DNA of 64,000 nucleotides, from assembly GCF_019649055.1 (NCBI RefSeq), contig NW_026570231.1, forward strand, positions 1,364,001-1,428,000, given 5' to 3'. Under the pieces are notes generated by a model. That model ran no database searches and was not told the DNA's origin. It was given only the letters and a program-made list of their open reading frames with translations. A program made the position numbers and the translations under genes. Shown in pieces: positions 1-64,000 of this stretch (its first letter is position 1; each line of letters opens with the position of its first letter). This DNA is from Paramacrobiotus metropolitanus. Its lineage: Eukaryota; Tardigrada; Eutardigrada; Parachela; Macrobiotidae.

Positions 1-101
1 TTAGCCCCCAAAGTCCACCGATATTAGCATATGCAAGGACTACAAGCAGCAAAGTATAAATTTACATCTCATACTCAAAACACACCTGAATGCTCAATAA
101 C

Positions 102-1661
102 TGTAAGCCGATCAAATGGCAAATGTTTTCGATCTTTGCGATCTTATTTTTCCCTAGGAATAGTTGCGTTATCGCTGTCAAGCCATCCAAGTTTTCGATT
201 CTCTGAAACACAAATCCATAAATTTGGTCCTTGAAAAGAAGACAAAAACCATGAAGAACACCCCCAGGCTATTTCATGCACAAGTCAGTTGGATGTAAAC
301 AGGGTTTTTACCCGGATTTTATTCGAACCGAGCTCCAACATTTCCAAGTGTTTCAAATTGTCGAGGTTTTCGATCTTTTCTATCCGGTTGTTCTCCAGAT
401 ACAACTTTTTCAGTTTCTTCAGAGTGGCCAAATTTTCTATTTTGGAGATGCGATTGAACGACAAATCCAAAACCCTGATAAACCGCGAAAAATCAATACA
501 TTACTGTACTTACTGTACTCGTATCGCAATATAATGAATATATTGGAGAAAATCGTCACTTTATCAAAACTACAACTTGAACAGTTTTCGAATGCACCAC
601 AATAAGAAGGTATACCACATGTATGCACTGGAAAATACAATTCAGGAAAAGCATTCATGTTCGAAAGATGAACAATGCAGCCAGACAAAAAACAACCATG
701 GAGACAAAGGCAGGCAGAGAAGCGAAAGCGAACTCAAGCGAAAATTTTACGGCCTAGCTACGGATCTGAACAACCGATATTGTACTAATCTACCACGAGT
801 ACCATCTATTAAAATTTCAATATATAATAATTACTATACTTACTCTAAATTCACCAACGAATCCAGATTCTCGATGACCATAATCTGGTTATCATGGAAG
901 TCCAGCTCACGCAGGTTGATTAAGAGATCCAGATTCTGAATTTTCGACAGCAAATTCTGACTATAGGTCAATATCTAAAACAGCAAAGACAACAAAATTA
1001 ATTATGAATGATTTCTTTTGTTCATGTGAAACTAATATCATCGTTTACGAATGTTATCAGACTGTAAATCATAAAACTCGAAGCAGTTACTAAACAGTAG
1101 TAGTCCTACTGGCACACACGGAGAAGATTATTTATCAGAACATAAAATATAAGAACGATATCAATAAAACGGGTGAGCTGTAAAATGTAGAAAAGAGTAC
1201 AGACACCTCGAGTTTGGTATGCTGGTTCAGATTAGCGGGTATCTCCTTGATTCGTCCATGGTTGAAGTCAGCTTCCTACAGAAAATGTATTTCATCGAAA
1301 TAACTAGTGGTTAGCAGAAATTTTTAAGATTTGTCATTCGTGCTTGAAAAGTGTCAACAAATGCTGCGATGACTATTGACATACCGTGGCTTCGTCGTCA
1401 ATATAGATTTCCTCAATATCTTGCACTTCTGGTCTGTCATCGCCAGCTTCTGTCTGGATCGTTATTTCTGCAGAAAGGATATTAAAATCAGAACCGCTAA
1501 GTACTGACGATTAGATCAGATTGTGCATGACTATCGGTCTGGTTATTGTTTACAGTTTACACTTTACAAATTACAACTACTGTGAACTACATAACATACT
1601 TACGAGAACCTCCAGGATCCTTGTCTTTCTTACGAATGGGCCTGTCACCGTTGTCATTCAT
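102..1661 (-). CDS. PPP1R7: sds22-like leucine-rich repeat protein (PP1 regulatory subunit 7), 3' end outside window
   Basis: Six exons on the minus strand read in one consistent frame: 1604-1661 (ATG at 1661, [12 protein letters not shown]), 1385-1467, 1207-1275, 844-974, 312-474 and 102-202, with GT/AG borders and matching phases. After a short acidic N-terminus ([11 protein letters not shown]) come LRRs of the 22-residue SDS22 type: [87 protein letters not shown]. Known role of the family: sds22 binds the PP1 catalytic subunit, acts in its biogenesis and targeting, and is cytosolic/nuclear. The last LRRs and the LRR cap must lie beyond base 1, because I find no convincing exon in 1-101. 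The order and spacing of the repeats match the family, so identity is firm; the exon ends are my own splice calls. Confidence 0.88.
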
Positions 1662-2190
1662 TTCTGGCAAAGTCTTCGAAAGCCAACAGAAATCAAAACA
1701 ATGATAGGCCGGTTGGGTATTACGGTAACAGAAAATTTTAATCAGAAAAATATTTTATAACAAAATTTTGTCATTAAATTTTAAAACTGGAAAGCAATGA
1801 TATAAAGACGTAAAGAAGATAAAGTGAAGTACAAGTAGTCAAGCACTTATTCTATCAATAAACCTGCAGAATCCCAAATTTTCCAGGTTCGCATGCGACA
1901 TGATCTCACATGGTAACCACAAGCTGCGCAGCTCTGCAGCAAGGCAGTTACTTTAAGTCTTCGCTGATTGGTTGTGGTAGGGTTCCGTAGACTTTGTATG
2001 ATGGGGCTTTTTACAGTTTTGTCCCAAACGGTATTTGCTTTTTGAAATCCGAATGCTGCGGGCTCATTCTACGAAATCAGCGCTATCGAATGATCCGTAG
2101 ATGTAGTTGTAGTGATCCAGACCGGGTTTTAATCGCTCGTTTTCCTTAGCGCATTCCCCTGCTGTTTCTGATCTAGATCTTTATTCGGAT

Positions 2191-3167
2191 ATGGCTGCGA
2201 ATCAGGGATATGTGAATTTTCATGTTGTGGTTGTGGTTGACGACAAGGGACTGGCATACCATAGTGACAACGCAGTGCCCGGATTGTATCATGCCGTAGT
2301 GGATAATCTGCCTTATCCCCAAAATCCTCTTCCCCCTCTTCATCCTCATCGCATGTCTGCTCGTAGATTGTTGGAATTGCTGCATGAGGTTAATCGTGTT
2401 GGTCTCTTGGTGCTGCAGGATACTAACATCGATAGTCATCAGGGGCGTCCCGGATGTCCCGACCAAATATGGCTTCGCGGACGCTGTGGATATGGATATA
2501 TCGACTCATATATGCGATATTTCGCTGACATTCGAGAGTAAGTATACGAAGGCGTTCGTTAAAGTTTAGCAAAAGATTCTTGCGCGATCAGTGCCAGTAG
2601 TGAGCTCAAAACCCGAAGTAGCTCTTATAGACTTGTATGTAAAAGGGCACCATCCCGAAGATGTGGTTGCCTAGAGCAGGGATCGCGTTTGACCAGGCGT
2701 TTGTGATTTAAACTTAAAGGAAGTTAGAAAAGGAAAAAAGGAAAGTAAAAATTCGGCTACCGTTCCCTGCGTAATAACTTCTACCTAAGAAATATGATTA
2801 AGAAAGTTGCTATAGACCATGAACTATCATATAAAAATAACAAAAAGATTTTTGGGTTCAGTGGTAGCAAAGGGGAATTTTTTGTTACTGCCCACACTTG
2901 GTGCGATCGATCTGTACTTAAAATGATTCAGAATTCAACAAAATTTAAATTAGCTGTTATCGTGTATTTTATAGTCATAAAATCTAATTTCCATCATTTT
3001 TTAATGAATTTAGCGGTCTGAATGAAAGCTGGGGCTACCGTGGCATTGGGTTCACGCTGCAGATAGCGCCGCATGGTTCCGCTCAAGAGGGTGGTTTCGC
3101 AGACGCAGGAAATGCGGACGATGACCGTGATGAGAGTGATACTTTTTTTTGTGTAACGGGAGCTTAA
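2191..3167 (+). CDS. hypothetical two-exon gene (weak)
   Basis: Exon 1 would run 2191-2537 (ATG GCT GCG AAT CAG) to a strong AGA^GTAAGT donor. Exon 2 would start after the TAG at 3011-3013 and end at a TAA at 3165-3167. The phases join (GA + C) without a stop, giving about 166 residues. The product is not one I recognise: the N-terminal half has FHVVVVVDDKGLAYHSD, and the second exon carries an acidic stretch (ADDDRDESDT). Against it, the opposite strand of 2140-2400 is also open and reads an acidic stretch (CDEDEEGEEDFGDKADY), so this could be a minus-strand exon instead. The sHSP gene follows about 190 bp downstream. No function is proposed. Confidence 0.27.
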
Positions 3168-3277
3168 TGTAAACGTTGTTCTGTTCGATTTTGTGCTTCC
3201 TCATTCTAATTAGTTATTCAGAATTTTTCATTACTGTAGGATCGCAGCGCTTTTTCCCGTAATGAGAAGCGACCTGA

Positions 3278-3338
3278 GAATTTCCGAAATTCTGATAGTA
3301 CTTGTGCGAACCCATACTTCCCGACGTTACGAAAATTC
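3278..3338 (+). promoter_or_regulatory. possible heat-shock-element-like GAA/TTC cluster upstream of the sHSP
   Basis: Imperfect inverted GAA/TTC units occur at 3278-3298 and a GAAAATTC (GAA-nn-TTC) at 3331-3338, only 20-80 bp before the sHSP start codon. No three perfect 5-bp units are in register, so this is suggestive only. It may equally be 5'UTR. Confidence 0.15.
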
Positions 3339-3357
3339 TGTTATGTAGTTCCGCCAC

Positions 3358-4165
3358 ATGAGCCGCGATTTCAACCGATTGGAGCGTCAACTGTCTCGCG
3401 GATCTGGCCCCAACCTTGGTTCTCTTGTTGACCGCTCCTATCCGGTTATGCCACAGTTTGTCGAGGAGAGCGGTCGCAAGTTGGCTCGCTTCCACTTCGA
3501 TGTTGGTGGCTTCAAGCCGGAGGATGTTTCAAGTACGAACTTAACACTGTTTAGCAAATACATCTTTCTCCGATTTGTAGTGTTCTTATGGTGGTTTCCA
3601 TTTCTGTAGTAACAATTGCCGACAACAAGGCCATCATCACTGCCAAGCATGAAGATAAGGGCGAGGTACGTTTGGAAGTATTTTGATTTTGAATACGTAG
3701 CATAACGTAGTCAGTAAATCTTTAGATTCTCTGCAAACTGTCGGATAATTTTAGTTTCCTTTAATAAGTAACATTTTCCAGTCATGTTGTGGTTTTATAA
3801 TATGGCATTCCATACAGACTGCAGTATGCTTTGAGCAGATAGCCGAGCTATGAAATTACGTATTACAAACAACGTCTTTCTTAACAAAATTTGTTCGGCA
3901 GTCATGTTATGCAGTTTTATGTTTTAGCGTGTTGCAACACGCAGTATCATTATCATCAAAATGATAATTCTTCTGTTTGCAGGATCACCATGCCATTCGC
4001 GAGTTCCGCCGTATGGTGCAGATTGCCCAGGGTGTGCAGTTCGAGCAGATGAAATCTCGTCTGACCCCGGACGGTGTGCTGACCATCGAGGCACCCTTCA
4101 ATCCACCGGCCATTCAGCAGAACCAGCATCATGAGATCCCTATCAGCCATGAGACTCGCAAGTGA
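3358..4165 (+). CDS. small heat shock protein (alpha-crystallin/Hsp20 family)
   Basis: Three exons: 3358-3532, 3610-3665 and 3983-4165, phases 1 and 0, giving 137 residues. The alpha-crystallin domain starts at about residue 44 (ARFHFDVGGFKPEDVS), continues through ITIADNKAIITAKHED (exon 2), and ends with AIREFRRMVQIAQGV and the signature SRLTPDGVLTIEAP. The tail HHEIPISHETRK contains the I-P-I form of the I-x-I/V motif that docks in the hydrophobic groove of a neighbouring dimer. Family role: ATP-independent chaperone that holds unfolding clients, acting as oligomers in the cytosol. The start CCGCCACATGAGC has a good context. The N-terminal arm is short (about 43 residues). The poly-G/A-poor promoter has only an imperfect heat-shock-like inverted GAA/TTC cluster near 3278-3298. 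Confidence 0.9.
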
Positions 4166-4941
4166 TTAAGTCCCTGCCGCACTGGCTAGCTGAGGATGTT
4201 GTCATTGTACTTGGAATTCTGTCTTACATTTCCCTGATTATGATCACAATTAATGCGCGCATTAATTAGCATCTCGCTCTTTCGCACTGTTTTTTACTTA
4301 ATTTTGTCCTTGTGGAAGTTCGATGGTGGTGTTCGATAGTGGTGTTCGATAGTGGTGTTCGATAGTGTTTGATAGTTTAATTAATTTTGTCCTTGTAGTA
4401 GTTCGATGGTGGTGTTCGTTCACAACCGGTTTTCTCACACTTAATTCGTCTGCATATATATGAAAATATGCGAATTAAAATGTTGTCAAGATTGTCGTCA
4501 TCGTTGATTGATGTAACCGTGAAGCTATGTAATTACTTTAAGTTTACAATTATAAAGTCGGACTAAAACTTCCATCTCAGTTTCTCTCGGAAGTGTTATA
4601 AAAGGCTTACGTGATTTAATTTATTTGTAATCTCGTTTCTCGGACTGGCTTCAGATCAAAATTACCGACAAATAAAATCAATCACATACATAACGTAAAC
4701 TTTGTTTTCCCAGCCTACTTTCTCTAAATAACCCAAAAGTCCAAAACCATAAATGGCCGGCAACAATTACGTGCTGCCTCTACTGGTGTGCTTAATTGCG
4801 CATATACGTACTTAACAATAATCTGGTAGGGTAGGCAGCTTGATGCGTCTAGCAATTGCAAATTGATAATCAAGCTATACACCTTCAAACAACTCCGCTT
4901 TGAAGACAGAAAAGGCCGCTCAAAGCTCAATCCAGATATTA
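4166..4941. other. intergenic stretch between sHSP and ZIP remnant
   Basis: No coding signal that I can support. It holds the 3' flank of the sHSP (AATAAA-like ACAAATAAAATC near 4668), the short tandem repeat at 4318-4420 and AT-rich sequence. Confidence 0.5.
4318..4420. repeat. short tandem repeat, unit about 13 bp (GTTCGATAGTGGT)
   Basis: The unit GTTCGATAGTGGT and variants repeat about four times in 4318-4372. A longer segment starting TAATTTTGTCCTTGT and containing the same unit is then duplicated at about 4381-4418, which points to replication slippage. Confidence 0.7.
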
Positions 4942-5851
4942 TCATATTTGTTTGGCTTCTTCGTATAAGGCCATAAGTATCATAATTTCAACGCCAGCCA
5001 TCAGTCCAAGGTTATGCATTACCAGCATCAGGATATTACTGGTACCATACTTCAGTTCCGGAAGCTGTACATGTAATACAAACACCGTCAAAGCAGATTA
5101 AACCTGTTATTTTAAATTCTAACGTTCACACCCAAATGAAAATAGACTATCGCTAGTATCGGTATATTTGTAGAAGTAATATTTAAATTCATAAACTTTG
5201 CTCAACTCATACCATATCGGCTAATGCGCTTATAGGAACATGTCGGCAGCGATTGTGAAAATCCGTTGTCTGGCGGAATCGAATGATGCAACTGGAATTC
5301 CGATATAAAACCGAATCAAACAAGTCAAGGCCGAAATAAAATTAAGTATCAACGCCCGCCTAAATGGCATTCCGGTAATGAGCAAAATTCCAAAATCACC
5401 TTAACAATAATAAAACTAGTTCATGCAGTACTTAAGACGCCAAATGAGAATTCAGATACTAGCTCCAAACAAAGGCGATAGCCATAATCATCAATGATAC
5501 AATAATTAATAGAATTTTTATCTCAACCTAAAACCCACTAGCTTTTTTAGACTTACCGGCAGAGATTACTATGTACGTAAGTAATTAAGCCGATATCGAC
5601 AGACGTGACCTTATCTGACAAAGAACACCAATCTAAACTAGCGAAAATGTATCTGTACTGTACGCGTTTAAGTGCTACCATTGTGTAATGTGTATTTTAC
5701 CTAGCTCATGAGGAACCTTATGACAAAAAATAGCAATGGAAGTGGAAATACCCGAACGGACACCCACGGAAAATGCAGCAGCAATTGCAAGGCCATCACC
5801 AAAATTATGGATAGAATCTCCCAGTAAAATCATCCATGCCAATGGAGCAAT
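4942..5851 (-). pseudogene. ZIP zinc transporter (SLC39, LIV-1 subfamily) remnant
   Basis: Three exon-like blocks on the minus strand: about 5701-5851, 5213-5399 and 4942-5064. In order they read [22 protein letters not shown] (as pieces of the TM4 region HNFxDGLA), [13 protein letters not shown] (TM5), GDFGILLITGMPFRRALIL, and the last helix MLVMHNLGLMAGVEIMIL before a TGA. ZIPs move zinc and related divalent metals into the cytosol, and TM4/TM5 His, Asp and Glu line the metal path. Oddities: the family motif HExPHExGD reads H-K-V-P-H-E-L-G-D here. The block 5213-5399 needs a one-base shift just after MFL (CTATAAGCGC), where the family has MFLY-x-x-LADM. The first block has an in-frame TGA directly upstream and no visible AG acceptor. 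Together these suggest a decayed gene. The family call is firm; pseudogene status is an inference. Upstream exons were not found. Confidence 0.68.
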
Positions 5852-6583
5852 TCATGCAACGTACAATACATTTTCGGTTGGTGCACAGTTTACTGACCAT
5901 TAAGGACACCGAAATGGTTGGAACACCCAAAAATTTCTCCTTGTTACTGGCGTGCACGTGTATTTAGTCATATATACCATAACTACTCTTGTTGTTGTCG
6001 ACTTCTCGTCATACCTTGTTACAATTACCATGTTTTGTAATATTAATTAAGCTCGTAATAGAACTGCTTTATCTGAATCCCTCTATGAATTTCGATTTCG
6101 TACGAAACTCGGATTGTTTTATGTACTTACATTGCACACCTACCTTGTTGTTCCAATTAGCTGCGCGCGCATTAGCAGACCGACCCCACGTTTTTATGTG
6201 TGTTTCTGTCGTCATTTCGTAAATTAGGGACAATACCAACTGCAAAAATATTACTGTATAGCAAGTGAACATCAAGATGCTCGATGGTTGACACACGTGT
6301 ACATCGTTGAAATAAACAATGACTTAAGCTTACAATAGCTTGCATTAGGACATACAGATAGAAGATACAGATATACAGTACATATTATACTGCTTGAAGT
6401 TGCTCCCAGTAAACAGTTAGTGGGATTATATCCAAATCTTTCCCTTGAACAGAAGCTGTTTCTTCTAAAAACGTAGAATGCACGCTTTGAAATGGTCCCT
6501 AGTCTTAGCTTAACTGCAGCGCACGTCATTATGTATTCCATGATTAATTTGTAAAATACAGGTGACGCAAGCGCATGACTTAC

Positions 6584-7520
6584 ATGTTTGTAATATTTGA
6601 CGGCTTTTGCAAACCAAACCAATTCCTCTACCAGCGCATCCAGGGAGGAAAGTAGCTGCGCATTGGTTGTGGTGCCGTTCTTTGTTACAGTTTCTTCAAC
6701 CTTAGCGATAGCTGAAAAGCAGACAATCAAATTTTCAATCGATTTCCAAACAGTTTTGAGTTTGTTTGCTTCGTTTTGTTGTTTGTTTGCTTCTCCTAAC
6801 GATTGATCTTCGCTGCCCAAAGACAAAAAAATGAGACGATGCGTGGTTAATTTTCCCCCATTGTTCTGCACTCACTTTAAAATTTGTTACGTCTTTCTAA
6901 TGTCAAAAAGGGCACAACTGATTGGACTGTTTTGCGCAGCACTTACACACAACACTAGGGATATGTATCATGCCCAGTCCCGAAAGATACGTTCGCAGCT
7001 GTGTCTGGGCTCGAACACCACCGAATCAACCTGCAGAAAGCTGCATCGAGTTTTAAGACTTACAAGTTAGTATTGCTTCGACACGGAATAGTCACCATAA
7101 AGTTACATTCAAAGTGTACATTTTCTTTCGATGTAAGTAAACAGTTCAAAAATGCAACACCAAAAGCGTGTTATTACTTCTACTTCTACTGAATAAAAGC
7201 CGAAACTGGTTTATTATGCTGCCGTGTCATGGCGTCTGTTTTCTTCTTGACTGACGTTTTGAGTATGTAACGATGGCTCCAGGACGGTAAGCGTAGGACA
7301 GGGGAGGAAACTGGTCCATCAATTTGGACAAGGATGGCTGAAATGGCAAATAGTTGGCCTTCACTCAAACGAACTTAAACCATCTAAAAGTTACCGCGAT
7401 GGCACCATGATACTCAGGAGAAACTATGACGAAGCCGTCGGCTTTAGAGATCACTTTGCTGAAATTTTTCAAGGATTCCGGAGCATCTTCCTGTTTAGCG
7501 TAATAAAGCGATAAAAAAAC
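6584..7520 (-). pseudogene. NAD(P)H-dependent FMN reductase-like (flavodoxin fold), probably disrupted
   Basis: Four minus-strand exon blocks. 7395-7520 ends KADGFVIVSPEYHGAIA, the FMN-binding SPEYHG loop of NADPH-dependent FMN reductases. From 7337 down reads LSKLMDQFPPLSYAYRPGAI, then VTYS. 6947-7030 reads GGVRAQTQLRTYLSGLGMIH. 6584-6711 reads ALVEELVWFAKAVKYYK before a strong GTAAGT donor. Order and spacing follow the family, in which cytosolic flavoenzymes reduce FMN or quinones with NAD(P)H. Two problems: a TGA (complement at 7026-7028) sits in frame immediately before FGG, and the block ending VTYS lacks a clear GT donor. The N-terminal nucleotide-binding strand (GSxRxxR type) was not located in 7521-8300. 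It could be a pseudogene or a gene whose splice sites I misread. Confidence 0.62.
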
Positions 7521-8028
7521 CTATCCTGTTTCACGCCGATGCGGTGCTGGTATCGCTTTGCAAAATCAGGAAAGGTTAAAGGGGAACTACAGCATTCTTG
7601 TAAACTGCAGCATTCTTAATTGTGTCGGCAAATTTTTCCATTGCTCGAATTCGTAGTTTATAAGCCCAGTTTTCTTAATTTGCACATTATACAAAATTTA
7701 TAAAATTTCTGCATGATGGCTACCACTATTAAACATACTTATCAACTTCTAAGTATTCGGATTTATTACGTTGCCTGATCATGACCGATTTTTTTCATCC
7801 TGCTAGCAATTAGTCACTACTCGTAATAGCTGTCACATAATTCGGTCCACATGGGCTGCGGCCGACCGTTTTGCGATAAGAAACTTGTGGACAACTAATA
7901 AATGTCGACTATGAGTTCATAATGGCGTCGTAAAAATTGTGCAAGGAGTTTTTGTGCTGGTATAGGTTTTTGGCTAGAAGAGAGTTCTTTGAAGTTTAAA
8001 AGAACAAGACTTATTTTGCACAGCCGTT
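7521..8028. other. intergenic, possible missing 5' exons of the reductase
   Basis: No exon here could be matched to a flavodoxin-like N-terminus with confidence. The sequence is AT-rich and shows no long ORF. Confidence 0.35.
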
Positions 8029-8181
8029 ATGTCTGCGACCATGTACTTAATAGAGCTTTACTATGCAATCACGATATTCTATGTACACTTCTTCTACATC
8101 AATGTACAACGGAAAACATTTAGCAATTATTTTAAACTTGCCGAAAAATATCAACAGAGAAAGCAACTGGTAGAAGCGTAA
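8029..8181 (+). CDS. possible 50-residue single-pass membrane micropeptide
   Basis: An ATG at 8029 opens a 50-codon frame to TAA at 8179-8181. Residues 5-24 (MYLIELYYAITIFYVHFFYI) are hydrophobic and aromatic enough for one membrane segment, followed by a basic, helical tail (KLAEKYQQRKQLVEA). Such TM-plus-charged-tail layouts are common in small mitochondrial or ER proteins, but I do not recognise a family. An ORF of this length can arise by chance. Confidence 0.2.
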   Translation: MSATMYLIELYYAITIFYVHFFYINVQRKTFSNYFKLAEKYQQRKQLVEA

Positions 8182-8354
8182 ATTATTGTCGAACTATGCG
8201 CCTGAAACCCAAGGGTATACAATGCGCTAGAACTCTGTTTGGCAGCTAGTTTATCCATCTTACGTTAAAATAATCTTCGGTGATGTTTCGTGTCGTTCCA
8301 GGAAAGGCAGCAGTTGTCATGCTGGCAATGTTGTCATGCATGCGAACACAATCT

Positions 8355-9103
8355 AATAGATTGTGTTCGCCATACACCAACGATAGACGGTCCGGTGTAC
8401 GATACGATGGAACACCGTATCGTAATCATATCGTCGGTAATTTATAGTGTTCGCTCTCATCACAGCCGACAAAACGATAAACGTTATACGGTGGAATGTT
8501 GCCTCCGAAGTGAATCAGCTTTGGCAGTGGCAGTTGGCACTTTTGATTGTGCTAAACTGCTTTTAGCTGTGAACCCGATGAAAACTAAAATTATAAATAT
8601 TTTTTACACCAAAGCTGCTAGATTTGAGCGCCAATGAGCGTTGTTATGAACATTTAAAGTTAAAAGCAGGCGTCTACGGAGTTTGAGTAAAAAGTTCGCG
8701 CTTAGTACTCCAACGATCGCCGTAAGCTTTGCATGGTAGATTCAAATGGTTGTAAAACCGTTGGTTTTTGGACAAACTGCCCTCACTTGGTATCAAAAAA
8801 CTTATTTTAACCTTGTCTTTCTTCTGATTTACTCCGTTCGTTAATCAAAAATCATTCGAACTTATTCTGACACTCAAAAGTTTCGTGATTTGACACCTGC
8901 AGCCGTTCCAATCGATGCAATCGCCACCAAGAGCGGTTGCTATTTCGCAGGGCTTAACGGTAAGCTTGACGATAGCTATGCTTTCTATCGTCAATCCTAT
9001 CGTCAAACGGTCCGATAAGGGTACGCCATGATGACGTGCAAGAGCCTATCGTATATCGTACCGTATATCGTAAGCCTTTTTGTGCTTGCGAACACAATCT
9101 ACT
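8355..9103. mobile_element. non-autonomous DNA transposon with 12-14 bp TIRs and TA target duplication
   Basis: TAGATTGTGTTCGC at 8357-8370 and its exact complement GCGAACACAATCTA at 9088-9101 face each other about 745 bp apart. If the flanking TA is the target duplication, the TIR is GATTGTGTTCGC, a mariner/Tc-like arrangement. A third copy, GCGAACACAATCTA at 8342-8355, abuts the left end and makes a 29-bp near-perfect palindrome, suggesting tandem or nested insertion. The interior is rich in small inverted motifs (for example GACGATAG/CTATCGTC near 8967-8993 and around 8401-8421). No transposase ORF is present. Confidence 0.5.
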
Positions 9104-9410
9104 GAATCGCTTGGAGAGATGGCCGGCACCATTTACCGTAACCACTCTAATGAGGCCGGCTGACTGCCGCATTAATTTTACCCCATTAATATTCCACCTG
9201 TTGTCTTTCTCTTTTTCGCCGCTTGTGGCCCCCTTTCGTATTCAAGAGATCCGGCTTGATTACCGTAGTTTCTCTTGCCAATTTATAGCACTGAATCGCT
9301 TGGAGAGGAGAGCCGGCTAACTGCCGTAACAATTCCCTTGGGGCCGGCTTTAGAGACCGAATCAATTTCAACCCCAATAGATACTCCACATGATTTCTTT
9401 CAGGCAATCC
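9102..9410. repeat. two diverged tandem copies, possible 3' LTR remnant of the retroelement
   Basis: CTGAATCGCTTGGAGAG occurs at about 9102 and again at 9291, each followed by a GCCGGCT(G/A)ACTGCCG motif (about 9157 and 9313) and then by similar tracts ending in (A/C)CTCCAC-type sequence and TTTCTTTC. The same GCCGGCTGACTGCCGTA motif recurs in the same orientation near 31661, on the far side of the retroelement. Confidence 0.45.
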
Positions 9411-9560
9411 TATGCTACAAACGCTGAAAACAACAATTACACGAATGCAGTTAATGTTAATATGTCACGTCGCCCTCATACAATCACCATTTTTCATTTT
9501 TGTGACGTACCGACAAATGCCGTAGACGCTCTTTTAATAGTGTGATCCTAACGATCAACA

Positions 9561-10976
9561 CTATTCCATCTCATTTGAGTCGTCCTCGCCATCTCTTGGC
9601 GGGCGCTTCTTAGCGCTTTCCGGTTGATTACGGTCGGACGTTCGGTCAACTGGTTCCGTTAAGTCAACTTCCATGACCTTTGCCGGGTCAACTTCCCGCT
9701 GGCCACGACCTTTCCCTTGGCGACTTCGTTTAACCGCCTCAACTCGATGGCGTGCGTCATTTTCTTCCAACCGCAATCTTCGATTATTAGGGTCATCTGC
9801 TAATCGACGTTGTACATCGGCGAGATTGTCTCGAAGCTGCTGGTTTCGTAGGCCACGTCGTCCTATCTGGTTAGGGGCGCGTTCTGGGCGTCGGTCGCCT
9901 TTGTTGACCAGAAATTCCGTTATGTAAACGTCGACTCCATCCACTGGTTCGACATAATCGCTCCCCATGGTGTCTTTAATTCGATTGATCCTCTCTTCCA
10001 CCTGGGAGGCATGGCGCTGTGTAAGATTGCCCTTTTCCATTCGTATCTTGCACTTTTTCAACGCCTTGCGAGCCGTGTGGGCTATCCCGACATGTTCCAT
10101 GGGTTCGCCCAGCTTCGCCACATGAGGTCGAAAGAGCGGTGGGATATCGTCCTTCATGGTATTAGATACCAACTGATTCTGTGTCTTGTAATGTGCCAAT
10201 CGTGCAGCAAAGACCTTCTGCCCCATCCTTTTTGCGACATGGTCTTTAGGATCCACTTGCAATCCTATCGATGCCCTTGCTGCAAGCAACTTGAAGGCTG
10301 GATTCACATGTCGTAAAACGAACTGAGCCACATATTCTTGTCGTTCGGGATAGTCTCTGTAATAGAATTGCGTCATCCCGACTGGGTCAGTCGTATCCAG
10401 TGGTACATCCAGTAAACTCAAATCCAATAGGCTATGTAACCCGTTCCGTCGAATAGGGAGATAACAATCCCTTACTGAATCGCGGGGGATGTATAATCGA
10501 CGGAAACTTCCTTGTTCCACTCCCTCTTTAATTTCTTTCGCATAGCCCGAATCGAATAAAAATTGACGCAGCTGATTCAGAATTGTGTGAATCTTATTCG
10601 CTTCCGCTGAGCCATCTTCAATCCCCATGTATCGACAGATTTCCGTCTTTTGTTCATCAGTGTCGTTCATATGGTATTCAATGTCGATAGTATCAGGGTG
10701 CCGATTATCGAATCGGGAAGTCGTTCGCCGGTCGCTTTCACGTCGTTCAGCCGGTTTGCGCTGACTTTCTTGTGCGCTTCGTTCTCCTGATTCTGACTGC
10801 GGCGATTCATTACCCGCCGGTGTAACCGGTTGAAGGTCACTGTCCAGAATTACGTTTCGTCGATGCGTCACATTTTCTTGGGGCGTCAAATCCGCGACTG
10901 AGCTGGCCCCTTCCATCGGGCCATCTTCTTGTACCGCATTCACGATTGGGTTCACCACGTGGACTGTTGACTCCAT
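9561..10976 (-). CDS. retroelement accessory ORF, 471 aa, unknown
   Basis: ATG at 10976 to a stop at 9561, the last ORF of the element. About 100 disordered residues with E/R/S bias come first. A probable folded core follows at residues 105-330, with a helical stretch IHTILNQLRQFLFDSGYAKEIKEG and then RRLYIPRDSVRDCYLPIRRNGL and QFVLRHVNPAFKLLAARASIG. The C-terminus is a charged, nuclear-signal-like tail (KRSRQGKGRGQRE, KKRPPRDGEDD). The upstream frame (10952-11269) seems to run into it through a one-base break at 10952-10976. The frame is uninterrupted over 1.4 kb. In retroviruses this position would hold env, but there is no signal peptide or membrane span. I recognise no family. Confidence 0.6.
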   Translation of the reverse strand: MESTVHVVNPIVNAVQEDGPMEGASSVADLTPQENVTHRRNVILDSDLQPVTPAGNESPQSESGERSAQESQRKPAERRESDRRTTSRFDNRHPDTIDIEYHMNDTDEQKTEICRYMGIEDGSAEANKIHTILNQLRQFLFDSGYAKEIKEGVEQGSFRRLYIPRDSVRDCYLPIRRNGLHSLLDLSLLDVPLDTTDPVGMTQFYYRDYPERQEYVAQFVLRHVNPAFKLLAARASIGLQVDPKDHVAKRMGQKVFAARLAHYKTQNQLVSNTMKDDIPPLFRPHVAKLGEPMEHVGIAHTARKALKKCKIRMEKGNLTQRHASQVEERINRIKDTMGSDYVEPVDGVDVYITEFLVNKGDRRPERAPNQIGRRGLRNQQLRDNLADVQRRLADDPNNRRLRLEENDARHRVEAVKRSRQGKGRGQREVDPAKVMEVDLTEPVDRTSDRNQPESAKKRPPRDGEDDSNEME

Positions 10977-11269
10977 TCGCTGATATTTCGGGGTGAATCT
11001 TCCCGTTCCGCACTCGATGACGTTTTGCTCGCGCCAGATTCGAAACCCGCATAGTACTTAGCTCTCTCTTGCCATCTCTTATCATGTGGGTCTGGCGTTC
11101 GATTTCGTGTGCGCTCGCGTCTCTTGTCCCATGACCTTTCGGGTGTTGCCATCCTAACGTTACGATTACAAAACCCAACTCCCAACGGCACCTGATGACC
11201 TTCCTTTTCAGGTTCTGTGCGGTATGATTCCGCACGCCGTTGTTCCTCGCGTCCTCTTGTTGCGACCAA
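10952..11269 (-). CDS. retroelement accessory ORF, Arg/Glu/Ser-rich segment
   Basis: A 105-codon frame of highly charged, RS/RE-rich sequence (RGREEQRRAES, DKRRERTRNRTPDPHDKRW). It probably belongs to one disordered protein with the segments on either side, separated by single-base shifts. No domain is recognised, and the first codon is not certain to be the start. Confidence 0.35.
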   Translation of the reverse strand: MVATRGREEQRRAESYRTEPEKEGHQVPLGVGFCNRNVRMATPERSWDKRRERTRNRTPDPHDKRWQERAKYYAGFESGASKTSSSAEREDSPRNISEWSQQSTW

Positions 11270-11310
11270 AATCTTTGCCGTGTCGATTTTCCGCTGAATA
11301 GTAGTTTCCG

Positions 11311-11694
11311 TTATTTCATTTCCGTGGCGTACCCAGCCTCTTCCGCCACGATAATCGCGATCACGGGAACGTTCGCGTGACCTTTCGCTGCGGTAATCCC
11401 GTGTCCTTTCACGGGATATTCACGTGACCTTTCACTTCGTTTCTCAGAGGTTCGTTCATGCTCCCTTGAATGTCCGCGTGACCTTTCTCTATGCGGAGGA
11501 GATCGAGGTCGTGTAAACCCCTCATCCCGTTCGAAACTTCTGAGCGCCTGCAGCACATCACTTTCGGTTTGGCGAGATTTGCGTAATGCGTCCATACGTC
11601 TTTCAGTTTCCTTCTTTATGTACGGTGCTGGAGCAAACCCCTTCTGCAATCGCAGCTTCTCCCGCAATAGCGCGTCAAATAGTTCCTGTTGCAT
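11311..11694 (-). CDS. retroelement accessory ORF, coiled coil plus RS-like tail
   Basis: A 127-codon frame from an ATG at 11694. Residues 1-50 are helical (MQQELFDALLREKLRLQKG), followed by an SR/ER-rich tail (RERSRGHSREHERTSEKRSERSR). Several RS and KGH units are produced by AAAGGTCAC copies at about 11378, 11424 and 11474. The upstream helical region (11700-11945) is in a different frame, consistent with indels. Confidence 0.35.
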   Translation of the reverse strand: MQQELFDALLREKLRLQKGFAPAPYIKKETERRMDALRKSRQTESDVLQALRSFERDEGFTRPRSPPHRERSRGHSREHERTSEKRSERSREYPVKGHGITAAKGHANVPVIAIIVAEEAGYATEMK

Positions 11695-11945
11695 AGCGGC
11701 CGGGTCGTTTGTCAGCGTATCGATCTGAATGATAAGAGACTGACGTATGAGCTGCGCTTCTTCGTCGTTTAGGCTGGCTGTAGGTACAGCTGGACTCGAC
11801 GTGCTAGACAGTGCCTCCCGTGCGGCCTGTTCGCTTGCCCTTTGGTTGTCCGCGTTCCATTTTCTGACGTCGCATCTTCTCTTGATCTTCCTCGAACTTC
11901 TTCCGGTATGCGTCCGTTTGTGGGCATTTCAGTGGCTCCAGAGTC

Positions 11946-12356
11946 TCATCCCAGCCACTTTTCGTTGTTCTGGATCGCTTCCCGGTAACGATCCTCGAGT
12001 AGCATTCGCTCTTCTACTGGGATGCTGCCGTAATTCCTCGCACTGATGAGGTTTCGAAAAACATCTAAGTTCCCACGTTTGGCTTCCCTGATCCTAACGA
12101 GTGAAACGATGTGTGGATCACCCAACTTGTGAATACATGTATAGCAGGGGAATTTCTTATCGACCTTTTTGTTATTCCGTAAACAGTCCGGACACTTTGG
12201 GTTATAGCCCGTAGATCTGTTTATCTCTGATGCCGTTCCTAAGCTTTTAGTGGTGGCTTGACCTTTTTGTGCCATTTTCTCCGTTTGAAATCTGCAATCA
12301 AAAAAACAATCCGTCATAGTAACTTTTCCGCGTTGATCTTTTCCATTCCTATCCAT
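11946..12356 (-). CDS. retroelement accessory ORF with zinc-ribbon-like CxxC pair
   Basis: First ATG at 12356; the frame ends at 11946. Its centre holds two CxxC knuckles, CPDCLRNNKK...KFPCYTC, about 14 residues apart and followed by H, an arrangement typical of a small zinc ribbon. The rest is helical (RIREAKRGNLDVFRNLI, EERMLLEDRYREAIQNNEKW). It breaks after NEKWLG, where the next frame continues with acidic helical sequence. The zinc ribbon may bind nucleic acid; this is inference from the cysteine spacing only. Confidence 0.4.
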   Translation of the reverse strand: MDRNGKDQRGKVTMTDCFFDCRFQTEKMAQKGQATTKSLGTASEINRSTGYNPKCPDCLRNNKKVDKKFPCYTCIHKLGDPHIVSLVRIREAKRGNLDVFRNLISARNYGSIPVEERMLLEDRYREAIQNNEKWLG

Positions 12357-12640
12357 TATCAAGGCTTTCTATCATTTTTACGCCTATTCCGTTACTGAGC
12401 TGAGACTTTCCTAGCTCCTACTGCCCTCTCCATCGCCTTAACGTGGTGACCTTTCTCACGTTATCAGCACTTTCTGACTACTGTGATTTTTTCTATTAGT
12501 GTCTTATCGTCATTACTTCTCGAGTTGACCTTTTCCCTTTCAATTTTCCGTAGAATTTTTCTCTTTCGTTTTGAACTGTTTTATGCTTTTTACTGTAATA
12601 TGCAGGGTTCATTACTCGCTGCACATTACACTCGTCCCAT

Positions 12641-15568
12641 TCACTCAGACTCCTTCGCCGGCGGTTTATACGGCTTGAAGTCAACTCGGCCATCCTGGTT
12701 AATATGAAGCACTTCATCTGCAATCAATGCTTCAACGGCATTCTTGATCCATTCTTTATCGTTCTCGATATTCAATTCTCCCAATTCATAATGGACGGCC
12801 ATGAAGTTCGAAAGGTCATTCCATGACGCTCCATTGGTACCGCCGATGGCGTCCAAAGCCACGTCTGTGATGGCTATCTTCCAGGCCTCTAGCTCCATTT
12901 TCAGTCTGGGTGTGCGATCCTGGCCCTGTTTCGGAAGGTAGTAAATAACCTTGTTATCCTTGTTATATTTACATCCCAGTCTTCCTTCCTTATATGCTCT
13001 TTTCAAGACTCGCTCGGTCATGCTGAGTGATGATCTTCCATTCGAGTTTTCAGCGACTTGTCTTTTCAGATGCACACCAAGCATCTCGCCTTCGCTAATA
13101 TTCTGAAGTACAGCCTGGACTTCGCTCCATGTCCGGGTAGTCACGTCCAACGGTGCTCCTAGCGTATAATCTGTCGCCTCCTTTGTCTTCGTAGTACTAG
13201 ATTCCGTTTTCTGGGGGGATATTGCCGAGTCCGTTGGGTCGGTTGTCTCTGTTTCATCAATCCTCAGTTTTTCCAACGAACCAGATGATGACTGAGCGGA
13301 TTTCGGTTCATCGGTTTTCTTTTTCTGTGGCAAAGTCTCGTGACCTCCCACTTCACATGCCGACTTCGATCGCTCTTTCTCAAAAGCCTCCTTCAATGGT
13401 GCGAACAATGATTTCTCATACACCTGTCGCGTGGCGGCCGCTTCTGCTTCTGCCGCTACCTTGTCCATCGGGAGCATAACCTTTTCTTTTTCCCGTTTTT
13501 CAGAAGTCCCATGACCTTTCGGTTGAGTTTCTTCCGTCGCAGTGCCAGATGTCTCCTGACCTTTATACTTTTCTGTCGTCGGTTCCAAAGGCGTTGGGAC
13601 AGAAGTGTCATCGTCACTCTCTTCCGATTCCACGTCCATCGGCCCTTTCATTTTCGTCGCTTTCTTAGAAGAAGCCTGAGCGGCTTCTTCTTCAGCTGTT
13701 AGCGGTGCGATCCGATTCAGTATGGGAGTTGTCGGATCCCCACTCGATGGCACAATTTCCATCTCCTGACTATCGGACATATTACAATGGACTTGTTTTT
13801 CCGGCGGTATCAGGCCTACCCTCGTGTATCGGATCGGGTATCCTTTATGTGCGTTTGTTGTGGAAATGATGTTCTGTTTTATCATCCTCGCCAACGCGCG
13901 TTCAGTGGCCGTGTCGATTTCCTTTATCATGCCTTTTCCGTCATTCCAAACAGCATTGATGTATTGGCTGTTTCGGTGGCTCGTTGACCTCAACGGGCTT
14001 GTCATTCCCGCGATTGCCCTTTCTACTCGCATAGAGGTATCTTCATTTGGAGTCGTCAGCGCCTTATCCGAACTTGACGGTCTGAATAATTTAGCCTTAT
14101 ACGCAAAATTCGGATGTTTCTGGAGAAGTTTTCCCGCATTCCGAGCGTATTCCAACACCACATCGAACTTCTGTTTGGTGAAGCTACCGTGCATTTCCTT
14201 TCTCAAATATTTCTTTAGCCCCGTTCTGAATTTCGATGTTACTGATGTCGTTCGTATTCGTGTAAAATTCTTCTCCGCTCCATCAAATGCATCGATGATT
14301 TCGTCAATCGTGGTCAAATTATCGCTGTCTGGATCTTCAAATTCCGCTTCATCTCCCGAGTAATCGAGTTCACTGTCACCGTCCGGTTCGATATAGTTGG
14401 CCATTGCTAATGCGTCGATTTTCATGGCCTCCTTCCCTTTATTTTTCGGCTTTGCGGGTTTGCTCTTTACTTTCTTCCCTTTCTCCAGAACCTCCGCTAG
14501 GCTTCTTGGTTCTGTAGTTTTTGATCGCGTCGTTTTAGGGTCCGTATGTGACCTTATGCTAACCGTTGAAGTGCTTGGTAGGCTCACTTCCGACGCTTCT
14601 GATTCGCGGGACGTCTCCCGTTTCGCTTTCTCACGCGTCCCTTTCTCTCTGCGCCCTTTCGTAGTGGATGCTGAAATAACGACTGGAACAATCTGTTTCA
14701 CAGCTATGACCTTTCCCTTGGATGTTGACGGCTCAGGCTCGGTGACCTTTAACTTTGATGTAGCCGATTCGATAACAAATTTCTTTGGGATTATAGGTGT
14801 GGATGACCTTTCTTCCCCTTCGCCGGCTGATTCGTCCAATATTTCAACATCATGAGACGACGGTTCGTCTTTCTTCTTTTTCTCTCCCTTTTTTCTCCGG
14901 GTGCTTGTGCTCTCGCTTTCATCACCGCTCTTTTTCTTCTTATCACGGTTCATGGCTTCTTCCAGTTTAGCCGCTTCCCTCGGTTTAACGACCACTTTTG
15001 GAGGCTGATTATCTTCCTCGGCCATCTCATCATCTTCATCGGCCGGTTCCTCTGCCGAATCGTCGTTAGCTTCCTCCTCTTCGGAATCGTCCTGTTTCGA
15101 TGGTCTCCTGGAACTCTCCGTTCCTGCCGCTTCGGCTACGGAGGTCTCTGCCATCTCTCCGGCTCCGCTTTCTTGTGCCGGGTGTTGGGCCTGAATTTCC
15201 AAATGTGGTGTTTCTTTTGTCTGTCCCTGTGTGACGATCTCCCACAAAGGGTTTTTCTTCGCGTCATAGAACACCGTTTTGTACGCTCCATTTTCCGTTC
15301 TCCTTGTTAGTCGGAAATGGGCTTCATCTACCTCCGCCCGATGTCGCATCATGCTGATCAGTGCATTCGCTTGAACTAAAGGATCTTGACGTTCACTTGC
15401 TGGTATCAAGTTCCACAGTTGTTCTAATGCTGCCCGATTGGCATGTTCGGCGCTCTCTTCTGGCACGTCCCATGGGGCGTATGGGATTGGATCTCCTGTT
15501 ATCGGATCGACGATTAATGCGGTTATGCAATCCGTTGTTCCATCGCTGAAGTGGAGTGTCAGCGTCAC
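12641..15568 (-). CDS. retroelement accessory ORF, 975 aa, disordered with C-terminal winged-helix-like domains
   Basis: The longest post-integrase frame, uninterrupted for 2.9 kb. The first codon listed is GTG and the coding frame probably starts upstream across a break near 15570-15776. Residues 1-130 may form a small folded domain (LHFSDGTTDCITALIVDP). A long acidic and basic low-complexity stretch follows. Around residues 420-600 are helical blocks ending in a wing-like strand (YPIRYTRVGLIPPE). The last 150 residues hold two winged-helix-like units: EVQAVLQNISEGEMLGVHLK...VIYYLP and AITDVALDAIGGTNGASWNDLSNFM...VLHI. The second resembles the linker histone H1 globular fold in spacing, which is a weak resemblance. 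A DNA- or chromatin-binding role is my inference. Confidence 0.55.
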   Translation of the reverse strand: MTLTLHFSDGTTDCITALIVDPITGDPIPYAPWDVPEESAEHANRAALEQLWNLIPASERQDPLVQANALISMMRHRAEVDEAHFRLTRRTENGAYKTVFYDAKKNPLWEIVTQGQTKETPHLEIQAQHPAQESGAGEMAETSVAEAAGTESSRRPSKQDDSEEEEANDDSAEEPADEDDEMAEEDNQPPKVVVKPREAAKLEEAMNRDKKKKSGDESESTSTRRKKGEKKKKDEPSSHDVEILDESAGEGEERSSTPIIPKKFVIESATSKLKVTEPEPSTSKGKVIAVKQIVPVVISASTTKGRREKGTREKAKRETSRESEASEVSLPSTSTVSIRSHTDPKTTRSKTTEPRSLAEVLEKGKKVKSKPAKPKNKGKEAMKIDALAMANYIEPDGDSELDYSGDEAEFEDPDSDNLTTIDEIIDAFDGAEKNFTRIRTTSVTSKFRTGLKKYLRKEMHGSFTKQKFDVVLEYARNAGKLLQKHPNFAYKAKLFRPSSSDKALTTPNEDTSMRVERAIAGMTSPLRSTSHRNSQYINAVWNDGKGMIKEIDTATERALARMIKQNIISTTNAHKGYPIRYTRVGLIPPEKQVHCNMSDSQEMEIVPSSGDPTTPILNRIAPLTAEEEAAQASSKKATKMKGPMDVESEESDDDTSVPTPLEPTTEKYKGQETSGTATEETQPKGHGTSEKREKEKVMLPMDKVAAEAEAAATRQVYEKSLFAPLKEAFEKERSKSACEVGGHETLPQKKKTDEPKSAQSSSGSLEKLRIDETETTDPTDSAISPQKTESSTTKTKEATDYTLGAPLDVTTRTWSEVQAVLQNISEGEMLGVHLKRQVAENSNGRSSLSMTERVLKRAYKEGRLGCKYNKDNKVIYYLPKQGQDRTPRLKMELEAWKIAITDVALDAIGGTNGASWNDLSNFMAVHYELGELNIENDKEWIKNAVEALIADEVLHINQDGRVDFKPYKPPAKESE

Positions 15569-15572
15569 TTTC

Positions 15573-15950
15573 CTACACGTTCCCTACACGACTCGTAATC
15601 GTCCAATGTTCGTTTATTCGGATCTGGGTCTGCTGTCGGTTTTGAGCGAGTTCTCTTTGATCAACAGTTTGCCATCCGTTGTGTATGTATATGCCATGGT
15701 CATCGTCTGTGCCTACTTTGATACGGATCCATGCATCTTCTTCGGTTGCAACTTTAGATACCACGTGCTTCATCATCTGAACGATAACTCTTGGGTTATG
15801 ACGTTCTTCTGGGGAATAAACTGTAGCGCCTCATTGACTATCGTTTTGACTCTTTCCCAATGGCATCCTTGACTGACCTATCCGCGAGGGGATTATACGA
15901 GTCGATCTCTTTGTTCGTTTTCTTATCGACTATTCGTGCGGTGACCTTTC
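15573..15950 (-). pseudogene. retroelement accessory coding region, frame-broken
   Basis: A 67-codon minus-strand frame at 15573-15776 (DDHGIYIHNGWQTVDQ) appears to continue into the 975-aa ORF through a one-base shift within two near-identical GTGTAGG units at about 15573-15593. Upstream, 15780-15950 shows coding-like composition without a long frame. It is probably the true N-terminal part of the 975-aa protein. Confidence 0.3.
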
Positions 15951-16158
15951 GTTCTCTATGGTCTTCGCCAGTGTACTTGGCCGTGAAGCTTCTACACTTC
16001 GGAAATCGAATTTGACCTTCTGTTCCAGCTGGTGTGGGTGGCGCGCTCTTTTCTACCCACTGGGACTGGGCCTTGTGGCTTTGCCGGCTCAGCTGGTGTT
16101 GCTTTACCTGACGTGGCCTTCTTCGTTCGCTGCCCTTTCTTGTCAGTTTCTTTTGGGC

Positions 16159-16614
16159 TTATCGTTGGTGACCTTGCTCTTTTCCACTCTTCGTGGCTCC
16201 GCTAGATGGTTCTGTAACCGAACTGGTCCGTCCACGTGTTGATCCTGCGGTCGAGCTGGCCCGTGACCTTTCTGCTCGTTCAGTTAATTCGGCATCAATC
16301 TTTTCTCTTTGTTGCCAAAGGTCACTGTCAGACATTTCATCCACCGAAGTGGCTTTTTCGACTAATGGCTTAGATGTTCCTGCGCTGCTGGTCGCTGGAA
16401 TCGTTTTCTCTTCCGGAAATACTTTAAGGTATCTCAGAACCTTCTCGATAATCCGCGGCCACTGCCTGCCATGTACTGCCGGATGATATTGCCACATCGA
16501 TGCAATTTTATCGCTAATTCTTTGCGCTTGACTTCTATCGCTTTTGTTTTCTCTTTCAACGCTGTGTGGCATGGTTTGATGACTGCCTCCAGGCTGATCA
16601 ACTTTCCATACCAT
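16159..16614 (-). CDS. retroelement accessory ORF, 151 codons
   Basis: The frame overlaps the previous ORF by 180 bp in another phase. The coding-like part is helical, RIIEKVLRYLKVFPEEKTI followed by DLWQQREKIDAELTERAERSR, then Ser/Thr-rich sequence. AAAGGTCAC copies near 16262 and, in reverse, 16317 fall inside it. Probably a continuation of the ORF at 16434-16973 after an indel. Unknown function. Confidence 0.3.
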   Translation of the reverse strand: MVWKVDQPGGSHQTMPHSVERENKSDRSQAQRISDKIASMWQYHPAVHGRQWPRIIEKVLRYLKVFPEEKTIPATSSAGTSKPLVEKATSVDEMSDSDLWQQREKIDAELTERAERSRASSTAGSTRGRTSSVTEPSSGATKSGKEQGHQR

Positions 16615-16973
16615 CCATGTTCGTCTTCCACTCTCATGTGAATTCTGTAAAGGTCACGGCACATCCTGTTAAAGTCCTGAATGGCCGTTCCATCCGCTTC
16701 TGTCAACTCTTCTGCTTTGTCCACGATTACGTTTAAACGCGCATCATCCTCTCTGAGGTCCAAAGGGAGTTTCGGCGCGTACTCGTGTACTGAAGGTTCG
16801 CCTGGTGGCGTCAACCGTAACCCATCTGGTCCCGTTTCGTCCAAGTTAGGGCCCAGTGATGGCAATATGCCTCGCGGTCGTGGTGAATCGAACCGGTTTC
16901 CGCCTCGTCTTCCTCCTCTCTGTGGCGAGTTCCGGTGAGATCGTTGCGCTCCAAGTTGCTGCGGTGTTCTCAT
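16434..16973 (-). CDS. retroelement accessory ORF, helical, 179 aa
   Basis: ATG at 16973 overlaps the TGA of the previous ORF as ATGA. An Arg/Gly/Pro-rich head (RGGRRGGNRF) precedes a predicted helical domain from residue 75 (RLNVIVDKAEELTEADGTAI, FNRMCRDLYRIHMRV, EKTKAIEVKRKELAIK). The reading frame shifts near 16500. Unrecognised. Confidence 0.35.
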   Translation of the reverse strand: MRTPQQLGAQRSHRNSPQRGGRRGGNRFDSPRPRGILPSLGPNLDETGPDGLRLTPPGEPSVHEYAPKLPLDLREDDARLNVIVDKAEELTEADGTAIQDFNRMCRDLYRIHMRVEDEHGWYGKLISLEAVIKPCHTALKEKTKAIEVKRKELAIKLHRCGNIIRQYMAGSGRGLSRRF

Positions 16974-17509
16974 GCGAGGCGCCCGATATCCGACAGTGAC
17001 AAGCCTCCCGTCTCCGGAAAAGGCGGTAATATCGGAGATGACCTTTGTGATCGTGGTGGAGTTCCGCTGAATCCACCATGTCCCATAAATCGACTCGGTG
17101 TGGTCTGTTGCGGTGGCGGCATCAACATTCTTGCCGGTCCCATCATTACTTGTGGTGGTCCCATCGGTGGGGTATACGATCCTGGATACGGTTGATACGG
17201 GGCGCCCGTTACTTGTCCCGAATACTGGGTTCCGGCAGGTGAGCCGTGGTGCACCCAGTTAACCGTGTCCTGATAACTCGTCTGCTGTCCTGGATCGTGA
17301 TACACGTAATATCCCTGGCCGCCATAGTAACCTCCTTGACTTGTTCCAGGTTCATTCTGAGCCGTTCCCACTGACGACGTTGATCCTTCACCATATGAGG
17401 TGTCATAACCGTATTCACCTTCCATTCTTATAGGTGTAGATGCTTTTAGTGGGTTTCCAATACTTTCCGAGTCTGAATTATCCGAGTTTTGTCGTTCCAA
17501 TCTGTCCAT
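16970..17509 (-). CDS. retroelement accessory ORF, low-complexity Gly/Pro/Tyr/Gln-rich, 179 aa
   Basis: ATG at 17509. Ser/Asp-rich start, then a prion-like G/Y/Q/S region (GGYYGGQGYYVYHDPGQQ) and a proline-rich stretch (PGSYTPPMGPPQVMM). Sequences of this composition often drive condensation or RNA granule binding; that is inference. The frame is clean. Confidence 0.45.
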   Translation of the reverse strand: MDRLERQNSDNSDSESIGNPLKASTPIRMEGEYGYDTSYGEGSTSSVGTAQNEPGTSQGGYYGGQGYYVYHDPGQQTSYQDTVNWVHHGSPAGTQYSGQVTGAPYQPYPGSYTPPMGPPQVMMGPARMLMPPPQQTTPSRFMGHGGFSGTPPRSQRSSPILPPFPETGGLSLSDIGRLA

Positions 17510-17632
17510 TAACTGTGCTTACCTTCTATAAAACGAAACAATAAAGGTTAACTTTTGCACAGTGGTGACCTTTCTTTTTCCTTTTCGACTCCTATTTTTA
17601 ATTTATTGTGACCCTTATTTATGTCTATGTGG

Positions 17633-17905
17633 TTATTTGTTCTCTCGTCCTTTAGTTATCCGATCAAGAAGTTCTTTCTCGGCTGCATCCTCAGGTTCGC
17701 CTTTTGGGTCAATAAGTCCGTAGGGGTCGGTTTCTTTTTTCTTCTGTTTGGCTTTCCGCTCGTTAATTGCTTTCGCTATATCACGGCCCAATTGTTCAGC
17801 TTTTGATTTGACCGCTTCTATCTCCTCTTCTCTCTTTTTTATGAGGTCATTCTCATTACCGGTAACAGTGCGTGGTTCGAAAAAATTCGGGTCACGCTCT
17901 GACAT
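17633..17905 (-). CDS. retroelement small ORF after the integrase, 90 aa, with FEPR motif
   Basis: ATG at 17905. Starts MSERDPNFFEPRTVTGNE and continues as a charged coiled coil (IKKREEEIEAVKSKAEQLGRDIAKAINERKAKQ). The FEPR-T/S-A/V-T peptide recurs in the region just upstream (about 17960), in the ORF at 23778-24194, and as FEPPLLPE/SEPPPLPE at the integrase C-terminus. The repeat is visible at DNA level as GTGGTTCGAAAA. Confidence 0.4.
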   Translation of the reverse strand: MSERDPNFFEPRTVTGNENDLIKKREEEIEAVKSKAEQLGRDIAKAINERKAKQKKKETDPYGLIDPKGEPEDAAEKELLDRITKGRENK

Positions 17906-18070
17906 CTCAGCGTCCGTACGCTGTTTCGAAAGGTCATCCTTATCTTCGGTAGCAGTGCGTGGTTCGAAAAGGATTGTTGCAGGTCCTTTTGGAAGTACGC
18001 TCTGGTACTTTAGAGGTCGGTTCGTTGTCTTGTTCCAGTGACCTTTCTGCCAAATTACCAGCCTCCGCGT

Positions 18071-19576
18071 TCAACTTGATTGTGACTGCTGTTTCGAAAT
18101 CCTTATCCTCTTTCTTCTTTCTTCCTCTTTTCTTTGTAGATTTGTTTTCTTTTCCATTTCAGGTAGCGGAGGTGGTTCTGAAAAGGTTCTTTTGAGGAGT
18201 ATGCTCTGCGCCCTTATCCACTTTTTTTCCCTTTCAGGTAGCAGAGGTGGTTCGAAAAATTGATTGGTACCATTTTTCGAAGCAAGCTCGGCTTCTTCCG
18301 TTTTTTGTCTTTCGTTCACCGTTCGTTGCGAATCTTTCTCGTCGGGTAATGGCGGATGCCACGGCTTTAACCGATCAATAGAAACCACTTTTAGATCCGC
18401 TTCCTTCTTCGGATTCTGCTCGATGACCTCCGCTTCGTTTGTTCGCGGGAAGCTAAGAATTTTCCACACTTTATCGTACTTCGACTTGAAATCCGACTGA
18501 TTTTCTTTTTTTCCTTGTTTAGTATCTTTTGGAAGTCGTATAAGTACCAAATCGCCCACCTTGAAATTCGGCTCCGATTTCTTCTTATTATAAATTTCCG
18601 CATTTTTCTCATATGCGTCTTTGATGTTACATCTCGCCACTTCTTCGGCAAAGGTCAAGTTCTTTTTCATGGTCTCCACCCATTCGTCTGGAGTTCCGTA
18701 ATCATCGGGTATATTCGTTTTTGTAACCACATCTTCCGGCATTGTCATTTCTCTGCCGTGTAGCATATAGTATGCTGAATATCCCGTTGTGGCGTGCACG
18801 ACTCTGTTCATCGCCGAAATAACATATGGGAGATACTTGTTAAACTTTCGCTCATTTCCCGCTTTTAGGTATTGCGCCAAGCCATCAGCAATCGGTCTGC
18901 ATCTGTCTTTCCACTTGGCCTTGACCTTCTGGATGATACGCCGTTCCAAATGTGTGTTTAATTTTAAACACATTGGTGACCTTGTCAATACTTCGGCTGT
19001 GAAGTGCCGTCCACGATCCGTATGTAGGATGTGCGGTGCTCCGTGTACCAATATCACGTGCTTCACGAAGACTTTCGCGAATTCTTTAGCCGTTGCTGTC
19101 TTCATTGGTACCGCAATCACATATTTCGTCAGTTGATCAATAAACACCGCTATGTATTTGTATCCACGTTTCTTCGTTGGCAACAGCGGTCCTTCAAGTC
19201 CGCGTAGACTCGGAAGAATGGGTGTCCAACTTTATCTCCTGTAGTTTACCGGGTGGGCATTTCCTCGGTGTTTACGGAATTGGCATCCTTGGCAAGCAAG
19301 TATGTAATTCTTCACGTCAGTGCTCATTCTGTCCCAATAGTAGCGCAATCTTATCGCTGACAGAGTCTTTTCAAATCCCAAATGGCCTGCTGCTTTCTCG
19401 TCGTGCAATGCGTGGATTATCGCTCTTCGCATTGACAACGGTACCAACATATGACCTTTCAAGTTTTCCATTTTATCCTTTACTCGGTATAATATGCCAT
19501 TCCACAACTGGTAATGCACTTCAAATTTCGATCTTGTTTCCGCGTCTGGTAGATGTTCCAGTTCGTCTATGATCAT
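18071..19576 (-). pseudogene. Ty3/Gypsy integrase region, frame-broken
   Basis: The N-terminal HHCC zinc domain is at about 19232-19480 (HALHDEKAAGHLGFEKT ... CQGCQFRK). The core starts at 19183 downward with the first Asp in AVFIDQLTKY and the second in HTDRGRHFT. The stretch holding the catalytic Glu is out of frame. Two single-base shifts about 100 bp apart (near 18985 and 18890) move the segment between them, so the listed frame has unrelated residues there and the DDE triad is lost. Further shifts lie at about 19230 and 19190. The C-terminal part (KVGDLVLIRLPK ... IDRLKPWH) is an SH3-like/GPY-type integrase tail. It ends in an extension with FFEPPLLPE and FSEPPPLPE repeats. Confidence 0.85.
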
Positions 19577-21680
19577 TGCCAGATGAGGATCTTTCAGCTG
19601 TTTGTTCGCAATTGCAAGTTTGAGTCATCAACCTCTTCTTCGTCACCTTGCAGGTTGACAATGCGAACTGTCGCTGTACTGAGTTCATTCCAATCCTTGA
19701 TGACCTTGCATCGTGGTAACGGTTTATACCGCTTTTCGCCTGTTTTGGGAATCTCAACAGTTTGATTGGGCATTCGTTCAACGCTTGTGCCACTTTGTCC
19801 GTTTCCCAAAGGTCATCTCTATTCTCCGCTCTATCATCAAGTCCCGTGACCTTTCCATTCTGCGTTTGAGATTCCGCGTCAAGTCCGGTGACCTTTAAGT
19901 CACTAACGGCGGGCAACCAGCTTCTCACTCGGTTCACTTTTGCTTCGTTTTCAGCCGACTCGTTCGCCGTAGCTGAAGTGACCTTTAATCGCTTCTCTCT
20001 CTGTTCCACCATCTGCAGGAACAGCTGTCCAACTTCAATTGCCGGTTCCTTCGTATCAAACTCCTTCTTGTAATCCTCGAAATTCGGAATCTCGTCAAAT
20101 TCTTCTTCGTGACACGTCGGACCTTCAATTGGCGCCCTTGATAACGCGTCCGCATTGTCACAGTACTTTCCCGGTTTGTATTCAATTTTAAACTGGTGAC
20201 CTTGTAATGCCATTGCCCATCTTGTCAATCGCGGGTTCATTCCGACTTTATTTGTCTCTGACCTTAGCAAGTTCGTCAACGCCTGATGATCCGTCCTTAC
20301 GGTGAATTCTGCGTAATCTAATGTACGGCTTGAATTTCCTGACAGCGAACACTACTGCCAGACATTCCCATTCCGTTACACCGTAATTCTTTTCAGCTCC
20401 ATGTAGAACACGACTGGCGTACGCGATCGGATGTCCATCTTGTGACAGCACAGCTCCAATTCCTTCTTTACTTGCGTCGCATTCGATTACGGTCGGTTTT
20501 GCAGGGTCAAACTTTGCCAATACCGGACCTTCACATAACAGTTGTTTTAGACTGTTGAACTCTTCTTCATGCACTGCAGTCCAGTCCTTTTTCACGTGTT
20601 TATCTTGTCTCAGCAACTCATACAAGTGGCAAGTCTTCTGTGCGTATCCCATTATGAACTTGCGATAATAATTCGCCAGTCCAAGGAATGACCTTAGTTG
20701 CCTTTCTGTTTGAGGCCGTTTGAACTCTGAGACCGCGGTGACCTTTTCCGGATCCATTCGAATTCCATCTTCACTGAGTATGTGACCCAGGAATCCCATT
20801 TGTCTCATTCCAAATTCGCATTTCGTTGGCTTAATCGTGAATCCCGCTTCAACCAGGCTCATTAAGACATTTCTCAAATTCTGCATGAAAATCGCCCAAG
20901 TTTTTCCGGCGAAGATTACGTCATCGATGTACCCGAAAACGCAACCCTTTCTTTTCGCTTTCGAGCAATACTTTTTGTCCATGCACAGTTGAATGCTGGC
21001 CCATTGCAAACTCCAAATGGCATTCTTTTAAACCGGTACATTCCATCTTGCGTGACAAAGGTCGTCTTATTGATTGACGCTGGATCCATTGGGATCTGCC
21101 AAAATCCACTTTGTAGGTCCATTTTTCCATAATATTTGTTGCCTGCGCACGCGTCAAGCAATTCATCCGGGTTTGGTAGCGGGTAGTTATTCTTTCTCGT
21201 TAGCTTGTTAAGCATGATGTAATTGACGCAAAATCATGTTCCCATTGTTCCGTCGCCATTTTTTCTTTACTGCCAGCACGACTGGGAAACTCCACTCGGC
21301 ATCTGACGGTTCAATTACATCTTGTGCTAACATTTCTTCGATATGTTTCGTTATAAACTCACGGCCTGTCCAACTCGTTCTGGCCGGGTTACATTTTACT
21401 GGTTTCGCATCTCCCGTATCGATTACATGAGTGACCCCTTTCACATCTCCATACGGTTTCTTTGATGTGGGTAAAACCTTCCAGAATTCCCAAAACGCGT
21501 TGTACACGTCGTTTTTCTGCTCTTGAGTAAGGTCAGGTCCCAATTTCAAGTTTTCGATTATCTTTTAAGTTCAGCTTTCGTTGTCTCATCCACCTCAGGG
21601 TCCTCGAGTACGTTCTTTACTGTCCCTGCGTTGACCTTTACATTCTCCATATGTTCGTACGGCTCAACGTATCCGAGAAG
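19521..21680 (-). pseudogene. reverse transcriptase and RNase H region, frame-broken
   Basis: Order along the minus strand: a connector (about 21560-21680), RT fingers (PSDAEWSFPVVLAVKK, 21208-21549), palm with KMDLQSGFWQIPM and FKRMPFGVCNGPA (20916-21215), YIDDVIF catalytic motif and LGHILSEDGI (20248-21009), thumb/connection LRSFLGLANYYRKFI, and RNase H with ECDASKEGIGAVLSQDG and NADALSRAP (19521-20279). Frame breaks of one base occur at about 21552, 21260 (after the KKK run), 20990 (after CNGPA) and 20305 (after KPYIR), plus a TGA between the fingers and FCV at about 21240. Motifs are otherwise well kept. It would make cDNA from the element RNA if intact; as read it is non-functional. Confidence 0.88.
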
Positions 21681-21691
21681 CTGATTTTTCT

Positions 21692-22423
21692 TCACGATTC
21701 GGTATTTGCTACTGTGATTTGCGATGACGATTTCGAAGTATTTTCCCTGTGGTCCGTCACTCCTGCCAACGGTTGCACTTCAGTTTCCACTTGTGGGACC
21801 GGTGTAAACATCAGCTTGTTTTGAGCCGGTGCATATTTTCCCATCTTGACCTTTACACGTGTGCAGTTTGACGGTTTCAATTTGATTCGCTGATCGCTGT
21901 AAACTTTGATCACGTCCTTCGACATTCTAGCTTTTTCCACTTTCAATCTTCTGACTTTAATATCCTTTTCTTTTTCCTCATCTACTTCGTCATCTTCATC
22001 CAAGTCCATTAAATCCTCTTGCTCCGAAAGGTCACTTACACCTGAATCTTCCGAAGTTGTTGAATTGTCACTTGAACTCGTCCACTCTGAATCCGAATTA
22101 CTGCTCTCATATTCCTGTGCAGTGGCTTGACCTTTGTCAGCCTTTTCAAGTGGGCGTTCATCAACTCCCTCGTCTTCCGATGAAAGGTCACTTTCGTTTT
22201 CTCGCGAATCGCTAAGTTTTTTCGTTTTCGAATTTTTGAGCAGAGGTTTGTCCCCTTCTTTTGCCTTTCGCCCGTTTCGTGCGGCGACTCTTGGGTGACT
22301 CCTTGCTACCCGAATTCTCGTTGGTGACCTTTCTGATTGGTCGGAGTTTGACCTTTCTTCGTCCGATTTTGACTTTTCCAGTTCATTTATTTCTTCGCGG
22401 CTCGTTAATGGCTTTTCGGTCAA
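21692..22423 (-). CDS. retroelement ORF, acidic/serine-rich segment upstream of RT
   Basis: 243 codons with no ATG at the head (first codon TTG). The frame is open upstream into the end of the preceding ORF, so it was probably continuous with it before a one-base change near the A6 run at about 22465. Composition is E/S/D/K-rich (DEERSNSDQSERSPTR, DLMDLDEDDEVDEEKEKD) with no fold visible until the last 60 residues (IKVYSDQRIKLKPSNCTRV). AAAGGTCA copies give repeated ERS. Confidence 0.4.
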   Translation of the reverse strand: MTEKPLTSREEINELEKSKSDEERSNSDQSERSPTRIRVARSHPRVAARNGRKAKEGDKPLLKNSKTKKLSDSRENESDLSSEDEGVDERPLEKADKGQATAQEYESSNSDSEWTSSSDNSTTSEDSGVSDLSEQEDLMDLDEDDEVDEEKEKDIKVRRLKVEKARMSKDVIKVYSDQRIKLKPSNCTRVKVKMGKYAPAQNKLMFTPVPQVETEVQPLAGVTDHRENTSKSSSQITVANTES

Positions 22424-22448
22424 CTCGACCGGCGGACATTCCTCACCG

Positions 22449-23714
22449 TTATCGAGTGACCTTTCCCCGTTTTTTGCCCTCAGTTACTGGGTTTTGTTGT
22501 TCGTTCGATATCCTTTCAACTTCCTCTTTAAACCTTTTCCACATTTCACCTCTGTCCGTTAACATTTGCGCAATATCGAAAGCCGACTTTGAACTTTCTT
22601 CTGTTTCATCTGATTGTCCTTCGGCTATCTCTTTGAACTGGTTCTCTTTCTCTGCTTCTTTGACAGTCCCTTTATCGACTTCATCCTGTTGAACTGTTTC
22701 GTAACCTTTAGGTCGTTTAGGACCAACAAAGATGCAGTTTGCCATCAGTTCTTCGGTGACCCATTCATCATTTGGAATCGTTTCATACATGCACCATGTA
22801 TCGCCACCTCGTTCTGGGTAGTCCACTCCATCTGGATCTGGTGCAAAGGTCACCTTTTTCTTTTGCATTAATCCCGGTAACCTTCTTTTCCGGGTAACCT
22901 GTAGTTCTCGCATCTCTTTTACGTCAAATTTGGGGATTTCTTCCTCGAATTTCTTCCAGTATTTCTCGAATGCTTTTTCGTTTCCCTCTTTTAACGCGTT
23001 GTAGTACACTTCAAGTGATTCGTAGACAGGTGTACCAAGTCCTGCCGGGAAGATGATCGTTCTCCCTTCACCTTTATACATGTGGTTCACACGGAAGTCC
23101 CAGAAAAGGTCAACTCTCGCTTCTTCCCACATTTCTCCTTCCTCGGTCATTTCTTCTATCTCTCGTTCAAATCTCCTTTCTGTTGCTACCGGATCGAGAG
23201 GATCTTGGATTCCTTTCTCGACACGTTGCAACCAATGGTTTAGCCATCTGCCTCTTCCAATTATAAAACTTTCCACACATGACAACCACGTTCGATATCT
23301 ATTCCAATGATACCGTTCGATGTGTGGTTTCCACATTTCGTTTGTCCGCATGATGCTTTTCACCTCCTTTTGGGCATGACCTTTAAGGTCTGCTAATGCG
23401 GCATTACATCTTGGCCATTCTGAAAGGTCATCTTGGGAGGCATTTTCACAACATTCCGCGCATTCCCACTGTGGTTGCACTCTGCACGGATCCTCAAAGT
23501 AACCGTGGTGACAACTCCCGGCTCGTTCTTCTGGAGTTAATGTCCTTTGACTCGCTTCAGGTTTAACCTGTTCCTGTACTGTGGTATCTTCCTCACATTC
23601 AATTGGGGTCACGCTTTTATCCTCAGAGGATATTTCAATGACCTCTGGTTCTTTTTCTGTTCGGTGACCTTTCAATTGTTCGAGTGCCTTGTCGCGGATT
23701 TCGCTTGTAAACAT
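22449..23714 (-). CDS. retroelement ORF, 421 aa, Cys/His cluster, unknown
   Basis: First ATG at 23714; the frame is open a further nine codons upstream and uninterrupted to 22449. A Cys/His-rich patch (CHHGYFEDPC ... CAECC) near residue 75-95 could bind metal. The central part is strongly aromatic and helical (HIERYHWNRYRTWLSC, GRGRWLNHWLQRVEKG, EVYYNALKEGNEKAFEKYWKKF), which looks like a folded domain. A second conserved-looking block is GDTWCMYETIPNDEWVTEEL. Lying between retropepsin and RT, it has no counterpart in standard Gypsy pol that I know. Confidence 0.5.
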   Translation of the reverse strand: MFTSEIRDKALEQLKGHRTEKEPEVIEISSEDKSVTPIECEEDTTVQEQVKPEASQRTLTPEERAGSCHHGYFEDPCRVQPQWECAECCENASQDDLSEWPRCNAALADLKGHAQKEVKSIMRTNEMWKPHIERYHWNRYRTWLSCVESFIIGRGRWLNHWLQRVEKGIQDPLDPVATERRFEREIEEMTEEGEMWEEARVDLFWDFRVNHMYKGEGRTIIFPAGLGTPVYESLEVYYNALKEGNEKAFEKYWKKFEEEIPKFDVKEMRELQVTRKRRLPGLMQKKKVTFAPDPDGVDYPERGGDTWCMYETIPNDEWVTEELMANCIFVGPKRPKGYETVQQDEVDKGTVKEAEKENQFKEIAEGQSDETEESSKSAFDIAQMLTDRGEMWKRFKEEVERISNEQQNPVTEGKKRGKVTR

Positions 23715-23777
23715 CTGTTCCTCTTCAACTATTCGTTTCAAAACTCGTAACCTTTCACTCTTTTATCCTTCCCCACT

Positions 23778-24194
23778 TTAGCCGTCTTTTATTTCCAGTG
23801 CCTCTGGTACTGGGATAGGCTTTGCCCACTCCATGTCTGGCACAAGAGATTGTTTCGCTGCAACTGCCGCTTCTTTCTGTGTGGCAATTATCTCTTCAAT
23901 CGTTGGTGACCTTTCGGTAGCAGGTCGTGGTTCGAAAAAGGGTTCCTTTTGAGATTCACGTTCTGTTACTTCCTCTTTGGTTTTATCTGAAAGCCTTTCA
24001 TTTTGGGTAGCAGATCGTGGTTCGAAAAGGTTCGAATTACGCTCTCGTTCCAAGTTCTCAGTTGCTGGTGACCTTTCGTCTTCCTTTCCCAGTGCCTCTG
24101 GTACTGGGATAACTTTTCCGACTTTTCCATTTTCATTTTTCGTTTCCAGTGCCTCTGGTACTGGGATAATTTCTTCCTGCTGCACTTTTGTCAT
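23778..24194 (-). CDS. retroelement ORF with IPVPEAL and FEPR peptide repeats, 138 codons
   Basis: The frame ends at TAA 23778. The frame is open upstream of the ATG and already encodes another IPVPEA unit, so the ATGA overlap with the protease ORF is best seen as a one-base break near GAGAAAAGG (about 24222). The sequence alternates IPVPEAL with FEPRSAT/FEPRPAT units. The IPVPEA units derive from a DNA hairpin repeat. Confidence 0.4.
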   Translation of the reverse strand: MTKVQQEEIIPVPEALETKNENGKVGKVIPVPEALGKEDERSPATENLERERNSNLFEPRSATQNERLSDKTKEEVTERESQKEPFFEPRPATERSPTIEEIIATQKEAAVAAKQSLVPDMEWAKPIPVPEALEIKDG

Positions 24195-24366
24195 TCCCGG
24201 TGCCTCTGGTACTGGGATGACCTTTTCTCTCCCTTCTGTGCCAGCAAGGTCCGATTTAATGTCTTTTCGATCTCCTGCTGAATCATTTGCAACTGCTCAA
24301 ATGGTGACAATTCTTTTCGCGTCATCTTTTTCTTTTCGTTTCCCGGTGCCTCTGGTACTGGGATTA
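23795..24366 (-). repeat. five copies of a 21-nt hairpin repeat inside coding sequence
   Basis: The unit begins CCCAGT (or CCCGGT), continues GCCTCTGGT and ends ACTGGG. It occurs at about 23799, 24098, 24150, 24197 and 24344 on the plus strand. Each can form a stem of about 9 bp (CCCAGT/ACTGGG plus CC/GG) with a TCT loop, on either strand. It encodes the IPVPEA(L/P) peptide. Confidence 0.75.
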
Positions 24367-25894
24367 GCGTTTTATTAACCATTTGAGCATTTCCCGTCTG
24401 TTTTACAAGTTCGGTGACCTTTCCGACTTGAACTTTGGCGACTGGTTTTGGGTCGTCTTCTTTCTCTTCTTCACCTTCGTTATCCATTAGTACGAATTTC
24501 TTTTCCAAGAAGTCAAATCCCAATAACACTTGTACGTCGTCACACTTCGGTCGGACGTAGAATGAATGTTCGCTAGTCTTTTTCCTTAAGGTCACTGGCG
24601 CTACACAGTAGTGCGTCACCAGGAATCCTGACGTTCCGCTAATTCCATTTATTTTCACCAATCTGTCAGGTGGCAATGGGAGCATGTGGAGTCCATTCTT
24701 CTCGCAAAACGGTTTGCTGATCAGCGACGTCTCAGCGCCAGTGTCCAACATTGCGTTGACCTTTATGTCTCCCACTTTCACTTCGTGTGTGTACGCTTCA
24801 ATTCTCTTGGGCAGTTTTCCATTTTGAATCTTCAAAGTGTGAATCTTACATTTCACAGGGATGAGCGATACTGGTCCTGGATCCATATCGGGAAGCACTT
24901 GTCCTTTTGCTGGAGTGCTATGACCTTTCAATATCTCGCTCAACTTATCAATCCTGTGTGGGACGTCAGTTCGAACATCGTAATATTTTCGCGGCTTTGT
25001 CTTTTCCGATTGCTTCTCTGGAGCCATTTTACCACTGGTGGCCTTTTGCACATTCCGCACTTGCTCATTTGCTTTTGTGCTGTGCACGTGACCTTTAGTC
25101 ACTTCATTTATCGTCTGATGGATTAGTTCCTCTTTACGGTTTTCATTTCGCTTATCTTGCATCTTCTCAATAACTTCACTTGTTATTTGGTCAGCTTGCT
25201 TCAATTCCTCTGCTTCACTATCTTTCATCTCATCTGGTGACCTTTCATATGTAACCATGTCATATCCCTTTTCGGTCATCCATTGCATCACTTTTGCAGA
25301 TACTTCATTGTTCGTTTTCGTTGGGTCAATTTGCGAAGACATCCCGTCTGTTCGGGCTGGTGACTTGTCATTGGCATCCTTTTGCAGTGCTTGTGATAAG
25401 TCCCGTGACCTTTCAACTGCGCTACTCTGTTGCGTTTGCGCTATCTCATTTGACCGTCCTTTTTGTTCATCTTGCGCTAAGTCCTGTGACCTTTCGTTGC
25501 GCTTCATGACAAATCCGCCACCTGTCAGCTTTTGTATGGGGACTTTTTCTCCATAATTCGGCGGTTTATCCTGTGGTGGAGCATTACGTGAATGATTCCA
25601 GTCAGCGAATGTCTTCTTATATTCCTCTGGATTGAATACTGGGACTGGGTTCGATGACCTTTGCGCTGGTTTCCCGGTAACCAACTCTTCCAGTCGCTTT
25701 CTTTCACATTGCGTTCGCAACTGTTGCATGTCCCAGTAGTCCTCTTGTGACATTCTCGCTTTCTGCTTTGCTTTCGGCGTCACAGGTATCCACATCCCGT
25801 GATTGCCATTCGGTCTGTAGGCCACTTTTTGCCACTTCTCCTTCTGTTGTAATGTTACTGCGTCCACAAGTGAGTCGTCGGAGTTCTGTGCCAT
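24191..25894 (-). CDS. retropepsin-containing ORF of the retroelement, 567 aa
   Basis: ATG at 25894, uninterrupted 1.7 kb. The first 330 residues are charged and low-complexity, with Arg/Lys/Gln. The aspartic protease follows at about residues 370-490: the catalytic LDTGAETSLI, a flap-like region (INGISGTSGFLV) and the hydrophobic LLGFDFL near the end. In Ty3/Gypsy elements this dimeric protease cleaves Gag-Pol inside the particle. The C-terminal tail carries one IPVPEA unit before the frame breaks. This is the best preserved enzymatic domain of the element. Confidence 0.85.
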   Translation of the reverse strand: MAQNSDDSLVDAVTLQQKEKWQKVAYRPNGNHGMWIPVTPKAKQKARMSQEDYWDMQQLRTQCERKRLEELVTGKPAQRSSNPVPVFNPEEYKKTFADWNHSRNAPPQDKPPNYGEKVPIQKLTGGGFVMKRNERSQDLAQDEQKGRSNEIAQTQQSSAVERSRDLSQALQKDANDKSPARTDGMSSQIDPTKTNNEVSAKVMQWMTEKGYDMVTYERSPDEMKDSEAEELKQADQITSEVIEKMQDKRNENRKEELIHQTINEVTKGHVHSTKANEQVRNVQKATSGKMAPEKQSEKTKPRKYYDVRTDVPHRIDKLSEILKGHSTPAKGQVLPDMDPGPVSLIPVKCKIHTLKIQNGKLPKRIEAYTHEVKVGDIKVNAMLDTGAETSLISKPFCEKNGLHMLPLPPDRLVKINGISGTSGFLVTHYCVAPVTLRKKTSEHSFYVRPKCDDVQVLLGFDFLEKKFVLMDNEGEEEKEDDPKPVAKVQVGKVTELVKQTGNAQMVNKTLIPVPEAPGNEKKKMTRKELSPFEQLQMIQQEIEKTLNRTLLAQKGEKRSSQYQRHRE

Positions 25895-25946
25895 TTCATT
25901 ATTCTTTGCTGCGCTGTTCGCAGTGTCAAGTCTGTTTCTTGACCTT

Positions 25947-26267
25947 TTAACACGACGCTATCGCCGTGACCTTTATGTTCACACCTGCTCCGTGACCTTT
26001 CGCTTGAACTTTTCCAACAGAAGGTGACCTTTCATCTTTACTAATGACGGTGATATTCTGCTTAATCCATTCTTGCCTTATTCGCTTCTCTTCTTCGTCT
26101 TCTGAACAATTCCAAAACTTTGGCTTTGGTTCCCCGTAACAATCGCAACTTGGCTCCTTCGCCTTATCGTTTTCTGCCAAAAAATTTCCGGAATTTCGCG
26201 TGTTGCTCATTTTCCTCTTGCGCAGTATCGTTCTGCGGTGGTGAATTTTGGTCTTTCGATTTGCCAT
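25947..26267 (-). CDS. retroelement ORF, 106 codons, charged with Cys pair
   Basis: Overlaps the end of the previous frame by about 100 bp. Basic start, then CDCYGEPKPKFWNCSEDEEEKRIRQEW. Three AAAGGTCAC copies lie in its last 60 bp (about 25966-26030), giving ERSP and KGH. Likely part of the gag-pro linker broken by indels. Confidence 0.3.
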   Translation of the reverse strand: MANRKTKIHHRRTILRKRKMSNTRNSGNFLAENDKAKEPSCDCYGEPKPKFWNCSEDEEEKRIRQEWIKQNITVISKDERSPSVGKVQAKGHGAGVNIKVTAIASC

Positions 26268-26830
26268 TTATCTGTTTCCGAAACCATTCGTGGTGCATTT
26301 CCACTTCTTCTGCGGTTTCAGTTTGCGGTTTCTTTTGGTTTAACAGCGCTTGTCGAATCTTGGCATTACGTAATGCACGACGTTCAGCTAACACTTTCTC
26401 GCTGCAATACGGTGACCTTTCATTTTGCTGCACTTTTTGCAGTGTCGCGCTACCGTCACGACAATTCCCACTCGCAGTACCATTCTGCGGTGACCTTTGG
26501 TCCCGTTGCACGTTTCCACTCGCAGTACCATTCTGCGGTGACCTTTTATCCACTTGTACTGGTTTCCCGATAACCAGTTCTTTTTGCTGCTGTGACGGCA
26601 TCCTTATAGCCGTTTCAATTTCCTTTTGCAATGACGACATCCATTTAGCCGTCTCAATTTGCTGTGGCGGCATCCATCTAGCCGTTTCTTGTGGTTGCGG
26701 CATCCATATAGCCGGTCCATTTTGCTTTTTCGCTGACGGCATCCGTATAGCCGTCGCAGTGGTCACATTCACTACAGTACCATTCTGCAGTGGTGACCTT
26801 TCCCTCTTATCCGGTGGTTTAGGGTCGGGA
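26164..26830 (-). CDS. retroelement ORF built from a decayed minisatellite, about 220 codons
   Basis: The frame is open from about 26830 to a stop at 26164 with no clear ATG (first listed codon is GTG at 26772). The N-terminal part is a run of five related units (TAIRMPS, PAIWMPQ, TARWMPP, TAKWMSS, TAIRMPS), then two NGTASGN units containing the ERSP/QRSP made by AAAGGTCAC. The C-terminus is helical and charged (EEVEMHHEWFRKQI). Linker between nucleocapsid and protease. Confidence 0.4.
26460..26770. repeat. minisatellite of about 35-50 bp units within coding sequence
   Basis: Units containing GGCATCC(T/A)TATAGCCGT or close variants recur about five times in 26590-26765. A 47-bp unit with CGCAGTACCATTCTGCGGTG recurs at about 26467 and 26518, with a relative at about 26775. 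All stay in the coding frame. Confidence 0.75.
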
Positions 26831-26831
26831 C

Positions 26832-26861
26832 GATCAGTAGGCTCACCGGTGCCTACTGATC
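26832..26861 (-). other. 30-bp near-perfect palindrome at the nucleocapsid stop codon
   Basis: GATCAGTAGGC and its complement GCCTACTGATC flank an 8-nt centre (ACCGGTGA on the coding strand). The 11-bp stem contains the TAG that ends the zinc-knuckle ORF in its 5' arm. Downstream coding resumes in another frame. Confidence 0.7.
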
Positions 26862-27397
26862 TCGCCCGTTTCCCTGAACCGGCGCCCCACCTTGTTGCGC
26901 GCCCTGCACATTTCCTTGCACATTTCCTTGTCCGTCGTTATTTACCGGGACATAGTTTTGTCCGCCTCCATTATTCTGGCCACCACCATTATTTTGGCCA
27001 CCACCCTGTTGGTAGTTTCCGCCTCCATTTGCACCGCCTCGGTTGCCGACCAATTTCCGCGGCCGAAGCCTCTGTTTCTTCCTCTGAAGCCGCCGCGGCC
27101 GAAGCCACCACGGCCGTAGCCACTATTCTGGCCACCGCCATTTCCATTATTCCCGTTTCCTTGTTGATTTGGGAAGTTTGCCCGAGCCTGATACCATTGC
27201 GCAATCAGGTCATATCCATTTGCCACTGCCTGTCGCCAACCGCCCATGCCGCGCAATCGTTGCCACTCGTTAAAGGCGAACAGGTTCGGGTTCTGTTCCG
27301 GTGGTGTGTTGGCGAATTTGCATCCCTGGGTTTGGTGGTTGCCGTACATACAATACTGGCACATCTGCACACCATTTGCAACCCATCCATCGATCAT
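26856..27397 (-). CDS. nucleocapsid-like segment: CCHC zinc knuckle and Gly/Asn/Gln-rich tail
   Basis: Reading from 27397, the knuckle CQYCMYGNHQTQGC fits C-x2-C-x4-H-x4-C, the retroviral-type RNA-binding motif. A folded stretch (FNEWQRLRGMGGWRQAVANGYDLIAQW) and RG repeats (GRGGFGRGGFRGRNRG) follow. The RG/GGQNN composition continues in a second frame from 27053 to 26853, so a one-base shift lies near 27055. The ATG overlaps the gag stop as ATGA, but the frame is also open upstream of it, so gag and this segment may once have been one ORF. RNA packaging role by homology. Confidence 0.65.
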
Positions 27398-30300
27398 CTG
27401 AAACTTGAATTCCGTCCGTGACCCTGGTTCTGCTGAAAGTTATTCTGGTTTCCTCTGTTTGGCTGAAAGTTGCCTTGACCTTGACCTTGTCCCTGATTCT
27501 GGAAGTTCCCTTGACCTCCATTCCAATTTCCGTTTCCATATCCATTTCCGCCAAAGTTTCCATTTGGCATTCCCTGTTGCGGTATCGCTACGTTCGGTGG
27601 TGCCACATTCTGGGGTGCCGGTCTCACTTGAGCCGCCGCTTGTATCGCCGCCACCATCGCGTATGTTATTGGCTGCCCCGTCTGGCCATCGATAAAGGTC
27701 ACTCTTTCGGTGACCTCTCTTACAGGGGTTTCCGCGCGAAAATCCATTTGCTGCTGGGCTGGTGCAGCCGCCATTCTCTGTTGCGGTACATTCTCCACCT
27801 GGCCTTGGCGGATAGTCACGTATTCCTGGTTACGTTGACCTTTTGGCGCCTTGTACTTTTCATCTCCTGTTGCCCAGTGTCGGAAAAAGTCCTTTACATC
27901 AGTCGGCGTCTTACACTTTTGTATGCGCAATGCCTTATAGAGTTCATTGTCTCCTTTGCATCCCTCGATTAAGAAGCCAACTGCCTGCTTCTCAGTGATG
28001 ATTCTCTTTGCTTTGAATCGCATCATCGCTTGGTAGTACTGGTCAAGTGATTCCTTTCCGAGTTCGAACTTCCTTGCATAGGCCTCTCGTAAGCCTAAGA
28101 CTTCTTCGTCTCGGTCACCATACTCGTCTTTGAATTTCTCCATCCATTCTTTGACTGTGTACTCGATTCCGTCTTCTGATGCTATGTCCTTTTCTCCTTC
28201 GAACCAACCTTTGGCCGGCCCTTTTACTGCGGTGGCTATTTCAATCATTATTTGCTTATCAGTAAGCTGGTAGGTATCCTGGGTTTCTTTCACCAATCTT
28301 GTCCAACCATTGACGGTGTCACGGCTGCCATCAAAGGTCATCAGAGGTGTTTTCCGAGCCATGGAATCGAGCGCTTTCGCTAATGCGAACCCCCCTCTCA
28401 GGTTGTCTTCTTCTTCGCTGCTCTCATCATCGTTTTGGTTTCGCCTCTGCTTTGCGTAGCGGGATTTCCTCGGACGCTCCTGCCGACTAGGGGGTCTGTC
28501 CCGTCGCCCTTCGTCGATGAACGCGTTGACTTCGATATGTGGGGGAAATTGTGAAGGTTCACCTCGGCTCGAGTGTGAATAACCTGATGGTGGTTCCTTA
28601 TCCTTATCGTCTTTGACCTTTTCACCGTCTTGTTCTGCTTTGACATTTCCTCTGCCAGTGCCAGTCCGTAAGGGCATTTCAAAATGGAAGCTTTTGCCCG
28701 TGCCCGTTTCATGCGCCTTGCTGTAACTGGGCGGGGGAGACTCCACTGTTGCCGTCTTCACTCCATATTGCAGGAGTTGTTCGTCCTTATGTTTGACTGA
28801 CGTTTGGAGTGCCTTGTTCTCATCTTCCAATCGTTTAGTTCTCAGTCGAAGTTCTTCTCTTTCTCTCTTTAGATCAGAATTTTCCAGGTTGACCTTTCGT
28901 AAGTGTTCGTGCAATTTAAAAGACTCCTGCTGGGTGACCTTTTCATTTTCCTGTTCCATCTTTTTGATGTGCTCGACCAGCTCACTCGTTTCATTTTCGA
29001 GTTGCTGATACTGCCCAGCGGCTGATCTCAGCTGATCCTTGATTGCGATCAACTCATCATCTTTTGCCAATGCTGTGGTGGTCATCTCGACGAGGTCAGT
29101 GTTCAGCTTTGCAATCTCCTGACTCTTTTGAGCGACCTGTTGTTGCCACTCTTTGTCCTTCAGCTCCAATGTTGTGACCATTGTGTCCAGTCGCCGTGCT
29201 TCCTTCTGCCATTTGAGTCCTTCCTTAGTGACCTTTTCAATGTCTTCTGTGACCTTTTCGTTCTCCTGGTTGACCTTTTTGATTTCTTCTTTCAGGCGTG
29301 CTCCTTCAGTGGCTGTAATGTCTCTTGCCTCTCGCATCGCCTTGATTGCCTCATTGCGCGACTTTTCAGCTTCGTCAGCCCGTTCCTGATGACCTTTCGA
29401 TTCGAGTTGCAGAGTACTGACAGCCTCCTCCCGTAGCTTCAAGTCATTCCTTAGTTTGAACGTCTCCGTTGCCAGTGTTGTCAACCGTTGTGTGACCTCT
29501 GCGAATTTGGTCGCGTACTCGTCCCGTTTAGTTTCAGCTTCAGTGACCTTTTGACGCAACTGGTCACACTCGTCCTTCAATTCCGCTAAGTGCCGTGACC
29601 TTTCTGCTGATTCCTCTGACATGCTTTCATTAAGGTCACTGACGGCGAGATGACCTTCCATTTCTCTGTCATCTGCCATCTTTAGGTACTCTTCTGCAAT
29701 TTCCTTTTGTCGCTCATATTTGACTTTCCAACCGTCTGCGGAGCTCTGGAGGTCACCCTGTTGCTGTTCCAATTCGAATAAGCGAGTTTCGAGTGTCGAT
29801 AATCTGTCTCGATACTCCTGTTTCCGCTTGTCCGCCTGACGTTCAGTGGCATCAAGTTCATTTTCCAGCTCCCTTACGCGTCTCCTAAGAGTTAACGTAG
29901 GACTGTTTGGTGACTGTGGTCGTACATTGATAACCTTTCCATTCTGTGTCCGGTCAATTAAATGTTCGGGGATATCCTTAAACGGGGTCACTTCTTCTGC
30001 TCGGTCAGCCTCTTTCATTGCAGTTTGAAAGGACATATTCATCGTTGCGTCATCATCTGTGAAGTATGACTCGTTGGATTCATCTGAGACCATTGGAGTT
30101 GCAAAAAGGTCATCATCTGCCGCTTTCTCATTCAATGAAAGGTCATCCAATCCCAATTCAGTCAATCCCTCTTCGGTGACCTTTGTGTTTCTCTCTTCCA
30201 CTTGAGCCAGGTTCACATTTTTATCCTGCTCATGCGTTCCGCTAATGGTAGCATCCAGCTGTGATGCTCCAACTGGTTCCACTCCTTTCCCTGTGGGCAT

Positions 30301-30612
30301 TTCCTCCCCGGTGACCTTTTTCTGGTTCATCGGATGACTTCCCGCCGCAGATGCGGGAGTATCCTTTCCGTCACCGCTGGAGCTCTCCTCATTCTGTGTA
30401 GCTCCAAGCGCCACTTGGTATGTGCTATCACTGCCTTTGCTGTCTTTTCTTGCAAAGGTCACAGCCGCTCGGGTCTGTCTATCATGTCCGACTGGACGCG
30501 CGAGCGACTTATATTCCTTCTTATATGGATCAACTGCGCTTTGTTGTGATCCTCGGGAGCTCCTGCTTCCCTGACTGCTGGTAGATGTCGGTTCCTCTTG
30601 TTCTTTGTCCAT
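27394..30612 (-). CDS. gag: Gag polyprotein of the retroelement, 1072 aa, long coiled coil
   Basis: ATG at 30612, uninterrupted 3.2 kb. Residues 1-220 are disordered. Residues about 225-620 form a very long coiled coil (RRRVRELENELDATERQADKR, then many heptads with EKVTEDIEKVTKEG). Residues about 750-935 are a Ty3/Gypsy-type capsid domain (MARKTPLMTFDGSRDTVNGW, KGPAKGWFEGE, EEWMEKF-like helix, YARKFELGKESLDQYY, VGFLIEGC). The tail is Asn/Gly/Gln-rich and leads to the CCHC knuckle. Capsid assembly and RNA packaging by homology. The 400-residue coiled coil is far longer than in ordinary Gag and its KVT/KGH units come from AAAGGTCAC copies. No frame lesion is seen here, unlike pol. Confidence 0.85.
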   Translation of the reverse strand: MDKEQEEPTSTSSQGSRSSRGSQQSAVDPYKKEYKSLARPVGHDRQTRAAVTFARKDSKGSDSTYQVALGATQNEESSSGDGKDTPASAAGSHPMNQKKVTGEEMPTGKGVEPVGASQLDATISGTHEQDKNVNLAQVEERNTKVTEEGLTELGLDDLSLNEKAADDDLFATPMVSDESNESYFTDDDATMNMSFQTAMKEADRAEEVTPFKDIPEHLIDRTQNGKVINVRPQSPNSPTLTLRRRVRELENELDATERQADKRKQEYRDRLSTLETRLFELEQQQGDLQSSADGWKVKYERQKEIAEEYLKMADDREMEGHLAVSDLNESMSEESAERSRHLAELKDECDQLRQKVTEAETKRDEYATKFAEVTQRLTTLATETFKLRNDLKLREEAVSTLQLESKGHQERADEAEKSRNEAIKAMREARDITATEGARLKEEIKKVNQENEKVTEDIEKVTKEGLKWQKEARRLDTMVTTLELKDKEWQQQVAQKSQEIAKLNTDLVEMTTTALAKDDELIAIKDQLRSAAGQYQQLENETSELVEHIKKMEQENEKVTQQESFKLHEHLRKVNLENSDLKREREELRLRTKRLEDENKALQTSVKHKDEQLLQYGVKTATVESPPPSYSKAHETGTGKSFHFEMPLRTGTGRGNVKAEQDGEKVKDDKDKEPPSGYSHSSRGEPSQFPPHIEVNAFIDEGRRDRPPSRQERPRKSRYAKQRRNQNDDESSEEEDNLRGGFALAKALDSMARKTPLMTFDGSRDTVNGWTRLVKETQDTYQLTDKQIMIEIATAVKGPAKGWFEGEKDIASEDGIEYTVKEWMEKFKDEYGDRDEEVLGLREAYARKFELGKESLDQYYQAMMRFKAKRIITEKQAVGFLIEGCKGDNELYKALRIQKCKTPTDVKDFFRHWATGDEKYKAPKGQRNQEYVTIRQGQVENVPQQRMAAAPAQQQMDFRAETPVREVTERVTFIDGQTGQPITYAMVAAIQAAAQVRPAPQNVAPPNVAIPQQGMPNGNFGGNGYGNGNWNGGQGNFQNQGQGQGQGNFQPNRGNQNNFQQNQGHGRNSSFR

Positions 30613-30685
30613 GTTGATCGGATAACTTGGACGCTCCTGTCAATTGTTCTCACACACGTTATTGTATGGTTTATTCAATTTTCCT

Positions 30686-31196
30686 AAAGGTCACTTTGTA
30701 CCTCCGAAATTTTTCTAAGTCCTTATTAAAGGTCACTTTTCGACTGAAAAATTTCGACTAAGTCCTTGTAAAGGTCACTTTTCGGTAAAAGTTCGAGAGA
30801 TTTGCCCTAAAAGGTCACTTTCGGACAAAACTTCAAAACCGCTTTTACAGCTCAGAATACGTTAGCGAATGAAATCCTACAGCTGCTGATATCGCTGTAC
30901 TATTAATCAACTCAATTCCAACTTCGTTAAAGGTCACCGTTGATCACTTTCAGATCATAAAGGTCACTAAAATTAGGTCAATTTGGTCAATTCCAACTTT
31001 TGGTAAAGGTCACTTTTCAAAGTCAAAAGTCAACTTCTGGTCTCAAAGGTCACTTCCGACTCAACTCAACTCAAAGGGTCACTTTCCAGTTCAATTTCTG
31101 TTAAAAGGTCACTTTCCACTCAATTCCAGTTAAAGGTCACTTTTAAGCTCAATTCGATCAAAGGTCACTTTTCCTTTGTCTCAACTCAAAAGGTCA
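30686..31196 (+). repeat. leader array of AAAGGTCAC, 12 exact copies plus one variant
   Basis: Copies start at about 30686, 30728, 30768, 30813, 30928, 30958, 31004, 31045, 31106, 31132, 31159 and 31188, with AAAGGGTCAC at about 31074. All are on the plus strand, most extended to AAAGGTCACTTT, at 25-45 bp spacing apart from one longer gap. The array lies between the putative promoter and gag, so it would be in the 5' leader of the minus-strand transcript as AAAGTGACCTTT. Confidence 0.9.
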
Positions 31197-31326
31197 CTTT
31201 TCGTCTCAATTATCTTATCTCAAATCAAATTTCCCATTACGACTAGAGTTCAACGGAAAATCCCCATTCGGGTTGTTTACCTCTTTCCTATTGGTCGGCT
31301 AGCTCAAATTATTCAGTTCAAATTTC

Positions 31327-31500
31327 AACCAATCACAGCTCAGATAACCGACCAATCGCGTTAGTCCATTTAACTTTTATATTAGCCTGACGTCACGGTC
31401 AACGGCCAGACGTGCGCACCGTGTGCAAAACCCCGCCTACTTTTACGCTCAGCTCAGTACGGACCAATAGAAATTGTCAATTTTACCAACTAGCCAATCT
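31327..31500 (-). promoter_or_regulatory. putative retroelement promoter: TATA box, CRE and CCAAT boxes
   Basis: On the minus strand TATAAAAG lies at 31375-31382, with a palindromic TGACGTCA (CRE/ATF type) 6 bp upstream at 31388-31395. CCAAT boxes occur on the plus strand at about 31329, 31351, 31465 and 31492. Transcription toward gag would start near 31345-31350 and include the whole AAAGGTCAC array. Confidence 0.5.
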
Positions 31501-31765
31501 CGTAATTATTAGCGGTTTTCTACCTGTTAACCGTCCGTCCGTTCCGCGTTCCACGGGGAAATGATCCAAATGATCCAGATTCTTCTTCCACTATCCGTTC
31601 CCGCGCTGCCGCCGGTTTTACCGTAACGGTGGTGCCGCACGCTTTTAATAAGTTACTGTGCCGGCTGACTGCCGTAGCAACAGTGGTGGCGCTCTACTCC
31701 AGTTTGGAGGAGTCTGATCGGTCTTTTCCGTACGCCCCTTTCGGCGTTTCGGCGCTTCTGCCCCA

Positions 31766-31916
31766 CGGCTTAGGATTCGCTGAATCCTTGCCGAGTACCA
31801 GTGACACCAGTGTAGGTCTTCGCTGAAGACTCTACACCGAGGAACACTGGCGACTGCTCTCTTGAACTCTTGCACAGCTAAGGAAACAGTACGGTTCTTC
31901 GCTGAAGATCCCGTAC
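31766..31916. repeat. three consecutive hairpins sharing a TTC-GCT-GAA apex
   Basis: Hairpins at 31766-31793, 31810-31837 and 31889-31916 all have the apex TTCGCTGAA, but their lower stems differ while remaining paired: CGGC..AGGA/TCCT..GCCG, GTGTAGGTC/GACTCTACAC and GTACGG/CCGTAC. The second has an outer CCAGTG/CACTGG pair at 31798-31803 and 31845-31850. Confidence 0.75.
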
Positions 31917-31930
31917 CGAAAACCGAAGCT

Positions 31931-32545
31931 GGAAAATCCACGTCAGATGGAGGAATTGCACCGCTTGTGGTGTTGCGCTTTGCTGTGAGTACAGACCTGT
32001 GCCTTACTGGTCGGGTTCCACGTCAATAACAGGCCAACTTTGCCTGACACAAATCAAATCAGAGAACCGCTGTCGGCTCTGCTACCATCTAATGGTAGAT
32101 CCAGAACAGATCCACAGACGGAGACAGAAACGGAATCTATCCCGTGGAAGTGAGCAATACGATCTGGATTGCGAACTATTGCGAAATCACAAAACGTCGC
32201 ACCGTAAACTGCTGACTTTTTAATATTGAAAATTCCGACAATCGAAAATCAATAATGATCGGCGCAGCTCGATCGTAAAGCGTGGAGCCCATTCAACAGC
32301 GTGCAACGCTGTGCAGCACGTGCTATGCCGCGCCCACTAACAAAACACAAGCCAATCAGAAGCGAGACACAACACAGGCCATAATCCAAAGGCGTAGCGC
32401 CTAGCGCCACTGACGTGAACGCTAGTGATCCCGGTCTCACATGACTATCATCGCATTCCAGCCTCTCTGTCGCTTTCATTAGTTTACAAAGCAAACAATG
32501 GCCTTTCGGGAACGAACAACTTTGGCCTGGCAAGCAGGGGCCATT
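31931..32545. other. junction between retroelement and KLHL gene
   Basis: No gene is supported. The segment holds the probable end of the element and the 3' flank of the KLHL gene. Palindrome-like GTGCAACGCTGTGCAGCACGTGC lies near 32307-32329. Confidence 0.35.
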
Positions 32546-35500
32546 TTACATGAAAAACCGTTGGCTGGCCTCCTCGGTAACTTCCACAACTCCACAACCA
32601 AAGGCCCATTTTTCATGGGGCAAATGGCTGTCGCTGGTTGTCCATGTATCCGAAAATACATCGTAAACTCCGATCGAACTTTCACTACCTGCGTTGTATC
32701 CCCCCAAAACATATATTTTGTTACCGAGGCAACAAACCCCCGCGGAATTTATCGGTTGACTCATTCCACCTACAAGAAGTGTTAGTTGTCTAGCTTGTAA
32801 TGTATTAACAGAATCACACGAATGTGCCACGATGCTAAAGTAAGAAAACTCACATTTCTTAGTCCACTGGTTAGTTCTTGGATTAAAAGCCTCCACGCAG
32901 TTAAAAATAGCTCCAGGGTTTCGTCCACCTAACAAGCAGTGCACATAGGGTTCAAGAGACGTGACAAAATAACAAGTTGTAGCTACTGGTAATAATTGCA
33001 ATTGCACAACGTTGCGTGCAGCAACCTGTAACATTTAGCTTTTATCTGCAACTGCTTGCCAATGAAAATCATAAAAATTTTTATGAAGAAATCAGCGCCA
33101 CCAATCGTTTTGTGGCGCTTGAAATTTAATGACGCCCCGGTGGGCGGTAATTTCGGCGGGGGAGGTCTTATTTTCCACAGCGATCATGGGAGGGGAGTGG
33201 GGACTTATTAGTTATTACAGATGAAGGAGAGGACTTTTTATTGGGGAAGTCACGAATTCGATAATTGTGCATTCCGTGTGAATAGAACAAAATGCGCAGT
33301 TGTTTGAAATATAACGCCCCAAGAAAAACATTGCTCGAGAAATAACACCGTCCCCCGAAATAGCGCCCCTCCCCGGGGACGTTTGAACTTTTTCACCGTA
33401 GAATTGCAAATTCGGTAATAAAGTTAACTTGATATTTCGGTACCGTACCAATCACGTAAATCCATCCGTCGGATCCAACGCAGGCTGAAGCGCGGTATCG
33501 TGCCGTCGGCATTTTGGGCAGTTCACTCCATATATCCGCTTTCGGATCGTAGCAAAACGCCAAATCCGTAGCATTGGCCGTAATAACCTTGGACGTGACA
33601 CCACCGAACGCGAAGATCTGACCGTCGATACTGACGACCGCAAACTTCTCTAGAGGTACGGGTAAGGATGCCACGAACGTCCACTGATTGGTGAGCACAC
33701 TGTAGCGCTCCACGGTGGATGAGGTATGGTCAGCGCCATGTCCACCAATGGCGTAAATGTGGTCGCCATCAGCGACAATCCCCGCACATGCTCGGCTAGT
33801 TTGCATTGGAGCCACCTCGGTCCAGCCGGTTCGAGCGCTGCTATGGCGAAACATCCGCGACGCCACGTCAACGTTACGAATGCCAGTGATCCCGCCACAG
33901 ACAAACAAGTCATCATGAACGACCGCTAGACCTCCATCGGCTATGCTGTACGGCAGCGGAGTCAGTTTCCTCCATCTGGAAGTGCGTGGATTGAAGCATT
34001 CCACGCTGTCCATCATAGAGTTCACGGAGTTATCCCGATGTCCGCCGGCACAGATGATCATGCTCTCCAAGCCTGCAACGTACGCAAAAACTCAGGATAC
34101 TTCGTATACGAACCTTCGCACAATATACAGAATTTCGTGAGAAACTATCGACCGACGAATTTACCATAGGACGTCCTTGCTATATAGCGGGAGGAAGATA
34201 CTTCGCTGATATATCCCGGTAACACGTTCAGATTTTCTGACAGACATACAGCATTTTCTGTGCCAGAATAATCGACGAATGCCTTAATACTGGCCTGCAT
34301 GTATTCGTCATGACACGGTGGACGCAGATACGACGCGCGAATGTACTGCAACATCTCCCAAGCTTGGCAGCGCCGATGCTCGAAATCGTGATGTAGCCAG
34401 CGAATAACGGCGTCAAAGACTTCGTCCTCCCACCTAACGTACAAGGCATCGCAGCGAATCAGATCGATAACCTGTCAACAACAGAATTCACTTTAAAATG
34501 CCGGTGCATTGTGCGCTCAGTACGAATTTCGACTCACTCATTTTAATATAGGGAACTTTTCTAACCAATCGAAATAACCACAATTCGTGCACATAAAATT
34601 ACAACTACAGTACTATACCGTCAAACGCCGCTACGTTTACCATGGTTAGTCATATTTATACCAGAGCATGTTATTTATGTTGGTATTAATTTTATATATG
34701 TTGTTAACGAACTATTCACTTTCGCTAAACGATCTAGCAAACCGAACACTTGACTGCCTCTATTTACCTGCAGTGACCAAGCGATCTATCATCTCACCTT
34801 AACGTGAATTTCTACCCAAATAAGCCCATGTTTAAGCCCGAAACCGATAGAGAAATCATTTCTCTATCATCCGATGACTTTGTGGTCTTTAGCAAAAAAA
34901 TCCTGTGAAACAACATACCTATTTAAAAAACTCCCTTAAGCCAAAAGTTTCCGACACGGTTCTCCTTACTGTGCGGCTGATTGGCGGCAAATGTGTTGAC
35001 CATAATTAGGACAGACAGACACACGATGCGGCAACAAGTGTTTGCATAAGAATCTATCTTGAATGATCAGATGAAAGAGCAAAAATTTATCGTTGTGTTT
35101 TCGGGCGCATCATCCTTTACCACTGGCGCTTGAGTGCCAGAGAAGCATTTCTGCTCGGCTCGGCTAACCTGACCTGACAAGACCAGACCTACAACAGGAT
35201 GCGCAGCACTTGCTCCAGGTATAATCCTGCGCTGCCGTCCATTCTAACTCTACAAGCAATCTTTAATTTCTCTAATATATAAAAGTGGATCAAATAGCGT
35301 TTTCTCGGATTCTAAGTTTGATTACTCCATCGTGCAGAGTAAATTGATTGAATTCCTATACACATCCTGAATCAAAATAAAGATTGTCCAAAGTAAACTC
35401 ACCGAGCTATACGAGTTTAAAAATTTTTAAAAATTCGTTGAATCTTGGTTTTTTAAGATATCATCATCATATTGGATCAGAATGTAATTCGTACGTAAGT

Positions 35501-37547
35501 TAAGGCATATCAAAATGGAAATTTCATAAAGTTCGGACAAATAGCTGAGCTATTTGACGCGTCAGACTTTTTTAAACTATTTTTGGGTGATTTCACAGCA
35601 GCCGGTGTATGTACTGCGCGCAGATTATGAGTTTAAGAGATTTGGCCCGCTACATATAATAATAGCATCAAATTCGTGTACATCCACGGGAACTTACGCT
35701 GTCGCGCACTCCCAAACACTTTTCGGCATTGCTTTATGGTTTTTTCTAGCCAAAAGAATGCATACGACTATATGTAGATGAGAAATCCTTTTGCGCGCGC
35801 AACATCCGGTTGCGAAGTTACGAGCGTAACACAATTCTAAAAAGTTTAAATGCATTCCGGTATACCAAAAGTCTCACTATGGACCGATCTCCTTCAAATT
35901 TTGCACGTAAATGCGCATTACCGTGCAGATCGATCATTCTTACACCGATCTATTGCTCCAGGCCTGCAGCATGTTCTACAAATTTTAAAATGAATTTGAA
36001 AACCTTTAAAATTCATTTTAAAATTCGAAAAAAATCGTGAAGTCTGGATCCGTGTAAGAACGATCTTCATGATTATGTGCAATTACGCGCAAAATTTGAA
36101 AGGGTAATGAGACTTTTGGTACACCTGAATGCATTTAAACTTTTTGGAATTTTCGAACAGCCATAACTCCCGAACCGGAGGTTGCGCGCGAAATCCGATT
36201 TCACGCCTCTGTATACAAATCATGTGGCTGCAGACTGTGAAAAAGCAATTCAAAAAAGTGTTTTGAAGTGCGCGAAGGAGAATAATCCCGTCAATGTACA
36301 CGAATTTGGTGCTATGTACGGGGCCAAATCCCTTAAATAGGTAAGCTGGGAGGGAGCTAATACAAGGGTTAACATAAAATCACCGAAAAAAGGGATCACG
36401 TAATGTACAGCGGCTACAGCCCAAGCAGCCACCAATGTTGCGGTAAGTAAGCGCCAGATCGCAGAATATACGATCAGCCGTTGAATAGGGGATGCAATTT
36501 GTAACAACTACTGCAGATTTGGTTCTGATTTGTAATGAGTTTCTAAAATTGTCCCTTATCCGACATCATTTGGGTTTTGAGTTTATTTGTTGATTCAGAG
36601 CTATATAATTTTCAATACGAGTACGCTGGTAAGTAAAGCAGACACGTTCGGTTCGCTTAGCTTCGCTGACATAATTATATCGACGTATAAAAGTTTTCTT
36701 ACCACGTTTTTCGGCAACTCCAGGAATTCTGTTCCTTCCGAGATGCCCACAAAATGCTTGAAGACCACAGCTTTAGCCTTGTCAGCTAACGCAGGATTTT
36801 TGTGCGCATCGGAATCAGCGAAGCAATACAGCATCAGACAGTTCTTGATGTCCATGCGGCGTTCCATGAACTCCCAGCAGGCCCCCACGAATGTGCCAAT
36901 GTCCAGAAATGAAGCAGCTGTTAGCAGTGACTGCACGTTGCTTTCAGTGAGTGAAATCTCCGTCATGTAGCAATAGTCAATCAGCCTGCACAATATGCAC
37001 AAAATTTACAGTATACGTAGAAGAATAGCACATCGTGTACATAGATTATTTGGAATGCGCATCTCATTACAGTTGTCACGAACTGCACAGAATATGTACG
37101 CAAAGGAATACACAAAACTGATTTTTATGAGAACAGTTTGCCGTAAGTCTAGGGTAGAGAAAGAACCCAGTGCCATTACTAAATAAACTGAAAGCTTTTG
37201 AAAACATTATACCATCATTAACATGCAAAAAGTGATACTCACTGGGACAGAACAGTGTGGGAGATGTTTTGCAGGTGAATAACTTTTTGAGTGGATTCCT
37301 TCATTCCCGACAGGAACATGTTGCGAAAATACGTACTGTTCACACTGAGGACACTGCGATGGCACGGAATCCCTGTCGACTGTGCTTCGGCACCACGCAG
37401 CTCCACATCGCAAAACGATTTTGCCGCTCGCAGATTCTCCCATTCCCGACGCAAATCCACGACTCCCACCACAATCCCATTGGAAATCCCATTTTTTCTA
37501 GGATCGCCGGTACGGCTAACCGGCTCATCAGTCGGCTTAGCGGCCAT
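32546..37547 (-). CDS. BTB-BACK-Kelch protein (KLHL family), complete, 605 aa
   Basis: Six exons: 37243-37547, 36703-36985, 34165-34471, 33449-34072, 32854-32928 and 32546-32769. Phases are 2, 0, 1, 1, 1 and the sum is exactly 606 codons. BTB at about residues 45-155 (FCDVELR, IPCHRSVLSVNSTYFRNMF, GMKEST), BACK at about 160-300 (WEDEVFDAVIRWLHHD), then six kelch repeats, each with a GG pair and a later Tyr/Trp (for example DLFVCGGITG, HIYAIGGHGADH, KIYVLGGYNAG). Family role: substrate adaptor that links targets to Cullin-3 ubiquitin ligase through BTB. Start ATG at 37547 follows the paralogues. Two other copies lie at 54.9-62.5 kb. Intron 2 (34472-36702) hosts a foldback transposon and intron 4 a GC-rich dispersed repeat. 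Confidence 0.93.
33080..33440. repeat. dispersed GC-rich repeat in a KLHL intron
   Basis: Intronic sequence with recurring CCCC-GAAATA-(A/G)CGCCCC type words (for example CCCCCGAAATAGCGCCCC at about 33353) that resemble the segment at 58590-58740. Probably a decayed transposon family. Confidence 0.35.
35586..36385. mobile_element. foldback (long inverted repeat) DNA transposon in KLHL intron 2
   Basis: The two halves are inverted copies about the centre near 35985. AAAGTTTAAATGCATTC at about 35837 pairs with GAATGCATTTAAACTTT at about 36127. AGATTTGGCCC near 35638 pairs with GGGCCAAATCCC-type sequence near 36328, and AAATTCGTGTACAT pairs with ATGTACACGAATTT. Arms extend to GGTGATTT/AAATCACC at the ends, giving arms of about 380 bp. 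No transposase. Confidence 0.75.
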
Positions 37548-37699
37548 CGTCCAGAAACACGTTAAAAGTGGAATCGTTTTACAACAGAACAAAAGCTTAT
37601 GCGTACGGCACACGCTAAGCGGTCTATTCGATAATACCAAGCGTCGTATCCTACTAGTACTCAACTTTGCATTGACAACTGCAATTAGTTCTAGAGCTG

Positions 37700-39640
37700 A
37701 CTTTTAAAGGAAATTAAAATGATGTTATCGAACAACAGTTTTCAAGAACTGTGTCCGTATCCATACTGATATGGCAACCAGGATATTCGCAGACATTTTA
37801 GTGCAGTATATCGCGCCAATGAGTTTATATACTTGTACATTGAAACCGTTTGCCGGAGACATCGTTTGATAACCGCGTAAAGTGCTTGCATGCGCTGTCT
37901 GGTGCAGTGTCACGCTGTCTCTTGTTCTCGACTTTTACGCCGTGCTCTCTCTGCCGCAGTGTCTAGCCAGTAGCCACCTGCTCGCATAGTCGCGATGCAA
38001 GCTGCATCCCGCTCAAGCGAGTTGTTTGACCATCCACTGGTCAGTCTGCTGCACTGCTCTGTCTGCCTGCACTATTGTAGGTAGAGCGGCAATGGCCAAT
38101 TGACTGACTTAACTCCACCATTTGCTTGTGTAATTACCAAAACGGCGCTTTCGACGGAAATCATTTTACTATATAATAAAAGAATAAGAGGAGGTGTGGT
38201 CACCGTGTCTGCGCATCCATTCCGAACGATACACTGGATCAATTAAGATACAGTATATATATTATTCGGTAGCCGTAACTTGGTAAGCTTTACAAAATTA
38301 GTTTGGTTTGAGGAGATAAATTCAATTTAGATATATATGCAGTTTATATGCAATTTACGGAAAACTGGGATAGATACTGTTTCCGACAGTGCAACTGAAA
38401 GCACCGATCAGCAGTTAGACCAGCCAGCAAAATGCCAGCCCACCTGGTCGCTGCTCATTATAATCACTGACATTCCAAGTCCCTGGAGAGACTATAGCGA
38501 GGGTGATAGAGGATAAATTAAAATAGGACCGCTATGTCGTCAATGTAAACCGCCTTTTCACAAGCCGAGGGCCTTGAGCGACCGGGTTTTGGATTATTCA
38601 TGCGAAGCATGCGCAGCTTGCTGTATGCATAAGCTCGAGTTGAGTGAATGGGAAAAGGTACGCCTCTTTCACTACGTACCGCATCAGGGAGGCGTGTCAT
38701 CCACCCACAACTTAGATCTCAAAACTTCGCAACTCAACCCAAAATTCATGACTCATTTCATGACGCAACTCATGGCTCAAACCACAACTCATGTTTCAGT
38801 ACTCAGCACCCAACTTCTTCATGACTCTTCAGTAAATTATTATGTAATTTATCAAATGAGTTGTGCTTTTAAATATGACTGATTGTCAGCCAAGAGCTTT
38901 ATTTAATCATTATTTATTCTTCTATTTATTTAAAATTCGTATTTAAATAAATGAAAAAAATGGAAACGTAGTCAAAAGTAGCCTGCTTCGCATATTGCCA
39001 ACCACTGGGTTTGGCAGCTCTAATGATTTGATTATAATATCGCACGATGCAGGCGACCATCCGGCATGCGGTCACAGTCGCTGCGCACGCACACAGACAG
39101 CCGGCTATTTGCGTTATAAAGGAAGCTGGAGACACAGTGCTGCCGACGCCTCTCTGTTTCCTGTCAATCAACTGACCAGCACCGCGTACGAATACGTACG
39201 GTTGCTAAAGCCGTTTTAAAATGCAGCGGTCGACACAGCGCAGACAGCCCTGGAACAATATTATTATACTGCACAAATTAAATCGTAACTGTAAACACAT
39301 ACAGTTTGGACAGTACATCACTCAATCCGAATTAAAAAGCGGGGCGTCCCCCGTGGGGACTGTTCCGAAGGACGGGTTTTATACTTTTATCACATAATAA
39401 CTGCAAAAAACTTCTGTTGTGGAGTTGTTTACTGGGAAGACTGCCTGAGTGCAAGCTGGACGGCTATTTTAACGAAATAGTCTGCGGCAAGTGCAACCAC
39501 CTCGCGTACGCGCATACGTGTATTAGTCTCGACTTTGGGTACCTGATTCCGACTGCCACTATCTCCAAAACTTGCAGCATCAGTTTTTCGTTGTCACTTT
39601 AACGAACCTTCCCAGTTAATGTTTCAGAATAGAGAATAAA
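37700..39640. other. intergenic, no gene supported
   Basis: AT-rich sequence with short ORFs only. A cluster of AACTCA/ACTCAT-rich short repeats lies at about 38700-38830 (CAACTCAACCC, ACTCATTTCATGACGCAACTCATG). Nothing else that I can name. Confidence 0.4.
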
Positions 39641-39870
39641 ATTTTAAAATTTTTTGATATTTTGAAAGTAGGTTTTTATGGAGAACCAAGAAAGTTAGTT
39701 TTGTTTTGGTTTCTCGTAGACTTAGCATAGGTCCGTCCGATGGAGGCGTTGCTTGCACCCTATGCTATGTCTAACAGTCTACGAGAAACCAAACAAGCAT
39801 AACTTTCTTGGTTCCCCACAAAAAACACTTATCAGAGATCAAAAAGCGTCAAATTTTTCTTTCTATCTTC
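39640..39870. mobile_element. hairpin-type inverted repeat element (MITE-like)
   Basis: GAACCAAGAAAGTTA at about 39682 and TAACTTTCTTGGTTCC at about 39800, with GGTTTCTCGTAGACT and AGTCTACGAGAAACC inside, form arms of at least 60 bp around a loop of about 30 bp (GTCCGTCCGATGGAGGCGTT). Weaker complementarity reaches about 90 bp. Confidence 0.7.
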
Positions 39871-40212
39871 TGAGATGTTGGTTAGGAAGTTTTATAGAAA
39901 GGTAAACGAAAAACTAGTGCTTGAAACTTTGGATCAACTGACGATGACATTCAGTGCGTTCTTTCACTGTTCACATACATGCTCCACCTCTGCATCTCTG
40001 CCCATCCTGAGTTACAGCATTTCTGTCTCTCTTGAGTTTACAGAGTAAATTTCTCTCTATTGTCAGTAAACGTTCTGTCTGTCCTGTGTTACAAACTTAC
40101 AAGTTACAATATGATTCGACATGGATCCATACCTACAGGTATATATATACATACATATATATATACCCGTGGACGTATGCAGCGCTACGTCCTTCGGAAT
40201 ATAGCACCTAAG

Positions 40213-41348
40213 ATTATGACGAGCCGTTCGGGCAAAAAGGTTTTATGTATGTTAAGTTACTAATAATATGATTGTTATGATTGCCATGTTACTCCTGTTA
40301 CGCTTGATATGTACGTTAATTACTTTATGTTACGCATGATACTGTTTTGTGTTTCATTTTGAATTTTTAATAAATTATATAATTATAGTTCGTTCGACCT
40401 ATTTTCTTATGGCATTGTAGGGCTAGATGTATTGAATGTAAATGATTCGTAGTCGTCGTAGTCGTACAATATACATGGTCCTGTCATCATACATAGGAGG
40501 TCACTAATTATAGGTATAACGCGCAATGGTGATGCCGACCTGCCCAAAGTTTATGAAATAGTATGGCGATTTGCCGAGTAACGTAACCGGGAAAAGGTCA
40601 CAGCGCAGAAACGTGTGCTGTATGTTTGTTGTAGTGTACTGAATGGGTTTTAAGCGAAACCGTAAGTTATCGTTGTACCACAACCAAAGGTTATAGAACT
40701 GATGACACGATAGCAGTTTTTGCAATAAGACTGTGCTTTGACGCCTGCGCACTTTGGTTTGACCTGATACAGTTTCTATATATTTAGAGAAGAATAATTT
40801 TATTATTTAGTTGAAATTTCTAGGAAATCTTTCGGTAAAATCGTTCGATGGCTTCGCGCGAGAATTGCCATTGTAATGTGATTAGAAACACCGTTCAAAC
40901 ACGTATGCAAAAGGGAATTCAAACTGTTATGAACGCATAACTACTCATGCACACGGACAGCGCTTTCGGCTGTGGGTTTTACCCCCTTTTTGAAGTTCAC
41001 TGTACAAACATGTGAGATTGTCTATATCATACCGTAGCCAAGAACTGTGGTTTGGTGCTAAGAACACGGTATCAGCACCCTCCGTTCGAACTTCGAACAA
41101 ACATTAAACGTGCTCTCGCGAATTTTTAAGAATTCTGGCCCTTAATTTAAAGTTATGCAAATGTAATTTAAATTTAATGTAAATGATTTAAAATGATATA
41201 TCGTGTGCAATATAACATGCATAAAAGGTGTAACAGAAGTAACATAACACAGACAACAAGCGTAAAAGAAGTAACATGACAATCATAACAAGCATATCAT
41301 AAGTAACATAACATACATAAACCTTTTTGCCCGAACCGGTCGTCATAT
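40213..41348. mobile_element. TIR element of about 1.1 kb with ~190-bp inverted ends
   Basis: The left end GTTCGGGCAAAAAGGTTTTA at about 40227 and the right end, read from its complement, GTTCGGGCAAAAAGGTTTAT at about 41338, start inverted copies. Both continue as TGTATGTTA(A/T)GTTACT and as repeated GTTAC/TTACGC words for about 190 bp. The interior has no transposase ORF. The TTACGC/GTTAC-rich ends are partly internally repetitive. Confidence 0.65.
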
Positions 41349-41882
41349 AACATCCTGCCTCCCTTTGGTGTATCTCTGTCTTGTGCGTATTGCTTTCTTT
41401 TTTTGGTCCTTTTAACTGTATGAACTGGTTCTGTAACAGGTTTCTTAATGCTGGTAGAATGGCTTATGAAACGACGAGTTGATAACCCCTTAGTGAAAAG
41501 CGACAATCATAATTCTCAGACTGCGTTGTATTTGTAAATTGTATGACAGTTAATCTGCTACGTAATAAAAGATGATACAATTAAAAAACGTTATTCCGTT
41601 TGTATAAAAGGTTCGGTTTGGTTAGAGCCATGCTGCAATCAGCAGGTATCCTAGCAGCTATATATAGCATAGAAATCCAAGGCAGAGAAAGCTGAATTCT
41701 TTCTTGAACTTGGACTGATCCAGTCAGGTAATCCTTTGGCTCTGCAGAAGAAGGTTATAATAATTAATTAGACTGCATTCTCTAAATCTCTAGCCATAAT
41801 AGTATTATGGTAGAGGGCTGTATTTCGGAAGATCTCATGATCCACTTACATGAGAGAATCGACACTTAGCCGCGGTCGCTAA

Positions 41883-44800
41883 TTAATTGTCGGTTCGACT
41901 GACAAGCCCTGTTTCTCCCGCCCATTCGGTATTTGATTCAATTCGGCTTTCAGTTGCATCTAGCTGCTCCGTACAGAGGTCTAGAGCCGTACCCGCCACA
42001 TTATCCAGGATATTTGTATCTGGTAATGCAGTGGTGACGGTTTCCAAAAGGTTCACGCCAAGGTTATCATATTGCATTTCTTCTGGCAACAGCGATGTTA
42101 TCAGACCCGAGACCTTCGTGTCCATACCGGCGACTTGAGGCAGCGCGATTTCTTTGCTTATTATAGCGCTTACACACCCAACCACTGCTTGGTCCAATCG
42201 ATTATCAGCGCCTTTTTTATTCACAGCCGCCACACCAACATTGCCTTTCTTTGCTGCTAACGCCCCTGCCGACTTGGATGCCGTCAAACCAACCGTTGCA
42301 TTACCGTGCTTCAACCTTGCGCCAATGGCTCCACGTGTGCTTTGTTGAAGGTCGAGCGCGGTATTTCCGCTTTTCGCTCTAAAACCGGTACCGTCGCGCG
42401 TATTCCGATGCACGGTAACGGTTGTGGCACCCTTTTCGAAATTTCCTTGAACTCCATTCTTGTCACTTTTAGCGTTGAAACGTGCTCCATTCGCTTTCAA
42501 CTGTCCTGTTACGTTGTTCTTATCAGCCGCAATGTCAACGGTGGCATTTCCATGTCTGCCGTGCAGAGTAGCTCCGTTCTTGTTCCTAGTCGCTCCAATA
42601 GCCATACCGCTGTGTTCCGCATTTACCGCAAAATGACCGTTACCGCTGTTGTTTATGCCGACCTTGGTTTTCCCTGTTGCTAGATTGAGAGACGCACCAC
42701 TACTAGCATTCGTAGAGTAACCAACAGTGGCTCCTTCGTGTTTAACGCTCAAAGAATGCTCCGCATCATTGGCGTTGAACGTCACAGCCGTTTCGTCGTA
42801 TCCCGCGTTCATGCTTAAACCTTTCTCGTTGCTGTCAGTAACCTTCAAGTGCGATTTCCCAACACCCACGTCCAATGCAGAACCGGAAGCTTTCATGGAA
42901 TAACCAATTCGGGCCTCACCATGCGACGCTGAAAGAAAACGTCCGGAGGCATCATCACCAAGTTTAACTGCCGTCTTCCCACTTTTTGCCCCCATTACAA
43001 ATTTGCCATCGCGGTTCGCAACATTAAAGTGGTTATCGCCAACTTTGGCACCAAGCGTGGTGCCGGAAGAATTTTTCGACAAATTAAACTCGGCATCGCC
43101 GTGTGTCGCTGTCAGAGACGATCCGGATTGGTCAATTCCGAATTTAACAGCTGCTTTGCCGGCGCCTGCATCTATCCCCAGTTTTCCGTCACTGTTGCCG
43201 CTAACACCGAGATGAAAATCACCTGCTCCGGCATGAAATGCCGTGCCGCTGTCTTTCGCAGTCAAATCCAAATTGGCATCGCCGTGTCTGGCCGAAAGAG
43301 AACTTTCTCCGTTTTGTTTACTGAAGTTAATGGCTGTATCTCCACTTCCAGCGTTAATGTTAAGTTTACCGTCCCGGTTACCACTAATATTCAAGTGTGA
43401 CTGGCCCATATTAGCGCTGAAGTCGCCACCGTCCGCATTACCTGAATAACCGACACCGCTGTCACCGTGCTTCAGATAAGCATAATTTCCGGAATCAGTC
43501 GCACCAAAGGCCACAGCGGTAGTGCCGCTAACGGCACCCACACTGAATTTTCCGTTATTGTTGCTGTTGACATCAATCCGCGAATCTCCCGCATTTGCGC
43601 TAAAAGTACTGCCGTCTCTGTTCTTGGAAACACCAAATCCGGCACCTTCATGGGATCCTCTTAAATAACCGCCAGACTTTTCCGACCCGAGCGCCACGGC
43701 AGTTCCCCCGTGTTGTGCACCAAGATCAATCTTCCCGCTTTTCGTTGCTCCGAGCGAAACGCCAGAACCGCCAATGACGGTTTTAACTGAGCCGCCATCT
43801 TTTCCAGCTGCTACACTAATGTCGACATCCCCATGCTTGGCTGTAACCGATCCGCCGGTTTTGTCACCTTTGACGCCGTATTCGAATTCACTGGTTTTGA
43901 CTTTAACATGTCCACCACCATCTTTCAAAGAATATCCCGCAGATACATCCGTCTCACCCATGCGAAATCTAGCACTGGCGCCGTCTTTCTCGCCGTAGCT
44001 GAAACCGGCTTCGAAATCAGTCCAACTGAGATTCGCTTCGATCTTACCTTTGTCAAGAATGAGACCACCTCCCACGTCGTTGACCTTGACCATGGCTCCG
44101 GTCTGGCTAACGTGCACCTTGACACCGACGGAGGACTTGTGCTCCTCTGTGACTATGCGCCTAGCTTGCGCATTGCGATTGATGGCTGCGGAGTGATACT
44201 TTTCCGCCACTTTTCCGGCCGATGATGTTGATGCGATCGTTGCCTGCACTTTGCCTTTGCGTTGATGGGACGCTTTAGAATAACCCGCGGAATACGAGTT
44301 CACTTGAGGATTCACCGATAGTGCCCAGGAATTTGCGCTGTGGTCCAAATACTCGTCGACATCTTTCGTTTCAACTTTCTCAACAACATTTTCAATGTTC
44401 GCGTCGGACGTGATCGAAGCGCCGGTCAGCAAAGCCTTTTTTATTCGCAAATCACTGGAGCGTAGCGATTTCCTTGCATGAATTCCGGAGATTTGATCCA
44501 CGTGCCCGGACTTTGTTTGACTGTCGCTCATATCAAACCCTGGAATCGGAACTGGAAGCCCGCTCACCATCACGAAATTGTAGTCCAAAGTGTTCTTTTT
44601 GCTGGTTTCTTCGCTAGTCGATAGATTCGATGTCACGTCCAGGTTTTCGATATCCCCCGTAACTTCGTCCGCACTGAGATTGGCATCGTGCATAGCCAGA
44701 TTTTTGACATTCTTAAAGGTGACCTTACCGCCAACGGATACGATCTGGTTCTGGTACGTGGACGCTGTCTTTGCGGACGTCTCCTCTGTAAACGAAAGAC

Positions 44801-47800
44801 ACATACTTAAACCGGAAAAAGACCCTTCGAAAGAGTGCTCGTTGGATTGTGACCGCAAGTGGGCGCCGGTGAATTTCACATCCTCCGCATCAATCTCCAT
44901 GTCGTCAGACACGTCAAAATTCATACTGTTTTCCACGTGAAACTGCTTGGCTTTGACGTTCAGCCTTCCCACGCTGAAGCTGTTGCCAGCCAGTCGATCT
45001 TGCGTGGAACTGGATTCCTCGGTTCTGTAGCCGACCGATCCAATACCGATCGTCAACCCGGACCATTCCCTGGATTTCGTATCGGTCAGAATGCGCTCTT
45101 TAATCTGCACTTTGCCCTGCTCCGCTATTAAGTTCATTTCACCGGCTGCCTTAACTGTGGACCCTTCGATCAGGATGTCGCCTTCTTTGGAGATGATAGT
45201 ACTGGGATCGTGACCTTTACTGACCAGACTGCTTCCGTGACCTAACTGTTGTGCATCATGTTCCGTTGATTTTCGCAGTCCCCACCACGTGCTTTGATTG
45301 GTCGTGGCACGACGGGTGGTGACGATGTCCAAGAGTTTGACGTCTTTTCGGGCGCTCAAGTAGTTGGATTCTGCCGCGTTTATATTGGACGCAATACTGG
45401 TAATCCCGCCGCTTTTTGCCACCATTATATTCTTGCCGCCAGACTGGATGTCGGAGCCGTCAACTTCGGTCCAAGTTGTAGTCGTTGTGGTTTTTTTGTA
45501 ACCGAGGAATCCCGATCGTTTCGTTTCGGTGGAGGAGTAATCCGTCGTCTCGGCTAAGATATTGATGTCCTTTTCAGCAGTCAATATATTGTCTGCATCA
45601 CTTTTAAGTTTTGATGCTTTTACGTTTAGATTGTTCCCGGCGTCCATTCGGAGTCCCATTTTTCTCCCAGCGTCTCCATACGCTTTCCCGGCACCACCCG
45701 TAACTGTGCTGGCTTTCGCCCGTTGTCCGTGGTGTTTCTCAGCGAGAATGTTAATATCCTGCTTTGCCTTCATTTCGACGCTACGGCCACCGGACACATG
45801 AGCATTGGTGAGAGTTATGGACTTTTCTTCTGACTCCATGCTCACATCCTGATTGGCGCTGGCTCTTGACCCGGCCTCCATGTTGATGTGACCTTTTGCT
45901 TTGACAGTTAAATCATTCTTGGCTGCAAGACTGGCGTTTTTCTTTACACTGACATCTCCGTCCTTTGCCCTGATGGCTAAATTTTTGGCTGCCACGTTCC
46001 CGATGACATCCACCGTTTTTCCTAAACCAAACAGTGTGCAATGGATGTCCAAATGTTAAAAGGACATTACAGACGACTATACCAAGCACTGCAGTTCGAC
46101 AAAGATCAGAAATACGACTCTTATTAGTTTGACAGGACATATGGCTACGGAAAGCTTTGGCTAGAAAACTTTTTGATGCAAGAATCTGTGCCTCACAACA
46201 AGTTATTATGGTTCTTAGTAGCACTGTTTTTGAAGTCTTACCTGTGACACTCAAGTCGTATGGTTTATTGATCGATCCAAGGACAATCGCTTGGTCCGTA
46301 ACGGCTAAATCGAGTTTATCCGATATCTTCATCGCTGCAAACGCACCACTACCATGCAGCAGCTTGAACAGCTCGTCCTTTTGCATTCTCTTGGTCTCCA
46401 GTTTTAACGAATCAAACTCGTGATCCGCATTGCCGCCAGCATATTCCAGCTGTACCGTAGCTGCACCAGATAAAGTAGCCTTGTCAGCAGCAACTTTGCC
46501 GGTAAGACGCACCGCTTGTTCATGGCTTTTCGCATCCAGGTCTTTCGCTTTGATCTTTGCTAGGGTGACATCATTCTTGGCGTCTGCTATCAAGCTGTCA
46601 ACATCCACTTTCGATGCGGATATTGCACCCTGCTTTGCCTCAGCCTGTAGGGTTTTCGCTTTGACGCCAGTGGCGCTAATAGATCCTTCTTCGGAAGACG
46701 CGAAAATGTTTCCTCCTTTTACACCAACAAGTCCGATGTCGCCCTTTGCCTTTGCTTCTAATTCTTCGGCATTCACGTCTTGCGCATCAATTTTCGCCCC
46801 CGACAACAGCACAGTGTCTGTTTTTGCTCTCGACAGACTCACGTCGCCGGATTTTGAAGTTAACTTTGCTAGTTTGGCGTTCAAGATATTGTTAGCTTTA
46901 AGGGATTTATCCACCTGAAATACAATGATGTGTAATGGCAGTTTCTATAAAGAGACGGCTGATAACTAAATAATATGATAAACTAAAACGACTAAATAAT
47001 ATCCAAAGCTTTTGATCGGCTCATTCCCTCTAAATTTATTTGGCCTACTTTTATTGCAGTAATTACCGTATTTTGCAATTAGTGACCGAATATTTTAGTA
47101 TGTTTTGGGAAAGGTAAGATTTTGAAAAGATGTGGTTATTATTTTTCCGGAAAAAAATTTACAATATTTTTAAAAGAGTATTGCAAAACCGACTCTTAAT
47201 GAGGTCTTTTTGTCTTGGTAACTGACCGCTTTTAAACTGGCAAAAGGTCATTACGCGATATTCCTTTTTTGCGACCGTTCGAAACTGTTGAAAGGTTTAC
47301 GGTTTCGGCTACCTCCGTAACGAATAAAGCATTAAAATAGTATCAGTACTCGTATTGTACGTACTTCCAACAGTAGCATCTTGGCAGCGCTAATGTTACT
47401 GACATCCGCATCCTCTGCATCCATAAACACCGAGCCGTACGCACTAAGCATGCGTCCAGCCGCGGACTGTTTGATCAATTTGCTCCCGCTGATTGCAATA
47501 TCTCCAGCGCTCGACGACACTGTTCCATCATTCACCCACGATTCGACAAACATAGCCGTATACCCCGCTCCAGTCGTCATGACACCGGAATGATAAGCCC
47601 ACATTCCACTTTCCTGCACTCCTTTCTTCGTCGGATCCGCCGCTTTAATTCCAGTAAACCCGAATTGCTCGTGCAGTGATTTGAGTTTTCTGATACCCTT
47701 GTTGTACAATTCCCGGGCCAGCTTTGGTACCTGTAGCAATCGCTCTTTAATAGATGAAATGTTCTGGAAATAGCTATTGGCTTCCATCAGTTTTCCGACT

Positions 47801-50800
47801 AGTTCCGGTACGTCGAACGTCTGAATACCGCTAGTGTTCATTTTGTAAACAATATCCCGGGTTCCTGCGTACAGTTTCACAACATCTCGCAACTCGATTT
47901 CTGTCCGTCCCGTTGAAGCCGAAACTGATTGGATCGATCGCTGAATATCGCCCAGCGACGCAGATGATGATCTCGTTGTAAAATTTTGATTCAAAGCTTC
48001 AACGGTTTTTTTCCAATTCTCCAGCTGATCCTTACTCGGAGTTTCCGCTTGGGTTAGCGTACTGAATTTAAACAACAGCACCGATGTATTCTGAATGCTT
48101 TCGGCCGACATCTGGCTTCCCGAACACAAGCACACAAGCGACTTTATGTCGAGCACGCCCTGATTAGGATTGCTTCCCATTGCAGCGGCATCTCCCGTCA
48201 GCGATATGTTAAAAATAAATGGCGATGCAAAAGTCATCAGCGGTGCCCCCAACTGACCTATGTTGGCAAAGACTAAATTCGAGTGAACTGCGATTTCGTC
48301 GATAGCATCGTTCAGCCGCCCGGTACACAACAGTCCCCATCCAGTCAAGGAGGCTTTTTTGCAGTGGCTGACTTCCCCTTTCCAGGTCATCCATTCTGCA
48401 TCCGCTTCCAGGTTTTCGATTGCCTGAAATTTTCCAGTCGGCAGAACTTCCAAACTTCCTCGAGCTACTAATTCGCAAAACTGCAGTTTTCCAATGATCC
48501 CCGATACGGACAACGTCTCGACTCGTAAAGTGGCCGACGCATTCTCTACCGCTCCCTCAATAGTCCCTTCGACGACTACGGACGGCTGTTTGCTCTCATC
48601 TGCTGCAGATAGGTACAGTTTGCGCTTGATGTTTACTGTGCCAGCGATATTTATTGTTTGTGCTGATAAAAGTAAAACGGCTTCGCGCTCGATACTATCC
48701 ATCGTTACTACGGCATCTTTGAGAACAGTTGCTGACTGACAGTCGATATCGTCTGTGCGGAAATTCGTCAATGTTCCAAACTGCAAATCACCACTCTTTG
48801 CCATTACATATGCCAGGGACTGTAGTAAACTGGTTCCCTTCAACAGAAATGTTTTAACAGTTTCGTCGACGTGTAATTGTGTTACTTCGGTCGAACCGTC
48901 CATTACAAATTCAACGTGTTCGATTGCACCAGTTACATTAAGCCGGGGAATAAGCAGCGACCCATTTGCAGTTACCACAATCGACGGAGTAGCGTTCTCT
49001 GTGTTATTGTTTGACTCTTTACTGATGACCTTTACTTTGCAGCTGGCTAGGCTTACTGCCGCATCGATAATGACTTGCCCGTCAAAAATAAATGTTGTAG
49101 TTGGCTGGGTCGATTTGCTCCATTGGATCGGAATCCTTAATTTCGAGAAGTTTGAGGATTTGATTAACAACTGCTTTTGTGGAAGCATCAGAACTTCGTT
49201 TTCCGGTGTAGTGCACGCCAACTGAAAATCTGTGGCATTAGCAGCGTTGATCAGCAGATTAAAGGGCGCGCTGACCTTTCCAGACAATTCAGTATTCGGG
49301 TTGCAGAGATACTCCAGGGAAATGTTGGGTGCATGTAAAAGACCCTTTCCGTTGTTGATTCCGATCGTTAAAATGGAGAGTAAGCTTTGCGCCATGATTG
49401 TCCCACTGTTCTCGATGATGCTGTTGCAAACGACACGAAGTTCGCTCGCTGCCAATATTCCCCGCACGATAAATCCCGGGTGTGGGTTAAAATTGTCAAG
49501 GGTCGGTTGTTTTTCCTTCTGGACGACGACCATTAATGGCCCGCTGTCCACAGACATTTCGCCGCTTAGGACAAACTGGGACTCCGTTTCAGAAAATAAA
49601 TGCACGGTGGCAAGTTTGGTTTTGATCAGTCCGTGACTGTTGAGCCGATGAGTCATTTTAACGAGTAACGAGTCAGTTACAGTCAAACCATCCCAGTTTT
49701 CATCCGAATCAGCAAGGACTGTAGCAATTAACTGAATGGCAACCTGCGTAACTCCTGCCTTGGCTTGCTCCAGCTTTTCCGTGACAATCTGCATATCCTT
49801 CCCAACGGTCAGCTGATTCTCATTTCGGTAATGCTTGCAGACAACTGACCCGTTGTTTTCGATTTTCACAGCTGCCTGAGGTCCAGTTAAAAAGGACCCG
49901 CCGATGTAAGCGTCCATTTCGTTCAACATCCACTGACCGTAAATTTGACATTGTTGTTTCGCTTCCATTCGCAACAGGCCGGCAAATAAAAACGACTCGT
50001 GGTGAAAAACTGCCGAGCCTTGCAACTGTAACTGCAGCGCTTCGTCCGTAAACCACTGTCCCGAACACCGAAAATTATTGCTGCACACTTTAGCGTGATC
50101 GGTAACAGCGACAATTGCGGTCGATTGGCACAGCACATCTTCCGTGACCTTTATGAACGCTTTGTTAAATTTCACTTGTCCGTAGAGAACCAGATTTTTC
50201 CCGATTGTTATTTCTGTGATACCACCAGTCGACCAGATTGAATCGTGCTCACATACGGCAGTTCCGGTCATTGTGACCTTTAAACTTGTCGTTGCTCTCA
50301 TCTGCGCACAGTCATGCACATCTCCATCAATCCTTAAATCCAAATTCTGCGATTTGATAATCCCTCGTCGCCAGTCCATAGTTTCAAAAAGCGCTTTAAT
50401 GGTCGTAATCTTCTCCGGGCGATCCGGTCTCTGAGCCTCGTCTCGCAAGTGCTTGAACCATTCGCGTATTGCTGTCTGCGCTGGTGTTATTAAATTCTTA
50501 GACTGCTGGTCGACCATGGTCTCATTTGGATCGACATACCTTTCCAACAGCTTTGCTACCTTTTCCGGGCTTTCCTCGTTGATCGCTCCAAGCAATGCGC
50601 TACTGGTAGGCTGCAGTGACGAATCCGTTGGTGCTCCAACTCGTTTTAAATTCTTAATTGCTTTATAACCTCGGTGCGCTGAGTCGTCAGTGTTATTCAC
50701 CAAAGACAAGATGCTTCCGGTTATTTCGAGTTGTAATTCTTTGCGAGCCACAATAGTACCAAAATTACTGATGTGTCCCCGGATTATTCCTTTTATGGTA

Positions 50801-51735
50801 TCCACCAGCACTTCTTTTCTCTTTTTTTGGTTCAAAGCATTTTCCTTTTTGGAACCAATGGCGCCATCCACGCCGATGTGACATTGGTCGACTGTTACAT
50901 CCAGGTCAATATGTTTGGTTTTCGAGAACAGTTTGCCATCGATTACTAATTTCTTGCCCGAAGCCGTGAAATGTTCGCAGTCGACGATGCTTTCGGTTGT
51001 CAAGCGTACATTGTACTTTCCGCCGTGCGCGATTAACCTGTTGCAGTGGACCGCTTTCTCGATTCTTACAGAACCATCAGCAGAGTAAAGTGCTAGATTT
51101 CGTCCGCGGACGATCCCTCTGGTAGCGATCGACGGTGCGGTCAGAGAAAAGTTCTCAACTGTAGCATCAATACTCGAAACCGTTACTCTTGTGTCATCAA
51201 CGTGGATTACGAACTGGCAGCTGCCATTTGCTGAATCCTACGATCAGAGAAACCGTTCGCAAGTACCGGTACGTGTTGTAAATTTCACAGACGGAACTGC
51301 TATGATAATGGTTAATGTTATTCCGCACACTTAATAGCCTGACCACAAACTGATTGAGTGTCCGGTCTGAGATCGCTGTCACCTTTTACACACTAGTTTC
51401 TGGCACTTCACTGGCGCTTGCTTATTTTTCTACATTATCATTTCGTTGTCAAATGTTTTCGTACAGCCACAAACGGATAATGGGGGGTATCACTTGCGCA
51501 AGCCGTAATAAACGCAGCAAATTATATTAATCACCTTGAGCCGTCCGTCAATTTTCCAATTGTCCTGTACGGGTCTTAGTGTGATCGCGAGCCCACGAAG
51601 GGTTATCGAAGGCGGTTCCGGCCATAATTTTGAATTGCCCGGTGGAATGTGGACATCCACTGTTTCTTTGTCCACGCGCAGTTTAGGCCGATCACCATAT
51701 TTTATAATTAGGTTCAGTTCGCTAAGGATTTGACC
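41883..51735 (-). CDS. filamentous haemagglutinin/CdiA-like giant protein, intron-containing, 5' end missing
   Basis: Four exons found: 51535-51735, 47365-51237, 46242-46914 and 41883-46021. Phases 0, 0, 1 join to about 2,961 residues with no stop; the first exon was not found. Exon 2 has a small ankyrin-like helical block (LLGAINEESPEKVAKLLERY) within strand-rich repeats. Exons 3-4 are beta-helical repeats of the bacterial FHA/CdiA type (GRSVEMKAKQDINILAEK), including the haemagglutinin-repeat signature DYSSTETKRSGFLGYKKT followed by a Thr run and GSDIQSGGKNIMVAK. From about 44065 to 42230 come short Gly/Ser/His repeats (HGDA type). In bacteria such proteins are secreted surface adhesins or contact-dependent inhibitors. 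No TPS secretion domain, signal peptide or toxin tip is recognised here. Introns argue for a resident eukaryotic gene of bacterial origin. Confidence 0.82.
42230..44065 (-). repeat. tandem protein repeats (about 20 Gly/Ser/His-rich units) in the haemagglutinin-like gene
   Basis: Units of roughly 28-32 residues alternate G-x-T-A-V-x-F/L-G with S-L-S-A-R/S-HGDA and N-x-DGKL: for example SGKTAVKLGDDASGRFLSAS then HGEARIGYSMKASGSAL. The repeats are diverged at DNA level, so expansion is not recent. They look like stacked short beta strands. Confidence 0.75.
46918..47364. other. intron of the haemagglutinin-like gene
   Basis: AT-rich 450-bp intron between 46914 and 47365. It contains one AAAGGTCAT at about 47244 and a segment (GTATTTTGCAATTAGTGACC ... 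AATGAGGTCTTTTTG) resembling the dispersed repeat at 58590-58740. Confidence 0.5.
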
Positions 51736-51739
51736 CTGT

Positions 51740-54700
51740 AAAAGCGGTACATAATATTCACAAAAAGTAATAGACTCGGTGCTGCCGGGAGTGTAGTGCG
51801 ATTAATTACTACGGGCTGATGCCGTATGTTATCAAATTTTTTGGTATGTACGAGTATCTGTACGTAGATACCCTAACAGCGCTACATCGATAGCCAAACT
51901 GTCTTGTGTGTCAGCCGCTGCGTCTCTTGTACAATGATATTACAATATTGTTATGTAAATACTGGTGTGTATTAAGCTGATGTGCCTGCCGAGTCATATG
52001 TATGATCTCCTTAGTATGAATGTCCACACTTAGCCAAACTACGAAGTAATATGCTACTTGTGAGTACCTGATGAGGATGTCCAAGGGTTTTACTGGATTT
52101 CATGTCTCGCTGGTGGGTATCTGGGAAAAATTTAAACCTGCAGACTGGTCAGATATAAAGTGCCGGACTTTGTCTGCAGTAACCAGTAAGTATTGAGAAT
52201 AAAAGTAGTTAATTATCTGTTATAGCATACTGGCCACTGCGATATGTATGGAGCACGTGCAGAAAACTGGCTGGAATGACGGCAGTTCGATTTGCTGCTT
52301 TATGTTTCGCACACGTTTTGAAGGCGTTTGAGGGAAGCCGGAACTAAAACCGATTGTTGACGGAAGATAAGAGGCGAAGAATAAACTGACAGATTATATT
52401 GTCTCTAAGTGTTAATTATTGACACAAGACTGAATCATGAAAAAGTCACTGCAGCTTAATTCCCATGAGTTTTGTGAACGATAACAGCATATATATACAC
52501 GATAAACCAATGGGCGTATCATGACTAGAAGTATTGTATACTGCAACGTAGACTCATAATCGTCCTGGGCAAAGTTTAAACTACACACATTTCCAAACAA
52601 CAGCGGTTTTTATTCGGTTAATCTGCCCTCGTAAGAACAGTAGGTTCAGAAATGCTCGCAGATTCCATACAACACAAATATCACTTTAACTCTTTAACAG
52701 ACACAGATAGGACTGTACACGTCATCCTACCAATGCTACCAGTGCAGGATATTTCCGGCACACACGCTACATTTCCATGCAATAGCGCAATGCTGGGCGC
52801 AATGTTTCAGAAACTTAGTATGTAGATCGTTTTTCCTGCACCCTCTCAAAAGGCGTTTCTCCACGAACACCAATTTTATGCTTGGCTTCTTTGCACCCAA
52901 GGTTTCGAAAACCAAACAATAAACTACAGCAAAGGATAGAAAAATGCGTGAAAATCAGTTACAATAAAGCAACCAAAAGCATTTATTGTGGGTACACTTA
53001 GCGGAAGTTGACTATTCTTATCAAATATTTTGGAGTAGGTCAATCTGCACTCTGCAGATAAGTAAGATAAGTTAGACAGGATTTTTTCATGTTTTGTCGA
53101 TCGAAATTATTACATAATTCTATTCTCAAATAGGTACCGACTACACAACAGAGTAAGATCTGTGCTCAAAGCCGGTCTAGAAACGTTTGTGATGGTTTTT
53201 ATTTGCGTTCGAAAATCTGCATTAATTTGACAGGTATCCACTTTAATTTCTTCTTAAATTGTCGTTGGGAATCGGCAAAGTTTTGTACTCGTGCCGAAAG
53301 GTTGCGTTTAAGGTACTTATGGCTAAAAGAAGTAGGTACCTACCTGACTTAACTCACTGCAAACCATTTTACAAACCGTAACGTAATGTAGGGTTTTTTA
53401 GAGATATCGTAACACGCATGGTACGTTACATACGTATACGTTAACGATGCATGGACCGGAAGTGTAGAAGGGAACATACTTAACAAATAGCATGCAGAGC
53501 AGCAGCTTATGTCTGCTTGGCCTTGAAGTCTTGAACAGTCACTGGTCCAGAGTTATTTAGAGAAGGGAGGCGCAGCCTTCTTATGCAATGGCCATAAATG
53601 TAAATCCCTCAGAAAACTTCCTTACTTTTGGAAACATCGTCGATGTTAACAACGCCGGTAAAGGAAAGCAGGAATAGAGTCGTTTTGATGGTCCATTGAC
53701 TGGTTGTTCACATTTTAAGTCATCCGTGTTGCAACTTTCTTTGCCGTGTAGATTTCCTTGATGATTCCGTAAAACGATATAATTATTATAGTACGCCATA
53801 TACGGTACGCGCACTACGCGTTGAAAGAAAGATTTAGGGGAGTATCAACTGGAACAGCTGGAAGTCAGCAGCAGTCGAATGTCACTGGTCTTATTTATTC
53901 AACTTTAAGCCTCTGCAAAAGATAAGCCGCTCAACAGCAACATAAACATAAATTCAGTAATACCGTAGTATGTTATCCTTATCCCTTAACGTTCCACATC
54001 AGTGCAGTGATCCAGTTGTGCGACATGTGTGTGCGGCATAACCGTTTGACAATTAAGTAGGGTGTTTGCCACAGAAAAACCATCCGTTCATTTTAATACA
54101 CGTATTTGCTTTATTCCGCATACGGTTTCGGAAACGGCACGACTAAATCAACTCATTCATAAGAAATTCTTAGATTATATTCACCCATATAACAATAGCT
54201 GCAAGTACAGAGTACGAGTACTTTATTCTTTAGTTAGAAAGAATTAATTCATGCACACATTAACGAGGTGGCGTTAAGCCTTATTAATTTTTATCACAGT
54301 AGCAACAAAACAGAATGATGACACTGTCCGTATGATACGAACGTCTGCAGAGTGCAGACTACAGAATGTACATATGTGCAACTATCACTGCTGCAATGAG
54401 CAATCTACATCATCCCTTGGCCTCTGCAGAGATTCAGAGCGGCACTCATCATCGTTCGCGTTTTGAACCTTTTAAGGTACTTTATTAATAATAATTACTT
54501 GTAGCACGTAATTGAAAGAGCTCGGTAAAAGTTGTATTCCACATGTCCCTCTCGCGACGCACCGACCATTTGCTGATCACCATCCTGCTGATCGACAGCT
54601 TGCTGAACGACTTTTTTCCTGAGCCGTAGTAATAAATAACCCAACAAAAGAGATCCTCGTGTTCCACATATACCGTATGTGCCGAAAACAAATTTCGTTC

Positions 54701-54945
54701 TAGCAGTGATTTTCCTTTGGTAACCGAATTTCTGAGTGTTTTTGACTAGTAATGCTGTAGTAACGCTGGTGGTACTTTTTCATAGGTCACCGAGTCACCC
54801 GAAAATCTGCTTTTCGTGGGCGGTCTCGCAAGTTACCCTTCTGGCCAAAGGGTCACTGATTCGGTCCTGGAGACAGGGGGTACCCGGGACTCTTCAAAAA
54901 GTCCGGGGGCAGGGGGACATTTTTGACGCAGTCAAAGTTGGTCAC
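51740..54945. other. intergenic, possible missing first exon of the haemagglutinin-like gene
   Basis: More than 3 kb with only short ORFs. I could not find a minus-strand ATG exon that joins in phase 0 to the exon ending at 51735. A 68-codon minus frame at 54485-54691 (SKLSISRMVISKWSVRRERD) is too weak to call. Confidence 0.35.
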
Positions 54946-54946
54946 A

Positions 54947-57269
54947 AAGTTCCGTCCACCTAACAAGCAGTGCACATTGGGTTGTAGAGCCGTGACAGTC
55001 GACAAAGTAAGTAGTTAGCTGATATTTCGGTACCAATCACATAAATCCATCCGTCGGATCCAACGCAGGCTGAAGCGCGATATCGTGCAGTCGGCATTTT
55101 GGACAGTTCACTCCATAGTCCATACGTCCGCTTTCGGATCGTAACAAAACACAGAATCAGTAGCATTGGCCGGGAAAACATGCGACGTGCAACCTCCGAA
55201 CGTGAAGATTTGACCGGCGGTACTGACGACCGCACACTTCTTTAAAGGTACGGGCAAGGATGCCACGAACGTCCACTGATTGGTGAGCACACTGTAGCGC
55301 TCCACTGTGGATAAGGTGTGGCCATCCGAGATATGTCCACCAATGGCATAAATGTGGTCGCCAACAGCAACAATTCCCGCACTTCCTCGGTTAATTTGCA
55401 TGGGAGCCGCCTCGGTCCAGCCGGTTCGAGCGCTGCTATGGCGAATCGTCCTTGACGTCACGTCACCGTTGCGATGGCCAATGATGCCGCCACAGACGAA
55501 CAAGTCGTCTTGAACGACCACTAGCCCTCCTTCGGCTATGCTGTATGGCAGCTGAGTCAGTTTCCTCCACCTGGAAGTGCGTGGACTGAAGCATTCCACG
55601 CTCTCCACCAGAGAGTTCAAGCTGTTATCGCGATGGCCGCCGGCACAGACGATCATGTTCTCCAAACCTGCAACGAAAGCCAAACTGTGGATACGTATTA
55701 TACGAATCTTTGAATTTCGCAAAAAGCCATAGACCGGCGAATTTACCATAGGACGTTCTGGCTATATAGCGGGAGGAGGATATCGCGTCGATATATCCCG
55801 GCAACACGTTCACCTTTTCTGACGAACATACAGATTTTTCTGTGCCAGAATAATCGACGAATGCCTTAATACTGGCCTGCATGTATTTGTCATGACACGG
55901 TGGACGCAGATACGACGCCCGAATGTACTGCAACGTCTCCCAAGCTTGGCAGCGTCGATGCTCGAAATCATGATGCAGCCATCGAATAACGGCGTCAAAG
56001 ACATCGTCTTCCCACGTCACCCACAAGGCATCGCAGCGAATCAGGTCGATAATCTAACAAAACAGAATTCATTTTAGAATGCCATTGCATTATGTGCTCA
56101 GCACAATTTTTGACTCCCTTATTTAGGGAATTTTTCGAACAAGTCGAAATGACAGTAATTCGGGCACATAAAATTATATCTACTTTACCGTCAAACGCCG
56201 TTACATTTAGTCATCTTACGAGAGCCTGTGTGTTGGTACTAGTATTAATTTTGTATTTCTGATTAGCTCGCGCAGTGAAGTATCTTATAATAATAACATT
56301 CATTAACATTACTTCGACGTTGCTAACGAACTGAACACTTTCACTGAACGATCCAGCGAACCGAAAACATTTGACTGGAGGTGTTCATGCTGTCAAAATT
56401 CATTACGCTGGTAATATTGCAGAAGCATTCGGTTCGTCGACATAATAATCGACGTATAATTGTTTTATACCACATTTTTCGGCAACTCCAAGAATTCTGT
56501 CCCTTCCGAGATGCTAACAAAATGCTTCAGGACCACTCCTTTGGCCTTGTCGGCTAAAACAGGATTTTTGTGCGCATCGGAATCAGCGAAGCAAAACAGC
56601 ATCAGACAGTTCTTGACGTGCATGTGATCATCCATGGAATTCCAGCAGGTTCCCACGAACGTGGCAATGTCCAGAAACGAAGCCGCTGTTAGCAGTGACT
56701 GCACGTTACTTTCACTGAGGAGAATTTCCGACATGTAGCAATAGTCAATCAACCTGCACAGTGCACATTTAATTTAAGCAGCAGAATAACAAAGTTATAA
56801 TTATTTGGAATGCTGTTGTCAGAATTACACAAAATATCTGTACATGCACAAAAAATTGCACAAATGATTTTTATGAGAACAGTTGGCCATGATTGGAGAA
56901 AGTACTCGGTGCCATAATTAAAAGCGTTTGACAAACATTATAACATGCAAAAATTGCTACTCACTGGGACAGAACAGTGTGGGAGATATTTTGCAGTTGG
57001 ATAACTTGTTGTGTGGACTCCTTCATTCCCGACAGAAACATGTTGCGAAAATACGCACTGTTCACGCTGAGGACACTGCGATGGCACGGAATCCCTGTCG
57101 ACTGTGCTTCGGCACCGCGAAGCTCTACATCGCAAAACAATTTCGCCGCTCGCAGATTCTCCCATTCCCGACGCAAATCCACGATTCCCGGCACAATCCC
57201 CATGGAGATCCCATCTTTTTGAAGATCGCCGGTACGGCTAACCGTCCCATCAGTACCCTTAGCGGCCAT
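54947..57269 (-). pseudogene. BTB-BACK-Kelch (KLHL) pseudogene, second copy
   Basis: Exon lengths match the intact paralogue exactly for exons 1-3: 56965-57269, 56471-56753 and 55747-56053. Exon 4 (55034-55667) carries a 7-bp tandem duplication near 55112-55125 (TCCATAGTCCATA on the plus strand). The frame therefore runs to a stop right after DPKADVWT and the last kelch repeats are lost. An exon-5 start (GGRNFVTNFDCV) is visible at about 54915-54957 but soon ends in unrelated sequence, and exon 6 is absent. BTB, BACK and the first kelch repeats are intact, so a truncated BTB-BACK product remains possible. Confidence 0.85.
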
Positions 57270-57888
57270 CGTCGAGCAGTACATACAAACTGGAATCGCT
57301 TCACAACGGACGAGCAGAACAAAAGCTCATGCCCCCACGTCGCACGCAAACCGGTCTACGAGTATTCGATATTGCCAAGCGTCCAACACTACTCAACTTT
57401 GCAATGAGAACGGCAATCGGTTCTAGAACAGATTTTTAAACAAGGCAAATGAAAAATGCTGAAGACACGTTGTTACCAGACAAACGTGTACTGTGGTACG
57501 ACGTTCAGGATCTTCGTAGGACTGTTATTGCAGTGTACCGCACCAAAGAATTTATTTCCCCAGAACGCAGTCTGACGTATACATCATTCGATGTCCGCTA
57601 AAGTGCGTGCATGCTAAGCAGACATGAGACAGGCATTGCCGCGGCAAACAGTTCTTTTTGTTATAAAAACTTGCTAAGGTCATAAAAACTGCTTCCTACT
57701 GTCAGAAAGGCAGCCTCTCTCTATGGAATGATGAGGATTTCAACTGAAATCCGTCTGCAACTGCGCGTAACCTATTTTCCAACGACCTGGACAGTATCCA
57801 CACCAGCCCACCTGGGGAAAGACAATAGGCGTCTCCTTGTAATAATTGTATGCTTACTGCTAATGAGCTTTAGCAAAGCCAGTGGACT
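57270..57888. other. flank of the KLHL pseudogene
   Basis: Promoter-side flank; parts of it (57300-57420) remain similar to 37560-37690 upstream of the first KLHL gene, so the duplication included the 5' region. No gene. Confidence 0.4.
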
Positions 57889-57995
57889 AATACAGTATAG
57901 TAGACGCTAATACAGTATAGAGTATAGTAGAGTATAGTAGAGTATATAGAGTATAGTAGAGTATATAGAGTATAGTAGACTAATACAGTATATGG
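57889..57995. repeat. microsatellite-like (AGTATAGTAG)n repeat
   Basis: AGTATAGTAG, AGTATATAG and TAATACAGTATA units repeat with little divergence over about 105 bp. Confidence 0.9.
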
Positions 57996-58589
57996 AGAAG
58001 CGCGTTCTACTGCTTTTCTTAAACAACGTTTCAGTTTGGCTGTTATTAAGGGAAACGCTACGGCTGTGTTAAGTACGCTACCATTTAACCCACGGGTGGA
58101 TAGAGATTTTGGTTGTTTTTTCAATGTTTAAAATTTTAACAGTAACGTAGTGTGCTTGCGCTTGCACTTCTTGTTACTTTGACCGCTATTGCCTATTAAA
58201 GATGACGTATAGTAGACTGACGAGCCGGTAGACTACTCGTACAGGCAGAAAAGTGGGACAATGTTAAGTTATTGGACGATATCCCCAGAAGTGGGGCACT
58301 CCGTTTCTCGCGTCGTCAATGAGTTTTTCTTCCACTTTTTTGTTCTGTTAAGCATAGACAGGTTATTTAGTTTTGTCAGTCTGCAAAAAGTAATTTTTTG
58401 AAAAAGCGGCGAGACACGGCATAGAAAAATTTACCCACCCTGATTCAAGAGAGAATCGGATTATTTCCTTTCTGACGATGAATTCTAGTAAAATCGGACT
58501 CCCTTATTCCGAATCCGCTGTCAGAAAAATTATGTCTGCGCTGTCACAAGATTTCGAGTCTTCGACCAACATATCTCGAGAGGGCTAAA

Positions 58590-58740
58590 AAACGAGTACC
58601 GTATTTTATCAAATAGTGACCCAGCGTTACTATTTTTTCGTAAGGGTTTTGGATGGGGTCTTTATTCGGGGAAAATTTTTTTTCAAAGGGGTACTGTAAA
58701 AACGACCTCTCAGTGGGGCCTTTATTTCGGGGTGGGGCGT
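58590..58740. repeat. dispersed repeat with GGGG-TTTATT(C)-GGGG words
   Basis: GGGGTCTTTATTCGGGG, GGGGCCTTTATTTCGGGG and a GTATTTTATCAAATAGTGACC edge. The complement resembles the CCCCGAAATA words in 33080-33440, and the edge resembles 47070-47090. Probably one decayed repeat family. Confidence 0.4.
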
Positions 58741-59125
58741 CCGGTTGAACGCGTTGCAGTCGCTTCTAAAACGGAGAGGGTGATTGATAAAATACGGCAT
58801 CTGCAGTATCTAGTACAGCAACTTCGAAATGCACAGCCGACAAGAGTGTGTTGCACAGAATTGACGAGCTTGCTTCCACATTTTAAGTTCTACCACAAAA
58901 GATCAAACGCAGGAAAGCAGTCGAGAATTAAAACAAAGAAAAGGGTTTTTTCCGAGGTGCGGATACAGTGAGAAAGATGATTAACACCGAATTTCTCCTT
59001 TTTCGTAATAGTCATTAAATTTTACAAAGAATACCATTCTTTAGAATACCATTCTCTAGCTGTACGGTACCCAATCTACACATGAAACTCTTGAAGCTGC
59101 ATATTACGGTACTAAATGAGTGAAA

Positions 59126-59262
59126 TTACCAATCACGTAAACCAACGGATCCAACACATGCGGAAGCGCGGTATCGTGCCGTCGGCATTTTGGGCAGCTC
59201 ACTCCACTGATCCGTTTTCGGGTTGTAACAAAACGCCGAATTACCAGTCATATACTTGCCTA
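59126..59262 (-). pseudogene. kelch exon-4 fragment
   Basis: NSAFCYNPKTDQWSELPKMPT and RYRASACVGS match the end of exon 4 of the neighbouring KLHL genes. The following GWIYVIG is lost to a short deletion, and sequence upstream of 59262 is unrelated. An isolated relic of a further KLHL duplicate. Confidence 0.75.
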
Positions 59263-60095
59263 AGTGACGCAAAAATGTTGTTGAACACGTTGTTGTTGTC
59301 AAGGCGCATGGCATGCTGTTTCATATTCATCAAAAGACATGCATTTTTTTGTTTTTCAGCGATTAAAAAAATATTTTACATTAAGATTCTCGACAATTAC
59401 AATGTACATATCACGTATGTGTGCAACTCAAGAATGCACTTTTCCGGCGCACAATTCGTACTTTCACTGTCTCGCATAACTATTCAGAAATGTAGCTACA
59501 GTATTCGGACAGTACATCACACAGCCCTTATCACAACCATTGTACCGTTTTCGTACCATCAAATACATCTATTCATCAGCATAAGCCTCAGGATTACTGT
59601 TTCCGGTGCGACAGCACAACTGCAAAGGGGGTTTGTTTATTATCATTGAGCAAACCCAACCGCAAGGGAAAAAACCTCACGACACACAAAAAAGGGGAAA
59701 ATCAGAATGCGCGGAATTGCTGCAGCGTCAATAGCGCTGTCCACTCGCAAGATTATCGCTTAAATACCCCATCGCTTAATCGCCCTTTGAGCTCACAACT
59801 GCATGATTTACATCAGCATCAATTACAACAACATGCGCACAATAAGACGCTTCAGGACACAAAAATTATGAATAATACCAGGATTATTTGCATAATCAGT
59901 CTCATCATAACGGCTTATCAAGAAGCAAAAGTGTATTTATACCTCATCGCCGACGAAAGATCAGCGAACAAATTAGGACAACAAATGAAAGGACAATGCA
60001 CTTCTGTTGCTCCGTAAATAACTTCAGTCAGTTTTGAAAAGAAAGCGACAAACTTCAAGAAGGGGCCAGCTCTGGCAGCTAAACAGCAGAACATT

Positions 60096-62504
60096 TTATA
60101 CATAAAACTCCTGGCTACTTTCCTTGGCAATTTCAACTAAAGCAGAGCCAAAAGCCCACTTTCCGTTCATCAACTGGCTTTCACTGGTCGTCCATGTGTC
60201 CGAAATTATATCGTAAACTTCGATCGTTTTTAGACCAACCGTACCGTTAAGACCTCCCAGAACATAGATTTTGTCGCCGATGCACCACGTTCCGGCGGAA
60301 AACAGCGGACGGCGCATGTCACCTACCAACAAAAACAGATCAAACGGCTATTCTTGAGAAGTGAAACACAATGATACAATAATTCGTAGATCGAACCAGT
60401 AGTTCTCACATTTCATAGTCCACTGTTTAGTCGTTGGATTAAAAGCCTCGACACAGCTTAGATCGTTCAAACAGCTACGTCCTCCTAATGAATAAAAAGT
60501 TGATATTCCATTGCCGATTTGTTCAAATGGATATATTAGAGGCACTTTTATTTGGAGGTACATAATACATACCAATAACATAAAGCCATCCGTCGGATCC
60601 GACGCAGGCGGAAGCGCGATACCGCGCAGTCGGCATCTTAGGCAGCTCCAGCCAGGTATTCGATTTCGAATCATAAGAAAACGCAGAATTAGAGGCAACA
60701 TAATTGAGGAGCCCGGTGTCGCCAGCAGTGTTTTCATTCGATGTACAACCGCCAAAAGCGAATATCTGCCCTTCGAAAGTGGCAACCGCGAACTTCTCCA
60801 AAGGCGTTGGTAACGGTGCCACGTACGTCCACTGATTGGCGACTGCATCGTAGCGCTCCACGGTGGCTAGCGTATGAGTGTCCGTGCCGTGACCACCAAT
60901 AGCGTAAATGTGCTGGCCAACAGCCACCACACCGAGATCTCCGCGGTTAGTGTTCATGGGCGCCACGTTATTCCAAACACCAAGAGCGCTGTTATAGTGC
61001 AACGTCCGCCCCGTCACCCTCGCAACCACGTAACCAATAATTCCGCCGCACACGAACAAGTCCCGATTGAGGACCGCGAGACCTCCTTTGGCCACTCTGG
61101 ACGGTAGCTTGGGTAAACTTCTCCATCCCATCGTCCGAGGGTTGAAACATTCTACGCTGTCCAGCAGAGATGTCCAGGATGAATCCTGGTGACCCCCGGC
61201 ACAAACAATAACGTTCTCGTAACCTACAGTAAATGCCAGATTAGCCTTACGGATGTCCACAAGACTGGGTACATGGGACCGTGTCGCGTGTACGGAAGCA
61301 CTATAAATTACCGTAGGATTTTCTAGCAGTGTGACGGAAGGAAGACGCCTCCGTGATATGACCCGGCAGGACTTTCAGCTGTTCTGACCGATGCAGAGCC
61401 TCTTCTGCGCCAGAGTAATCCCTGACGGCGTTAATGCAGGCCAGCAAGTAATCGTCACTGGCTTGTGGACCGAGATACTTCGTCCGAATGTACTGCAATA
61501 TCTCCCAAAACTCGCGGCGCCGCTGCTCGAAATCGTGCTGCAGCCAGCGAACAACGGCAACCAGTACATCATCTTCCCGCGGCACGCACAAGGCATCCGA
61601 ACGAATCAGCTCAATAATCTAAAACCGATCGGTTATTCCATCGAACACCGTAACGTTAATAAAACTTTTTCTCAAATTTTTCGATGCGGTCGCAAAGTGG
61701 ACTAGTGACAACCATCATGATACGACGATAATTAGTTAGGCTTTTTGCTTACCGTATTCTTCGGCGCTTCCAGGAGTTCCGGTCCGTGGGACACGCCAAC
61801 AAAATGTTTGGAAATGAAAGCCCTGGCTTTGCCGGCTAAGACGGGATTCTTGTGCGCATCGGACTCCGCGAGGCTGTACAACGTCATGCAATTGCTGACT
61901 TGCATGCGATCCTCCAAGAACTGCCAAGAGATGTCCAGGACGGAATCCATACTCAGAAACGACGCAGCAATCAGTAATGGCTCCACATTGCTTTCGTTGA
62001 CGTGAATATCCGTCGTATAGCAATAATCAACCAGCCTGCAAAACAAACGTTGAAAATAATGATACTGATCTGGAGTGCGCATAAGACGTCGGTCGGAAGT
62101 AAGACCCAACAACCATAGCGTGTAGTGACTTCCGCATAAGCCATAACCAAGATATTTGCAATTCGTTCGCTAGCGCTAACGGAATTGATGACTCACACGG
62201 AAAGAACAGAGCATGAGATGTTCTGCAGCTGTATGACCTGCTCCGTAGATTCCTTCATTCCCGACAGGAACATGTTGCGGAAGTACGCACTGTGCTCACT
62301 GAGCGCATTGCGATGACACGGAATCCCGGAAGACTCTGTTTCGCAACCTCGTAGCTCCACATCGCACAAAGTTCTCGGTGCTCGGCGACTCGACCCTTTG
62401 TGATCGAAATCCGAGATCACGGCCCCGATTTGCGTGATACGCTCATCTTGCCCTGATTTATATTCAATGAGGCTGCCTTGCTCACTAGCCTCGTTGGCTG
62501 CCAT
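60096..62504 (-). CDS. BTB-BACK-Kelch protein (KLHL family), complete, 616 aa
   Basis: Six exons: 62197-62504, 61753-62035, 61312-61618, 60573-61223, 60410-60484 and 60096-60322, with the same phases as the copy at 32.5-37.5 kb and the same lengths for exons 2, 3 and 5. The total is 617 codons with stop. BTB (LCDVELRG, GIPCHRNALSEHSAYFRNMF), BACK (REDDVLVAVVRWLQHDFEQRR) and six kelch repeats (DLFVCGGIIGY, HIYAIGGHGTDTHT, QIFAFGGCTS, WLYVIG, KIYVLGGLNGTVG). Probable Cullin-3 adaptor. The true start is the ATG at 62504 (MAANEAS). More diverged from the first copy than the pseudogene is, so it split off earlier. Introns are short (under 500 bp). Confidence 0.93.
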
Positions 62505-62792
62505 CTTCAATTAAAGTTCAAACCACTGGCGGAATTTGGAATCGCCTAAAACACACTAGAAAACGAATGCTCAATACACATTTCGAAGCCAGAAACGAGA
62601 ACGACATTGATACTGCGTCGAGCACTGTTTTAGTACAGCAGATTATGCAAGCACGGTGCTGCTGAAATACACATTTTTTGAAGTATCCGTATCCGCGCTC
62701 GAACAGGATCTGCGCTTTTCTTGCTTTGCTCGTGTGAAGCGAGAAGCGGCTCACGTACAGTGATAAAATCTTTCAAAGGATTTCAACGTATT

Positions 62793-62864
62793 GCGCCGTG
62801 GTGCAGTGGTACTGCCTACGCGGATCTAACGACGTAGCCGGGGTTCGATTCCCCCATCGGCGCC
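62793..62864 (+). tRNA. tRNA-like gene, atypical anticodon arm
   Basis: 72 nt. GCGCCG pairs with CGGCGC at the ends. A-box TGGTGCAGTGG-type and B-box GGTTCGATTCC are both present, and a TTTTT Pol III terminator follows directly. D stem GCAG/CTGC (5-nt loop) and anticodon stem CTACG/CGTAG are perfect, but the anticodon loop has 12 nt (CGGATCTAACGA) where 7 are expected, and the fifth T-stem pair is a mismatch. The anticodon cannot be assigned safely. It may be a tRNA pseudogene or a tRNA-derived Pol III unit. Confidence 0.45.
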
Positions 62865-62935
62865 TTTTTCAGCCGTTTCTCGGTTTCCCTCAGATTACGC
62901 CCTGCTTAGACTCGTTTGCTTTTGCTGTATAAACC

Positions 62936-63277
62936 ATGAAATCTGAAAGCAGGGAAGCAACATCGCTGTCATCGCTGCACATGGGCGACGATGGACGTAT
63001 GTCATACCGACTCATACCCGAGAAAACGATGCAGATGAAAAAAGGCCGATATTCAGATATTCAAGAGAATACACAGCGACTTGCAAAACTTAAAGCATTA
63101 GGGCGAAACCGAACACCTGTTTGTCCTGCAACCTCAGAAAGGTGGACATCAGGCATATTTAAGAAAGGTCACGACAAGGATGCAAAACAGTGTAGCCAGC
63201 ATGGCCGTTACAATATTAGAACAGCGCCTTTGTTTATGGCCTTCGTTAACCAATCTTGCTTCACTGCAAGTAGTTGA
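62936..63277 (+). other. 113-codon open frame, doubtful
   Basis: ATG at 62936, shortly after the tRNA-like gene. The sequence is charged and low in hydrophobic residues (EKTMQMKKGRYSDIQENTQRL), with no domain I recognise and no clear promoter or intron. It could be chance or part of a repeat. Confidence 0.15.
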
Positions 63278-63442
63278 CCTATAAACGCGTCTCAAAATTG
63301 CTAGACTGCCGCAGAACACATGACTTTCGGTACACCGTTGGTCAGTAGAAGATATTGTCGTGGTGAATGACTAGTACAACCATCCGGTAGCGTTATGTCG
63401 TATTAACATGGACGCACGGGATTTGAGTGTGGTCTTCTCCCT

Positions 63443-63480
63443 GCCTATATCTCAGTCGGTAGAGCACTCTTGAATCTCAA
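63443..63480 (+). pseudogene. truncated tRNA-Lys-like sequence
   Basis: The D arm CTCAGTCGGTAGAGCA and the CTCTTGAATCTCA stretch resemble the 5' two thirds of metazoan tRNA-Lys, with a gap in the anticodon stem. No T arm or acceptor 3' strand follows. It may head a tRNA-derived SINE. Confidence 0.4.
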
Positions 63481-64000
63481 ACTGGTACTGCGAAACAACT
63501 TGGAGGATCGATGGAGATACGAACACAGAGATACAGGAACCAGGAATCCCTATCAGGAACCCTGCGAAACACGAACACACGAACGAATGCCTTACTTCTC
63601 ACTCCCGGTCTCGGATTTCTGCGAGGATCAGACAAGGGCGAAGGTCAGTTGTGACACGAGCATACTGTGGTATCCTATGCTAAGATCAGACTCGGATCAT
63701 GAACATCAAGATAGCCGTTAGAACATGCTGTCCCTTTAATCCAATTCACAACGCATTCCTCAACACTTGGAAGTTAGAAAAAAGAATGTCTCAAGATCAG
63801 TAGTCGTAAGACTGATGTCGATATTAGGAATAACATGAGAATTTATAGGCTAGAAACACCAGCATCATACGCGTTGCAAGGATTTAGAGAACAGCAAATC
63901 AAACACGAGAGATAGGACTAGATAAGGACAACAGCAGTGACGTAAGAGAAGGCGTACAGGTAAAACAGTAAGATAAACGGATGAGTACGTACTATCCACT
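63481..64000. other. end of window, no gene supported
   Basis: An 83-codon plus frame (63470-63721) has no recognisable content. ACACGAACA/GAACACGA-like short repeats lie near 63520-63590. Confidence 0.3.

What the first reader, a model, noticed from the sequence alone, without database searches (positions are those of the whole stretch)
9561..30612. AAAGGTCA(C) is written dozens of times through a retroelement's coding sequence, in every frame
By eye I count about sixty TGACCTTT words on the plus strand (AAAGGTCA on the coding strand) between 9561 and 30612, and 15-20 in the opposite sense. Chance predicts under one per strand. They fall in all three reading frames and so force KVT, KGH or (E/K)RS into unrelated ORFs, which means the nucleotide word and not the peptide is what is kept. 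Established knowledge: AAAGGTCA is the monomeric nuclear-receptor element (NBRE; FTZ-F1/ERR sites are close). Inference: the element may be coated by a host receptor or an element-encoded DNA-binding protein, or the word may act in RNA packaging.
Basis: partly seen in the sequence, partly recalled or inferred. Interest (0 to 1): 0.88.

Follow-up and report, generated by a model that had tools for sequence, protein, structure and literature searches.

The report
Retroelement written with one repeated DNA word
A large tardigrade retrotransposon carries about ninety copies of one eight-letter DNA word, in any reading frame and on both strands, and keeps them while the sequence around them changes, as if its DNA had to be studded with binding sites for a protein.

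Summary
Confirmed. On the coding (minus) strand 9561-30612 holds 62 AAAGGTCA and 16 TGACCTTT; chance predicts about 1 and 0.2. A leader at 30686-31196 adds 12 TGACCTTT. The host is the tardigrade Paramacrobiotus metropolitanus; the element is Ty3/gypsy-ordered with at least 40 leader copies. The footprint is nine bases, AAAGGTCA plus non-G; third codon positions vary 0.251 outside words, 0.031 inside. Both orientations are enriched, kept and avoid the same flanking G, so double-stranded DNA is probably read. Of two relatives about 75% identical, E8 keeps 15 of 20 words; E3 keeps 1 of 34 and has a weaker, different word around GAGATC. AAAGGTCA is the NR4A monomer site, so a host nuclear receptor is the likeliest reader and an element-encoded protein the main rival. 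No binding was shown.

The parts
32088..32443 (-). 5' LTR (approximate borders)
   Evidence: Matches pieces at the 3' end of copies L046 and L049, 85-86%; similarity between 30 copies ends near here; sequence. No 3' LTR was found in the window (no repeat of 40 nt or more reported; blastn).
32076..32087 (-). Primer-binding-site-like TGGTAGCAGAGC directly after the LTR
   Evidence: Read from the sequence; that it is complementary to a tRNA 3' end is recalled logic, no tRNA was matched.
30686..31196 (-). Leader array: 12 TGACCTTT on the coding strand, partly as tandem units of 28-59 nt
   Evidence: 10-14 words in each of 30 copies.
9561..30612 (.). Dispersed words in the body: 62 AAAGGTCA and 16 TGACCTTT on the coding strand
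27397..30639 (-). Gag-like ORF by position, 1081 codons, coiled-coil-like; ATG near 30612
   Evidence: no Pfam match under 0.01. A CCHC knuckle lies just downstream near 27361.
24194..25957 (-). Aspartyl protease ORF
   Evidence: PF13975 E 2.5e-8.
20251..21027 (-). RT end and RNase H piece
   Evidence: PF17919 E 1.6e-32, PF00078 E 9.8e-7; 1493 related proteins, best 50% identity.
19524..20351 (-). RNase H piece
   Evidence: PF17917 E 1.5e-5.
18074..19231 (-). Integrase core
   Evidence: PF00665 E 2.1e-8; HHCC motif upstream near 19405.
12644..15583 (-). 3' ORF, 980 codons, unknown; weak linker-histone-like end
   Evidence: PF00538 E 0.092, below cut-off; fold prediction unusable, pLDDT 42.
11949..12368 (-). 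3' ORF piece with C-x2-C-x12-C-x2-C
   Evidence: Also in L045, L047, L048 and E3; an E8 ORF is similar by eye; no Pfam family for the E3 and E8 ORFs.
9101..9470 (-). 3' tail shared with other copies
   Evidence: Matches L046 and L049, 82-86%.

Best explanation
The element's DNA carries a dispersed cis-code: a nine-base double-stranded recognition site (AAAGGTCA plus a non-G) repeated about 90 times through leader and coding region. Selection acts on the DNA site itself, in any frame, spacing or orientation (shown by comparison of copies). The site is most likely bound by a monomeric host nuclear receptor of NR4A/HR38 type (inferred from the motif), so that the provirus, or its cDNA before integration, is coated along its length. 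I think the leader array acts as a promoter-proximal enhancer or insulator, in the way of the Su(Hw) sites of gypsy, and that the body words add up, each a little, either to keep a provirus of at least 23 kb accessible or to carry its cDNA into the nucleus on a protein that has its own import signal (inference, untested). The sister family E3 lacks this word and seems to use another, so the partner protein can be exchanged.
For: Constraint on the word, not the peptide: synonymous shuffles 0 of 2000; words kept 41 of 47 and 21 of 22 at 75-85% flank identity against 0.24 and 0.21 for other 8-mers; third codon positions 0.251 outside, 0.031 inside. Sharp nine-base footprint. Orientation-free: 78-fold sense and 180-fold antisense enrichment over local composition, E8 99 and 266, G after the word in 3 of 123 sense and 0 of 35 antisense; kept in E8 9 of 12 sense and 6 of 8 antisense. 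No fixed spacing and no helical phase, as for a monomer. Exact NBRE; C at the first base never seen in 616 site-copies, and CAAGGTCAC genome-wide 917+978 against its reversed control 974+897, while AAAGGTCAC is 9725+9689 against 1754+1707. Host has 63 zf-C4 matches.
Against: No binding data. NR4A was not found among the five receptor domains read. The host receptor would be the same for all families, yet E3 ignores the word. AAAGGTCAG is also somewhat enriched genome-wide, 1925+2117 against 1213+1214, partly from a tandem array. Several gag words are not shared by all copies (11 of 30, 9 of 26). Distances between words lean to multiples of three (p 0.008). The benefit of body words is a guess.
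Confidence: 0.45

Rival explanations
1. The word is read by a DNA-binding protein encoded by the element itself, for example a 3' ORF product, that coats or condenses its own cDNA or provirus. Protein and word co-evolve, so sister families use different words.
For: E3 and the window family live in one host but carry different enriched words. Element-specific ORFs lie 3' of the integrase, one with a four-cysteine finger found in the window family and E3, with a similar ORF in E8, and one with a sub-threshold linker-histone match.
Against: No 3' ORF has a recognised DNA-binding domain above cut-off. The word equals a well-known host factor site. Copies L046 and L049 have lost much of the 3' region yet the pieces held still have 27+10 and 11+10 words.
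Confidence: 0.27
2. The word works in RNA: as a multi-copy packaging, export or stability signal, or through pairing of leader GUGACCUUU with body AAAGGUCAC.
For: Strand asymmetry: 62 to 16 in the body and 0 to 12 in the leader; leader and body words are complementary.
Against: Antisense words are enriched and kept as well as sense words and obey the same flanking rule; the asymmetry is what an A-rich coding strand gives. One-mismatch neighbours, including those that could still form G-U pairs, are few: 6 or fewer each beside 62.
Confidence: 0.12
3. The words have no function: they come from a mutational process, from tandem-repeat spread or gene conversion, or are a mutation cold spot.
For: The leader words are partly tandem, and a few body words lie in short repeats (D12; E8 array).
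Against: Elsewhere in the genome the word is not protected: E3 keeps 1 of 34 and the neighbouring ORFs keep 1 of 4 in their second copy, background 0.296. Body words have different flanks, and some are one mismatch away in all or most other copies (25662, 23430), as point-mutation gains or losses would be.
Confidence: 0.06
4. A recurrent peptide such as KVT is what is kept.
For: The KVT frame is commonest, 20 of 39.
Against: Other frames and the antisense direction are also used, the leader is non-coding, synonymous shuffles fail, third positions are frozen.
Confidence: 0.01

Closest known systems
gypsy insulator of Drosophila (cluster of twelve Su(Hw) repeats; PMC2493044, one passage seen)
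   Same: A cluster of about a dozen short protein-binding repeats carried by a gypsy-type element; that it lies in the 5' leader is recalled.
   Different: Here the word is an NBRE-like octamer, not the Su(Hw) motif (recalled), and about 80 further words run through the coding region; insulator action untested.
copia untranslated leader region (PMC2443393, passages on MOF association; its repeated enhancer motif is recalled)
   Same: Regulatory leader of an LTR element.
   Different: No coding-region-wide word is described in the passages seen; different element type.
NBRE, the monomer site of NR4A nuclear receptors (PMC4777543, passages)
   Same: Identical octamer AAAGGTCA, first A required, no fixed partner spacing.
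   Different: NBREs are single regulatory sites in host genes; no array of this kind known to me.
Bacterial DNA uptake sequences and Chi-like words (recalled)
   Same: Short exact words, dense, dispersed through coding regions and kept as DNA.
   Different: Bacterial chromosomes, unrelated words and machinery; no uptake or repair role is indicated here.

Membership tests
Ty3/gypsy-type LTR retrotransposon | Order protease, RT, RNase H, integrase | tested here: met
   relatives named transposon 17.6 Pol.
Ty3/gypsy-type LTR retrotransposon | Two LTRs | tested here: inconclusive
   5' LTR seen; matching 3' piece in L046 and L049; none found at the 3' side in the window.
Ty3/gypsy-type LTR retrotransposon | tRNA primer site after the LTR | tested here: inconclusive
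   TGGTAGCAGAGC in place; no tRNA matched.
Ty3/gypsy-type LTR retrotransposon | Place in an RT tree | not tested
   No tree was built.
gypsy-type insulator array | About a dozen clustered sites | tested here: met
   12 words at 30686-31196; 10-14 in each of 30 copies.
gypsy-type insulator array | Su(Hw) motif | tested here: not met
   The word is AAAGGTCA; the Su(Hw) motif is recalled, not from a call.
gypsy-type insulator array | Enhancer blocking | not testable with these tools
   Needs a reporter.
NBRE (NR4A monomer site) | Octamer AAAGGTCA with A at the first base | tested here: met
   A 602, T 9, G 5, C 0 of 616; CAAGGTCAC at control level.
NBRE (NR4A monomer site) | Host encodes NR4A | tested here: inconclusive
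   63 zf-C4 matches; five domains read: ERR, COUP-TF, one about equal to NR5A2 and NR4A2 (86.8 and 84.1 bits), two by recollection FTZ-F1-like and NR2E-like.
NBRE (NR4A monomer site) | Bound by the receptor | not testable with these tools
   No binding data.

The most novel reading that the evidence does not exclude
Retroelement families carry a family-specific DNA address code written through their genes in every frame, analogous in form to bacterial uptake words, that recruits one sequence-specific protein to the whole cDNA or provirus; sister families in one host switch code (AAAGGTCA to a GAGATC-type word). It would be the first such code, and the first such switch, in a eukaryotic mobile element known to me.
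Probability: 0.4. Interest if true: 0.95.

Novelty: categorically new. Interest (0 to 1): 0.87.

Why it matters
Binding-site arrays in retroelement leaders are known, but one exact word kept about 80 times through gag, pol and downstream ORFs, at the cost of codon choice, is not something I know of; ten paper searches (of an open-access library, by chosen terms) listed nothing of the kind, though I read only passages of seven papers. It implies strong cumulative selection for a protein to sit along a mobile element's DNA. One genome offers the natural experiment (word-keeping E8, word-free E3) to learn what such a coat does: expression, escape from silencing, or nuclear entry of a very long cDNA.

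Tried and rejected
Peptide explanation: rejected by synonymous shuffles and frozen third positions. Helical phasing: none at 10.0-11.0 bp; a three-base periodicity of spacing (p 0.008) remains. Mutation cold spot: rejected. Active purging of the word in E3: not shown (1 of 34 against 9.5%, p 0.15; where window and E8 agree E3 keeps 1 of 13 against 24%). Relics in E3: one-mismatch neighbours 36 against 15.6 expected, a ratio reached by 2 of 400 permuted words, hint at loss; polarity is otherwise unresolved.

The neighbouring filamentous-haemagglutinin-like ORFs have 6 sense words against 0.55 by synonymous shuffle (0 of 2000) but keep 1 of 4 in their second copy, so I do not count them. An alignment of L003 and L008 to the wrong part of the element (a coordinate offset) was discarded and redone. 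The fold of the 3' ORF end was unusable (pLDDT 42), so no fold search was made. The zinc-finger scan listed only a CCHC knuckle and the integrase HHCC; the C-x2-C-x12-C-x2-C motif was seen by eye and then searched for. In one search the E8 line of that pattern search showed only a cut match, so the E8 ORF is compared by eye. In one search, 28 of 30 copies have no word in the LTR-side block; the two with 2 and 5 are, from locus lengths, probably the shorter loci L019 and L023 where the array itself falls in the block (not checked). Left out of counts: positions where a copy's flank identity is under 0.65 or its gaps exceed 15% (copy piece L050 has no element match, and L046 and L049 have large deletions); sites held by fewer than 15 of 30 copies; all parts too different for blastn.
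Full report
What was checked first. The word is there as described: 62 TGACCTTT and 16 AAAGGTCA on the plus strand of 9561-30612. Against Markov models of order 0 to 2 the sense word is expected 0.8-1.65 times and the antisense word 0.09-0.17 times. It is the top 8-mer under two different nulls. Synonymous-codon shuffles that keep every protein give 3.9 and 0.39 for 13 ORF pieces where 49 and 14 are seen; 0 of 2000 reach either number. Flanking DNA and the LTR-side block have none to one per stretch, except the ORFs at 41886-51237 with 6 and 1.

What carries it. ORFs on the minus strand run gag-like by position (30639-27397), aspartyl protease (25957-24194), RT/RNase H (21027-20251, 20351-19524), integrase (19231-18074), then ORFs without a known family. 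The frames are interrupted in several places and I left them so. An LTR lies at about 32443-32088 followed by a primer-site-like TGGTAGCAGAGC; a leader of about 1.5 kb separates it from the first ATG near 30612. In that leader sit 12 words, all in the sense opposite to the body's main word, partly as tandem units of 28-59 nt. The leader has at least 40 places of 85-100% identity in the genome, the window's own included, from 133 first-look candidates of which 40 were scored. The genome is 169.8 Mb in 533 contigs. The best hits of a kelch ORF in the window are proteins of Paramacrobiotus metropolitanus, and one such record lies on a contig of 1,022,313 bases, the length of contig C54; the reported genome size is 170 Mbp (PMC11191345, passage). 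So the host is that tardigrade. Genome-wide, AAAGGTCAC occurs 9725+9689 times, its reversed control 1754+1707; AAAGATCAC 923+890 against 665+705; CAAGGTCAC 917+978 against 974+897; AAAGGTCAG 1925+2117 against 1213+1214.

Is the word kept? In 30 aligned copies of leader and early gag, 11 of the window's 12 leader sites are held by 27-30 copies; the twelfth (31111) by 17 of 25. Diversity in those 11 sites is 0.00-0.03 beside 0.03-0.20 in their flanks. Several gag sites are not universal: 29397 in 11 of 30, 29257 in 11 of 30, 29278 in 9 of 26. Over the body, window against six copies, words survive at 75-85% flank identity 41 of 47 and 21 of 22 times (first and second half) against 24% and 21% of other 8-mers; at 65-75%, 16 of 25 and 11 of 16 against 8% and 13%. 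The footprint, pooled over 21 sites, has sharp ends: minor-allele frequency 0.132 one base before, 0.000-0.034 over the eight bases, 0.032 at the ninth, 0.122 at the tenth. In gag, third codon positions have mean minor-allele frequency 0.251 outside (n 442) and 0.031 inside words (n 24). So the nucleotide word is the unit of selection.

DNA or RNA? Antisense words are at least as enriched as sense words once local composition is taken into account (window 78-fold sense, 180-fold antisense; E8 99 and 266), are as well kept in E8 (9 of 12 and 6 of 8), and avoid the same ninth base, G (3 of 123 sense, 0 of 35 antisense in the bodies of window and E8). A site read on RNA would not be expected to behave so. 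I take this as good, not conclusive, evidence that double-stranded DNA is read. No helical phasing between sites was found.

Two relatives as a natural experiment. E8 (C1:198000-219950) and E3 (C1:99238-120193) align to the window body at 75.4% over 6.0 kb and 74.2% over 10.1 kb; the rest is too different to align. E8 keeps 15 of 20 aligned words (background 9.6%), E3 keeps 1 of 34 (background 9.5%); Fisher p 2.5e-8. E8 also has many words elsewhere: 61 sense and 19 antisense in the 16.7 kb taken as its body. E3 has one of each in 19.4 kb, though its ORFs are long and open (1129, 950, 807, 666 codons); its leader keeps two exact words. So elements of this type can exist without the words, and nothing in the genome protects the word from mutation as such. 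One-mismatch neighbours are enriched in E3 (36 against 15.6; 2 of 400 permuted words reach this ratio), which hints that E3 lost them; the three-way comparison does not settle polarity.

E3 has another word. Over all hexamers, both orientations, against synonymous shuffles, the top of E3 is GAGATC (46 against 14.7). A degenerate [CG]AG[AC]T[CG] occurs 198 times against 97.6 (sd 8.0) in E3 and at chance in the window element (60 against 56.2) and in E8 (42 against 40.9); that degenerate form was chosen after seeing the data. E3's leader, which is non-coding, has 10 AGATCA in either orientation in 1 kb against 1.06 simulated (maximum 6 of 2000 simulations) and 8 GAGATC against 1.20 (maximum 8), some in a short tandem run. 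This is weaker than AAAGGTCA and rests on one E3 copy, so it is a lead: a code switch between sister families.

Who reads it? AAAGGTCA is the NBRE, the monomer site of NR4A receptors (PMC4777543, passages). The first base is A in 602 of 616 site-copies and never C, and CAAGGTCAC is at control level in the genome; this speaks against FTZ-F1 and ERR, whose sites as I recall them have C or a preceding T there. The host has 63 zf-C4 matches, exon by exon; a published survey counts 42 C4-type proteins in this species (PMC12941274, passages). Of five domains read, ERR and COUP-TF are clear, one is about equally near NR5A2 and NR4A2, and two I took for FTZ-F1 and NR2E from memory; NR4A was not identified. 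Alternatively an element protein reads the word: a four-cysteine finger protein is found in the window family and E3, E8 has a similar ORF by eye, and the 980-codon ORF has a sub-threshold linker-histone match. The apparent code switch fits that rival well.

How it probably works. Shown: a nine-base word, kept as DNA, dense in leader and body, absent from the LTR side (0 in 31240-32540), lineage-specific. Inferred: a monomeric DNA-binding protein, most likely a host NR4A-type receptor, occupies the element along its length. The leader array resembles in layout the twelve-repeat gypsy insulator (PMC2493044, passage). The body words suggest a cumulative benefit per bound protein, such as keeping a provirus of at least 23 kb open or bringing its cDNA into the nucleus. 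I put 0.45 on the host-receptor version, 0.27 on an element-encoded reader, 0.12 on RNA, and about 0.9 on a nucleic-acid word under selection whoever reads it.

Noticed in passing
window 41886-51237, minus strand: Two long ORFs (1390 and 1301 codons), the first with bacterial filamentous-haemagglutinin repeats (PF13332 E 3.3e-9), in a tardigrade genome; one further copy at C133 with 84% identity; no relative of the second ORF at E 0.001. Six sense words against 0.55 by shuffle, not kept in the second copy (1 of 4).
   Followed up: partly
window 23787-24390: Five copies of a 56-nt repeat with the core CCTCTGGTACTGGGA in the element's coding region (D7).
   Followed up: no
window 17844, 17931, 23989: A second dispersed repeat ending GTGGTTCGAAAA inside the element (D8).
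   Followed up: no
window 32849-37708, 54926-57440, 59122-62472: Three related kelch-gene copies; the first starts about 400 bases from the LTR end of the element.
   Followed up: no
L046, L049: Deletion derivatives of the element: the copies lack much of the 3' ORF region but have the tail and an LTR piece.
   Followed up: no
L001, L002, L006, L007: Isolated words with no similarity to the element pieces compared (4 of 8 word-centred loci); whether host genes use the word was not tested.
   Followed up: no
L054:5504-5715: E8 has eleven to twelve words as a coding tandem array, spacings multiples of three.
   Followed up: no
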